Positions 1-45,014 of a stretch of DNA of 45,014 nt are shown here, one piece after another. The stretch covers positions 1 to 45,014 of the forward strand of contig WFTS01000017.1 in the NCBI GenBank assembly GCA_015485385.1, read 5' to 3'. The first letter of the stretch is position 1; each line of letters opens with the position of its first letter. The notes below the pieces were generated by a model, which saw only the letters and a list, made by a program, of their open reading frames with translations, searched no databases and was not told the DNA's origin. Position numbers and translations under genes: made by a program. This DNA comes from Kordiimonadales bacterium (GTDB taxonomy: Bacteria > Pseudomonadota > Alphaproteobacteria > Sphingomonadales > Kordiimonadaceae).

Positions 1-1503
1 TTGCTGCTTCATATTGTCAACAAAACTGTCTGCAAAGCGCCTATTATTTTTATCGCGGGCAAGGATGATCTAGAGCTTGATAAGCTGGCGATGATCGCAG
101 GCGCTTCGGATTATATGGCGCGGCAAAATGTCACCGAGCGCGAGCTAGAGCGCGCAGTGCGGTACGCCATAAACAAACGAAAATCTGAAAAACGTGTGGA
201 ACATTTGGCCTATCATGACCCGCTTACGGGGCTGCCAAACCGCCACCTCTTGCAAGACCGGCTAGAGCAAGTCCTTGCGCGGATTAAGCGCCGTAGCGGC
301 TTTGGCGCGCTGATGTTTCTTGATTTGGATAATTTCAAAACCATTAATGATAGCCTTGGCCATTCGGTTGGGGATTTGCTGTTGCAGGAAGTGGCAAAGC
401 GATTGCGGGCGTGTGGACGCGCCGAAGATACGGTGGCTCGGCTTGGCGGCGATGAATTTGTAATTTTGCTCCCCGACATTGGCCATGATACCCAAAATGC
501 CATTGGCGGTGCACAGGCGGTATCTGACAAGGTGCTGCGGTCGCTTACCAAAACGATGATGATCGACCATAACGAGCTGCATATTACCACCAGCATCGGC
601 GTCACAATATTGGACGCCGACAGCAAAAGCGTGGACACAGTGCTGCGCCAAGCCGATACAGCCATGTATGAAGCCAAGGCAAGAGGCAAAGACAGTTGCA
701 GCTTTTTTGCCCCGCAGATGGAGGAAGCAATCCTTCAGCAGGTTTTGATTGAGAACCAGATGCGTGCTGGATTGAAGCGCGGTGAATTTTACATGGTGTA
801 CCAGCCGATTGTTGGCGCTATGAGCGAAAAAATGGTCGGCGCAGAAGCGCTTGTCCGTTGGGAAAATGAAAAATTAGGATTTATTTCCCCAGCAGAATTT
901 GTGCCGGTGGCCGAGGCTAGCGGCTTGATTTGGGCGCTGGGGGAGAAGATTTTAGAAGAAAGCTGCCATTTTTTACAGCAAACCCCTGAGTTGCCGCAGC
1001 TGTCGATCAATATTTCCAGCGAGCAGATCCACAGACCGAATTTCGTGGCCTTTGTAGAAAATATTATCAATAAAACCAAGCTTGAACCGGGCCGCCTGAT
1101 CTTTGAAATTACGGAAACCACGTTGCTGGAAGATATAGACGCCGCCGCTGCAGTGATGGCAAAGCTGCGGTCGTTGGGGATACGGTTTGCTCTTGATGAT
1201 TTTGGCACGGGCTATTCTAGCCTGTCATACTTAAAGCGCTTGCCGTTCGATGTGGTGAAGATTGATCATAGCTTTACCCGCGGCGTGACGGAAAATGTTG
1301 ACGACCGCGCTATCATCGAAGCCGTTTTGAAACTAGGCGAAGTGCTGGGGCTAAGCGTGACCGGTGAAGGTGTTGAAACCAGAGAACAGCTTGAGTTTTT
1401 GCAGACTCACGGCTGCAATAATGTGCAGGGCTATTATTTCTCAAAACCCATCAACGGCAAAGACTTCTGCGCCAAATGGGCAAACGGTACGCCAGCGAAA
1501 TAA
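1..1503 (+). CDS. Receiver-GGDEF-EAL cyclic-di-GMP protein (5' end outside window)
   Basis: Two-headed cyclic-di-GMP enzyme. Residues 1-60 look like the C-terminal half of a response-regulator receiver domain (beta strand APIIFIAG, then GASDYM), so the TTG at base 1 is probably not the true start and the gene continues upstream. The GGDEF domain has an intact GGDEF at residues 149-153 and an RxxD inhibitory site (RAED, 140-143) five residues before it, which suggests an active, product-inhibited diguanylate cyclase. The EAL domain has EAL at 282-284, a DDFGTGYSS loop and GEGVET, which are the metal-binding and catalytic residues of an active phosphodiesterase. Both halves therefore look competent, and the net activity cannot be told from sequence. 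The protein is probably cytosolic and controlled through the receiver. It has no evident link to the polyketide cluster. Confidence 0.93.
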   Translation: MLLHIVNKTVCKAPIIFIAGKDDLELDKLAMIAGASDYMARQNVTERELERAVRYAINKRKSEKRVEHLAYHDPLTGLPNRHLLQDRLEQVLARIKRRSGFGALMFLDLDNFKTINDSLGHSVGDLLLQEVAKRLRACGRAEDTVARLGGDEFVILLPDIGHDTQNAIGGAQAVSDKVLRSLTKTMMIDHNELHITTSIGVTILDADSKSVDTVLRQADTAMYEAKARGKDSCSFFAPQMEEAILQQVLIENQMRAGLKRGEFYMVYQPIVGAMSEKMVGAEALVRWENEKLGFISPAEFVPVAEASGLIWALGEKILEESCHFLQQTPELPQLSINISSEQIHRPNFVAFVENIINKTKLEPGRLIFEITETTLLEDIDAAAAVMAKLRSLGIRFALDDFGTGYSSLSYLKRLPFDVVKIDHSFTRGVTENVDDRAIIEAVLKLGEVLGLSVTGEGVETREQLEFLQTHGCNNVQGYYFSKPINGKDFCAKWANGTPAK

Positions 1504-1783
1504 AACACAGCCTTTCGGCCTTCACACAAACAAAGTGAGATCCTGGGATCATGACGCGGGGCGACACATTATAGTGCTTCCAACCTAAAGGCCCCATTTG
1601 TGCTCACAACGGGCGCGACTGCGCCCCGCTGATAGACCGGCGCTTCGGCTCGTCACACGCCTACTTGATCGGCGAGCCTATCGTTCAGTCTAGGCTATTG
1701 CCCACCTATGGATGCACCGGTCTAGCTGTCGCATGACGGTGATCTAATTCCGGTTATTCCTCTGGGGTGGCTCGCGCGGGGCT
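1504..1783. other. Intergenic region between two convergent genes, no gene seen
   Basis: This 280-bp gap separates the 3' ends of the GGDEF-EAL gene (plus) and typA (minus). It holds a perfect 6-bp hairpin, GGGCGC-GACT-GCGCCC, at 1611-1626, but no T-run follows on either strand, so it is not a standard intrinsic terminator. No convincing ORF or RNA gene was found. Confidence 0.5.
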
Positions 1784-3628
1784 TTATGCCTCGGCGGTGC
1801 GGCTGGCTTTTTTGCGCTCGTGCGGCAACAGGTGGCGTTTGCGCAAACGAATATTGGTTGGCGTTACTTCCACCAATTCGTCGTCGTTAATATAGGCCAG
1901 CGCTTCCTCTAAAGGCAAAATTTTCGGCGTGGTCATTTTAATGGCGTCGTCTTTGCCTGATGCCCGCATGTTGGTTAGCTGTTTGGCCTTTTGCACATTC
2001 ACGTCCAGATCATTATCGCGGCTGTTTTCGCCGATGATCATGCCCTCATACACATCAACGCCGTGGTCGATCATGATGGTGCCGCGTTCTTGCAAATAAA
2101 ACAGCGCATACTGAACGGCTTTGCCGCCTGCGGTTGCCACCAGCACACCGCGTTGGCGCGCCCGAATGGGGCCTTTATAGGCATCATAGCGGTCATAGGC
2201 GCGGGCCATAATGCCGGTACCGCGAGTATCGGTTAGGAACTCACCGTGATAGCCAATAAGGCCGCGTGCAGGGGCGTCAAAGGTTAGGCGAACCTTGCCG
2301 CCGCCAGACGGCACCATGCCGGTTAATTCAGCCTTGCGCTTGGACATTTTCTCAACCACTGCGCCTTGATATTCTTCGTCTACATCCACTTGTACTGTCT
2401 CGTATGGCTCAAGCTTTTTGCAGTTTTCATCCATCTTCATAACGACGCGTGGACGGCTGATCGCCAGCTCGAATCCTTCGCGGCGCATGGTCTCAATCAA
2501 AACGCCGAGCTGTAGTTCGCCCCGACCAGCGACTTCAAATGCGTCCTTTGATCCAGCCTCTGTCACTTCGATGGCCACATTGCCTTCGGCTTCGCGCATA
2601 AGGCGGTCGCGGATAACGCGGGATGTAACATGCTTGCCTTCGCGGCCTGCCAAGGGGCTGTCATTGACCATGAATGTCATCGCCAGTGTTGGCGGATCAA
2701 CCGGGATAGCGTGCAATGCCTCGGTTACTTCAGGCACGGCGATGGTATCTGCCACGGTGGTGGTGGTTAACCCTGCGATCGCAACAATGTCCCCGGTTTC
2801 GGCTTCGTCAACGGCTACGCGGTCTAGGCCTCTGAAGGCCAGTAGTTTGGTGATGCGGCCTGTTTCAATGACCGAGCCGTCGCGGCTGAGGGAATGGATT
2901 GCAGACCCCACCTTGACACGGCCTGTCTCGATCCGCCCAGTAAGGATACGGCCGACAAAATTGTCGCGGTCCAAGAGACTAACAAGCATTGAAAATGGTT
3001 TGTTTATGTTTCCGTCAGTGACCACTTTAGGCGCAGGCACATGCTCGATGATTTTATCAAAGAGGGGGTTTAGGTTTTCCCGTGGGCCTTCTAGGTCATT
3101 ATCGCACCAGCCATCGCGGCCAGAGGCATACATCACTGGGAAATCAAGCTGATCATCGTCAGCGTCTAGGTTTACAAACAGGTCAAAGCAGGCGTCAGTG
3201 GCTTTGTCTGGATCACCGTCTGGCTTATCAACCTTGTTCACAACGACAATGGGCCTGAGGCCAAGAGCAAGCGCTTTCATGGTGACAAATTTGGTTTGCG
3301 GCATTGGGCCTTCTGCGGCGTCAACCAGCAAAACAACGCCGTCTACCATTGAAAGGATACGCTCAACTTCGCCGCCAAAATCAGCGTGGCCCGGAGTATC
3401 AACGATATTGATCCGAGTATCGCCCCACACAACACTGGTGCATTTGGCTAAAATAGTGATGCCGCGCTCTTTTTCCAAATCGCCGCTGTCCATCGCCCGT
3501 TCTTCGAGGCGCTGGTTATCCCTCAGCATTCCAGACTGTTTGAACAGATTATCCACAAGCGTGGTTTTGCCGTGGTCAACGTGGGCGATGATCGCAATAT
3601 TGCGGATCTTTTTAGCAGGCGTTGTCAT
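1784..3628 (-). CDS. typA: Ribosome-associated translational GTPase TypA/BipA
   Basis: This is a translational GTPase of the EF-G superfamily that binds the 70S ribosome and helps 50S assembly and growth under stress. The 614-residue length is typical. The GTPase motifs are complete: P-loop AHVDHGKTTL near residue 15, switch region RGITILAK, DTPGHADF and NKVDKP. The C-terminal half has the domain III/V and BipA-specific regions (for example GRGELQLGVLIE and PARGLIGYHGEF). The ATG start gives the usual alphaproteobacterial N-terminus (MTTPAKKIRNIAIIAHVDHG). It is transcribed alone on the minus strand. It is a housekeeping gene, so it marks ordinary chromosome to the left of the cluster. Confidence 0.98.
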   Translation of the reverse strand: MTTPAKKIRNIAIIAHVDHGKTTLVDNLFKQSGMLRDNQRLEERAMDSGDLEKERGITILAKCTSVVWGDTRINIVDTPGHADFGGEVERILSMVDGVVLLVDAAEGPMPQTKFVTMKALALGLRPIVVVNKVDKPDGDPDKATDACFDLFVNLDADDDQLDFPVMYASGRDGWCDNDLEGPRENLNPLFDKIIEHVPAPKVVTDGNINKPFSMLVSLLDRDNFVGRILTGRIETGRVKVGSAIHSLSRDGSVIETGRITKLLAFRGLDRVAVDEAETGDIVAIAGLTTTTVADTIAVPEVTEALHAIPVDPPTLAMTFMVNDSPLAGREGKHVTSRVIRDRLMREAEGNVAIEVTEAGSKDAFEVAGRGELQLGVLIETMRREGFELAISRPRVVMKMDENCKKLEPYETVQVDVDEEYQGAVVEKMSKRKAELTGMVPSGGGKVRLTFDAPARGLIGYHGEFLTDTRGTGIMARAYDRYDAYKGPIRARQRGVLVATAGGKAVQYALFYLQERGTIMIDHGVDVYEGMIIGENSRDNDLDVNVQKAKQLTNMRASGKDDAIKMTTPKILPLEEALAYINDDELVEVTPTNIRLRKRHLLPHERKKASRTAEA

Positions 3629-3676
3629 GTGGAATGACTTTCTCAGTAGAGGAGCAACCCCTTTGGGGTGGCTCTG

Positions 3677-3726
3677 AAATAAAAGAAAGGCCCCGTTTAT
3701 GGGCGCACACGGGCGCCGAGGGGCCT
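3677..3726 (-). terminator. Intrinsic terminator for the minus-strand solute-binding gene
   Basis: On the minus strand a 7-bp stem AGGCCCC/GGGGCCT (plus-strand 3720-3726 and 3688-3694) encloses a smaller GGCGC/GCGCC hairpin. The T-rich tract TTTCTTTTATTT (complement of 3677-3688) follows. It lies downstream of the stop of the gene ending at 3842, before typA starts. Confidence 0.65.
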
Positions 3727-3841
3727 AAAAGCTAACATTTGCGCGCCTTATACGCGCCCGAAGCCATTGCAGCAAGCTTTATTACTGCCCCTTATAAGAT
3801 AGAGCGTCTTTCGTGTTCAAGGCGGCTCTTTTGTCTGCCCT

Positions 3842-4681
3842 TTAACCCACCAAACATTTGAACTCTGGAGTGGTTGGATCTTGGGCAAACTCGCCTCTGC
3901 GCGACAGAGCAATATAAAGGGGGGATATGCCCAGCGGGGGCTGTAACGCACGCACTAATTTGCGGCTCCCCAGTGGAGTTGATACATCATCATCCAGTTC
4001 GGCTTGACCGATTACAAAATCAATTTTCCCATCTAGCATATCAGCGAACAAAATATCCATCGTGCTGCGCTGCACTGTGGTGGCGGTCCCTTGCTTAATA
4101 TAATTTTCAAATGGTTTCGATAGGAAGACGCCGGAAATATAGCCAAGGACTTTCCCGTCAAATATTGACCATTTTTTGAAGCGTGCAAGCGGCTGTCTTG
4201 TGGACTGAAAAGCCAATATAGCGACCGTGGTATAAGGCTTTTTTGCGAAATAAAATATTTTCTCGCGCGCAGCGGTTTTGTTGGCTGCAATTAGCCCGTC
4301 TACATACCCTTGCGATGCCATTTGAAATGCCCGCGCCCATGAGGGTACAATGATAAATTCCGCCTCTAAGCCACAGGTGTTGAAGGCGGCAATGGCTTTC
4401 TCAAATCCCAGTGGGCGAATTTTACGGTAAGATTTTTCTGCGACCAAAATACTATTTTGAATGGTCGCGATTGTGATGGATTTTTTGTGTGTGTCGTCTG
4501 CCAATGTGGGGGATGTCGCGACAGCGACCAAGGCTGCGCAGGCGGCAAGCAGGCCAGTTGCCCCAGTTTTTTTCGCCCCTATTTTCTTTATACAGAAAGC
4601 ACCTAACGCGCTGCATACTAAAAAAGCGCAAAAAATCACAGTCGCACTAATGGGCGGCGCAAAAGGAAACTCGGTGTACAC
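3842..4681 (-). CDS. Periplasmic solute-binding-like protein, paralogue 1
   Basis: This is a bacterial extracellular solute-binding protein of the family-3 (amino-acid-binding) fold type. No ABC permease or ATPase is adjacent, so the ligand is unknown. The GTG start at 4681 is supported by a ribosome-binding site (CAGGGAG, about 6 nt upstream). The N-terminus is unusual: a hydrophobic segment at about residues 12-30, a Lys-rich stretch, then a second hydrophobic segment at about 42-60 ending in TLADD. Either the second segment is the real signal peptide or the protein is membrane-tethered. The segment PSWARAFQMA...DGLIAANKTAAREKIFYF is closely mirrored in the next gene, so the two are paralogues. 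A sensor or scavenging role is possible but is inference. Confidence 0.7.
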   Translation of the reverse strand: MYTEFPFAPPISATVIFCAFLVCSALGAFCIKKIGAKKTGATGLLAACAALVAVATSPTLADDTHKKSITIATIQNSILVAEKSYRKIRPLGFEKAIAAFNTCGLEAEFIIVPSWARAFQMASQGYVDGLIAANKTAAREKIFYFAKKPYTTVAILAFQSTRQPLARFKKWSIFDGKVLGYISGVFLSKPFENYIKQGTATTVQRSTMDILFADMLDGKIDFVIGQAELDDDVSTPLGSRKLVRALQPPLGISPLYIALSRRGEFAQDPTTPEFKCLVG

Positions 4682-4785
4682 TTAAAACTCCCTGTAACAT
4701 ATCACCCCCTTAGAGTAAGGCTTTGATCTTGCGTAAAGGTTAACAGGCTATGTTTTGTTAGAATTTTATGCTGGAAAATAGGGTT

Positions 4786-5691
4786 TTATTGCATCAGGCA
4801 CAGAAATTTTGGGTCTGTTTGGTTCGCGCCGAAGGGGCTGGATTTTCCAATGGCTATATATTGCGCAGACCGATCAAGCGGTGGATCAAGAGCGCGAATT
4901 GTGGTGTCTTCACTCAGGGTTTTTAAGGCTGTAACATCTAAAAGGGTTTGGTCTACTGCAAACGTAATTTTCTTTTGAATAAGCGCCTCATAGAGCGTGT
5001 CTAGGGTGCTATATTCCTGCACTTTAATGCCGTGTTGATCGGTGTAATCTTTAAAGGATTTTAAAATCAAAGTCCCCGCAAGCTGGCCCAAGCGTTTGCC
5101 TTTAAACATTTCAAGCCCCGTATAGGTTAATGCGGGGCTATTTTTATGAGTAAAGGCAATGATGGTCATATAGGTGAAGGGCGTTTTCGGAAAATAAAAT
5201 ATTTTCTCTCTGGCTGCAGATTTATTGGCAGGCATTATCGCGTCTACTTGGTTATGGGTGGCCATATGGTAGGCCCTTGACCAAGACGGAGCGGTAATGA
5301 TGTTTGCCCGGATACCACATTTTTCAAGTAAGGGGCGCGCCGCATCAGCCCCAAAAGAAAACAAACGCCCCGCCGCTTTGCGCACAGTTAAGGGGCGTGA
5401 GCTGATTGTCACAAGTGTCATATCGTAAGACGTGCCAGTGGTTAGGCTGCTGTTTTGCGCCTGACTTTCTGCCAATGTTTGTGCCCGTGTTTCTGCCAAT
5501 GTATCTGCCAGTGTATCTGCCAGTGTATCTGCCAGTGTATCTGCCAGTGCCATCCCTGTGCTCAAGACAGCGAAAGAGGTTGCAAACACGCCAAGGCTGA
5601 ACCCTCGCAACAGTCTTGATAAATATGATTGTTCGCTGTGGTGCTGCAAATGCTTTGCCTCGCCGCTACACTGAAGGCGCCACCATAGCAA
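4786..5691 (-). CDS. Periplasmic solute-binding-like protein, paralogue 2, with repeat-expanded N-terminus
   Basis: Paralogue of the downstream gene: it shares APSWSRAYHMA..., ANKSAAREKIFYF and the C-terminal block ALDPPL...YIAIG. A hydrophobic signal segment (about residues 33-50, ending in MALA) is followed by a run of DTLA tetrapeptides encoded by a 12-bp tandem repeat, which acts as a low-complexity spacer between signal peptide and mature domain. The start is uncertain: the open frame begins with TTG at 5691, further TTG codons occur in frame before the signal segment, and there is no ATG before it. The gene is on the minus strand, 104 bp upstream of paralogue 1 without an obvious terminator, so the two may be co-transcribed. 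No transporter partner is visible and the ligand is unknown. Confidence 0.68.
   Translation of the reverse strand: MLWWRLQCSGEAKHLQHHSEQSYLSRLLRGFSLGVFATSFAVLSTGMALADTLADTLADTLADTLAETRAQTLAESQAQNSSLTTGTSYDMTLVTISSRPLTVRKAAGRLFSFGADAARPLLEKCGIRANIITAPSWSRAYHMATHNQVDAIMPANKSAAREKIFYFPKTPFTYMTIIAFTHKNSPALTYTGLEMFKGKRLGQLAGTLILKSFKDYTDQHGIKVQEYSTLDTLYEALIQKKITFAVDQTLLDVTALKTLSEDTTIRALDPPLDRSAQYIAIGKSSPFGANQTDPKFLCLMQ
5495..5549. repeat. 12-bp in-frame tandem repeat encoding (DTLA)n
   Basis: About 4.6 copies of GCCAGTGTATCT, the first with one A/G change, lie just after the signal-peptide region of the gene at 4786-5691. The unit is a multiple of three, so copy-number change keeps the frame. Confidence 0.9.
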
Positions 5692-5787
5692 AATTATCTG
5701 GACGATGTGTTAACGAACGGTCTTTGGTAGGCGTATGGGGCTCTGTGCAGGTTACCCCTAGCAATTTGAGGTCTTTTTAAGACAGGT

Positions 5788-6582
5788 TTAATTGCTGTTG
5801 CAGCCTTTAATGGCAGCGCGCATTTTCTCTATGAAGGTAGGGTCTTTTTTGGCGAACGGTTTTGCGATTTGAAAGGAAACCGGAATGCTCTCTCGTAGGG
5901 TCATTTTTATATTGGATGCCAGTTTCAAGCGCGTGTCGTTTGTAAGTTGTTTGCGGAAATCAACGGCCAGCAAAGCGTCGATCTGTTTTGATAGCAGCAA
6001 ATAAACCAGCCGGTTTTTATCGGCACTACCTTCTGTGAAATTATACCCGTCTTTATGCAATCTATCCACCAAAGCAGACCCCTTGAAAGCAGTGACTTTT
6101 GCCGAGGCCTTAAACGCATTGCTTTCAGGATCTTGGGCATTGCTTTTTAACATATACCAATAGATGCCAAGCGCACCAGCAGGCCCGGCCGTGCGTGATA
6201 ATCTTTCTGTATCGCCCCGGAAAGCAGAGGGGAACCAAACCGCATCATCAAATTCATTCAGAATGGTGCGCGCACGCGACAAAGGCGCTTGAATGATACG
6301 AAAGGGCCGGCCCATTTTGTCCATGGCGCATGTGAACAGGGTCATCGCTGGGCCTTCAAATTTACCTGAAGCCGTATTGTTCATTAAGACAGTTTCCCCG
6401 TGGGTGAAAAGCGTGATTATATCCGCTTGATGCGCCGCAGGATTGGCAAAGGCTGCACTTGGAGTCAATAAAAGCGCTGCCACGCACACTTGAGCCGCCC
6501 TAGCTGCCCTGCGCAAGTTGGCAGGCCAGCCAAGCGAGTGTTTTTGCATGGTGCGTGTTCGGTATTTAAAATGCGCTAACAT
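5788..6582 (-). CDS. Periplasmic solute-binding-like protein, divergent third copy
   Basis: A secreted protein with an Arg-rich N-region and hydrophobic core (about residues 30-46, ending SAAFAN), then a compact solute-binding-like domain of about 215 residues. It is more distant from the two genes downstream: the ANKxAAREKIFYF block is absent, but the layout (signal peptide, ITLFTHGE... first strand, C-terminal Cys) is similar. ATG at 6582 is used; ATG at 6549 is an alternative that still keeps the signal peptide. No ABC permease genes are near. Function and ligand are unknown. The cluster of three such genes on one strand suggests local duplication. Confidence 0.62.
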   Translation of the reverse strand: MLAHFKYRTRTMQKHSLGWPANLRRAARAAQVCVAALLLTPSAAFANPAAHQADIITLFTHGETVLMNNTASGKFEGPAMTLFTCAMDKMGRPFRIIQAPLSRARTILNEFDDAVWFPSAFRGDTERLSRTAGPAGALGIYWYMLKSNAQDPESNAFKASAKVTAFKGSALVDRLHKDGYNFTEGSADKNRLVYLLLSKQIDALLAVDFRKQLTNDTRLKLASNIKMTLRESIPVSFQIAKPFAKKDPTFIEKMRAAIKGCNSN

Positions 6583-6908
6583 ACTTTAAAGGTGCCAGCA
6601 GTGGCGGCACTTGTCGAGAGTAAATATCGTGTTTTTATTGATCTATGTCGCACACTTGGGGCGCGGCGCACAGGCCGGTACGGTGCTACAAAATGATCGG
6701 CAAGACGCCCTTTGCAATCCGAAAGTTTCCCGTCAGTATAAAGGCTTACGAGTCGCATACACCACAAGCGTGTAGCTTCGCGCTAAGGGAATAAACCCGG
6801 CGGTTCCGACGGAAAATAAATTTGAAAGAAATGGCGAATAAAACCCTTGTTTATCAATGGACTATGGGAATATTGCGCACAATCAATAGACTGTGATGCT
6901 GCTTGGCC
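6583..6908. other. Intergenic region, no gene seen
   Basis: This stretch of about 325 bp lies upstream of the minus-strand solute-binding gene and of the plus-strand sRNA locus. Short open frames here lack start context and family resemblance. It probably holds the promoter of the minus-strand gene, but no clear -35/-10 pair was recognised. Confidence 0.4.
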
Positions 6909-6937
6909 TTGGATTTTTTATCCACAGTGCTTATGTT
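6909..6937 (+). promoter_or_regulatory. Sigma-70-type promoter of the candidate sRNA
   Basis: TTGGAT (6909-6914), a 17-bp spacer, then TATGTT (6932-6937). The predicted start at about 6944 gives a transcript of about 78 nt that ends exactly at the terminator at 6995-7021. Confidence 0.5.
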
Positions 6938-6943
6938 AACAGG

Positions 6944-7021
6944 TAGCGGTTCACCCCGCTAATGCCCTCCGTGGGCGTTTCCTCCCTGAGCCTGGGCCAC
7001 GCTAATGCGTGGCCTTTTTTT
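6944..7021 (+). ncRNA. Candidate trans-acting sRNA, suhB/mmgR-like
   Basis: A non-coding transcript of about 78 nt is predicted. A 5' hairpin AGCGG-TTCACC-CCGCT (6945-6960) is followed by an unpaired stretch containing GGGCGTTTCCTCCCTGA (about 6973-6989), then a strong intrinsic terminator. The CCTCCC core is complementary to Shine-Dalgarno sequences, as in many Hfq-dependent sRNAs. Length, order and the TTTCCTCCCTGA motif recall the alphaproteobacterial suhB/mmgR (alpha-r8) family, but this is from memory of the family and not a search. No ORF of note lies in it. Likely role: translation repression of mRNAs by pairing at ribosome-binding sites. Confidence 0.55.
6995..7021 (+). terminator. 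Intrinsic terminator of the candidate sRNA
   Basis: A perfect 8-bp stem GGCCACGC/GCGTGGCC with loop TAAT (6995-7014) is followed by seven Ts. It is one of the clearest terminators in the window. Confidence 0.8.
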
Positions 7022-7145
7022 ATGCGTCTGGGCTAACGCGTGGCCTTTTCTTATGGGATTGGGCTAATGCGCGGCCTTTTTTTATGCGTCTGGGCTAACG
7101 CGTGGCCTTTTTTTATGGGATTGGGCTAATGCGCGGCTTTTTGTG
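7022..7145. repeat. Four 31-bp tandem repeats derived from the sRNA terminator
   Basis: ATG trinucleotides at 7022, 7053, 7084 and 7115 mark four units with an exact 31-bp period. Units 1 and 3 are nearly identical, as are 2 and 4, so the array is a doubled 62-bp element. Each unit keeps the loop, right arm and T-run of the terminator just upstream (for example GGGCTAACGCGTGGCC then Ts) but has lost about five bases of the left arm, so it cannot form the original 8-bp stem. No gene is in the array. Confidence 0.85.
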
Positions 7146-7175
7146 CAGTGTTGGCTTATGCGACGTTGGCTGGGC

Positions 7176-8120
7176 TTATTCGGCGGCATACAGCGGGTTA
7201 TGGCGTAAGGCTGGGTCTTGCTTGCTTTGCTGCTCTATATGCTTGATCAACTGCTGGCTCACGTTAAGCAGGGCTTTTTGTATGTCTGCAAAGTTTGGCA
7301 GGGGCGTGTGGCTGGCTTCATCCATATAAAGCGCTCGGTTAATTTCAATTTGCAGGGCGTGGATATTATGAGAGGGCGTGCCGTAATGTACGGTTGAAAA
7401 CCCTCCAGAATAGGGGACATTGCGCCTTACGCGAAACCCGGCCTTGATGAAAAGCTGTTCACTTAAAGCTGTGAACTCGCGGCTGCAACTGCTGCCCCAA
7501 CTGTCGCCCAGCACAATATCCGGGCCGCTGTATTTGTCGCGTCGTTTGACGGCAGGCGACGGCATAGAGTGACAATCAATCAGGTAGGCTGTTCCAAATT
7601 GTGCGCGGCGTTCGCCTAGCAGGCGGGCCAGAGTTTGGTGGTATGGGATATGGATCTGCTCCAACCGGTTTGCGGCTTCCCGTGCAGGCAGGGGGCTTTT
7701 ATAAATTGGCATACCGTCATTGATGATTTTGGGTATCAATCCCAGCCCTGCTTTGACCCTGTGGCTGATATTGAGGCCATGTGGATCAAGGCGAGGGCTA
7801 AACATTTTGGGGTCTAGTTCGTTTGAAGCGCGGTTGAGGTCCAGATAGGCGCGGGCGTGCGTGGCAACCAATAATGTGCCGCCATATTGGCAGACATTTT
7901 CATATAAAATATCGACAAAGGCATCTTCGGATTGCCGCAGTTTTTGATCATCTAACCGCGCGCGGGACTTGAAGCAGGGCGGGTAATGACGCCCACTGTG
8001 CGGGGCTGCAAATATGAAGGGCGATAGCTGCTTTTTAGGCGGCAAGCGCAGGATGAACGGCGGCGGTGTGCGTGTGGATTGCATATCCGGCAGCCTAACG
8101 TTTTTTAAAGCGATTGTCAT
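7176..8120 (-). CDS. N-formylglutamate amidohydrolase family protein
   Basis: A member of the N-formylglutamate deformylase family, zinc-dependent hydrolases that release formate from N-formyl-L-glutamate at the end of one histidine-degradation route; many paralogues act on other N-acyl amino acids. Family blocks are clear: FIFAAPHSGRHYP near residue 36, HARAYLDLNRASNELDPKMF, YLIDCHSMPSP, DIVLGD, and the C-terminal PSHNIHALQIEINRALYMDE. The 314-residue length is normal and no signal peptide is seen. No hut genes are adjacent, so a role in histidine catabolism is not supported by context. ATG at 8120 is used. The gene is transcribed away from the tRNA. Confidence 0.87.
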   Translation of the reverse strand: MTIALKNVRLPDMQSTRTPPPFILRLPPKKQLSPFIFAAPHSGRHYPPCFKSRARLDDQKLRQSEDAFVDILYENVCQYGGTLLVATHARAYLDLNRASNELDPKMFSPRLDPHGLNISHRVKAGLGLIPKIINDGMPIYKSPLPAREAANRLEQIHIPYHQTLARLLGERRAQFGTAYLIDCHSMPSPAVKRRDKYSGPDIVLGDSWGSSCSREFTALSEQLFIKAGFRVRRNVPYSGGFSTVHYGTPSHNIHALQIEINRALYMDEASHTPLPNFADIQKALLNVSQQLIKHIEQQSKQDPALRHNPLYAAE

Positions 8121-8179
8121 CTATTGTGGTGGTTATGTTGGCGGGTATTGTCGCAGGGAATATGGGCACGAAATTGCGC

Positions 8180-8208
8180 TTGCACACGGCCCGGCCCCGG
8201 TTTATACA
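8180..8208 (+). promoter_or_regulatory. Promoter of tRNA-Val
   Basis: TTGCAC (8180-8185), a 17-bp GC-rich spacer, then TATACA (8203-8208): a near-consensus housekeeping promoter. The start would be near 8215, about 45 nt before the tRNA. Confidence 0.6.
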
Positions 8209-8259
8209 CGCGGTCACAGAACAAAAGGCATGGCCTTTTCAAAGTGCTTAAATGGTCAG

Positions 8260-8335
8260 GGTCGGTTAGCTCAGTTGGTAGAGCGCATCGTTGACATCGA
8301 TGAGGTCGCTGGTTCGAGCCCAGTACCGACCACCA
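8260..8335 (+). tRNA. tRNA-Val (anticodon GAC)
   Basis: A full cloverleaf can be drawn: acceptor stem GGTCGGT/ACCGACC (8260-8266 and 8325-8331), D arm GCTC...GAGC, anticodon stem CATCG/CGATG around loop TTGACAT with anticodon GAC at 8293-8295, T loop GGTTCGAGCCC region, discriminator A, and an encoded CCA (8333-8335). It decodes GUC/GUU valine codons. It lies at the border between housekeeping genes and the accessory block on its 3' side. Confidence 0.96.
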
Positions 8336-8518
8336 TTTAAAAACCCGAGCATTCTTGCGCTTTGACATGATCAGTTCGGCGCTATTGTTTAGTCCCTGCG
8401 CTATCCATACCAACACTCCCCCCTTCCCAAAAAAATGGCACTCTTGGCTGTATAACACGCTTGGTAAAGGGCTGGGAGAAGGTGTTCCGTGCAAAGCATG
8501 CGTGCTGCAAACCCGTTG
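8336..8518. other. Gap between tRNA-Val and the aminotransferase gene, nothing recognised
   Basis: This short gap downstream of the tRNA has no convincing ORF, no T-run hairpin, and no visible copy of the tRNA 3' end that would mark an integration scar. Confidence 0.4.
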
Positions 8519-10333
8519 CTATTGCGGGGTTTGGCGCACGACTGTTTCCCGTGAGATGACAAAAAACTGCTGCTTGCCCATTTCGCCGTCAAGCTTTGCA
8601 TCCAAACGGGTTTTGCCCTTTTGCAGCCCTTTTGCAATGTCCAGAGCGTCTTTGAAATAGGCTTCATAAAGCGCAATCCGTTTCGCGGTGGATAGCGGCT
8701 TGCCAGCAAGTGTTTTGCGCCCAAGCGCTGCGCCAAGGGATACTTCCCGCGAGATAGGGCGTGCTTGTTTATGGCTCCATGATCCGCTGGTTATATTAAA
8801 ATCATACTGCGACACAAAAGTGTCACCATGCTCCGCAATAAATTCAACGGCTCTGATAATCATGTCCGTTTCTGCGTCATCCATTGAATAATGGAAACCC
8901 AGACGGCACCAGCCGGGTTTTATGCCGTTAACACCTTTGCTTATCATGGACCGATATTTGTCTGATTTGTTTTTATCAATGCCCAGTAACCTGTGGCCAT
9001 ATGGTCCGGCACAGGCGCATCCAGCTCTGGTTTGAAGCCCAAAAAGATCGTCTAGCAAACGCGTGACAAATTTGGGGTGCAGGTAAGCCCCGTCTTGTGA
9101 GTGCATATTGCCTGCGCTTGACCGAATATTAAAAGAGACAATCCCTGTCCGCTTTTTTAGGTCTTGATTGCCAAGAATGTCAATATTCTTATTCAAAGCC
9201 CACCGCTTGAAAGCCTTTTGTACTTGCGCGCCTTCTCTTTTTTCAATGGCTTTTGCCCCAAGACTGTCTTTCACCGCAAACGCAAGGGCTGCGCGAATAG
9301 TTTGGAGAATTCCCGGTGTGCCTGCGCGTTCTCGAAGTTCGATCTCATCAAAGAAATCTTCTTCTTTTTTGTTCACATACGACACGGTCCCGCCGCCACA
9401 AATGCTAGGAGGAAGATTTTGTGAATAGAGTGTTTTTTTGAACAAGAGCAAACCAGATGAGCCCGGCCCACCAAGGAATTTATGAGGGGATATGAAAACC
9501 GCATCAAGGGAGGGGTCTTCACCGGGCCCATATCCGCTTGGGTTCATATCAATTTCGACATATGGGCCGCTTGCAGCATAATCGAAACAGGCTATGGCAT
9601 CATATTTATGGAGCAAACACGCAATTTCGTGAACCGGGCTTTTGATGCCGGTCACATTTGAGGCAGCCGAAAAAGAGCCGATGCGGAGGCGGTTTTTATA
9701 TTCGTCTTTTTGCAGATAGTCTTCTAATTGTGCCAGATCAATATTGCCTTCATCGTCCAGCTCAATCGCAACAACCGTTGCAAGGCTGGACCGCCAAGAC
9801 ACTTCATTGGAATGGTGTTCAAATGGCCCTACAAATACAACCGGGCTATATCGTTCCAGTTGTTTGGTGATGGCTCTGTAATCGGCCTCACAAACCGCAG
9901 CCGAAATTTGCTCGTGAATACGGTTTTTTGTCGTAGGAGGGATGGCGACCCCTAGAATTTGTTGCAGGCGGTAAATAGCAGCCGTAGCACCATCACCGCA
10001 GGTTATGATACAGTCACTTTCAGTCGCGCCCACCGATTTTTTAATGATCGCTTCCGCTTGGTGGAACAGGGCCGACATGGTACGGCCCGTTGTATCATCT
10101 TCGGTATGTGTATTGGCGTAGAGGCACTGAATATCTTTGATATAATCCTCAATAAATGTAAGGCCGCGCCCCGACGCGGTATAATCAGCATAGGTTAGCA
10201 AGCGTTTCCCATACGGTGTGTCTATGAGCGTATCAGCACCAATGATATGCTGGCGCAGGGCATCAATTGCAAAAGATTTTGGTGTTGCTGAGGCATCTTT
10301 ATCGGCAGAAAATAGACGCGCAAGAATACTCAT
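8519..10333 (-). CDS. Class V aminotransferase / cysteine-desulfurase-like PLP enzyme with long C-terminal extension
   Basis: A PLP-dependent fold-type I enzyme. Visible blocks: LLTYADYTASG (substrate side), TCGDGATAAIYRLQ (phosphate loop), GSFSAASNVTGI, FDYAASGP (Asp251, which pairs with the pyridine N), and SPHKFLGGPGSSGLL with the Schiff-base Lys at residue 285. After the catalytic core (about residues 20-500) there is an extra C-terminal stretch of roughly 100 residues that is not needed for the fold. Substrate is not predictable: members include cysteine desulfurases, kynureninase-like and isopenicillin-epimerase-like enzymes. At 604 residues it is longer than NifS/SufS (about 400). No isc/suf genes are near, so Fe-S assembly is unlikely. 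ATG at 10333. Whether it belongs to the polyketide cluster is unclear. Confidence 0.82.
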   Translation of the reverse strand: MSILARLFSADKDASATPKSFAIDALRQHIIGADTLIDTPYGKRLLTYADYTASGRGLTFIEDYIKDIQCLYANTHTEDDTTGRTMSALFHQAEAIIKKSVGATESDCIITCGDGATAAIYRLQQILGVAIPPTTKNRIHEQISAAVCEADYRAITKQLERYSPVVFVGPFEHHSNEVSWRSSLATVVAIELDDEGNIDLAQLEDYLQKDEYKNRLRIGSFSAASNVTGIKSPVHEIACLLHKYDAIACFDYAASGPYVEIDMNPSGYGPGEDPSLDAVFISPHKFLGGPGSSGLLLFKKTLYSQNLPPSICGGGTVSYVNKKEEDFFDEIELRERAGTPGILQTIRAALAFAVKDSLGAKAIEKREGAQVQKAFKRWALNKNIDILGNQDLKKRTGIVSFNIRSSAGNMHSQDGAYLHPKFVTRLLDDLFGLQTRAGCACAGPYGHRLLGIDKNKSDKYRSMISKGVNGIKPGWCRLGFHYSMDDAETDMIIRAVEFIAEHGDTFVSQYDFNITSGSWSHKQARPISREVSLGAALGRKTLAGKPLSTAKRIALYEAYFKDALDIAKGLQKGKTRLDAKLDGEMGKQQFFVISRETVVRQTPQ

Positions 10334-10790
10334 TTTCTGGCTTTCATTTTACAGTTTTGGTCATCACTGACGGGTGCTTGGGTGCGTTCGTGTAAAAAAT
10401 GGTATCATTCACTATTATACTAGTAATAAATGGAATAACAATACCGTATAAAGGCAATGCAAAAGGAAATTAATCACAATATATCATATATAATAGCATA
10501 ATAAACTATCACCGCGCTTGACTGACAGTGTGACGGGCTGTGTAACGAACTGTGAATAAAAGCCCCTGCGTGGCTGTGGGGTTTTCACTTTGGGGTTTTC
10601 ACTGTCGGACATTCCCCCACACAAACCCGATTGATCTCACGGTGACCCCACGTTGACTTCACTGTGACCTCATGGGTTGAAAATGAGGGTATAAATTTCC
10701 CCGGTCCCTTGTTACAGAAGCGGTGCGCGGCATTATGTTAGCCGTCCCTTGCTGGCATAATAGGCCTCGTGAGCCCTCTCTTTCATGCTA
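10334..10790. other. Long intergenic region between divergent genes, with short direct repeats
   Basis: The region is AT-rich near the aminotransferase start, then GC-balanced. A 13-bp direct repeat TGGGGTTTTCACT occurs at 10577-10589 and 10591-10603. Looser GGTGACC/CTGTGACC motifs recur around 10640-10670. No ORF is supported. The minus-strand aminotransferase promoter presumably lies here but was not pinned down. Confidence 0.45.
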
Positions 10791-10819
10791 TTGATATTTA
10801 ATCCATTTTAGGCTAAAAC
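10791..10819 (+). promoter_or_regulatory. Candidate promoter of the DUF697-SPFH operon
   Basis: TTGATA (10791-10796), a 17-bp spacer, then TAAAAC (10814-10819). A start near 10826 gives a leader of about 35 nt carrying GGAAGGGG (10845-10852), 8 nt before the GTG at 10861. Confidence 0.42.
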
Positions 10820-10860
10820 ATGCAATCGTGATCGAAAACATTCAGGAAGGGGTGAGGCTC

Positions 10861-11376
10861 GTGACGGACACTGAAGAAAAAACCATGGAAACCGCAAGCG
10901 ATGTTCCCATGAGTATTGTAAAGAGAAATATGATTTGGTCGGGTGGCGTTGGCTTCCTTCCTATTCCGATGGTAGAGTTTGTTGCCATCACTGGAGTTCA
11001 GGTCAAATTGATCAAAGAGCTCTCGGATCATTATGATGTTCCCTTCCGCAAAGATTTGGCCAAAAAAATTGTTATTTCGCTTTTGGGCGGCTTAGGAAGC
11101 GTAACTCTTGGGCAAGCCTTGGCATTTAGCTCACTGCGCGCCATTCCTTTTGTGGGGCCTGTGATTGCTGCTACGTCACTTCCTGCGATGTCTGCAGGGG
11201 CTGCATATGCCATCGGCAAGGTCTTTATTGCGCACTATGAGGCTGGCGGCACTTTATTGTCCTTCAACCCTGATGAAATGCGGGATTATTTCAAATCCAT
11301 GTATGACACTGGTGTGAAAAAAGCAGGTAATTTGAAGAATAAAGTGACGGGTAAAAAGGCTGCTGAGGCTGCCTAA
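10861..11376 (+). CDS. DUF697-like membrane-associated protein
   Basis: A small protein of the DUF697/YcjF type, whose members carry hydrophobic helical hairpins and often sit with GTPases or stress membrane proteins. The conserved start IWSGGVGFLPIPMVEFVAI is followed by an amphipathic stretch (KLIKELSDHYDVPFRKDLAKK), then Gly/Ala-rich hydrophobic helices (about residues 73-125) and a Lys-rich tail. The frame is open from GTG 10828, but GTG 10861 has the better ribosome-binding site (GGAAGGGG) and is chosen; it gives about 171 residues. It is the first gene of a plus-strand set with the next two genes (gaps of 63 and 6 bp). Biochemical function is unknown. Confidence 0.7.
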   Translation: MTDTEEKTMETASDVPMSIVKRNMIWSGGVGFLPIPMVEFVAITGVQVKLIKELSDHYDVPFRKDLAKKIVISLLGGLGSVTLGQALAFSSLRAIPFVGPVIAATSLPAMSAGAAYAIGKVFIAHYEAGGTLLSFNPDEMRDYFKSMYDTGVKKAGNLKNKVTGKKAAEAA

Positions 11377-11439
11377 TAGCGCCGAGCACTTTGCTTTGAA
11401 TATACGCTTTACTTTGGATATAAAAGGTACCCCTTTTCA

Positions 11440-11634
11440 ATGATCATTTTGATTCTGCTGCTTTTAATAGCCTCTGTTTTTGTTGGCTATATTGGCCGTA
11501 AAAGCCGTTTGGGCTTTTGGGGTGTGCTGGTTGCAAGTATTATGTTCACTCCGTTGCTTGTCTTTATTCTTTTGGTTTTGCTTGGTCAAAAAACTGGGCT
11601 TGGGTGGGCGCCTGACGCTCAGGATACTGAGTGA
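11440..11634 (+). CDS. Small two-helix membrane protein
   Basis: A 64-residue protein made almost entirely of two hydrophobic segments (about residues 1-17 and 26-49) separated by the basic loop GRKSRLG, with a short acidic tail. The loop charge suggests the loop faces the cytoplasm. It is reminiscent of small inner-membrane helper proteins but matches no family I can name. It ends 6 bp before the SPFH gene and is probably co-translated with it, so a role as a partner of that protein is a reasonable inference. Confidence 0.6.
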   Translation: MIILILLLLIASVFVGYIGRKSRLGFWGVLVASIMFTPLLVFILLVLLGQKTGLGWAPDAQDTE

Positions 11635-11640
11635 TTTAGC

Positions 11641-12567
11641 ATGGTGACTGAGGGGGAAGATACTGTACCGGAAGAGACGGCGCCGGAAGAGATTGGGCCG
11701 GAAGACGCTGGTGACGGTGGCAAAAGCGGCAAGGGGGGCTGGAAAAAGGCTCTATTAACTTCCGTGCATAAAATTAGGACAGGATTGATACTGTCTGTCT
11801 TAGTGCTGTTGTTTGCCATTGTTCTGTTATGGGAAACTGTGGTGGTATCCCATCATCCGGGTGAACAAGGGGTATACTGGAGCCGCTTTTTGGGCGGTAC
11901 GTCGGATATGATTCTAGGGGAAGGGACAAATTTCAAGTTCCCTTGGGACGATATAATCATCTATGACATGCGCCTTTCAACCATCGAGAGGACGACGACC
12001 CTTCTGTCTAAAGACGGCATGGAAATGGAAGTGCAATGGTCTATCCGTTTCCGTCCTGATTCTAAAAAATTACCAGAGTTGCACCGCAAACTTGGCCCTG
12101 ATTATGCGAACCGCATTGTTTTGCCTGAGGCGATCTCCTCATTGCGACAGATTTTGGGGAATTACCGCGCTGAAGAAATTTTTGCGTATGATGAAAATTC
12201 ATTATTGGAAAAGTTAAAAACCAATACTTTGGAGCATTTTGAAGGCTATCCGATTTTTATCAAAAACATTCTTATTCTCAAACTCGTGCTGCCTAAAGAC
12301 ATGGCGCAAGGGATTGTCAATAAGCTATTGTATGAGCAAGAAATGCTTGCCTATAATTATCGTCTTGAGGCCGCCAGGCATGAAAAAGAGCGCCTGCGTA
12401 TCCAAGCCGAAGGCTTAAAGCAATTTGAAGCAATCAGTAAGATACCCATGCTGAAGTGGCGCGGCATTGAGGCCACCGTTGAACTTGCCAAGTCCGAGAA
12501 TTCTAAAATTATCGTCATAGGCACAGGTTCCAATAGTTTACCATTGTTGCTCAATACCGATAAGTAA
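11641..12567 (+). CDS. SPFH/Band-7 (prohibitin-like) membrane protein
   Basis: Membrane scaffold of the stomatin-prohibitin-flotillin-HflK/C superfamily. Order: acidic low-complexity N-terminus (15-bp repeats, PEE), basic GWKKALL, one transmembrane segment (about residues 46-67), the SPFH beta domain (VVVSHHPGEQGVYWSR to RFRPD), then a helical region with YEQEMLAYNYRLEAARHEKE forming a likely coiled coil. Such proteins form large oligomers at the inner membrane and regulate proteases or lipid domains. At 308 residues it is of usual size. It is coupled to the small membrane gene and followed by the ABC exporters about 100 bp later. A role in supporting export is conceivable but unproven. Confidence 0.82.
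   Translation: MVTEGEDTVPEETAPEEIGPEDAGDGGKSGKGGWKKALLTSVHKIRTGLILSVLVLLFAIVLLWETVVVSHHPGEQGVYWSRFLGGTSDMILGEGTNFKFPWDDIIIYDMRLSTIERTTTLLSKDGMEMEVQWSIRFRPDSKKLPELHRKLGPDYANRIVLPEAISSLRQILGNYRAEEIFAYDENSLLEKLKTNTLEHFEGYPIFIKNILILKLVLPKDMAQGIVNKLLYEQEMLAYNYRLEAARHEKERLRIQAEGLKQFEAISKIPMLKWRGIEATVELAKSENSKIIVIGTGSNSLPLLLNTDK
11668..11712. repeat. 15-bp in-frame tandem repeat in the SPFH gene
   Basis: Three degenerate 15-bp units beginning CCGGAAGA (11668, 11683, 11698) encode the acidic PEE-rich N-terminus. Confidence 0.7.
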
Positions 12568-12709
12568 TTCGAACCGCTGTCTTGAAGCTTATCAGGACAT
12601 TGGTTTGGTATGAAGATAAAGGACAGGCAATATCTATATACTTCAATTACTCCGGTTAAATAGCAATCTGCCAGGGTGGTCGGCCTTATATATTACTGTC
12701 CTTGCTGGC

Positions 12710-14299
12710 GTGGCAAATGCGACACTGCTTGCGCTTATTAATATTGCGGCAGAACAAGCTGCGATATCTGAGCCGATCAGCGTGAAAACCGTTTTGTTAT
12801 ATTTGCTTGCCTTTGGCATTTTTTATGTCGCCAACAAGGCTTCGCTGAGAAAAGCCAACCAGTTCATGCAGGAACGGCTAGGGGCTTTGCGCCTGCGCAT
12901 TGCCGATAAAATTCAGAAATCTAATTTGCGGACATTGGAAAGGCTGGACCATGGCAGCATTTTTTCAACACTGTCTCAGGAAATGAACCACTTCAGCCAC
13001 CATTTTACGCTTTTGTCCAGTGCGGCACAAAGCTTGGTCTTGCTGCTCTTGTGTTTGGTTTATATCGCTTTTTTGTCCTTGGTAGCCTTTTTCCTTGTTG
13101 CTGGCGCTACTAGTCTTGCACTGTTTTATTTCTGGAAACGCCGTCAAGCGCTTACGAAAGCAATGGAGTCTGTTAACGCGCACGAATCGAATATGCTGGG
13201 CTCATTGCAAAATTATATTGAAGGCTTTCAGGAAATTCGCATCAACGCTGATAAAAATGATGCCCTCCACAGCCGCTTTAAAACAATAGTTTACGGCTTA
13301 GAACGTGTATTGGTGGGGATCGGCGGAAAATGGGTCGTGCTGCTGTTGTTCAGTAATGCTTTTTTATATTTTCTGGTTGGTGTTGTTGTCTTCATATTGC
13401 CCCTATTTTTCCAGGGCTATACGGACACGGTATATAAGATTGTCACGGCCTCCATTTTTTTGGTTGGGCCGGTTTCTGCCGTAACCTCAGCCGCTCCTAT
13501 CTTTGTTAAAGCCAATATTGGATTAGGCCATGTATTTGAATTGGAACGCAATCTTGAGCGCAGCTTAAATAGACATGCGCCCAAAAGCCTCTCGGATGAA
13601 GATATATTTCATGGCTTTAACACGATCACCTTGGATGATGTTCAATTTAGCTACAGAGACAGTGATGATATTGAGATATTCACAGCAGGCCCCTGGAAGC
13701 TGGATATACAACGAGGGGAATGTTTGTTTCTTATGGGGGGGAATGGAAGCGGAAAGTCTACCGCCCTTAAACTGATTTCAGGGTTATATGCTGGGGATAA
13801 GGGGCAAATTCTTGTGGACGGTACGCCGGTACAGGAAAAGTCTCTACCGGCGTACCGCGCCCTGTTCTCATGTATTTTCCCAGACTTTTATCTTTTTGAT
13901 AAATTATACGGGTTAAGAGATGTAGCCCCTGAAAAGGTTGATGATCTTATTCGCTGGATGCAGCTGGAAGAAAAAGTGTCTTTCACACAGGACAGTTTTT
14001 CCACACACGATTTGTCAACCGGCCAGAGAAAACGGCTGGCAATGATCGTTAGTTTGTTAGAAGACCGTGAGGTTTATCTATTTGATGAATGGGCCGCCGA
14101 TCAAGATTCTTACTTTAGGGAAATATTTTATACTGAAATTTTGCCCAAGTTAAAGGCAGCCAAGAAAACGGTTATTGTTGTGACACATGATGATAGGTAT
14201 TGGCATTTATGTGACCGTAGTATCACTTTGGATATCGGTGTAATGACCGAGGGCACACAGGGAACATCTTTTTCCTCGCAAACGGGTGGTGGTGCCTAA
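12710..14299 (+). CDS. PvdE/SyrD-type ABC half-transporter A (start codon unresolved)
   Basis: An exporter half-subunit (membrane domain plus ATPase) of the cyclic-peptide/siderophore family typified by PvdE and SyrD, which moves natural products to the periplasm. The membrane part has hydrophobic helices to about residue 265. The ATPase has Walker A GGNGSGKST (about 343-351), signature LSTGQRKRL, Walker B VYLFDEWAADQD and H-loop VVTHDD; DEWAADQD is typical of the PvdE group. GTG 12710 is the first ordinary start codon in frame, yet the frame is open from 12620 and encodes LLRLNSNLPGWSALYITVLAG, which matches the expected first transmembrane helix. The true start is therefore probably upstream at a rare codon, or a frameshift lies there. 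It overlaps the next gene by one base (TAATG). Confidence 0.88.
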   Translation: MANATLLALINIAAEQAAISEPISVKTVLLYLLAFGIFYVANKASLRKANQFMQERLGALRLRIADKIQKSNLRTLERLDHGSIFSTLSQEMNHFSHHFTLLSSAAQSLVLLLLCLVYIAFLSLVAFFLVAGATSLALFYFWKRRQALTKAMESVNAHESNMLGSLQNYIEGFQEIRINADKNDALHSRFKTIVYGLERVLVGIGGKWVVLLLFSNAFLYFLVGVVVFILPLFFQGYTDTVYKIVTASIFLVGPVSAVTSAAPIFVKANIGLGHVFELERNLERSLNRHAPKSLSDEDIFHGFNTITLDDVQFSYRDSDDIEIFTAGPWKLDIQRGECLFLMGGNGSGKSTALKLISGLYAGDKGQILVDGTPVQEKSLPAYRALFSCIFPDFYLFDKLYGLRDVAPEKVDDLIRWMQLEEKVSFTQDSFSTHDLSTGQRKRLAMIVSLLEDREVYLFDEWAADQDSYFREIFYTEILPKLKAAKKTVIVVTHDDRYWHLCDRSITLDIGVMTEGTQGTSFSSQTGGGA

Positions 14300-15948
14300 T
14301 GGCGGTAAGAAAATTTATCGAACGTGCCAATCGGGCAGACCTGAAGAAGATGGCGTTGTTAACCGTTGTCGCGGGTTTTTCAAACGCCTTACTGATTGTT
14401 GTTATTAATCAGGTGGCTATTTTGGTTGCCGAGGCTAAACGCCCAAGCTGGCTTGAAACGTCCGCCTTTCTCGTTGCGTTTATTTTATACTATGTGTGCA
14501 ACAAACGCGCCTTATTGAGGGCCAACAGTATTATTGAGGGCCTTCTTAAAGACTTGCGTATCGAAATTGTAGATAAGCTGAGAAAATCTGAACTTAGGAC
14601 TGTCAATGATATAGGGCGCGGCAAATTATATTCGTTGCTTGCTTATGAAACCAATCATCTTTCCGTTGCATTTCCCTTGCTGGTGGAAAGCTTTCAGCAG
14701 GCAGTTTTGTTAGCTGTTGCCCTTATTTATTTGGCATATCTGTCTTGGGCTGCGCTGCTTATTTTTCTTTTTGCAATTTTGACTGGGATCTTAGTTTATT
14801 GGTCTATCAATCAAAGCTATAGCGATGTGATGCAAAAGGTAACAGATCAGCAAGCCCGGATGCTTGATTTGTTTGGTGATATCTTGCACGGCAGCAAAGA
14901 ATTGCGTTTGAACAGCAAGCGACGCGAAGATATTTCGAAAACCTTTGCTGAAGAATCCCGAAATACAGAAGAGCTTTTAACCAGTGCAGGCGAGCAATGG
15001 ACTATGCTGGTGCTGCTAAGTGCTTTTGTGATGTATTTGATGCTGGGGATTGTTGCTTTTATCTTCCCCCATTATGTTGATGATCACGGGGCTATTATTT
15101 TCCAACTTATTCCTACCTTGCTATTTTGCTTGGCCCCATTATCCAAAATCGTTGCACAGTCCCCTATGTTTTTGAGGGCAAATGTTGGCCTGCAGGGAAT
15201 TTTTTCTTTGGAAAATCAGTTGGCCGCTGCGGGTCAAGTTTCGCCCGCTCTGGCGCGTAAAAAAGGCGAAAAGTTTCAAGATTTTCAGACAATTTCCTAC
15301 AGCGATATAGTTTATAATTACCGAGATGCAGGCGGGGATATTTCTTTCACGTCTGGTCCATGGGACTTAACACTCAATCGTGGGGAATTGATTTTTTTGG
15401 TCGGGGGTAACGGTAGCGGAAAATCAACGGTTTTGCGTTTGATTTCTGGACTTTATCAGCGCGATGCTGGGCAGACAGCCGTTGATGGCCGTGTTGTTCC
15501 TGAGCATGATATCGTGGGTGTCCGTGAACTCTTTACGGCATTATTTAGTGATTTCCATTTGTTCGACCGGTTTTACGGACTGGAAACAGTCAACCAACAG
15601 GAGGTTGATCACTATATTGAAATGATGGAGATGACAGATAAAGTTAAATTTGTTGATGGTGGTTTTAGCCAATTGCAGATGTCTACCGGCCAACGGAAAC
15701 GCTTGGCGCTGATTGTTGCATTACTGGAAGACCGCCCCATTTACCTTTTCGATGAATGGTCCGCCGAACAAGATGTGCATTTTAGGGAAATTTTCTATAC
15801 CCGTATTCTGGCGGACTTGAAAGCCAAGGGAAAAACCGTGGTTGTGGTGACACATGATGAACGGTTTTGGCATTTGGCGGATCGGGTGATTAAGTTTGAC
15901 ATGGGCCAAATAGAATGGGAACGGCCAGGTGCGCAAACGCGCCAGTAA
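14299..15948 (+). CDS. PvdE/SyrD-type ABC half-transporter B
   Basis: Second half-transporter, clearly paralogous to the one before it along the whole length. N-terminal membrane domain (first helix about residues 19-38), then an ATPase with Walker A GGNGSGKST, signature MSTGQRKRL, Walker B IYLFDEWSAEQD and H-loop VVTHDE. The ATG lies inside the stop of gene A (TAATG), indicating translational coupling and equal dosage, as expected for a heterodimeric exporter. The likely cargo is the product of the PKS or an acylated or otherwise masked precursor. Its 3' end overlaps the acyltransferase gene by 20 bp, so the operon continues into the starter-unit genes. Confidence 0.92.
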   Translation: MAVRKFIERANRADLKKMALLTVVAGFSNALLIVVINQVAILVAEAKRPSWLETSAFLVAFILYYVCNKRALLRANSIIEGLLKDLRIEIVDKLRKSELRTVNDIGRGKLYSLLAYETNHLSVAFPLLVESFQQAVLLAVALIYLAYLSWAALLIFLFAILTGILVYWSINQSYSDVMQKVTDQQARMLDLFGDILHGSKELRLNSKRREDISKTFAEESRNTEELLTSAGEQWTMLVLLSAFVMYLMLGIVAFIFPHYVDDHGAIIFQLIPTLLFCLAPLSKIVAQSPMFLRANVGLQGIFSLENQLAAAGQVSPALARKKGEKFQDFQTISYSDIVYNYRDAGGDISFTSGPWDLTLNRGELIFLVGGNGSGKSTVLRLISGLYQRDAGQTAVDGRVVPEHDIVGVRELFTALFSDFHLFDRFYGLETVNQQEVDHYIEMMEMTDKVKFVDGGFSQLQMSTGQRKRLALIVALLEDRPIYLFDEWSAEQDVHFREIFYTRILADLKAKGKTVVVVTHDERFWHLADRVIKFDMGQIEWERPGAQTRQ

Positions 15949-17002
15949 CCTTGAAACATGTACCCTAGATCAACTCGGGAGCGTCAGCACAGTGATAAGC
16001 GCACATCAAAGCTTTCAGAGATCGGTTGAGGGGCGAAAAACATGCCTTCTTTTTTCCGGTCAGGGCTCTCAGTGTCGTCAAATGGGCCGCGAGCTATATG
16101 AAGCTGTCCCTTCTTTTCGCAATTCAATGATTTCGTTAGATCAGGTTTTCCAGCAAGAGACAGGGCGGTCCCTATTGCCTGAATTATATGGGGACAATTG
16201 GCGTAAAAGTGATCCATTTGACCAAACTGAAATTACCCACCCAGCTATTTTTATGCTCCAGCTTTCTTTGGCGCGGGCTGTTATCGCTGAGGGGTTACAG
16301 ATAGATGCTGTCTTGGGCAGTAGTTTGGGGGAATATGTTGCGGCGGCTGTCTCTGGTGCTGTTGACGGTAGCGCTATGATGCGGGTTGTTGTTCGCTCGG
16401 CGCAGGCGATTGAGCGATACTGTGACCGGGGGGCGATGATGTCTGTTTTGGCCTCTCAAGCCATTTTTCACGGCGACCCATATGTGCAGAGCAAAGTGAC
16501 ATTTGCGGGCAATTATATGGCCGATCTTTTTGTTGTTGCGGGGGGAATTGAGGCGATTGAAGATGTAAAAAAATATTGGGCTGCTCGGGATGTTCTGGCG
16601 ATTATATTGCCAGTGTCACATGCGTTTCACAGCAGCGCTATGGAGGCTTGCGTTGACGAGTTAGAGGCAATTTTTATGAGCTTGGAGATAAAAAATCCAA
16701 GTGTGCCTTTTTATTCCTCTGCGTTGGGGAAGCAAGTTGAAACATTGGATGCACATCATTTTTTGCGTATTGGCCGGGGGCCTGTTTATTTTTCAGATGC
16801 TCTGTCTGCTCTTGTAAAGACACTAAAGGGCCCGGATTTTGTTGATTTGGGGCCTTCAGGATCTTTAGCTGGAATTGTGCGAAAATCACTGGCTGATACA
16901 GCAGGCTGTAAATGCTATGGGATCCTTTCGCCATTTGGAAATTCTTATCAAATTCTTCAACAGGTGATTGTTGAGAAAGGCACTCATGTATTTTCTGGAT
17001 AA
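15929..17002 (+). CDS. Free-standing acyltransferase (trans-AT or acyl hydrolase)
   Basis: An FabD-fold acyltransferase that loads malonyl units from CoA onto ACPs in trans; the PKS in this cluster has no AT domain. Landmarks: LFSGQGSQ, nucleophile motif GSSLGEY (Ser132; the usual His before it is Ser), Arg in VVVRSAQAI (binds the malonyl carboxylate) and catalytic His in SHAFHSS. The Arg argues for a malonyl transferase; some trans-AT clusters also carry a sister acyl hydrolase that clears stalled chains, and that cannot be excluded. GTG 15929 overlaps the upstream ABC gene. Being followed by an ACP and an amidotransferase suggests it charges that ACP for the malonamyl starter. Note the second AT in the AT-ER fusion. 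Confidence 0.88.
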   Translation: MRKRASNLETCTLDQLGSVSTVISAHQSFQRSVEGRKTCLLFSGQGSQCRQMGRELYEAVPSFRNSMISLDQVFQQETGRSLLPELYGDNWRKSDPFDQTEITHPAIFMLQLSLARAVIAEGLQIDAVLGSSLGEYVAAAVSGAVDGSAMMRVVVRSAQAIERYCDRGAMMSVLASQAIFHGDPYVQSKVTFAGNYMADLFVVAGGIEAIEDVKKYWAARDVLAIILPVSHAFHSSAMEACVDELEAIFMSLEIKNPSVPFYSSALGKQVETLDAHHFLRIGRGPVYFSDALSALVKTLKGPDFVDLGPSGSLAGIVRKSLADTAGCKCYGILSPFGNSYQILQQVIVEKGTHVFSG

Positions 17003-17124
17003 TGGGTTTTGATTTTAAGGGAAAATATGTAAAAATCGGCCCCGATGTTGGTTGATTGTTTTCTGCAATTGTGATGAACGCCTATCTTCTATAAGTTTTT
17101 GAAATAAAGGTGTAATTTAGATTT

Positions 17125-17391
17125 ATGGATAAAATCCGTACATTTATTGAAGAGCAATTTTTAATCGAGTTTGATGATACGCTTCCTGAATATAGTAATT
17201 TATTTTTGGAAGGTGTGTTGGACTCGTTTGGGTATGTGCAATTGTGCCGTTTTCTGGAAAAAGAATATAATATTTCTTTCACAGAAAAGGAAATGACATC
17301 AAATATCTTGATTAGCCTTACCCAAATTCAGCAAGAGGTTGCCCGTAAACTGAGCGAAAAATCTACCTCCCAAACACCGTTGGTTCCTTAA
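17125..17391 (+). CDS. Free-standing acyl carrier protein (starter unit)
   Basis: An 88-residue ACP-fold protein. The phosphopantetheine attachment site is Ser34 in FLEGVLDSFGYVQL. Helix II region and the terminal helix are intact, so it should be a working carrier. A candidate ribosome-binding site (AAAGGTG) lies about 12 nt before the ATG. Only three bases separate its stop from the amidotransferase ATG, which argues that the two act together: the ACP carries malonate while the amidotransferase converts its free carboxylate into an amide. Discrete ACP/amidotransferase pairs of this kind are established in glutarimide polyketide pathways. Confidence 0.9.
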   Translation: MDKIRTFIEEQFLIEFDDTLPEYSNLFLEGVLDSFGYVQLCRFLEKEYNISFTEKEMTSNILISLTQIQQEVARKLSEKSTSQTPLVP

Positions 17392-17394
17392 GAA

Positions 17395-19377
17395 ATGTGT
17401 GGCATAGCAGGCCTGATTAACCCTGAATTTTCGGTTGAGGAATTCCCAAAACTTATAACCGGATTGTTATCAGCCATTGCCCACCGTGGGCCTGATGGCG
17501 CTGGTTATGTGATGGCTGATAATTTTGTTATGGGATCTGTTCGGCTTGCCATTCTGGATCCAGAAGCGGGAATTCAACCCATTTCCGATGACAGCGAACG
17601 GTATTGGCTTTGTTATAATGGGGAGATTTATAATTATCTTGAGTTACGCTCGGAACTGGAAACCTTGGGGCGCACTTTTAAAACAAAATGCGATACAGAA
17701 GTCGTTTTGCAGGCTTGGTTGCAGTGGGGTGAGGGCTGTCTAAACCGTTTTAACGGTGCCTTCGGCTTTGCTCTTTATGACCGAAAGACAAAACAGTTAA
17801 TTCTTGCGCGTGACCGGTTTGGTAAGCGCCCCTTGTTTTATGTTCAGCAAGGCAAGGCCATTTATTTCGCTTCCGAAATGAAAGCCTTTTTGGCAATCCC
17901 GGGTTTTGCCTTTGAACAAGATCCATCGCAGTTGCGCTCTATTCTTGGACAATGGACACCGCTGCCTGACCAGACTGGATTTAAGGGCATTTCAAGCCTG
18001 CCGATGGGGGAATGGTTATCTTTCCAGGACGGACAAGCAGAGCGTCACATATATTCTCGTCTTAGTTTTAAGTCCGACATTCCAATACAAAATGAAGCTG
18101 ACGCGTTAGATAAAATCCGTAGCACTTTGTCTGATAGTGTGGCGCTACGTTTGCGTAGTGATGTGGAAGTCGGTGTATATTTAAGCGGCGGCATAGATTC
18201 AGCGATAGTTGCCCATCTTGCAAAATCCCATGCAGAGCAGTCGATAGCAACATTTTCGGTTACTTTTGAAGATGCACAATTTGACGAATCTGCCGAACAG
18301 AAACTTGTTGCACAAAGAATAGGAAGCCGCCATCTGGCGCGGCATATTCGCCATAGTGATATTGCGCAGGCTTGTCCCGATGCCGTTTATCATGCCGAAA
18401 TTCCAGCTTTTCGTAGCGCATTTGTTCCGATGTATCTGCTTTCTAAACTTACCTCTGAAGAGGGGGTGAAGGTTATCCTAAGCGGCGAAGGGGCTGATGA
18501 AGCCTTCTTGGGTTATGATCTGTTCAAAGAGACCCTTCTGCGACAAGAATGGGACATGTTGCCCGATGATGTGCGCAGGGAGCGGCTGAAGCGCTTTTAT
18601 CCGCATCTCTCGCATTATGGAGATCAGGATACGGCGGCGTTAACTGGGCTGTATCAGCAGTTTTCTACAGAACATATGCCGGGACTGTTTTCGCATGAAC
18701 TGCGGTTTCAGAATGGTCGATTTTCATCCCGCCTTATAAATGTGGACGGTGAGCAGAATCCCTTTGCCAGTCTTTCTGGCTTGATTTCTAAGAATAGCGA
18801 CTTTGATAAAATGAGCTCCGTACAGAAGGCTCAGTGGTTGGAATATAAAACATTATTGTCCGGGTATCTTCTATCCACGCAAGGTGAGCGCATGAGCCTA
18901 GCGCACGGCGTTGAAAATCGTTGCCCGTTTCTTGATCCTGCCGTTGTGAATATAGCAGCTGCGACCAACTTAAAATTTGATGATGGGTTTAGAGAGAAAC
19001 GATTGTTGCGAGAAGCTTTTAGAGGCGACCTCCCTGCGGCCGTTGTTGACAAACGGAAGTTTCCATACCGTGCGCCGGATACCGAAGCCTTTGTAGCTGA
19101 ACGCCCTGACTATCTTGAACTGTTATTATCAGATACTGAACTGGAAAAGTTGCCATTTTTAAACAAGAAGTTTGCACGGCTTTTGATCAATAAAATGTTC
19201 ACAACATCGCCAGATAGGATTTCCACCAAGGAAAACCAAACATTCATGTTCTTATTAAATATTGCTTTGCTGAACTACCAGTTTGTTACGCGTAAGGGGT
19301 TAGGCTCTGGGACCTCTCTGGGGACATTACCACCCTTGCAGCGCGTGGTAGACTTGCGCACATGTAGCGCCTCTTAG
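17395..19377 (+). CDS. Asparagine-synthase-type amidotransferase (malonamyl-ACP formation proposed)
   Basis: Glutamine-dependent amidotransferase of the AsnB family, 660 residues. The N-terminal class II glutaminase begins MCGIAGL; after Met removal Cys2 is the Ntn nucleophile, followed by AHRGPDGAGY and YNGEIYNYLELR. The C-terminal synthetase domain has the PP-loop YLSGGIDSAIV for ATP binding and GEGADEAFLGYD. Both halves look complete, so ammonia from glutamine can amidate a carboxylate activated as acyl-AMP. Amino-acid asparagine synthesis is possible, but the context (AT and ACP immediately upstream, glutarimide-like PKS) supports amidation of malonyl-ACP. Its stop overlaps the convergent ECH gene stop by four bases. 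Confidence 0.9.
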   Translation: MCGIAGLINPEFSVEEFPKLITGLLSAIAHRGPDGAGYVMADNFVMGSVRLAILDPEAGIQPISDDSERYWLCYNGEIYNYLELRSELETLGRTFKTKCDTEVVLQAWLQWGEGCLNRFNGAFGFALYDRKTKQLILARDRFGKRPLFYVQQGKAIYFASEMKAFLAIPGFAFEQDPSQLRSILGQWTPLPDQTGFKGISSLPMGEWLSFQDGQAERHIYSRLSFKSDIPIQNEADALDKIRSTLSDSVALRLRSDVEVGVYLSGGIDSAIVAHLAKSHAEQSIATFSVTFEDAQFDESAEQKLVAQRIGSRHLARHIRHSDIAQACPDAVYHAEIPAFRSAFVPMYLLSKLTSEEGVKVILSGEGADEAFLGYDLFKETLLRQEWDMLPDDVRRERLKRFYPHLSHYGDQDTAALTGLYQQFSTEHMPGLFSHELRFQNGRFSSRLINVDGEQNPFASLSGLISKNSDFDKMSSVQKAQWLEYKTLLSGYLLSTQGERMSLAHGVENRCPFLDPAVVNIAAATNLKFDDGFREKRLLREAFRGDLPAAVVDKRKFPYRAPDTEAFVAERPDYLELLLSDTELEKLPFLNKKFARLLINKMFTTSPDRISTKENQTFMFLLNIALLNYQFVTRKGLGSGTSLGTLPPLQRVVDLRTCSAS

Positions 19378-20207
19378 GCTTCCCACGGGAATTTAAGTTC
19401 GGTTACATACCGCTTAATATTTTCTTGAATGGATGGGTCATTAAACATTTTACGGTTCGCCTCAAGCGCCTCAGGCTTCCAAGAATTTAAGATACCCATT
19501 CCCTTTGCCATATAGGCCTTATAGCTGGCAATCGTCGCTTTATCTAAGTATTTAAGGCGGCTTAGGTGTTGGCGCAGTGTAATATCTACCTGATCAGAGG
19601 CCGCATCAACCAGGCCCCAGTTGCTAGCCTCCTGTGTGCCAATAGGTCGGGTCATGAGCGTAAGATAATGCGCTTTCTGAAAGCCGATGCGGCGTACTAG
19701 GAACGGCATAACACAGGCCGGAAATAATCCAAATAACAGCTCTGACAAGCCAAATGTAGCTGTCTCACTTGCTAGCACAATGTCAGACGCAGCAATAAAC
19801 CCAACCCCGCCAGCGTTTGCACGCCCTTCTACGACACTGATTGTCAGGAAAGGCCCGGTCGCTAAACGGTACCAAATATCATATAAAAATTCAGGATCAT
19901 CGGCTGCCGCAGCCCCTGTTACCGCTGACCCTGTTACCGCTGACCCTGTTACCGCAGCCCCTGTTGTCGCAGCCTTTGCGGTTGCCTTGAAATCACCGCC
20001 CGCGCAAAACACATCTTTGCTGCCTTTTAATATCACCATAGTGATGGCAGAGCTTTCATCTTCGCAAGTTTGTATCAGTTTATCAAAGTCCCGGACCATT
20101 TGGGCATTGATGGTATTGTCAGCTTCAGGCCGGTCAAAACTCACACGGCAAATGCTGTTTGTAACCTCTACGTTCAAAGTCTCAAAACGGGTGCTATCTT
20201 TATGCAT
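19374..20207 (-). CDS. Enoyl-CoA hydratase-like ECH1 of a beta-branching cassette
   Basis: Crotonase-fold enzyme proposed to dehydrate the HMG-ACP intermediate made by the HMGS-like protein. Oxyanion-hole block VFCAGGDF (residues 66-73) and EGRANAGGVGFIAASDIVLA, then LSELLFGLFPACVMPFLVRR, a stretch I associate with the PksH-like ECH1 group rather than the ECH2 decarboxylase. Residues 81-100 are an Ala/Thr/Gly/Val low-complexity insert (VTGSA repeats) just after the oxyanion loop, unusual for the family. It is the last gene of a minus-strand operon with KS, ACP, HMGS, P450 and dioxygenase. ATG at 20207 touches the KS stop. Confidence 0.86.
   Translation of the reverse strand: MHKDSTRFETLNVEVTNSICRVSFDRPEADNTINAQMVRDFDKLIQTCEDESSAITMVILKGSKDVFCAGGDFKATAKAATTGAAVTGSAVTGSAVTGAAAADDPEFLYDIWYRLATGPFLTISVVEGRANAGGVGFIAASDIVLASETATFGLSELLFGLFPACVMPFLVRRIGFQKAHYLTLMTRPIGTQEASNWGLVDAASDQVDITLRQHLSRLKYLDKATIASYKAYMAKGMGILNSWKPEALEANRKMFNDPSIQENIKRYVTELKFPWEA
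19915..19974. repeat. 15-bp in-frame tandem repeat in the ECH1 gene
   Basis: Four 15-bp units: two identical CCTGTTACCGCTGAC (19915, 19930) and two variants (19945, 19960). They encode the VTGSA-type insert in the crotonase domain. Confidence 0.9.
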
Positions 20208-21451
20208 TATGCGAGGTCCTCGCTTGAAGGGGCTTTAAGCACGAGGGCTGTATTGATGCCTCCAAATCCGAATGAAAATTTAAGCGCATTCTGAATTTTA
20301 TGAGGCTGCGGCGCTGAACCTACCCATTTTAGGGTAGGGTCCAGAGCGGGGTCTATATTGTTGCAGGGGTGCAGTTGGCCTTCGCGCATTTGTAAAAATA
20401 CGGCCGCCAACTCGATTGCCCCAGCAGAGCTAAGTCCGTGGCCTAAAATTGATTTTGTTGTATTGATCCAAGCCTTATTCAAGCCTAATTCTTTGTAGGT
20501 TTCCAGTTCAGTTTTATCCCCTAACGGAGTGCCGGTTGCGTGGCCGTTAACATAATCAATATCGCCTGCTTGCAGCCCTGCTTGCTGTAGTGCCGTATGT
20601 GCCACTTTTTGCTGGGCTTCTGAATTTGGTTCCGGCCCACGGTTGCCGTCAACACTCTGCGCCCCCCCCGCTAGAATACCGTAGTGTTGGCGCTTTGTGT
20701 CCAAGCGCTCAATTACTAAAGCTGCACAGGCTTCCCCGTAGATAAACCCATCATGATCTTGTGACATGGGGCGGCTGGCTTTGCGAGGTGCAGCGCTATA
20801 GCGTTCAGAACCCATTGCGCCCATTGCGCGCATGCTCTGAAGGTCAAACAGGGACAAATCTTGAAGCGCACCTAAGGCAATGCAGACATCAACTTGCCCA
20901 CAGCGTACCGCTTGCATGGCCTGTAATGTTGCCACAAGCCCGCTGGCCGAGGCCGCGCCAACGGTTCTGCAAAATCCGCGAATGGGAAAAGCCGAAGTGC
21001 ATATGGCACCCACGTCTGTATCGAGAAAAACATGTCCATATCTTGGTGGAATAAAGGCGGGCCGTTCTGAATAGGAGGTGGCCGCTATGGCTTGCTCGCG
21101 AGAGTTTAAACCGGCCCCTCCGACAATTAGACCAATGCGCTTGGGGTCAATGCCGTCTAAATTGGCTTCATGCCAAGCTTCATCTAGTACCGATACTGCC
21201 ACCCGGCCGGAAAGTCCCACAGTGCGGTCTATACGCTGAGGTAATATTGTTGGGGGGGCTTCGGGTAATTCTATGCCAATGAAAGGTGCCTCTGATGCCC
21301 CAGATTGGCGACCGGGCCTTTCTAGATAAGAAAACAAATTCCGTGAACCAAAAAGGGCCCCTTTTAGGGCGGCTTTGCCAAACCCTGCCCCGCAAGCCGC
21401 ACCAATACCTGTAACTGCAAGGGGGGGGTTATTGTTGTGCTGATTTGGCAT
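20207..21451 (-). CDS. Decarboxylating ketosynthase of the beta-branching cassette (Ser for Cys)
   Basis: A FabF-like ketosynthase fold in which the active-site Cys is replaced: the block RTVGAASASG aligns Ser (176 counting from the longer start at 21475) with the catalytic Cys, while both His motifs (NGHATGTPLGD and SILGHGLSS) remain. This is the pattern of the HMGS-cassette KS that decarboxylates malonyl on the donor ACP to give acetyl-ACP, not one that condenses. The frame is open from 21475, but ATG at 21451 gives the usual N-terminus MPNQHNNNPPLAVTGIG and a shorter overlap (23 bp) with the ACP gene, so it is preferred. Translationally coupled to the ACP gene before it and the ECH gene after it. 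Confidence 0.9.
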   Translation of the reverse strand: MPNQHNNNPPLAVTGIGAACGAGFGKAALKGALFGSRNLFSYLERPGRQSGASEAPFIGIELPEAPPTILPQRIDRTVGLSGRVAVSVLDEAWHEANLDGIDPKRIGLIVGGAGLNSREQAIAATSYSERPAFIPPRYGHVFLDTDVGAICTSAFPIRGFCRTVGAASASGLVATLQAMQAVRCGQVDVCIALGALQDLSLFDLQSMRAMGAMGSERYSAAPRKASRPMSQDHDGFIYGEACAALVIERLDTKRQHYGILAGGAQSVDGNRGPEPNSEAQQKVAHTALQQAGLQAGDIDYVNGHATGTPLGDKTELETYKELGLNKAWINTTKSILGHGLSSAGAIELAAVFLQMREGQLHPCNNIDPALDPTLKWVGSAPQPHKIQNALKFSFGFGGINTALVLKAPSSEDLA

Positions 21452-21677
21452 GAATAAGGTCGGCCAATTCGCCAAGGTTGCTGGGGCCGTGTAATTGCGT
21501 CATTGGAATTTCCAAATTGATAGCCTCAAGGGTGGCAATTAGAATTTCCCCACGTTCCATAGAGTTTACACCCAAGTCAGCCATTGCATCATTGCGTGCA
21601 ATTGGATGGTCAGCCAACTCTGGAATGGTTAGTCGAATTTCATTGATAAGCACTTGAAAAATTTTATTGCTGCCCAA
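21429..21677 (-). CDS. Donor acyl carrier protein of the beta-branching cassette
   Basis: A discrete ACP with the attachment Ser in ADLGVNSMERGEIL; the NSMERGE pattern resembles donor ACPs of HMGS cassettes. It would present acetyl, made by decarboxylation, to the HMGS-like enzyme. The frame is open to TTG 21704, but TTG 21677 is preceded by a good ribosome-binding site (AAGGGGGATGG), giving an N-terminus LGSNKIFQVLINEIR that fits helix I. It follows the HMGS gene closely and overlaps the KS gene, so the trio is made together. Confidence 0.88.
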   Translation of the reverse strand: MGSNKIFQVLINEIRLTIPELADHPIARNDAMADLGVNSMERGEILIATLEAINLEIPMTQLHGPSNLGELADLIHAKSAQQ

Positions 21678-21716
21678 CGGCCCATCCCCCTTAGAAAACC
21701 ACAAGAAAAGCTAAAC

Positions 21717-22973
21717 CTAGACCCAGCGATACGTTCGATGATAGCTATCAATACTGTCTAAGACAAGCCAGTTGTTATCACCATTTTCAGGCACGAGATC
21801 TTCGATGATCGTATGGTCAAGCTGGGCGTCACGGGTGCCAAAACGAAGGGTATGATTACCCTTTAACAGCATCTCATACTGATCGATAGAAAGTTTGTGG
21901 CGTGCCTGAAGGTTTTGGGAAATATTCATGGCTTTCAGTGCTTTTTGCCCTTGCGGTGTAATAATACCGCTGAAGAATTCCGAGCAACAGCCAGAGCCAT
22001 AAGAAAACATACCAAGACGTACTGGTTCACTAAGCTCTACCGTATCCAACGTGCCAGCCAAAGCCACAAAAACAGAACCGCCAGCCGTATTTCCCAGATG
22101 TTTGCCATAAGCAAGGCTGGGCGTGAGGCGGCGTTCAAAGTCAGTATCAATGGCTGAAGTATCGGCCTTATAAAGCTTGCGCATTAAATGACGGTGCGCC
22201 CCTTTGACCATGCCGCCAAAGGGTGTGTGGAAACATAAATATCCAAAACTTTCGCGGAAATCAGCCCCGTCAACCCGGCGTGCGTAATCTTGGTAAGCCC
22301 CGTTGCAGCAATCCAAGTATGCCATCAGGGATAGATCCGCGTCCCCGGCTTCTGTGTCAGGACCGGGCCTGCATGTGTCCATAACCTCAAAAGCGTGGTT
22401 GCCGTAGGCACCCGGATCAATACTGAAAATATGAGGTGTATCTGAGACAAGCATAGCAACAGCGCCTGCGCCAGATGTGGGTTCCGAATAAGCCCATTCT
22501 TGAACGGCGTTGATATCATCAAGGGCAAAGCGTGAAATATCAGTTGTAATCACCAAAGCCTTGGCGCCCGGCGATGTGCCTGATAGCAAAAAGTTTACAG
22601 CCATTTGCAAGCCAGCGGCCCCAGAATAGCAGGCCTGCTTTATTTCAAACAGGCGGCAATTTGATGGTAGTTTAAGAAGGTCATGCACATAGGTGCTAAT
22701 GGATTTACCAAAATCAATGCCGGATTCAGTGCAACAGATCACCATTTCGATCCGAGATTTCTCGTCCTTGGACATCTGGTCAATCAAGGGCTTGGCAGCA
22801 TTTACTGCAAAACTTACTGGGTCTTCATAGGGAAGGGCGACAGTTTTTTCATCCATCAACAGGTTTTCAAAACGGGCAATTTCCAGTTCCCGGTGCTTGC
22901 AAAGTGCATGCACGTCCAAGCTGGCGCGACCTCCGTATAGGTTCATCGCTTCAATACCAATAAAATTGCTCAT
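21717..22973 (-). CDS. HMG-CoA-synthase-like beta-branching enzyme (HMGS)
   Basis: PksG-type HMG-CoA synthase homologue that adds an acetyl-ACP carbon nucleophile to the beta-keto group of an ACP-bound polyketide, installing a beta-alkyl or exomethylene branch. Catalytic Cys115 lies in EIKQACYSGAAGLQ, the general-base Glu83 in CCTESGIDFGK, and the His region in YLCFHTPFGGMVKGAH. The 418-residue length is standard for the family. The ATG overlaps the stop of the P450 gene by four bases (ATGA), showing operon coupling. The target is probably an ACP with the flag Trp; such an ACP ends the visible PKS (44977-44995). Confidence 0.95.
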   Translation of the reverse strand: MSNFIGIEAMNLYGGRASLDVHALCKHRELEIARFENLLMDEKTVALPYEDPVSFAVNAAKPLIDQMSKDEKSRIEMVICCTESGIDFGKSISTYVHDLLKLPSNCRLFEIKQACYSGAAGLQMAVNFLLSGTSPGAKALVITTDISRFALDDINAVQEWAYSEPTSGAGAVAMLVSDTPHIFSIDPGAYGNHAFEVMDTCRPGPDTEAGDADLSLMAYLDCCNGAYQDYARRVDGADFRESFGYLCFHTPFGGMVKGAHRHLMRKLYKADTSAIDTDFERRLTPSLAYGKHLGNTAGGSVFVALAGTLDTVELSEPVRLGMFSYGSGCCSEFFSGIITPQGQKALKAMNISQNLQARHKLSIDQYEMLLKGNHTLRFGTRDAQLDHTIIEDLVPENGDNNWLVLDSIDSYHRTYRWV

Positions 22974-24238
22974 AATTTGCGCTCTAATGTGATTGGTAAG
23001 TTTTTCAGACCGCGTGCATTTACTCGGTCAAGACGCCATTCTGGAGTACCTGCCAGTTCGATACTTGGAAAATTGTCCAGCAGGGATGAAAAGGCGATGT
23101 CGGTTTCAGCACGGGCAAGGGAAGCCCCGATGCATACATGCGGTCCACCGCCAAAAGTTAATTGGGCATTTGGTGAACGCGTAATGTCAAAGTGATCAGG
23201 ATTTGGGAACTTATTCGGATCGCGGTTGGTGGCACCGATTAGCCCCATGACCAATGTACCAGCGGGAATTGTTGTGCCTGCCACTTCATAATCTGATTTT
23301 GCAATCCGCAAGATCATATTTCCTCCCGGTTCAAAACGCATAAATTCTTCTATCGCTGTTTTCATGTGATCTCTATCGTTGCGTAGTTTGATCATTTCTT
23401 CGGGATTTTTTAGCAATAGATACAAACCACTACTTAGTAACGACACAGTTGTTTCATGACCAGCGATTACCATAGACAGTAAATTGATAAGGGTTTCGTC
23501 TTCACTCATCGTGCCATCATCCAGAGCGCGAATAGCCATATCCATCAAGGTGTCGCCAGGGTTTTTGCGGCGGATTAGGATCTGCTCTTTTAAGTATGCT
23601 TTGAAATGGATCAGGCTGTCCCGGGCCTCTCGCTTTTGCTCGTCGGTCATCATGACATCTGCCATGCGAATGATCGCGGCGCTCCAACGGCCAATTTCAA
23701 CATCCATGGATTTTGGAATATCAAACATATTGCACATGACGCGCAGTGGTAGGGGGGCTGCAAACTCAGATATAAAATTTATGGATTTTCCGGTGGGTAG
23801 TTTTTCGATTAATCGAGAGGTTTCTTCCTGGATCATTTCATGCAGATTTGACATCATTCTGGCTCGGAATGCTGGCGTATAGACATTTCTCATACGCGCA
23901 TGGTCTGCGCCGTCACAGTTGATCATCTGTGGTTGGGTGCCACTAAATAGCGCATACCCTACGGGATCGTTTTTTTGATATTCTGGGGTGTTCCAGCCGG
24001 AGGTCCAATAGCGCGTGTCGCGCACCATTTCAGGAGATTTCATCACCTGTGAAAATTCATTATATCCTAATATAAAATAGACACCTGATTTTTTGTCAAA
24101 ATGCACGGGGCCTAGCTGTTGAAGCTGTTTTAGTGTCGGATACGGATATTCAATGAAGTCTGGATCGGTGATGATCGACCACCAGTCAATTTCTTCCCGC
24201 TTTTGCGAAAGATATTGTTTTAAAGCAGCAGAGCTCAT
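22970..24238 (-). CDS. Cytochrome P450
   Basis: Soluble bacterial P450 of 422 residues. I-helix motif AGHETTVSLL (oxygen activation), a K-helix ExxR (EEFMRFEP region), and the haem loop FGGGPHVCIGASLARAE with Cys369 as axial ligand. No membrane anchor. It likely hydroxylates or otherwise oxidises the polyketide after or during assembly; the site cannot be predicted. Redox partners (ferredoxin, reductase) are not encoded nearby and must come from elsewhere. It lies between the dioxygenase and HMGS genes in the minus-strand operon. ATG at 24238. Confidence 0.95.
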   Translation of the reverse strand: MSSAALKQYLSQKREEIDWWSIITDPDFIEYPYPTLKQLQQLGPVHFDKKSGVYFILGYNEFSQVMKSPEMVRDTRYWTSGWNTPEYQKNDPVGYALFSGTQPQMINCDGADHARMRNVYTPAFRARMMSNLHEMIQEETSRLIEKLPTGKSINFISEFAAPLPLRVMCNMFDIPKSMDVEIGRWSAAIIRMADVMMTDEQKREARDSLIHFKAYLKEQILIRRKNPGDTLMDMAIRALDDGTMSEDETLINLLSMVIAGHETTVSLLSSGLYLLLKNPEEMIKLRNDRDHMKTAIEEFMRFEPGGNMILRIAKSDYEVAGTTIPAGTLVMGLIGATNRDPNKFPNPDHFDITRSPNAQLTFGGGPHVCIGASLARAETDIAFSSLLDNFPSIELAGTPEWRLDRVNARGLKNLPITLERKL

Positions 24239-24280
24239 GAACTTTTCCTAATGAGAGGCTTTAAAGGATGATTATACTGC

Positions 24281-25342
24281 TTAATCATCTTTCAAAGGAT
24301 AGGGGTGCCAGTATGTGCCGTCATGCTCGTGTTTAGTCGCTTTGCGGGTTTTATCCCAGCTCCGCGTGCTTTGTAACATCGGCACTTCCACTTGTGTGCG
24401 GCGCAAGGCTCTTTGAACTGTGGGATCAATCAAACCGCGCCTGTGCAGTGTGCCATTACAATTCCAAATCACTAAATCCCCTTCTTGCCATTGATGTGAA
24501 TACAGAAAGGGTTCCCGAATGGTTTGATTGAACAGAGATTTGATTAGGGCATCACTTGCTTCACGGTCAAAACCTACAATCCGGTCCATGTCGTGAAAAT
24601 TCAAGTAGAGGAATTTTTTGCCATTTTTTGGGTTTTCTTTAACCAATGCTTGGCTAACCGGAGGGGTTGGGTCGGGTAGATCAACAAAGTCAATATCTGG
24701 GAAAACCATACAGTGGATCGCCCGCAATTTTTCAAGTTGGGCGCGTGTTTCTTTGTCCATATTCTCAAAGGCAGCAGTTGTATTGGCAAATTGTGTGTGA
24801 CCCTCCCGTTCGGGCACAATCACCGGATAGAGGATGTTAACAACTTCCACATCAACCTTTTCCGTGTCCCCTGTGTGCCAACATGATGTTCCGTGCATCT
24901 TATACTGGTCTTTCATATCCAGAATGACATTGGGATCATGGTCTGTGTCGCATAGGTCTGGCCCGTTTATGAAGAATAGTTGATTACCATTGTTTAAAAT
25001 AGGTAATTGGCCTAGCGCGCCTTCTTTGCCAACTTCAGCATTTGGGTCTGGCATAGGCGCCCAAATATGCTCGCCTTGATCACGCTGCTGGCCCAAGGAG
25101 CGAGTGAAGGCGTTTTGCTGAGCTTCATCCATGTTTTGCGAACGAATAACCAGAACAGCATGGTCTGCCAATAATTCCTGTAATCTAGTGATTAAGGCAG
25201 GACTTGAATCTTTTGCAAGGTCTAACCCTTTGATTTCAAGAACGAAAGTCTCAGATAATGGTGTTAACTGGACATGTTCCATTCCTGACGGCGGCGTGAT
25301 GGTTGATGTTTCGGTTGATGTCAATTTTATGGTACCTCGCAT
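24281..25342 (-). CDS. TauD/TfdA-like Fe(II)/2-oxoglutarate enzyme with HxG-like metal motif
   Basis: A double-stranded beta-helix oxygenase of the TauD/TfdA family, 353 residues. The first metal motif reads CWHTGDTE: His156 is present but the position normally Asp (WHTD) is Gly158, with Asp159 shifted by one. The distal metal ligand His300 (GTLHRRG) and the 2-oxoglutarate-binding Arg (R314, RALRRT) are present. Most members hydroxylate or desaturate; HxG/HxA variants in this superfamily bind chloride and halogenate. Which applies here needs a structure or assay. First residues are a Thr/Ser-rich leader. Gene spacing to the P450 is 42 bp. Probably a tailoring enzyme of the polyketide. Confidence 0.87.
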   Translation of the reverse strand: MRGTIKLTSTETSTITPPSGMEHVQLTPLSETFVLEIKGLDLAKDSSPALITRLQELLADHAVLVIRSQNMDEAQQNAFTRSLGQQRDQGEHIWAPMPDPNAEVGKEGALGQLPILNNGNQLFFINGPDLCDTDHDPNVILDMKDQYKMHGTSCWHTGDTEKVDVEVVNILYPVIVPEREGHTQFANTTAAFENMDKETRAQLEKLRAIHCMVFPDIDFVDLPDPTPPVSQALVKENPKNGKKFLYLNFHDMDRIVGFDREASDALIKSLFNQTIREPFLYSHQWQEGDLVIWNCNGTLHRRGLIDPTVQRALRRTQVEVPMLQSTRSWDKTRKATKHEHDGTYWHPYPLKDD

Positions 25343-25362
25343 ATAGGAATTTGGCAGAAGGG

Positions 25363-25400
25363 TGATCTTCTTATAGTTATATGATCTTCTTATTGTTATT
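25363..25400. repeat. 19-bp tandem duplication upstream of the dioxygenase gene
   Basis: Two adjacent 19-bp units beginning TGATCTTCTTAT (25363-25381 and 25382-25400) differ at two positions. They fill most of the 74-bp gap between the amide hydrolase stop and the dioxygenase start. Confidence 0.75.
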
Positions 25401-25416
25401 CAGATAAAGATTGCGG

Positions 25417-26469
25417 TTACTTAGGCACGGGCGAAAAGTGATTATTCACAGTACCAACAAGCCCAGAACGTCGGGGATCAAGCACTCGAATGCCCGAATT
25501 CTCAGAAAAATCAAGCGTCGGCAAAACAACTTTGATTAAATTGGGCTTTTCTGTCCAATTGAAATAATAAAGGCTATTTTTCAAGTCTGTTACAGAGATC
25601 CACCATGTTGGATAAACGCCCCCATTCGCATAAGGCGCACCGTAGGGAGAGGCAGCGCTGCGGATTGCCGAGAGTATATATGAAGTCGCTGTATCTGGAT
25701 CATTGACGGCCGGAAGAAATTTCGAAAAATAACTTAACCGAACAAACCTGTGATTAGATTCGATGTTTCCCGGAAGTGGTTGTTGTCCACCAAAGGTTTT
25801 GTACTTCTCAAGGGCTTTGATTTGCTTATCGTAAGGCGGATTATTTGTTAGGACTTGCACATCACGCCCACGATGAATGACCTGTTTTCCGTCAATAAAT
25901 TCTATAATAGCAGACTCGCCAGATTTATCCTCCAATGCAACATGAAAGCGCATTAAATTATCCCCTATTTTTCCGGGGACAATATCGACGGTATTCATGC
26001 CAGCAAGGGCCTCATCTACTGTCGCGAAATTATCCAGTAAATAGCGCACCCAGCGCAAGGATGTAAGAGTAGGCTTAGAAGGCTGGCGTTTTTCAAATTC
26101 TGTATTTTGAAGGAACAGTGCGTGTGCAGCCAACCCCTTTTCATTGACGCCATCGGTTGCGCCGTCAGCCAATGTGAAAGGACCGTTCTTTTTCAGCCAC
26201 GAGGAAATGGCAGTCGTTACGCTACCGTATTTAACAGTCCATTGTGCGGGGTTTTCAGTAACGCCACCATTCATCCTAAGGCCGCGAGGGGTGATATAAA
26301 GCATGCTTTCCAGTGAGTAGGACCAATCGAACGTCCGGGCAGACAAAACCAAGTCTCCGTTACTGTTCCATAACAGACGTGAGCAGGCATTGGCTGCATC
26401 CTGTCCCGGTGAAACAAGTATAATAACGGCAACTAATAAAATCCGGCTTATATGTCTTATACAAAGCAT
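25417..26469 (-). CDS. Secreted Ntn-type linear amide C-N hydrolase (penicillin V acylase/choloylglycine hydrolase family)
   Basis: Periplasmic amidase of the choloylglycine hydrolase/penicillin V acylase family. Residues 1-28 form a signal peptide ending in the signal-peptidase site ANA; cleavage would expose Cys29 as the N-terminal nucleophile (ACSRLLWNSNGDLVLSARTFDWS). Arg and Asp of the RTFDWS block and downstream DGATDGVNEKGLAAH fit the family. The 350-residue length is usual. Members hydrolyse penicillin V, bile-salt amides or acyl-homoserine lactones; the substrate here is unknown. In a cluster with PvdE-type exporters it may trim an acyl-amide from an exported precursor or detoxify the product. 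It is the first gene of the minus-strand operon. ATG at 26469. Confidence 0.85.
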   Translation of the reverse strand: MLCIRHISRILLVAVIILVSPGQDAANACSRLLWNSNGDLVLSARTFDWSYSLESMLYITPRGLRMNGGVTENPAQWTVKYGSVTTAISSWLKKNGPFTLADGATDGVNEKGLAAHALFLQNTEFEKRQPSKPTLTSLRWVRYLLDNFATVDEALAGMNTVDIVPGKIGDNLMRFHVALEDKSGESAIIEFIDGKQVIHRGRDVQVLTNNPPYDKQIKALEKYKTFGGQQPLPGNIESNHRFVRLSYFSKFLPAVNDPDTATSYILSAIRSAASPYGAPYANGGVYPTWWISVTDLKNSLYYFNWTEKPNLIKVVLPTLDFSENSGIRVLDPRRSGLVGTVNNHFSPVPK

Positions 26470-26521
26470 AGATTATGCACCTAACAAACGAGTAAACTTG
26501 CAAGACTTTTTGTCTGATTAG

Positions 26522-26565
26522 AAAAACATGGTCAATATTCAAAGTTTAATATTGATCATGTTTTT
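26522..26565. repeat. 18-bp inverted repeat in a divergent promoter region
   Basis: Arms 26522-26539 and 26548-26565 pair at 17 of 18 positions around an 8-nt loop; the arm starts AAAAACATG and ends CAATATT. It lies between divergent starts (amide hydrolase, minus; phosphoesterase, plus). Both ends carry A/T runs, so it could act as an operator or as a two-way terminator. Confidence 0.8.
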
Positions 26566-26653
26566 AAGGGATTTTCAATTATTAGCTGTGAATGCGCCGG
26601 TAACTGCTTAAATTTTATTGAATGATTTGAAACTATGATGCTAGTTGTTTTGC

Positions 26654-27490
26654 ATGAAATTACTAGCCATTAGCGACTTGCATCTATCAAACCCTGTCAA
26701 TTTTGAGGCCTTCATGAATATGGGGGACTATCCTGATGATTGGCTAATATTGGCGGGTGATATTGCGGAAAGACCCCAATTGTTAGATGCCGCTTTCGAG
26801 CGTGCCGCTGCGTGTTTCAAACAAGTTATTTGGGTTCCTGGCAATCATGAACTTTGGTCGGTTCCCGATGATAATGGTGTGCGATTGGCAGGAGAAGCCC
26901 GTTACCAGCATTTGGTAAGTCTCGCCCGAAATCACGGTGTGTTAACCCCCGAAGACCCTTATCCATGTTGGCCCGGAGACCCGGCGGCTATCAATGTTTC
27001 AGGGCCGCTTGTGATTGCACCACTGTTTTTGTTGTATGATTATAGTTTTGGCCCTCAGGGGTTATCCCGTGAAGAAATAATAGCTTGGGCGCGTGAAGAA
27101 AAGTCTGTGGCGGCGGATGAAATGCTTTTGTCTCCTGAACCATATGCTTCCTTGGCACAGTGGTGTGAGCAGCGGTGTAGATTGAGCGAGAATCGGCTCA
27201 GAAAAATAGACCCGAAGGCATCAACCGTATTGATTAATCATTTTCCGTTACGCCAAGATCTGGTTCATATCCCAAGGGTCCCTCGCTTTATCCCATGGTG
27301 TGGCACTCAAGTGACTAAAGATTGGCATGTGAAGTATAAGGCGTCGGTTGTTGTCTCAGGGCATTTGCATGTCAGGCGCACTGATTGGAGGGACGGCACT
27401 CGGTTCGAGGAGGTTTCTCTTGGGTATCCAGCCCAGTGGACACCAAGCCATGGGATAGCCCCTTATTTTCGTGAAATATTGCCGGGATAA
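26654..27490 (+). CDS. Calcineurin-like metallophosphoesterase
   Basis: Cytosolic binuclear metallophosphoesterase. All five family blocks are present: ISDLHLSN near the N-terminus, LAGDIAE, PGNHELW, a lone His in INHFPLR, and GHLHVRR near the C-terminus. ATG 26654 puts the first strand MKLLAISDLH at the N-terminus and is preferred over TTG 26645. No signal peptide is seen. No kinase gene is visible, so a phosphorylated-protoxin cycle is not supported. It may process nucleotides or a phosphorylated pathway intermediate. It stands alone on the plus strand among cluster genes and converges on the PPTase gene. Confidence 0.87.
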   Translation: MKLLAISDLHLSNPVNFEAFMNMGDYPDDWLILAGDIAERPQLLDAAFERAAACFKQVIWVPGNHELWSVPDDNGVRLAGEARYQHLVSLARNHGVLTPEDPYPCWPGDPAAINVSGPLVIAPLFLLYDYSFGPQGLSREEIIAWAREEKSVAADEMLLSPEPYASLAQWCEQRCRLSENRLRKIDPKASTVLINHFPLRQDLVHIPRVPRFIPWCGTQVTKDWHVKYKASVVVSGHLHVRRTDWRDGTRFEEVSLGYPAQWTPSHGIAPYFREILPG

Positions 27491-27521
27491 GGCGCCTTCT
27501 TCGGGATAAGGGCGTCTTCTT
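27484..27521. repeat. 19-bp tandem duplication at a convergent gene end
   Basis: Two adjacent 19-bp units beginning GGGATAAGG (27484 and 27503) differ at a few positions. The first includes the stop codon of the phosphoesterase. GATAAG/CTTATC in the second unit can form a small hairpin, but no T-run follows. Confidence 0.65.
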
Positions 27522-27537
27522 ATCGCATAATTAAGGT

Positions 27538-28302
27538 TTAAGATGACTGAGCCAGCATCTCCTGCAGGGGCGCTTCTTTAAATGAAACGCATAGTTTTTC
27601 AGGCTGAGGGTGGTGCACCGCCAAAGCGGCAATATGCTCTGGCCCTGGACGAAAATAGTCAAGATGCCATAGTTTTGGATCATCCAAAGGATTATGGGGC
27701 CGCGCTGATTTAAAATGTATAGTCAGAGGGTCGAGACTGTAATGAAAACTGTCGAGCGGCAAAGAAAGGCCCTTGCCAATAGCCTTGATATAAGCCTCTT
27801 TTAAAGTCCAAAGGGTTAAGAACAGCGCTTGTTTTTCGGTGTTTGGGGTCGCAGCCAATAGAGCCTGTTCTTCAGCGGTAAAGACAGTTTTGGCAAGGTC
27901 CAGGAAGCTGCCTTTACGGCCTAACCATTCTACATCTACACCAATATCATGATCAGTAGTCAGGGCGGCAACGACCATGCCTCGTGTATGTGCAAGGTTG
28001 ATTCGAAGGCGCGGCACTCCTTCTGGAAGGATAACTTCCGGTTTTCCAAGGGCGCTGATGCTAAAGCGCCAACTGGTCTGGTCGCCTCTCATCCACTTAG
28101 ATAATAACGAGCGCGTGATGGCATGTGCAGCAATGTAGGATTTTTTATCACGCTCGAAGTGAAACCGTTGTGCCCTGTCCCTTTCAGCTTGATCAAGAAG
28201 CCTCGCGAGCTGCGGCCACTGGGCTTGGGTAACGGTGTTGATATCCAGCCACCAGCCTTCTATTTTACGGGGAATGTGTTCTAAAATCGGCATTGTTTTC
28301 AA
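27538..28302 (-). CDS. Sfp-type 4'-phosphopantetheinyl transferase
   Basis: Activates ACP domains by moving phosphopantetheine from CoA to the ACP serine. The 254 residues carry the Sfp-type motifs: RINLAHTRGMV (P2-like), DIGVDVEWL (Mg-binding Asp and Glu) and WTLKEAYIKAIGKGL. The pseudo-dimeric size is that of the broad-specificity group used by PKS/NRPS systems rather than AcpS. It is encoded between the phosphoesterase and the AT-ER gene, on the strand opposite the PKS, and presumably primes the ACPs found in this window. ATG at 28302. Confidence 0.95.
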   Translation of the reverse strand: MKTMPILEHIPRKIEGWWLDINTVTQAQWPQLARLLDQAERDRAQRFHFERDKKSYIAAHAITRSLLSKWMRGDQTSWRFSISALGKPEVILPEGVPRLRINLAHTRGMVVAALTTDHDIGVDVEWLGRKGSFLDLAKTVFTAEEQALLAATPNTEKQALFLTLWTLKEAYIKAIGKGLSLPLDSFHYSLDPLTIHFKSARPHNPLDDPKLWHLDYFRPGPEHIAALAVHHPQPEKLCVSFKEAPLQEMLAQSS

Positions 28303-28427
28303 ACCCTTAAATGCAAAGGCAGTTGATTTTTTAGGATATATTCATAATACTTTTGCGTCTGAGAATCCAAACAATGATTTAGTCGTGCGGGGCGCTTTTC
28401 TAAAGCGCGTTCATTCTTGGTCTAGAT

Positions 28428-28433
28428 TATAAT
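28428..28433 (+). promoter_or_regulatory. Possible -10 element of the AT-ER/PKS operon
   Basis: A perfect TATAAT at 28428-28433 in the divergent gap between the PPTase and AT-ER genes. No convincing -35 lies 16-18 bp upstream, so the promoter would need an activator, or the match is chance. Confidence 0.3.
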
Positions 28434-28474
28434 GCGGTTCGGTTTCGTTGGCGCTGTTATTAGGGGATGCTACA

Positions 28475-30883
28475 TTGAAGGCCGGTATGTTTCCTGGGCA
28501 AGGGTCCCAAAAAATAGGAATGGGTTCTGACCTTTTCGGGCGGTTCCCCGATTTAGTCTCTCAGGCAGATGATATTCTTGGGTATTCTATCCAAGATTTA
28601 TGTGTAAACGGACCGCATGAACGTCAAACGCAAACTCAATTTACCCAGCCAGCTCTTTATGTCGTGAATGCGTTGCAATATCTTGCGGATGTAGAAACGC
28701 ATGGCTCTAAGCCTGATTATTTATTGGGACACAGTGTTTCAGAGTATGTGGCGCTGTTTGCGTCCGGTGTGTTAAGCTTTCAGGACGGCCTACGTTTGGT
28801 ACAAAAACGCGGCGCGCTTATGGGCAAGGTTGAAGGTGGCGGTATGGCCGCTGTTTTAGGCCTAACTGCCGAGCAGGTTGAGGCACTGATTAAGCAGCAT
28901 AGCCTAGACGATATCTACGCCGCTAATTTTAATACTCCCAAACAGATTGTGGTATCCGGCAAGAGAGACATGATTGTCGCGGCAGAACCTCTGTTTATGG
29001 AGGCTGGGGCTGCTCTCTATAAAGTTTTAGCTGTCAGTGGCGCTTTCCATACACCTTTCATGGAGCCTTCTAAGGTCGAGTTCGCCCAATTTTCTGCGGA
29101 TATACCGTTTGCAGAACCAAACATTCCAGTGATCTCCAATGTCACAGCGCGTCCACACCGGGCTGAAGATATCCGGGCAACTATGGTGGCTCAGATCACC
29201 TCCCCTGTGCGGTGGAGCGAAAGCATCCGGTATTTGCTGGCGAAAGGTCTTCAACCAACTGACTTTATGGAAATTGGGCCAAAAGGCGCACCGATTTTAA
29301 AGCCAATGGTGAAAAGAACCCAAATGGAAGCAGGCCCGCTTGAGGCCGATGTTTTGGAGAAAGAACAGGCGGTAAAATCTGTAGAAAAGTTACAGCAGCC
29401 AGAGAAAACCTCACACTCAGAGAAAGCTTCACACTCAGAAAAAACCTCACAGCCCGCAAAAATATCAAGGCCAGAAGGTCAAGTGAACGGGAGCAAAGTT
29501 GCGCCCCCCGCGTCCAGACATCAGCATGTTAATATTGAAAATTTAGGCTCGCGTGAATTTTGCGAAAGCTTTTCCCTAAAGTATCCCTATATCAGTGGTT
29601 CGATGTACCGAGGTATTGCTTCCTCGGCACTTGTGATTCGTATGGCAAAAGCAGGTATGTTGGGCTTTTTTGGGGCTGGCGGGCTGTCTATCAGCGAGAT
29701 AGAGCGTAACATTCAAAAGATACAACAAGCCTTGCCTGACAACTCACTTTTTGGCGTTAATTTTATAGCGCATTTTAATCGACCTGAAGCGGAAGAGGCC
29801 TTAACGGACCTACTTTTAAAATGTGATGTAAAAATTATAGAAGCGTCTGCTTTTATGGAGGTAACGCCTGCGCTGGTACGGTACCGGGCCAAAGGGTTGC
29901 GCCTTGATGGTAAATCGGTTGAAGTTAGAAACCGCATCGTCGCTAAGGTTTCTCGGCCTGATATTGCGGCTGGGTTTCTATCATCACCGCCAGAACGACT
30001 GCTTGAAAAGATGGTGGCTGATAAGCTGATCACTCAAGATGAGGCTGAATTGTTGCGGCAAGTGCCCATGGCTGATGCGGTAACAGTAGAATCTGATTCT
30101 GGCGGGCATACAGATCAAGGCATGCCTTTCACATTGATCCCCGCCGTTCTTAAAGTGCGTCAGCAAGCAAAGGAGAGGTTTCCTGATTTTGGGCCGATTT
30201 TTGTGGGCGCAGGCGGCGGTATTGGCACGCCAGAAGCAGCAGCGGCAGTTTTTATGCTTGGGGCCGATTATGTTGTGACCGGATCAATCAATCAGTGCAC
30301 CGTAGAGGCGGGTACCAGTGATGTGGTGAAAGATATGCTGGCATCGGCGAATGTGTATGACACAGGGTATGCGCCTTCTGGTGCTATGTTCGAGCTAGGA
30401 TCGCGCATCCAAGTTTTGAAAAAGGGGTTGTTCTTCCCAACACGCGCTGAAAAACTGGTTTCGCTTTATCATCAGCACGGGGCGCTTGACCGTATTGACG
30501 AGAAATTATCTAAACAGATTCAAGAGCGCTATTTTAAGCGTAGCTTTGATGATGTTCTCCGTGAAATTCAGGCTGACAGCTCTTCACAAGAATGGCAAAA
30601 AATAGAACGTACGCCCAAATACCGTATGGGCCATGTCATCCGGCGTTATTTCAGCGATACTACACGTTGGGCAATGAACGGTGATGTGGACCATAAAGTG
30701 GATTTTCAAATTCATTGTGGCCCCGCGCAGGGGGCACTTAATCAGTGGTTGGAAGGTACGAAACTACAAAATTGGCGCAATCGTCACGCAGATGAGCTTG
30801 CGATCAAGCTGTTAGAAGAAACAGCAGCTTTGCTGGGCACGCGCTTTACATCCATGATGCAGGTAGAAACTTCTTGGCAATAA
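28475..30883 (+). CDS. Acyltransferase-enoylreductase fusion (trans-acting AT-ER)
   Basis: Bifunctional trans-acting protein typical of trans-AT PKS systems. Residues 1-290: malonyl transferase with FPGQGSQ, nucleophile Ser87 in GHSVSEY (the usual Gly before Glu is Ser), Arg in VQKRGALM and His in SGAFHTPF. A low-complexity Lys/Ser/Glu linker follows (18-bp repeats). The C-terminal half is a PfaD-like FMN-dependent enoylreductase: GMLGFFGAGGLS, GVNFIAHF, SDSGGHTDQGMPF, GAGGGIGTPEAAAAVF and ADYVVTGSINQ. TTG 28475 has a ribosome-binding site (AGGGG, 28462-28466) and fits the TATAAT upstream; TTG 28448 is an alternative. The stop lies inside the start of the PKS gene, so the two are translationally coupled. 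Confidence 0.93.
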   Translation: MKAGMFPGQGSQKIGMGSDLFGRFPDLVSQADDILGYSIQDLCVNGPHERQTQTQFTQPALYVVNALQYLADVETHGSKPDYLLGHSVSEYVALFASGVLSFQDGLRLVQKRGALMGKVEGGGMAAVLGLTAEQVEALIKQHSLDDIYAANFNTPKQIVVSGKRDMIVAAEPLFMEAGAALYKVLAVSGAFHTPFMEPSKVEFAQFSADIPFAEPNIPVISNVTARPHRAEDIRATMVAQITSPVRWSESIRYLLAKGLQPTDFMEIGPKGAPILKPMVKRTQMEAGPLEADVLEKEQAVKSVEKLQQPEKTSHSEKASHSEKTSQPAKISRPEGQVNGSKVAPPASRHQHVNIENLGSREFCESFSLKYPYISGSMYRGIASSALVIRMAKAGMLGFFGAGGLSISEIERNIQKIQQALPDNSLFGVNFIAHFNRPEAEEALTDLLLKCDVKIIEASAFMEVTPALVRYRAKGLRLDGKSVEVRNRIVAKVSRPDIAAGFLSSPPERLLEKMVADKLITQDEAELLRQVPMADAVTVESDSGGHTDQGMPFTLIPAVLKVRQQAKERFPDFGPIFVGAGGGIGTPEAAAAVFMLGADYVVTGSINQCTVEAGTSDVVKDMLASANVYDTGYAPSGAMFELGSRIQVLKKGLFFPTRAEKLVSLYHQHGALDRIDEKLSKQIQERYFKRSFDDVLREIQADSSSQEWQKIERTPKYRMGHVIRRYFSDTTRWAMNGDVDHKVDFQIHCGPAQGALNQWLEGTKLQNWRNRHADELAIKLLEETAALLGTRFTSMMQVETSWQ
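29402..29455. repeat. 18-bp in-frame tandem repeat in the AT-ER linker
   Basis: Three 18-bp units starting GAGAAAACC/GAGAAAGCT/GAAAAAACC (29402, 29420, 29438) encode EKTSHS, EKASHS and EKTSQP in the linker between the AT and ER halves. Confidence 0.88.
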
Positions 30884-33800
30884 AAGCAACATCTCAGTTT
30901 GAGCCTGTTGCTATTATTGGCACAGGCATGCGCCTTCCAAAGGCCGAGAGCCTAGATGCGTTTTGGCAACATCTGGAGGCGGTTCAATCATTGATTAAGC
31001 CTCTGCCGCCAGAGCGTTGGGATGTGGATGCCTTTTTAGCTGACATAGACCTTGGTAATGGCGCTAAAGGCGTTTGGGGTGGTTTTCTGGAGGATGCGGA
31101 TTGCTTTGATGCCGCCTTTTTTGGTGTGTCCCCAAAAGAAGCCGCTTTGATGGACCCGCAACAGCGCTTTGCTCTGGAGATGGCTTGGCATGCGATAGAA
31201 GATGCGGGCTTAAAGGCCAGCAGTTTGACGGGCAGTCGCACCGGTGTTTACATGGGGGTGTGCCACTGGGATTATGCCGAATTGCTGGAAAAGCATCTGG
31301 CTCATGTGGACGCCTATATGCCCACAGGCATTGCCTATGCGATCATCGCCAACCGGATTTCACACTTTTTTGATTTCCGTGGTCCCAGCATTACAAATGA
31401 TACGGCCTGCGCCGCGTCCATGACGGCAATTTATGAAGCCGTACGCGCCTTACAGTCTGGCGAGTGTGAAATGGCGTTGGCCGGGGGGGTAAACCTTGCT
31501 TGGTCACACAATCATTTTTCCGCCTTTTCCAAAGCTGGTATGTTGTCCAAGTCGGGGCGCAGCCAATCCTTTGATGCTGGGGCTGACGGTTATGTGCGCG
31601 GTGAAGGCGGGGCCGTCCTGCTGTTGAAACCGCTAGCCAAAGCGGTGGCTGACCAAGATAATGTTCAGGCTGTTATTCGCGGTATCGGGATAAACCACGG
31701 AGGGCGGACAAATTCCCTAACGGTAACGAGCCCGGATGCCCAAGCTGAATTGATCCAATCGGTTTACCGATCAGCAAGCGCAACACCAGAGAGTGTCGAT
31801 TATATCGAAGCCCATGGGCCGGGAACGCCTTTGGGTGATCCAATTGAAATTTCAGGTTTAAAACAAGCTTTTGCAGCTCTTCACGAAGAAGCGGGGACCA
31901 AACCACAGCCCAACACCTGCGGAGTTGGCTCGGTGAAAACCAACATAGGCCACCTTGAAGGGGCAGCAGGTGTTGCGGGCATTGTCAAAGTGTTGGCGGC
32001 CTTACGGCATGAGAAATTCCCCGCTAATGTGGGCTTTGAGACACTGAACAGCTTGATTGATCTGGAGGGCACACCGTTTTGCATACAAAGCAAGACCACA
32101 CCTTGGCTGAAAGGGGGTAGGCCGCGCCGCGCTGGCGTTAGCTCCTTTGGTTTTGGTGGCAGTAATGCTCATGTTTTGTTGGAAGGTTTCGACAATCCTA
32201 CAAGCACGCAACAAGCAAACACGCCTGACGAAACCAGGGGCATAACATCTTTTATAATCCCTTTGTCGGCGCGCAGTGATGATAGGCTAAGGGCATATGC
32301 TACAGCCCTGCTTGAATTTATCGAGCGTGATCACGTGCAACCTCATAGCTTGCCAAATGTGGCCTATACCTATCAGACAGGCCGGGAGGCAATGGCAGTG
32401 CGTACCGCCTTTGTTGTACAAGAGATGGACGAGCTGCGTCAGGCGGTAAGAGATTATCTGCAAAATAGAGAAAACTCCGCCGTAATTTTGCCGGATACGG
32501 CCACCACTGAGGAAACGCCAGCCGCCACAGCGGTACGCTGGGTTAGGGCGGAAGTAGGTGACAGGGATGTTATTGATCAAGGGATAGCTGGTGCTCGCAT
32601 ATCAGTGCCTGTATATCCGTTCTCTCGCGACAAACACTGGATGGATATATTTCAAAACAGCAAGGATGAACGCCCTGTGCCTCATCCCCTTTTGCACCGG
32701 AATGTCTCGACCTTTGAAAGAATTGCGTTTCAAACAATATTGCGCGGTACTGAACCCGTTTGGGCGGATCACCATGTTGGGGGTGATCAGGTGCTTCCGG
32801 GTATGGTTTATCTGGAAATAGTGCGCGCTGCGGTTGGTTTGGTTGAGAGCTTTCCAGAAGGCGAACAGCCTGAAGATGTGCGGCAAAGGGTGTGCTTTGA
32901 AGATATTGTTTGGCTTCGCCCGGTTACCGCAAGTTCAAGCGCAGTTACTCTGAAGACCAGTCTGAAGCGTGCCGATAATGGTTTAATTGCCTTCACGGTT
33001 GAACGCGTCGAAGCTGATGGCAGTGTCACAGTTGTTGTTCAAGGGTCTGTGCATATACAAGGTGCTGAAGTTGGTGCGCGTGCGAAAGTAGATTTGGAGC
33101 ATTTGCAAGAAACGCTTCAAGAAAGCCGGGACGTAAAAGCCTGTTATCAAACACTGCGGGATAGTGGTGTTCACCACGGGGCGGCGTTTCAGGTTCTCAA
33201 AAACATTCAGTGCGACAGTGAGGAAGTGCTGGCGGAATTGGCCTTATCCCGCCGTATGCGTGCCACCTTGGGGGCTCTACCTCTGCACCCCATTATGCTG
33301 GACGGTGCTATTCAGGCTTGGGCTGCTTTGGCGGACACACACTTGGTTGGTGCCGCTGTACCATTTGCCTGCGATAAAGTGGACGTTTATGGGCCCTGCG
33401 AGGCTTCAATGTGGGCTATAGTCCGCCCCACTAAAGATAAGAAAAACACAGAATCTGTCCAGCATTTGGATATTGAACTTTGTGACAAGCATGGGAATGT
33501 CCGTGTGGTTTTTCGTGATTTGATATTAAGGGTGATGACCAACAAACAAACCCTGCCCGTTCGCGACAAAACTCCCGGTCGTGACAAAACTCCCGGTCGT
33601 GACAAAACTGAGGAAGCACACCAGTTGATTTATGTTGCCGGTGTGTGGGAAGAACGCGCACTTGATCGCTCAAGGGCAGTTTCGTTTTCAGGGCAGGCAA
33701 AATTATTCTCTGCACACAAAGGGGCGCCGCTTGCCTCAGAGATGGGGAACTTCAAGCCTTGGGCATTTCACCAATTGCCGGATACCGGCGGGTGTGAGGA

Positions 33801-36800
33801 CGCTGTCGCTGCTGAGCTATGGTTTACTTTCCTGCATCAGCAAATTAGCGGCTGGTTGGCTAAACGGTCCTCTGAGGACTGTAAATTCCTGATCCTTGTG
33901 CCGCAGCATATACCCCCGATGCTGACAGAGCCATTGTCTGCCTTGCTGAAAACAGCGGTTTTGGAAAACCCGAAAATCAGCGGTAGTATTATCCAAACTA
34001 GCGAAGATATCCCAGATGAAAATCATCTGAAAATTATTGAGGCTGAGCTGTGTAGCAGCAGCCGTTTTTCGTGTGTGCGGTATGACCGTGATTTGATCCG
34101 CAGTGTGTGGAGGCCGCGTGCCGTTCCTGTACCTGATACTGTTGCAAGCGCAACGGACGTATCTGTTGATGCAAATGGCGTTTACTGGATCACCGGCGGC
34201 GTTGGTGGCTTGGGGGCGCATTTTACAAACTGGCTAATCGCTTGTGGGGCAAAAAACATCGTCCTTAGTGGGCGACGCGCAAAGCTGGATGCTGCGGCCT
34301 TAGCCATGATTAAACAGCTGCAAGCAAATGACGTGTCCGTCCAGTATAAAGCGTGTGAAATAGCGGATGCGACATCTGTTGAAGGGTGTGTGGCCTGGAT
34401 CGCCGAGCAGATAGGCCCCCTAAAAGGGATTATTCATGCAGCCGGAGTTCTGGAGGATGGTTTTATTTTCAACCAACCTCAGTCAGCGATCGCCAACGTG
34501 TTCGCCCCCAAGGTCGCTGGGCTGTATAATCTGGATGCTGCCACCTGTGATATAGACCTTGATTTTTTGGTTTTGTGTTCATCTGTGGCGGCGACGTTCG
34601 GCAATGCGGGTCAGGCGGTTTATGCCGGGGCCAATGCTTATATGGATGCGTTCGCTCAGCACCGCAGAGATATGGTGCAGAAAGGCGAGCGTAGAGGGCA
34701 TACAGTTGCTATAGGCTGGCCGCTCTGGGGTGAGGGCGGCATGAAAGTGGATGCACCCACGCAAGAGGCAATGACGCTGCGATGGGGGACTGTTCCCATG
34801 ACAACAGACGCAGGCTTGCAGGCATTATCGAACATTATCACTATGCCGACGGCCCTTAATTACACGGTTTTATATGGCTATGATGATCGCATAACAGGGT
34901 TTTTAGAAAGCTTTGGCTTACAGGATAAAACCAGCTCAAGCATTGCTGAAAGCGTCAGTGTTTCAGATAAAATAGTTGCAGGTGGTAGCCCTGAACCTGA
35001 CAAGCAAGCTTTGCTTAAAGGCACCGTACAGTATTTGCGCGATGTGTTTGCTGATGTGTTGGAGTTTGAACCAGACCAGATACGGCCTAACCGCAAACTG
35101 GACGAATATGGACTAGAATCGATTTCTATTGTTGAAGCAACCAACCAGCTAGAGAAAACGTTAGGCCCTTTATCTAAAACTCTTTTGTTTGAATATGTGG
35201 ACATCAACGGTATTGCCGGACATTTGCTGGAAACCCACCAGAGTGCGCTGGAGAAAATGTTGGCCAGCAAGCATACGACTTCACCTGAGCCTTCTGCATT
35301 AACCGCGAGCAGCCAAACGGCTGCGCATGAACAGCCGGTTGCGCATAAAAAAGAAATTGATCCAGAAACCGATCTAAAATCCGGGCGAACCCTAGCCTCT
35401 GGTCAAGACGGAGCAGCGAATTCTTCAAATAAATCCTCTAGCCACGATGTTGCGGTTATAGGCCTTTCTCTGCGTGTCGCTAAAGCCGAAGACCAAGACG
35501 CTTTTTGGGATATGCTGGCAGAAGGAATTGACGGGTTCGAACCATGGCCGCAGTCCCGTTGGGATCACGGGGCTATTTTGCACCCTGAACGGGATGTCCT
35601 TGGTAAAACGGTCGTTAAAACAGGCGTGTTCCTAGACGATATCGATAAATTCGATCCGCGTTATTTCCGTATATCGCAAGCCGAAGCAGAACTGATGTCA
35701 CCTGAGGTCAGATTGTTTTTGGAGGCCAGTGTAAACGCCTTTGAAGATGCTGGATATTCCCGCGAATATATGGATCGCCGCTATGATGGGGATGTTGCGG
35801 TCATTATGGGGTCTATGACCAACGAATACCATCTGTATGGGTTCCAAAACATGCTGGTGCGTGGGTCAAAAGCAAGCGGGAGCTACACCGGCACGATCCC
35901 TAATATGGTCTCTTATTATTACGGATTTAAAGGCCCCTCTTATTTTCTTGATACCATGTGTTCGGCGTCTTCTACCTGTGTGCATGAAGCGGTGCATATG
36001 CTGCGAGCAGGGCGCTGTAAAATGGCCTTGGCAGGGGGCGTTAGCCTATTGCTGCACCCCCAGAAACTTATCGCCACGTCTCAAGAGCATTTCACCACAA
36101 AAACCGCCGATGTTATCCGGGGCTACGGTGTTGGAGCAGACGGCACGATACTGGGGGAAGGCGTTGGCGCGCTGGTTTTGAAAACACTTGAGGATGCAGA
36201 ACGCGACGGAGATCATATTTACGGCGTTATTAAAGGCAGCGGGGTCAGTAATGCGGGGACACGCAACGGCTTTACGGTGCCGAACCCTAACCAGCAGGCC
36301 GTGGCTATCCAACATGCTCTGGATGACGCCGATATTGATGCTTCCACAATAGGCTATATTGAAGGGCACGGCTCTGGTACGGCCTTGGGTGATCCTATCG
36401 AGGTGAAGGCCTTAACACAGATATTTGCGGGCGAAGGTGTTGAAAATCAAACCTGCCCTATTGGCACGGTAAAAAGTAATGTGGCTCATTTGTTGGCTGC
36501 TTCCGGGTTAGCTGGTATTGCAAAAGTATTGATGCAGATGAAGCACCGCGAACTCGCCCCTTCCTTACATGCTGAAAAGTTAAACCCCGATATAGCTTTT
36601 GATAAAACGCCATTTTACGTGCAGCAGAAACGCGAAGTTTGGAGACGAAAACGCGATAAAGCTGGGCAGGAATTACCTCTCAGGGCCGGGGTAACATCAA
36701 TTGGTGCGGGCGGCATGAATTCTCATATTATATTTGAGGAATACCGTGATGCACGGGTTCGCACTCATCCGCCTGTTCTGGGGCCTGAATTGTTGGTTTT

Positions 36801-39800
36801 CTCGGCGATGAACCAACGTTCTCTGCAAGCTGTAACGGATCGCTTTTGCCAGTATTTGGAACAAGCCTCCGATACGGCTTTGGGTGACATTGCCTATAGT
36901 TTGCAAGTTGGTAAGAATGAGCTGCCCTGTAGGCTTGCAGTTGTCGCGCGTGATTTTTCTGATTTGAAAACTCAATTGGAACGCTTTTCCGCAGCGCCTC
37001 AATCTGCGGGGCATTGGCATTATATCCCTTCTGTATTTTCTCAAGACGCGCCTGAGGACACAGAAGCATTAACCGCCGCGCTTCAAAGACGCGCTCTTGA
37101 TGTTGTTGGCAAGGCTTGGACCGAAGGGGCAGTGATTGATTGGGAAGCCCTTAACCTAGATAGGGATATGCGCCGTGTATCCTTACCGGCTTATCCGTTT
37201 GAGCGTGTCAAATGCTGGTACAAAGATGCGCCGGACGCGCCTTCTGTAATTAATCCGCTTGGGTCGAAACTAAAATTACATCCGTTTGTTGGCAGCAACC
37301 AATCTGATCTGGGGGGCTTAATTTATACGACACCAATGTATTTAGAGGAGATGCAGGATTATCTTTTCACACAGGACCGTCAGCAATTTTTAAACCCGGT
37401 TTGCGCGGCAGAGGTTGTTATGGCGTTGGCCCGTATCGCAGGGTTGTCCGGTGATTTGATCTTAAAAGACCTTTCCGTGCAAAGTGATATAAAGTGGACT
37501 GACGTTCTAAGCGTGACCAGCAGGGTTACTCAAATTGCGAATGCAGAAGTTCAAATTCATGTGGACTGCTTAAGTGAGGAGGGCGCAAGACCTTGGGCTA
37601 TCGGAGCTGTAGAATCCGGGCTCTCAGTTGCCGGAACAATGGCCCCTTATTTTGACATTGATGCCTTTTTTGACATTGATGCCTTGCGTGACACCGCGAT
37701 TGAACATGTTGATCACGCAGTATTCTATAAGACTTTGGGCGATCAAGGATTTGGATTTGGCCCTTTCCTCGAGGTGGTGGAACGCGCTTACCGACTGGCA
37801 GATGGGCGTTTGCTTTGCAGTTTGCGCGCAGATGCTCCGCAACAGGATGGGTTCAAACGTAATTTACAACTTTCCGCCCCGGCATTAGCTGCGGCGCACC
37901 AATTGTTAGAAATGGCTGACAGTGGTTGGTCCAAGGCTGAGCACTGGCATTTGAAGCACGCGTATTTCACCAGTGGTGATGTGAGACATGTGTGCCTAGA
38001 CCATAAAGCGCCAGATGGCTTTCAGTTGATTTTCTTGGATGCTGCAGCCAGGGCTGTTTGTCATTGGCAAGGAATAGCACGAGACAGCGTTGAGCTGCCG
38101 CTTGCGGCGCAAAGTCAAAACCCGATCAGTGAAAATCAGCCCAGTCAGCACCAAATTAGCCAAAGCTCTGTCCCAGATAATGTAAAAACAAACAGTCTGA
38201 TCGTTCAAACATTATGTCAGCTCGCAGGGGATATTTTAAAGTTCCCCGCAGATGATATTGGTGTGCGCGACCCTTTTCATGATCTGGGTTTCGATTCTAT
38301 TACCTTAACCAGATATGCCCATGACCTGAGCAATCGGCTTTCTGTTGAGATTTCTCCAGCCCTGTTTTTTGAATGCGAACATATAGAGGCGTTAAGCCAA
38401 TATTTGATCGAGCATCACGGAGCCGTATTAGCATCTACCGAGCCTGTTACGCCGTCTGCTTCATCTGTTCAGAATAAGCCTCAAAGAACCTTGGCAGCCA
38501 GAGGCCCGGCCTCCCGCACTGTAACGTCAAGCCCTGCGGATGATGCCATCGCCATTATAGGTATGGCGGGGCGCTTCCCCGGAAGTGAGAATATTGAGAA
38601 ATTCTTTGATCATCTGTTAGCGGGAGACAGCTTAATTGGTGATCTCCCATTAGAGCGATATCACGGCGAGTATTTATCCGGTTTGCAGCAAGCCAATTTT
38701 GTTAAACGGGGTGGCTTTCTGGAGGATGTTGATCAATTTGATGCGGCCTTTTTCAAAATATCACCAGTAGAAGCAGAGCGTATGGACCCGCAGCAACGTT
38801 TGTTGCTTCAGACGGTGTATCACGCGCTGGATCATGCGGGGTACGCACCCGCAGACCTACCGGAACATACAGGTGTGTTTGTCGGGGTTAGTGCGCTAGA
38901 TTACGCCGAGTTGTTGCGCCAAAATGGTCTTGGCGCTGATGGGTATGCAGCAACTGGTAACTCACTGGCTATGGTGGCAAACCGGGTGTCGCACGCTTTA
39001 AATTTACACGGCCCCAGCCATGCGGTGGATACGGCCTGCTCTAGTTCGCTGATTGCCTTACAACAAGCCGCCCAAGCCATCCAAAGCGGGCGCTGTGATA
39101 CGGCTTTGGTTGGCGGGGTAAACCTTTGCCTTTCCCGAGAAGGATTTGAAGCGCCGCTGGATGCGGGCATGTTAAGCCCTACAGGATACTGTAAAAGCTT
39201 TGGCCGTGATGCGGATGGCTATGTTCGGGGCGAAGGGGTGGCTACGTTGGTTGTCAAGCGTCTTGGTGATGCCAAGCGTGACGGCGATAATATTTTGGGT
39301 GTGCTTATAAGCGGTGCTGAAAACCACGGCGGCCATGCCGGGTCATTGACAGCTCCAAACGTGAAAGCACAGGCCGCTCTGGTACAGCAGGCAATGGCGG
39401 ATATTGATCCGCGTTCTATTTCTTACATAGAAGCGCACGGAACAGGCACCCAGCTTGGTGATGCTGTTGAGGTTAACGGGTTAAAGCAGGCCTATGCGGC
39501 CCTGATGCAAGGCCAGTCCGTGGATGCTCCTTTCATTGGGTTGGGATCGGTTAAATCTAATATTGGTCACTTAGAAGCTGCTGCTGGTTTGGCGGGGGTG
39601 ATAAAGGTGTTGATGGCGATGCAACAGCAGGCGTTGCCGCAAACCCTGCACTGTAAGGATGTTAGCCCGCATGCTAGCTTGGAGGGATCTCCCTTTTATC
39701 TGTTGCAAGACCAAGCACATTGGCCGCACTCGGTTGATAGCAGTGGGGCTCGACTGCCTAGACGAGCCGCAGTTAGCAGCTTTGGATTTGGCGGCGCGAA

Positions 39801-42800
39801 CGCACATGTGGTGTTAGAAGAAGCGCCTTATGGCCATGTGGCTAACCGCCAGCCTCGTCCAGCAACAGCTTTTGCGCAAACACGCTATTGGATACCCAAA
39901 GGGGACGATACATTTTCAGAAACGGTGTTGCTGGCCCCCAACTGGGAAAAAGCGGCTTTGGGTGAACCAAATGGCCGCAAATATGCTGCACGCCATATTG
40001 TTCCATGTGAAATTATGGTTTCGCAAATACACGGCGGTCAGGTGCATTTTGTTGATACTGGCGGCGGCGATATTGGTACACGTTACGCTGTGATGGCACA
40101 GTCTCTACTTGTGGTCTTACAGGGGCTGATGCGTGAGGCTGGACAGGGTAAAACGCTGATACAGTTGGTGGTGCCTTATGCCGGTGATAGCTCGGATGAT
40201 CGTGAACTTTTTGCGGGTTTGGCAGGTATGCTGGAAACAGCAAACGTTGAACATCCCAATATTTTGGGGCAGGTTATTGAAGTGCCTGCGGATATTGCAT
40301 CTGAGCCTTTGGCGTCACTGTTGGCCAGCGAGATGGGGTCTTGTCATAAGCGTGTCCGTTACCTTCAGGGGCACCGCTATGTATGCTCATGGCAAGACAC
40401 TTCACCTTCCCTAGCGCTTTCCGACCGAGCATATACCAAGGTCAGTCTGATCACTGGCGGCTTGGGTGGTTTGGGCCGCTTGGTTGCAACAGATATTGCA
40501 GCAAGCCAAAAGGGTGCGGTGATTATTCTGACTGGTCGATCTCCGCTGAGTGAGGACCATACGGCCTTTATGGGGGGGCTACGCCGTCAGGGCGCAACCG
40601 TTCAATATATTCAGGCGGATGTTGCTGATAGGGCTGCTGTTGCCCTTATGGTGGGCCAAATCCAAAGGCAGCACGGCAGTTTGAATGCTATCTTCCACTG
40701 TGCGGGTTACTTGCGCGACGGATATATTCAGTACAAAAATAAAACAGACCTTCTTGCTGTATTGGCACCAAAAGTATCCGGGGCTTTAGCCTTGGTAGAG
40801 GCTTGCCGCACAGTAAATCTGGATACTTTTGTTCTATTCTCATCTTTGGCCGGTGTGACCGGGAACGAGGGGCAGGCGGATTATGCAGCCGCAAATGGAT
40901 TTTTAGATGCTCTGGCAGATAGAAGCTCTGGGAAAATCATATCTATCAACTGGCCGTTATGGCGACATGGCGGCATGCAGGTTGATACGGCTGTAGAAGA
41001 AAGACTATATCGGCAGATGGGCCAAAGGCCGCTGGAAACAGCGCAGGGACTTGCAGTAATATCTTATGCTGTAAATGCTGGTTTAGACAGGCTGGCGGTG
41101 GTTTCCGGCGATACAGCGCGTATTAGGAAATATTTCACAGGCCGTGCTCAATTGGAACATGCTGCCTCATCTGCCTCATCTGCGCCTCAAAACACCGCTA
41201 ACGCGCAAGGGAAAACCCCTGAGAATTCGGATGAGAGGCAGTTGCGGGCAAGTATAATTTCGGCTCTTTCTGATCTGTTTGCAAAGGCCAGTGGGTTTGC
41301 TGCTGCGGATATTGATGCCGGTACGCCACTTGAAGAATACGGTATCGATTCTTTAATGATCACACGTCTAAATGGGGCGCTGGGCAAGGTTTTTGGCGCG
41401 CTACCCAAAACACTTTTCTTCCAGTATCGCACTTTGCAGGAAATCGTGGATTATCTGTTGCAAGAACAGCGGCAACGTTGCTTGGATTGGGTAGGCCATG
41501 TGGATGATCTGGTAGAAAATGGACCTATGGTGTCAAAAGGTAGCGACCATGAAAAAGCTCCGCAACCAGCTGGCTATTCAGCGGGGTCTGGCGGTGCCGG
41601 GGTTGAACCGGTGGCCATCATTGGCATTAGTGGCCAGTATCCGGGCGGCGATGATCTTGATGAATTATGGGCAACGCTAAATTCTGATACGGATGTGATT
41701 AGTGAAATCCCTGAAGAACGTTGGTCTTTAGATGGGTTTTACAATGCAGACCCAGAGGAAGCAGTGCAGCAAGGCCTCAGCTATGCAAAGTGGGGTGGTT
41801 TCCTGAAGGGGTTTGCTGATTTTGACCCGCTGTTTTTCAAAATATCGCCGCGGGATGCCGCCGCAATGGACCCACAGGAACGCCTATTTTTAATGAGCGC
41901 ATGGGCGGCTTGTGAGGATGCAGGATATAGCCCAGAACGCTTGCGCAGGCTCACAGCTGGGCAGGTTGGCGTTTTTGCCGGAGTGACAAAAACCGGTTTT
42001 GCCCTGCATGGCCCATTTGAAAGCAATGAAGGCACTATAGTGCGCCCCTCAACATCGTTTGCCAGTGTTGCAAACCGTGTTTCGCATGCACTTGATATTT
42101 CGGGCCCCAGCATGCCGGTTGATACCATGTGTTCGTCATCGCTAACGGCTATCCACGAGGCCTGTGCTTATGTCCGGGCTCATGACGGTGCTATGGCTTT
42201 GGCTGGCGGCGTAAATTTGTATCTGCATCCTTCCAACTTTGTCGAATTATGCGCGGCTGGAATGCTTAGCACGGATGGGCGCTGCAAAAGTTTTGGAGAG
42301 GGTGCAAACGGATTTGTTCCCGGCGAAGGCGTTGGGTGCGTCCTTTTGAAACCCCTGTCTCGTGCCGTGGCCGACGGTGATCATATTCATGCGGTTATTC
42401 GCGGTAGCGCTGTTAATCACGGCGGCCGAAATCACGGCTATACTGTTCCTAACCCGGCAGCGCAAAGTGCCGTTATTCAAGCTGCAATGCAGCAGGCTGG
42501 CGTTACGGCTGATGAGGTTGCTTATATTGAAGCACATGGGACCGGCACGGCGCTGGGAGACCCAATTGAAGTGGAGGGGCTGACACAGGCCTTCCGCTTG
42601 GATACCAACGCTAATGGTTTCTGTGCGCTTGGGTCTGTAAAATCAGTTATGGGACACCTTGAGGCGGCGGCGGGCATTGCTGGGTTAACCAAGATTATTT
42701 TGCAAATGAAGCATGCTGCATTGGCACCTACCCGCCATGTTACCTCTACCAATCCCAATATTAATTTTGATGCAACGCCATTTATTTTACAGCGCACAGG

Positions 42801-45014
42801 CGCGCCTTGGCCAGCGACAAAACCACATATCGCAGGCCTTTCGTCATTTGGGGCGGGGGGTGCAAATGTTCATATGATTATCGAGGCTTGGGCCAAGCCG
42901 AACGGGAATACACAGTCGGCAGCAGCGCGCAATGAGACACACGCAGTGATCTTGTCAGCCCGTGATCCAGAGCAATTACGAGATCAGGCTAAACGGCTTT
43001 TGGCATTTCTGGAAAAGAATGAAGGGGCAGATAGCGCGCCCCAAAGCGGCAGCGTTTCACAGGCTGCCCTGATCGCACATTTAGCTCAGCTACTTGATGT
43101 TGGTGTTAATGATATTGCACCAGATGATCCATTTGATGTGCTGGGTATGGAACCAAGGCACTGGATAGCATTGGATCGCTGGTTAGAGGATGATCATAAT
43201 ATCAGGCTGGATATTGCCGATATTGCCCATCTTGATACTCCGTTGGAACTTGAGGCGCTGTTGGCTAACGAGGATGGCATAAGGCCTGATATCTCGGAAA
43301 TTGATCTGGGTGATATTGCATACACACTACAAGTCGGGCGCGCCGCGCTGCCTTGCCGGGCAGGCTTTGCTGTGAAAGATACAGCTGCGTTGCTGGATGG
43401 ATTGCGGCATTATGTATCCGGTCGCGATGGATATTCTGGGCTTTTTGTTGATCAGGGCCAAGGTCACCCCGGAGCTGTAAAAAGCTTGATCGGTGATGAT
43501 ATGCTAGGAGAGGTTGTTGAGCGTTATTGGCATCAGGGGCGCATTGACAAGGTTGTTCAATTATGGGTCACCGGCGTTGAGGTTGATTGGCTAACACTGA
43601 GGGCTGGCTCTTCTCGGCAGACTGTTGCTTTACCAACTTATCCTTTTGCTCATGAGCAATATTGGATACCCAACCGTCAGGTTCCGCGACAATTTGGTCG
43701 TGTTATTGCAGAAATCGAAAAACATCAGGGCGATAGTGTTTTGCTGAAGGCAACCGAGCGTCTGGAAAGTCGTCTGGCGGGCCTGTTGAAAGCTATTTTG
43801 GCTAATGTTCCATCAGCAGACATTATCCAGAAGTACCAGCCTTGGCACACGGCAGCCCTTGAGGCGCTAACGGGATTTGACGGCACACCAGATGTAGCCC
43901 TTGATCAAGCTTGGGACAAATGGCGCACGGATACCAGTTCCTCATGCACAAACATGGCACAAGTGGTTTTGGCTGAGACAGCCCTAAGATCCCTGCCGGA
44001 TGTTTTAATAGGCGCAAAAAAAGCAACCGATGTTCTGTTCCCCGGTGGATCCTTAGAGCAGGTTGAAGCCGTGTATAAGGAAAATCCAATAGCTGCGCGT
44101 TTCAGCCAAACCTTGGCTCAGGCTGCGGCTGCTTTCGTGCATGATAAAGCCCGGCAGACACCATCAAAAGCTATTCGGATATTGGAAATTGGGGCAGGGA
44201 CAGGTGGCACTAGCGAGCAAGTTTTTGAAGCCCTTCGCCCCTATGAAAATAATATAGCCGAATATTGTTATAGTGATATTTCGCGAGCATTTTTAATTCA
44301 TGCTGAGCGCGAATATGCTGCCGAGGTTCCGTATCTGAGCACCGCGATTTTTGACGTGGAAAAACCACTGGCAGGGCAGGGCATTGACGCGGGGCGCTAT
44401 GATTTAATTATCGCCGCTAACATATTGCACGCAACTGCAGACATACAGCAAACACTAACAACTGTAGGCACGGCACTTAGCGCCGGTGGTTTATTGCTGA
44501 TCAATGAGACAAGCAAGGCGACATTGTTTACCCATATTACATTTGGTTTGCTGGATGGTTGGTGGCGGTTCACGGACCCGGAATGCCGCATTGCGGGAAC
44601 CCCGTCGTTAACAGGGGAAAGCTGGCAGCGGGTATTTTCGCAAGTCGGTTTGAAGAATATGACAGTTTCATCAGCCGAGGAAGCACTGTTAGGACAACAA
44701 ATTCTGGCAGCGCAAGCGCCTACGTTAAATGACAGTGATCAATCCCGTGCGGCAAAGGCGGCATATAGTGATCAACGACCTGTCACAAGGGTAATGGACA
44801 AGCCAGACAGTCGCGAAACAATTAGCGGTAGCTCTGCAGGAAACCTTGGTGGGAGCCTCGGCGAAAATCTTAACCATAATCTTCGTGATATTATCCTAGA
44901 CCATCTAGCCATAACCTTGAACATACCCGCTGCTAAAATTGGTGTTGATCAGGCTTTTGCCGACCTTGGTATGGATTCAATTCTGGGTGCTGATTGGGTG
45001 CGCCGATTGCGAAA
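30874..45014 (+). CDS. Giant trans-AT polyketide synthase (3' end outside window)
   Basis: One uninterrupted frame of 4,713 codons runs to the window edge. Start TTG 30874 lies 10 bp inside the end of the AT-ER gene, preceded by an AGGTAG ribosome-binding site; no ATG fits before the first KS. Domain order with residues: KS (10-442), DH (603-889), KR (916-1335), ACP (Ser1416); KS (1523-1958), DH-like B (2133-2406), ACP (Ser2475); KS (2556-2986), KR (3013-3416), ACP (Ser3493); KS (3579-4006), Ser-less ACP-like insert (4058-4134), C-methyltransferase (about 4370-4610), ACP (Ser4702). No AT domain occurs, so malonyl loading depends on the free ATs. The order matches a glutarimide-forming PKS. 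Modules are detailed separately. Confidence 0.95.
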   Translation, partial: MAIKATSQFEPVAIIGTGMRLPKAESLDAFWQHLEAVQSLIKPLPPERWDVDAFLADIDLGNGAKGVWGGFLEDADCFDAAFFGVSPKEAALMDPQQRFALEMAWHAIEDAGLKASSLTGSRTGVYMGVCHWDYAELLEKHLAHVDAYMPTGIAYAIIANRISHFFDFRGPSITNDTACAASMTAIYEAVRALQSGECEMALAGGVNLAWSHNHFSAFSKAGMLSKSGRSQSFDAGADGYVRGEGGAVLLLKPLAKAVADQDNVQAVIRGIGINHGGRTNSLTVTSPDAQAELIQSVYRSASATPESVDYIEAHGPGTPLGDPIEISGLKQAFAALHEEAGTKPQPNTCGVGSVKTNIGHLEGAAGVAGIVKVLAALRHEKFPANVGFETLNSLIDLEGTPFCIQSKTTPWLKGGRPRRAGVSSFGFGGSNAHVLLEGFDNPTSTQQANTPDETRGITSFIIPLSARSDDRLRAYATALLEFIERDHVQPHSLPNVAYTYQTGREAMAVRTAFVVQEMDELRQAVRDYLQNRENSAVILPDTATTEETPAATAVRWVRAEVGDRDVIDQGIAGARISVPVYPFSRDKHWMDIFQNSKDERPVPHPLLHRNVSTFERIAFQTILRGTEPVWADHHVGGDQVLPGMVYLEIVRAAVGLVESFPEGEQPEDVRQRVCFEDIVWLRPVTASSSAVTLKTSLKRADNGLIAFTVERVEADGSVTVVVQGSVHIQGAEVGARAKVDLEHLQETLQESRDVKACYQTLRDSGVHHGAAFQVLKNIQCDSEEVLAELALSRRMRATLGALPLHPIMLDGAIQAWAALADTHLVGAAVPFACDKVDVYGPCEASMWAIVRPTKDKKNTESVQHLDIELCDKHGNVRVVFRDLILRVMTNKQTLPVRDKTPGRDKTPGRDKTEEAHQLIYVAGVWEERALDRSRAVSFSGQAKLFSAHKGAPLASEMGNFKPWAFHQLPDTGGCEDAVAAELWFTFLHQQISGWLAKRSSEDCKFLILVPQHIPPMLTEPLSALLKTAVLENPKISGSIIQTSEDIPDENHLKIIEAELCSSSRFSCVRYDRDLIRSVWRPRAVPVPDTVASATDVSVDANGVYWITGGVGGLGAHFTNWLIACGAKNIVLSGRRAKLDAAALAMIKQLQANDVSVQYKACEIADATSVEGCVAWIAEQIGPLKGIIHAAGVLEDGFIFNQPQSAIANVFAPKVAGLYNLDAATCDIDLDFLVLCSSVAATFGNAGQAVYAGANAYMDAFAQHRRDMVQKGERRGHTVAIGWPLWGEGGMKVDAPTQEAMTLRWGTVPMTTDAGLQALSNIITMPTALNYTVLYGYDDRITGFLESFGLQDKTSSSIAESVSVSDKIVAGGSPEPDKQALLKGTVQYLRDVFADVLEFEPDQIRPNRKLDEYGLESISIVEATNQLEKTLGPLSKTLLFEYVDINGIAGHLLETHQSALEKMLASKHTTSPEPSALTASSQTAAHEQPVAHKKEIDPETDLKSGRTLASGQDGAANSSNKSSSHDVAVIGLSLRVAKAEDQDAFWDMLAEGIDGFEPWPQSRWDHGAILHPERDVLGKTVVKTGVFLDDIDKFDPRYFRISQAEAELMSPEVRLFLEASVNAFEDAGYSREYMDRRYDGDVAVIMGSMTNEYHLYGFQNMLVRGSKASGSYTGTIPNMVSYYYGFKGPSYFLDTMCSASSTCVHEAVHMLRAGRCKMALAGGVSLLLHPQKLIATSQEHFTTKTADVIRGYGVGADGTILGEGVGALVLKTLEDAERDGDHIYGVIKGSGVSNAGTRNGFTVPNPNQQAVAIQHALDDADIDASTIGYIEGHGSGTALGDPIEVKALTQIFAGEGVENQTCPIGTVKSNVAHLLAASGLAGIAKVLMQMKHRELAPSLHAEKLNPDIAFDKTPFYVQQKREVWRRKRDKAGQELPLRAGVTSIGAGGMNSHIIFEEYRDARVRTHPPVLGPELLVFSAMNQRSLQAVTDRFCQYLEQASDTALGDIAYSLQVGKNELPCRLAVVARDFSDLKTQLERFSAAPQSAGHWHYIPSVFSQDAPEDTEALTAALQRRALDVVGKAWTEGAVIDWEALNLDRDMRRVSLPAYPFERVKCWYKDAPDAPSVINPLGSKLKLHPFVGSNQSDLGGLIYTTPMYLEEMQDYLFTQDRQQFLNPVCAAEVVMALARIAGLSGDLILKDLSVQSDIKWTDVLSVTSRVTQIANAEVQIHVDCLSEEGARPWAIGAVESGLSVAGTMAPYFDIDAFFDIDALRDTAIEHVDHAVFYKTLGDQGFGFGPFLEVVERAYRLADGRLLCSLRADAPQQDGFKRNLQLSAPALAAAHQLLEMADSGWSKAEHWHLKHAYFTSGDVRHVCLDHKAPDGFQLIFLDAAARAVCHWQGIARDSVELPLAAQSQNPISENQPSQHQISQSSVPDNVKTNSLIVQTLCQLAGDILKFPADDIGVRDPFHDLGFDSITLTRYAHDLSNRLSVEISPALFFECEHIEALSQYLIEHHGAVLASTEPVTPSASSVQNKPQRTLAARGPASRTVTSSPADDAIAIIGMAGRFPGSENIEKFFDHLLAGDSLIGDLPLERYHGEYLSGLQQANFVKRGGFLEDVDQFDAAFFKISPVEAERMDPQQRLLLQTVYHALDHAGYAPADLPEHTGVFVGVSALDYAELLRQNGLGADGYAATGNSLAMVANRVSHALNLHGPSHAVDTACSSSLIALQQAAQAIQSGRCDTALVGGVNLCLSREGFEAPLDAGMLSPTGYCKSFGRDADGYVRGEGVATLVVKRLGDAKRDGDNILGVLISGAENHGGHAGSLTAPNVKAQAALVQQAMADIDPRSISYIEAHGTGTQLGDAVEVNGLKQAYAALMQGQSVDAPFIGLGSVKSNIGHLEAAAGLAGVIKVLMAMQQQALPQTLHCKDVSPHASLEGSPFYLLQDQAHWPHSVDSSGARLPRRAAVSSFGFGGANAHVVLEEAPYGHVANRQPRPATAFAQTRYWIPKGDDTFSETVLLAPNWEKAALGEPNGRKYAARHIVPCEIMVSQIHGGQVHFVDTGGGDIGTRYAVMAQSLLVVLQGLMREAGQGKTLIQLVVPYAGDSSDDRELFAGLAGMLETANVEHPNILGQVIEVPADIASEPLASLLASEMGSCHKRVRYLQGHRYVCSWQDTSPSLALSDRAYTKVSLITGGLGGLGRLVATDIAASQKGAVIILTGRSPLSEDHTAFMGGLRRQGATVQYIQADVADRAAVALMVGQIQRQHGSLNAIFHCAGYLRDGYIQYKNKTDLLAVLAPKVSGALALVEACRTVNLDTFVLFSSLAGVTGNEGQADYAAANGFLDALADRSSGKIISINWPLWRHGGMQVDTAVEERLYRQMGQRPLETAQGLAVISYAVNAGLDRLAVVSGDTARIRKYFTGRAQLEHAASSASSAPQNTANAQGKTPENSDERQLRASIISALSDLFAKASGFAAADIDAGTPLEEYGIDSLMITRLNGALGKVFGALPKTLFFQYRTLQEIVDYLLQEQRQRCLDWVGHVDDLVENGPMVSKGSDHEKAPQPAGYSAGSGGAGVEPVAIIGISGQYPGGDDLDELWATLNSDTDVISEIPEERWSLDGFYNADPEEAVQQGLSYAKWGGFLKGFADFDPLFFKISPRDAAAMDPQERLFLMSAWAACEDAGYSPERLRRLTAGQVGVFAGVTKTGFALHGPFESNEGTIVRPSTSFASVANRVSHALDISGPSMPVDTMCSSSLTAIHEACAYVRAHDGAMALAGGVNLYLHPSNFVELCAAGMLSTDGRCKSFGEGANGFVPGEGVGCVLLKPLSRAVADGDHIHAVIRGSAVNHGGRNHGYTVPNPAAQSAVIQAAMQQAGVTADEVAYIEAHGTGTALGDPIEVEGLTQAFRLDTNANGFCALGSVKSVMGHLEAAAGIAGLTKIILQMKHAALAPTRHVTSTNPNINFDATPFILQRTGAPWPATKPHIAGLSSFGAGGANVHMIIEAWAKPNGNTQSAAARNETHAVILSARDPEQLRDQAKRLLAFLEKNEGADSAPQSGSVSQAALIAHLAQLLDVGVNDIAPDDPFDVLGMEPRHWIALDRWLEDDHNIRLDIADIAHLDTPLELEALLANEDGIRPDISEIDLGDIAYTLQVGRAALPCRAGFAVKDTAALLDGLRHYVSGRDGYSGLFVDQGQGHPGAVKSLIGDDMLGEVVERYWHQGRIDKVVQLWVTGVEVDWLTLRAGSSRQTVALPTYPFAHEQYWIPNRQVPRQFGRVIAEIEKHQGDSVLLKATERLESRLAGLLKAILANVPSADIIQKYQPWHTAALEALTGFDGTPDVALDQAWDKWRTDTSSSCTNMAQVVLAETALRSLPDVLIGAKKATDVLFPGGSLEQVEAVYKENPIAARFSQTLAQAAAAFVHDKARQTPSKAIRILEIGAGTGGTSEQVFEALRPYENNIAEYCYSDISRAFLIHAEREYAAEVPYLSTAIFDVEKPLAGQGIDAGRYDLIIAANILHATADIQQTLTTVGTALSAGGLLLINETSKATLFTHITFGLLDGWWRFTDPECRIAGTPSLTGESWQRVFSQVGLKNMTVSSAEEALLGQQILAAQAPTLNDSDQSRAAKAAYSDQRPVTRVMDKPDSRETISGSSAGNLGGSLGENLNHNLRDIILDHLAITLNIPAAKIGVDQAFADLGMDSILGADWVRRLR
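30901..35240 (+). other. PKS module 1: KS-DH-KR-ACP
   Basis: KS with Cys179 in DTACAAS and His motifs EAHGPGT and NIGHLEG; post-KS linker VAYTYQTGREAM to VPVYPF. DH with HHVGGDQVLPG and HPIMLDGAIQ, so both catalytic residues are present. KR with TGGVGGLG, LED (keeps the Asp diagnostic of B-type stereochemistry), CSSVAA and YAGAN. ACP Ser1416 in YGLESISI. Expected product: an alpha,beta-unsaturated unit, consistent with extending malonamyl-ACP to an enoyl amide. Confidence 0.88.
33562..33609. repeat. 18-bp in-frame tandem repeat in the PKS (DH-KR linker)
   Basis: Two full units of CGTGACAAAACTCCCGGT (first with CGC; 33562 and 33580) plus a 12-bp partial unit encode RDKTPG RDKTPG RDKT between DH and KR. 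Confidence 0.88.
35440..38430 (+). other. PKS module 2: KS-B-ACP (branching module)
   Basis: KS with Cys1696 in DTMCSASS and a His motif EGHGSGT; the usual NIGHLEAASG is NVAHLLAASG, an altered pocket. The following domain has a DH-like fold (LHPFVGSNQSDL start; GDQGFGFGPFLEVV) but the HxxxGxxxxP motif is TQDRQQFLNP and the HPxxLD motif is LSAPALAAAH, so catalytic His and Asp are gone. ACP Ser2475 in LGFDSITL. This matches KS-B-ACP branching modules of rhizoxin and glutarimide synthases. Confidence 0.78.
37651..37686. repeat. 18-bp in-frame duplication in the PKS B domain
   Basis: Two units TTTGACATTGATGCCTTt/g (37651 and 37669) encode FDIDAF-FDIDAL within a surface stretch of the DH-like domain. 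Confidence 0.85.
38540..41470 (+). other. PKS module 3: KS-KR-ACP
   Basis: KS with Cys2722 in DTACSSSL, EAHGTGT and NIGHLEAA. The usual KS-flanking subdomain (the AYTLQVGR block) is missing; only FAQTRYW links KS to KR. KR with TGGLGGLG, LRD (keeps the B-type Asp), FSSLAG and YAAAN. ACP Ser3493 in YGIDSLMI. Expected product: a beta-hydroxy unit. Confidence 0.85.
41608..45014 (+). other. PKS module 4: KS-(ACP-like)-MT-ACP, cut by the window edge
   Basis: KS with Cys3753 in DTMCSSSL, EAHGTGT and VMGHLEAA. A roughly 77-residue ACP-like segment without Ser sits between KS and its flanking block (IAYTLQVGR). The C-methyltransferase has LFPGGSLEQVEAVYKENPIA, SAM motif LEIGAGTGGTS (residues 4437 on) and YSDIS. 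The ACP (Ser4702, LGMDSILGADW) has Trp at Ser+6, the flag of ACPs served by HMGS cassettes. Expected: alpha-methylation plus beta-branching. Confidence 0.82.

Follow-up and report, generated by a model that had tools for sequence, protein, structure and literature searches.

A sesbanimide-type trans-AT PKS/NRPS gene cluster from a Kordiimonadales bacterium with a predicted SecA-type halogenase

The 45,014-nt stretch of contig WFTS01000017.1 analysed here (the window), from a Kordiimonadales bacterium, raises the question of which compound its polyketide genes might make and how that compound relates to the known glutarimides. Its genes include those for a stand-alone ACP (Ser34), an amidotransferase of two domains and a trans-AT polyketide synthase (PKS) that opens with KS-DH-KR-ACP followed by KS-B-ACP, B being a dead DH domain, and a preliminary description had proposed a glutarimide pathway. 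The left boundary of the cluster lies at about 11641, where an SPFH/Band 7 protein (11641..12567, +; Pfam) is the likely edge, its homologues also adjoining clusters in a genome of the same genus, G023 (66-71%), and in PHM038, M. sulfuroxidans and Hyphomicrobium (34-36%). Module 4 is truncated by the right end of the window: the 5′ part of PKS1, with modules 1-4 (30874..45012, +), runs off the contig and is continued at C63:3-7568, on a second contig (C63) joined to the first by an exact 151-bp overlap. C63 holds the right part of the cluster, where the remainder of PKS1 is accompanied by a monooxygenase of Baeyer-Villiger type and by another PKS with a C-A-PCP-TE end. Best Pfam matches had E ≤1e-19 for the AT, the amidotransferase and the KS, DH, KR and ACP families of the PKS protein.

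We compared the locus with the sesbanimide (sbn) clusters of Roseibium/Labrenzia aggregata PHM038, Stappia indica PHM037 and Magnetospirillum gryphiswaldense (Awal 2021, PMC8262917), using the sequence of PHM038 only among the three and M. sulfuroxidans as a stand-in for Magnetospirillum. The domain order was that of the Roseibium aggregatum PHM038 cluster and all 11 KS positions agreed; because this strain is a reported producer of sesbanimide, we assign the assembly line to the sesbanimide type, in line with the alphaproteobacterial precedent named beforehand. Also shared with the sbn clusters are the PKS1/flavin monooxygenase/PKS2 layout (SbnO/SbnP/SbnQ) with a split module 6, the module types, the HMGS beta-branching cassette with an ECH-ACP-ACP module 5, the P450, the amidotransferase and ACP, the trans-AT-ER, the exporter and the terminal C-A-PCP-TE module, whose A domain is of the Arg type by residue comparison with PHM038 only. 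The seeds for mapping C, A, TE and B, and the DH-like domain that ends PKS1, were delimited visually in proteins of this cluster. Pfam subsequently confirmed C, A, PCP and TE, and RhiE confirmed B; the PKS1-end domain, which Pfam does not report, is assigned by position and length. As judged from its genes, the cluster is a sesbanimide-type assembly line that should be complete for a glutarimide natural product, and our main reading, with a probability of roughly 0.55, is that the product of this trans-AT PKS/NRPS cluster is chlorinated by a SecA-type halogenase. A literature search pairing sesbanimide with Kordiimonas found nothing.

Module 1 (KS-DH-KR-ACP; 30898..35238, +) and module 2 (KS-B-ACP, predicted to form the glutarimide; 35443..38406, +) were located by domain mapping. 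The motif HxxxGxxxxP is present in the first DH as HHVGGDQVLP and missing from the second DH-like domain (37255-38100), so that the opening proposed earlier, with a catalytically dead DH-like domain in the second module, holds. The sole PDB matches of this second domain at E up to 1 were two RhiE chains, in the B-domain region, and module 2 aligned with RhiE over the KS, the linker and into B (606 bits). RhiE, the KS-B branching module of rhizoxin, forms a delta-lactone branch, whereas an imide would be expected in the window. We placed the KSs in a quick tree of 240 rows, which took in KSs of >100 bits spanning at least 340 profile positions and not all KSs of every locus. KS2 was one of 19 KSs in a clade with support of 100, every member being the second KS of a glutarimide-type line and the clade standing apart from the remaining KSs, and KS1 clustered with the first KSs of other such lines, which is the outcome that the preliminary description had looked for in a KS phylogeny. 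Long branches join the KS2 clade and its neighbour, the KS2 of locus L066, and further joins of this kind were flagged. A B domain follows KS2 in 18 of the 19 clade members; the exception, Hyphomicrobium, has a downstream gap of 303 residues compared with 513-620 in the other members having a next KS.

Free ACP and amidotransferase are present in one operon as described: the ACP (17125..17391, +), which gave no match in the Pfam search and was identified by sequence, with Ser34, would carry the malonamyl starter, and the amidotransferase (17395..19377, +) combines class II GATase and Asn-synthase domains (Pfam), with 48-90% homologues in glutarimide-type loci. An amidotransferase with a dedicated ACP is a feature of glutarimide trans-AT PKSs, and the two genes adjoin in nine of nine loci. 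In a 12-row tree the amidotransferase formed a single clade with its Streptomyces, Pseudomonas and sesbanimide-type counterparts, apart from four Asn-synthase-family proteins drawn from the compared genomes; L130, the second Asn-synthase protein of the window's own genome, and L097 had no frame under the filter and are outside this tree. We infer that the enzyme would make malonamyl-ACP. That it instead uses free aspartate, the product not being a glutarimide, could be argued from its NCBIfam asparagine synthase score (442.9 bits against a cut-off of 267.1); given its separate clade, its constant ACP partner and the orthology of the KS2-B module, we consider this highly improbable. The KS2 clade, the B domain and the amidotransferase clade support the proposal of a glutarimide pathway as the probable one.

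The AT of the proposed starter trio stood only in part. A free acyltransferase-fold protein is present (15929..17002, +; Pfam Acyl_transf_1), but it carries GSSLGE, not GHSxGE, and is of another type than the malonyl-AT of the Streptomyces AT-ACP-AMT trio, being closer to an AT-like protein of PHM038 (32%) and to the first AT of the AT-AT-ER protein of Pseudomonas sp. KUIN-1 (32%) than to the ATs of AT-ER proteins (26-28%). This weakens it as malonamyl-forming partner; it is perhaps SbnA-like, a possible acylhydrolase. Since the ACP-amidotransferase pairs of PHM038, M. sulfuroxidans and Hyphomicrobium have no AT beside them either, the trio AT is not defining for the proteobacterial members. 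Domain searches identified a trans-AT fused to a PfaD-type enoyl reductase (28448..30883, +), and its AT resembles, at ∼40%, the AT of the starter trio in two Streptomyces loci; this fusion likely supplies the malonyl-AT of the assembly line.

Domain mapping also located module 3 (KS-KR-ACP; 38545..41463, +), whose architecture agrees with the hydroxyl ascribed to it, and module 4 (KS-(ACP-like insert)-MT-ACP; 41605..45012, +), to which a methyl and a beta-branch had been ascribed. The MT domain and an ACP with a Trp flag (DSILGADW) speak for the latter assignment, but the ECH-ECH-ACP-ACP set that accompanies the beta-branch lies in module 5, on C63, and module 4 is weakened as the main branching site. 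In the Haines motif of beta-branching ACPs a Trp stands six residues after the phosphopantetheine Ser, the spacing seen both in ACP4 and in the module 5 ACPs. Such a flag is predictive of beta-branching, not decisive (PMC10006238). It occurs in ACP4 of all three clusters of the window's genus (genomes G000, G023 and G024) versus none of 13 others; no ACP4 was found in L027, L028 and one frame of L031, the other L031 frame having an ACP of the ACP4 type, likewise without the Trp. Absence of the ACP-like insert was scored by a single motif pattern. The branching cassette itself consists of a trans ECH (19374..20207, −; Pfam ECH_1; homologues in PHM038, Hyphomicrobium, G023 and G024), a decarboxylating KS assigned by context (20207..21475, −), a donor ACP with DLGVNSME in its sequence (21429..21704, −; homologues in five compared clusters) and an HMG-CoA-synthase-like enzyme (21717..22973, −; Pfam HMG_CoA_synt; 66-93% in five compared clusters). 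The start codon of the donor ACP is not fixed, and its frame overlaps the beginning of the KS frame.

The tailoring genes differ from those of the sbn clusters. An SbnE-like cytochrome P450 (22970..24238, −; Pfam p450), with homologues in G023, PHM038, M. sulfuroxidans and Hyphomicrobium (53-62%) and, in two pieces, in G024 (75-93%), would oxygenate C6. The FkbM methyltransferase (SbnD, C6 methoxy) gave no match in G000, G023 and G024, an absence that is weaker for G000 and G024 than for the complete G023 because their completeness is 93% and 76%, and was present in 10 of the 11 other cluster-bearing genomes searched, all except Stappia BW2. The main search ran without five of the 16 genomes (G009, G011, G012, G014 and G015), of which G014 has FkbM (58%) and G015 showed none in 60 kb. 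We therefore speak of a sesbanimide-type variant and not of the sesbanimide cluster. A methyltransferase at C63:29465-30184 was rejected as a replacement, because matches to it occur in 18 of the 19 genus genomes, including 15 that show no cluster match. The three genomes of the genus carry instead a TauD-family protein with an HxG motif (24281..25342, −) and a secreted choloylglycine-hydrolase-family (CBAH) Ntn hydrolase with a signal-like N-terminus (25417..26469, −; Pfam CBAH, PDB matches), which, with the Trp-flagged ACP4, distinguish the window from the sbn clusters and would fit the earlier suggestion of a different congener. A Cys after the signal-like stretch is conserved in the three genomes, and, speculatively, the CBAH protein may remove the C-terminal arginine. 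It was rejected as the general cause of arginine-free PHM038 sesbanimides, PHM038 having no CBAH match at E ≤ 1e-3. Genome-wide searches gave weak CBAH matches in G014 (39%, off the amidotransferase contig) and G009 (32%), and weak TauD matches (E 2e-17 or weaker) in G001, G009 and further sites of G015; the G009 matches may lie within its cluster or elsewhere.

In the TauD-family Fe/2-oxoglutarate protein HTG replaces HxD, with the distal His and the 2OG-binding Arg retained, a pattern (HxG/A for HxD/E) that marks SecA-type halogenases; G158 is the candidate halide site. HxD was found in 28 of 28 comparators (two of 30 loci, L126 and L127, had no profile match), and HTG was unchanged in all four members. 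In a 31-row tree, built from alignment A2 with 27 comparators and omitting L101 because its frame is much longer, the protein was sister to the homologue from the glutarimide cluster of Pseudomonas sp. KUIN-1 (100/100), at only 38-40% identity. SecA of P. syringae has the same motif, is a proven halogenase and chlorinates the glutarimide ring of secimide (PMC12171316); identification of the KUIN-1 protein as SecA relies on its glutarimide-cluster location and motif, not on comparison with the SecA sequence. We predict a SecA-type halogenase; as the likeness of this tailoring gene is to a recently described enzyme that puts chlorine on a related molecule, the cluster could well yield a chlorinated relative. 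A model built from four sequences (pLDDT 48.6) was not used, and no plasmid match was found at 1e-25.

The same assembly line could also lead to an O-desmethyl, extra-oxidised product free of chlorine, were the TauD protein a hydroxylase or desaturase with a two-His site. HxG does not always mean a halogenase, for human AspH, with two His ligands only, hydroxylates (PMC13168262); TfdA/AAD/TauD oxygenases are its nearest solved folds, no halogenase being named among the PDB matches listed (kinship is still possible), the gene sits among oxidative tailoring genes, and we counted the Asp directly after HTG (HTGD) against a halogenase. However, it is SecA, an enzyme of a glutarimide pathway, that shares the motif and chlorinates, and the motif does not vary across the four members, so that we rate this reading as unlikely, about one chance in a few. 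Less probable still is an ordinary sesbanimide cluster with TauD and CBAH as passengers, whose product is a sesbanimide already known or the desmethyl form of one: domain order and all the KSs are indeed those of the known producer, but the TauD (70-87%) and CBAH (53-84%) homologues are retained in both other clusters of the genus at the same site between P450 and PKS, and these genomes have no FkbM match.

Under the preferred, SecA-type reading, the chemical steps, the chlorination site and the product can be proposed from sequence as follows. Amidotransferase and free ACP would provide malonamyl-ACP, module 1 would convert this starter to an enoyl diketide, and module 2 would add malonyl by vinylogous Michael addition with closure of the glutarimide. 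A hydroxyl would then come from module 3, a C-methyl from module 4 and an exomethylene from module 5 together with the HMGS cassette; the flavin monooxygenase, acting with the split module 6, would insert the ester oxygen. The fatty dienoyl part would be built by PKS2, with arginine attached by the terminal NRPS module before thioesterase release. After C6 oxygenation by the P450 the oxygen would stay unmethylated, because FkbM was not found, and the halogenase would chlorinate the finished molecule, most likely at the glutarimide ring carbon adjoining the imide carbonyl, as SecA does on secimide. Our best prediction is an O-desmethyl, ring-chlorinated sesbanimide congener. Calculated from sesbanimide R for an otherwise unaltered chain, its [M+H]+ would be 712.3319 with Arg and 556.2308 after loss of Arg, against 678.3709 and 522.2698 for the respective chlorine-free forms; a second beta-branch would move all four values. 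A product that is in addition beta-branched at the neighbouring modules 4 and 5 and trimmed of arginine by the secreted CBAH protein, while ring-chlorinated and methoxy-free, would be a new chemotype but is a doubtful elaboration.

Among the other glutarimide systems, the secimide (sec) cluster of Pseudomonas syringae with its halogenase SecA (PMC7930024, PMC12171316) was compared through the KUIN-1 cluster, which shares the glutarimide start modules, the ACP-amidotransferase pair and an adjoining TauD-family HxG protein, but has a shorter line and no match to the HMGS cassette or P450 within the 60 kb examined. The gladiofungin/gladiostatin clusters share KS-DH-KR-ACP followed by KS-B-ACP and the amidotransferase. 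The Streptomyces glutarimide clusters (cycloheximide and iso-migrastatin types) were compared through two Streptomyces loci, which share ACP, amidotransferase and a module-2 match; both groups differ from the window in chain and termination, and the operon AT of the two Streptomyces loci is, unlike the window's, of the malonyl-AT type. For a family of potently cytotoxic compounds, the analysis predicts a chlorinated member and names its gene, site and expected masses. It would place the enzyme type in a second lineage, beside SecA in another glutarimide pathway, which suggests recognition of the glutarimide ring and not of the rest of the chain. The three natural cluster variants within one genus, one of them from a one-contig genome, allow tailoring-gene exchange to be compared on a fixed assembly line.

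The remaining genes are kept among the clusters. Two ABC exporter halves (12710..14299, +, Pfam ABC_tran, with 52-86% homologues in five compared clusters and a partner in each; 14299..15948, +, by domain search and comparison of clusters) precede the free AT, and a metallophosphoesterase (26645..27490, +; 55-91%) and a 4′-phosphopantetheinyl transferase (27538..28302, −; Pfam ACPS; 43-81%) each have homologues in five compared clusters.

The genome comes as a 2.97 Mb assembly of 167 contigs, and the window covers positions 1-45014 of contig C17. The window sequence and domain searches located the three starter genes that the preliminary description had claimed: an AT (15929-17002), an ACP with its phosphopantetheine site at Ser34 (17125-17391) and an amidotransferase combining an N-terminal Cys glutaminase with an Asn-synthase domain (17395-19377). 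The PKS gene starts at 30874 and reads KS-DH-KR-ACP, KS-B-ACP, KS-KR-ACP and KS-MT-ACP before running off the contig, so that the claimed opening, a reducing module followed by a KS with a dead DH-like domain (B), is borne out by domain order and motif. HxxxGxxxxP is complete in the first DH and missing from the second DH-like domain, whose sole PDB matches at E values up to 1 were two chains of RhiE. What module 2 shares with RhiE comprises KS, linker and part of B, aligned at 606 bits in the PDB search; the single row scoring above RhiE came from a chain in which the scores of two KS domains add up, as its alignment to KS1 showed.

Searching GTDB species genomes with module 2 returned 50 loci, including one in Roseibium aggregatum PHM038, a strain that, as Labrenzia aggregata, yields sesbanimides according to a review (PMC11759743). 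Genes common to the window and PHM038 are 47-74% identical, except for the Band 7 gene (35%) and the free AT (32%). In a 240-KS tree, built by a quick method with SH-aLRT support only, all 11 KSs of the window cluster grouped with the same-position KSs of other sesbanimide-type lines. KS2 fell in a clade of 19 (support 100), apart from the ordinary extension KSs with which it might have grouped; this clade adjoins one KS from a SAR324 MAG, a join flagged as doubtful by the tree tool. A B domain follows 18 of the 19 KSs, the exception being a Hyphomicrobium MAG (L087-L088, genome G014, contig C3, PKS1 from 404184), where 303 residues (1883-2185) lie behind the second KS; in this MAG the flavin monooxygenase match falls inside the PKS1 open frame, with no separate gene. 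Read at nine positions assigned by GrsA numbering, the pocket of the cluster's A domain agrees with that of PHM038 and differs by one change from that of M. sulfuroxidans. We conclude that the assembly line belongs to an established type, that of sesbanimide, and that the glutarimide pathway had been rightly called. Sesbanimide-type start modules also occur outside the alphaproteobacterial producers, in MAGs labelled beta proteobacterium, Acidobacteriales and Acidobacteriaceae (L025, L026, L027).

The sesbanimide R pathway of Magnetospirillum gryphiswaldense (PMC8262917) serves as reference map for the cluster: modules 1 and 2 form the glutarimide, module 3 leaves the C5 hydroxyl, module 4 adds the C8 methyl, module 5 introduces the exomethylene, a monooxygenase supplies the ester oxygen, and SbnQ provides the dienoyl chain and L-arginine.

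The cluster exceeds the stretch first named and extends from C17 into a second contig, C63, whose first 151 bases are identical to the final 151 of C17. C63 carries the remainder of PKS1 (KS, two ECH and two ACP, then a KS and a DH-like end in which Pfam detected no DH), an FMO-like monooxygenase of 433 residues and a second PKS of 6772 residues (KS-DH-KR, KS, KS-DH-ACP, KS-KR-ACP, KS, C-A-PCP-TE and further ACPs). The join is no assembly artefact, because a single contig holds PKS1 and the monooxygenase in G024, another genome of the genus, and the entire gene order stands in one piece in the one-contig genome G023. On the left the cluster probably begins with the Band 7 gene at 11641 and an exporter pair, companions of other clusters too. 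On the right we place its end near C63:29196, because the gene beyond this point was matched in 18 of 19 genus genomes, most of them cluster-free. The last KS before C-A-PCP-TE lacks its first active-site His. This KS, kept in the window cluster, PHM038, M. sulfuroxidans and Hyphomicrobium, is absent from PKS2 of G023 (L074-L075) and thus seems dispensable. A metallophosphoesterase gene (26645-27490) accompanies the window cluster and five compared sesbanimide-type clusters (55-91%).

An NCBIfam model would call the amidotransferase an asparagine synthase. In a 12-row tree it and the amidotransferases from seven further glutarimide-type loci made up a clade (support 100/99), outside which fell four Asn-synthase-family proteins, two of them long-branched. 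It is paired with an ACP in all nine loci examined, including M. sulfuroxidans, where the pair lies ~58 kb from the PKS start. Clade and pairing agree in supporting malonyl-ACP as the likely substrate, without proving it. The free AT fits the proposed trio less well: all three members are present, but the operon AT is unlike that of the two Streptomyces trios compared, matching it at 26% in one locus and not at all in the other. In those two loci the AT adjoining ACP and amidotransferase is instead of the type that the window carries fused to an enoyl reductase (~40%). The window operon AT is 32% identical to the first AT of a Pseudomonas AT-AT-ER protein and to a PHM038 protein that we infer to be SbnA. 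SbnA is described as an acylhydrolase (PMC8262917), and by analogy the window operon AT may be one. Glutarimide-type PKS loci that include AT-ACP-amidotransferase genes, unannotated in the collection, lie on two linear Streptomyces plasmids of ~1.6 Mb (L096, L097).

A module-2 match at 1e-150 was present in 3 of 19 genus genomes, and all three carry, between P450 and PKS, a TauD-family gene (24281-25342 in the window), predicted to encode a SecA-type halogenase, and a choloylglycine-hydrolase-family (CBAH) gene (25417-26469). Both are missing from the fetched stretches of PHM038, M. sulfuroxidans and Hyphomicrobium. Across the 16 whole genomes behind the best module-2 loci, a close TauD match was found only in Pseudomonas sp. 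KUIN-1, and CBAH matches only in the Hyphomicrobium genome, though not on the contig with the amidotransferase, and as a weak hit in G009. FkbM, the proposed C6-O-methyltransferase of sesbanimide, shows the reverse pattern: genome searches gave zero matches in the three cluster-bearing genus genomes, whereas it was matched in all but one (Stappia sp. BW2) of the 11 other cluster-bearing genomes searched. The PHM038 homologue lies off the main cluster (L095, contig C48, 95000-107000), next to a tandem run of three P450 stretches that resemble the window P450 at 43-51%. This tailoring set is new among the sesbanimide-type clusters compared, and chlorination of the product is a well-founded prediction from sequence; the titles and abstract openings listed from open-licence papers, 8 of 19 for those on glutarimide halogenases, contain no chlorinated sesbanimide and no mention of this cluster.

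CBAH matches choloylglycine hydrolases and has a signal-peptide-like N-terminus followed by a conserved Cys. Members of this family cleave N-acyl amino acids; with sesbanimide R being an N-acyl arginine, a fair guess is that CBAH would take arginine off the product outside the cell. It is not a general requirement for arginine-free forms, because PHM038 makes them (PMC8262917) with no CBAH match anywhere in its genome.

The beta-branch assigned to module 4 stands in part: the machinery proper is in module 5 (ECH/ECH/ACP/ACP), but ACP4 carries the Trp flag, six residues past the Ser, in all three window-genus clusters. In the 13 other clusters whose ACP4 is visible, Leu (9) or Phe (4) occupies this position. 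As the flag is strongly predictive of beta-branching, though argued not to determine it (PMC10006238), the product may have a second branch at C7. Module 4 of the same three clusters also contains, in the linker behind KS4 (approximately 43036-43263 in the window, where LGMEPRHW replaces the Ser motif), an ACP-like insert that lacks the Ser; one motif pattern found it in none of the 13 others.
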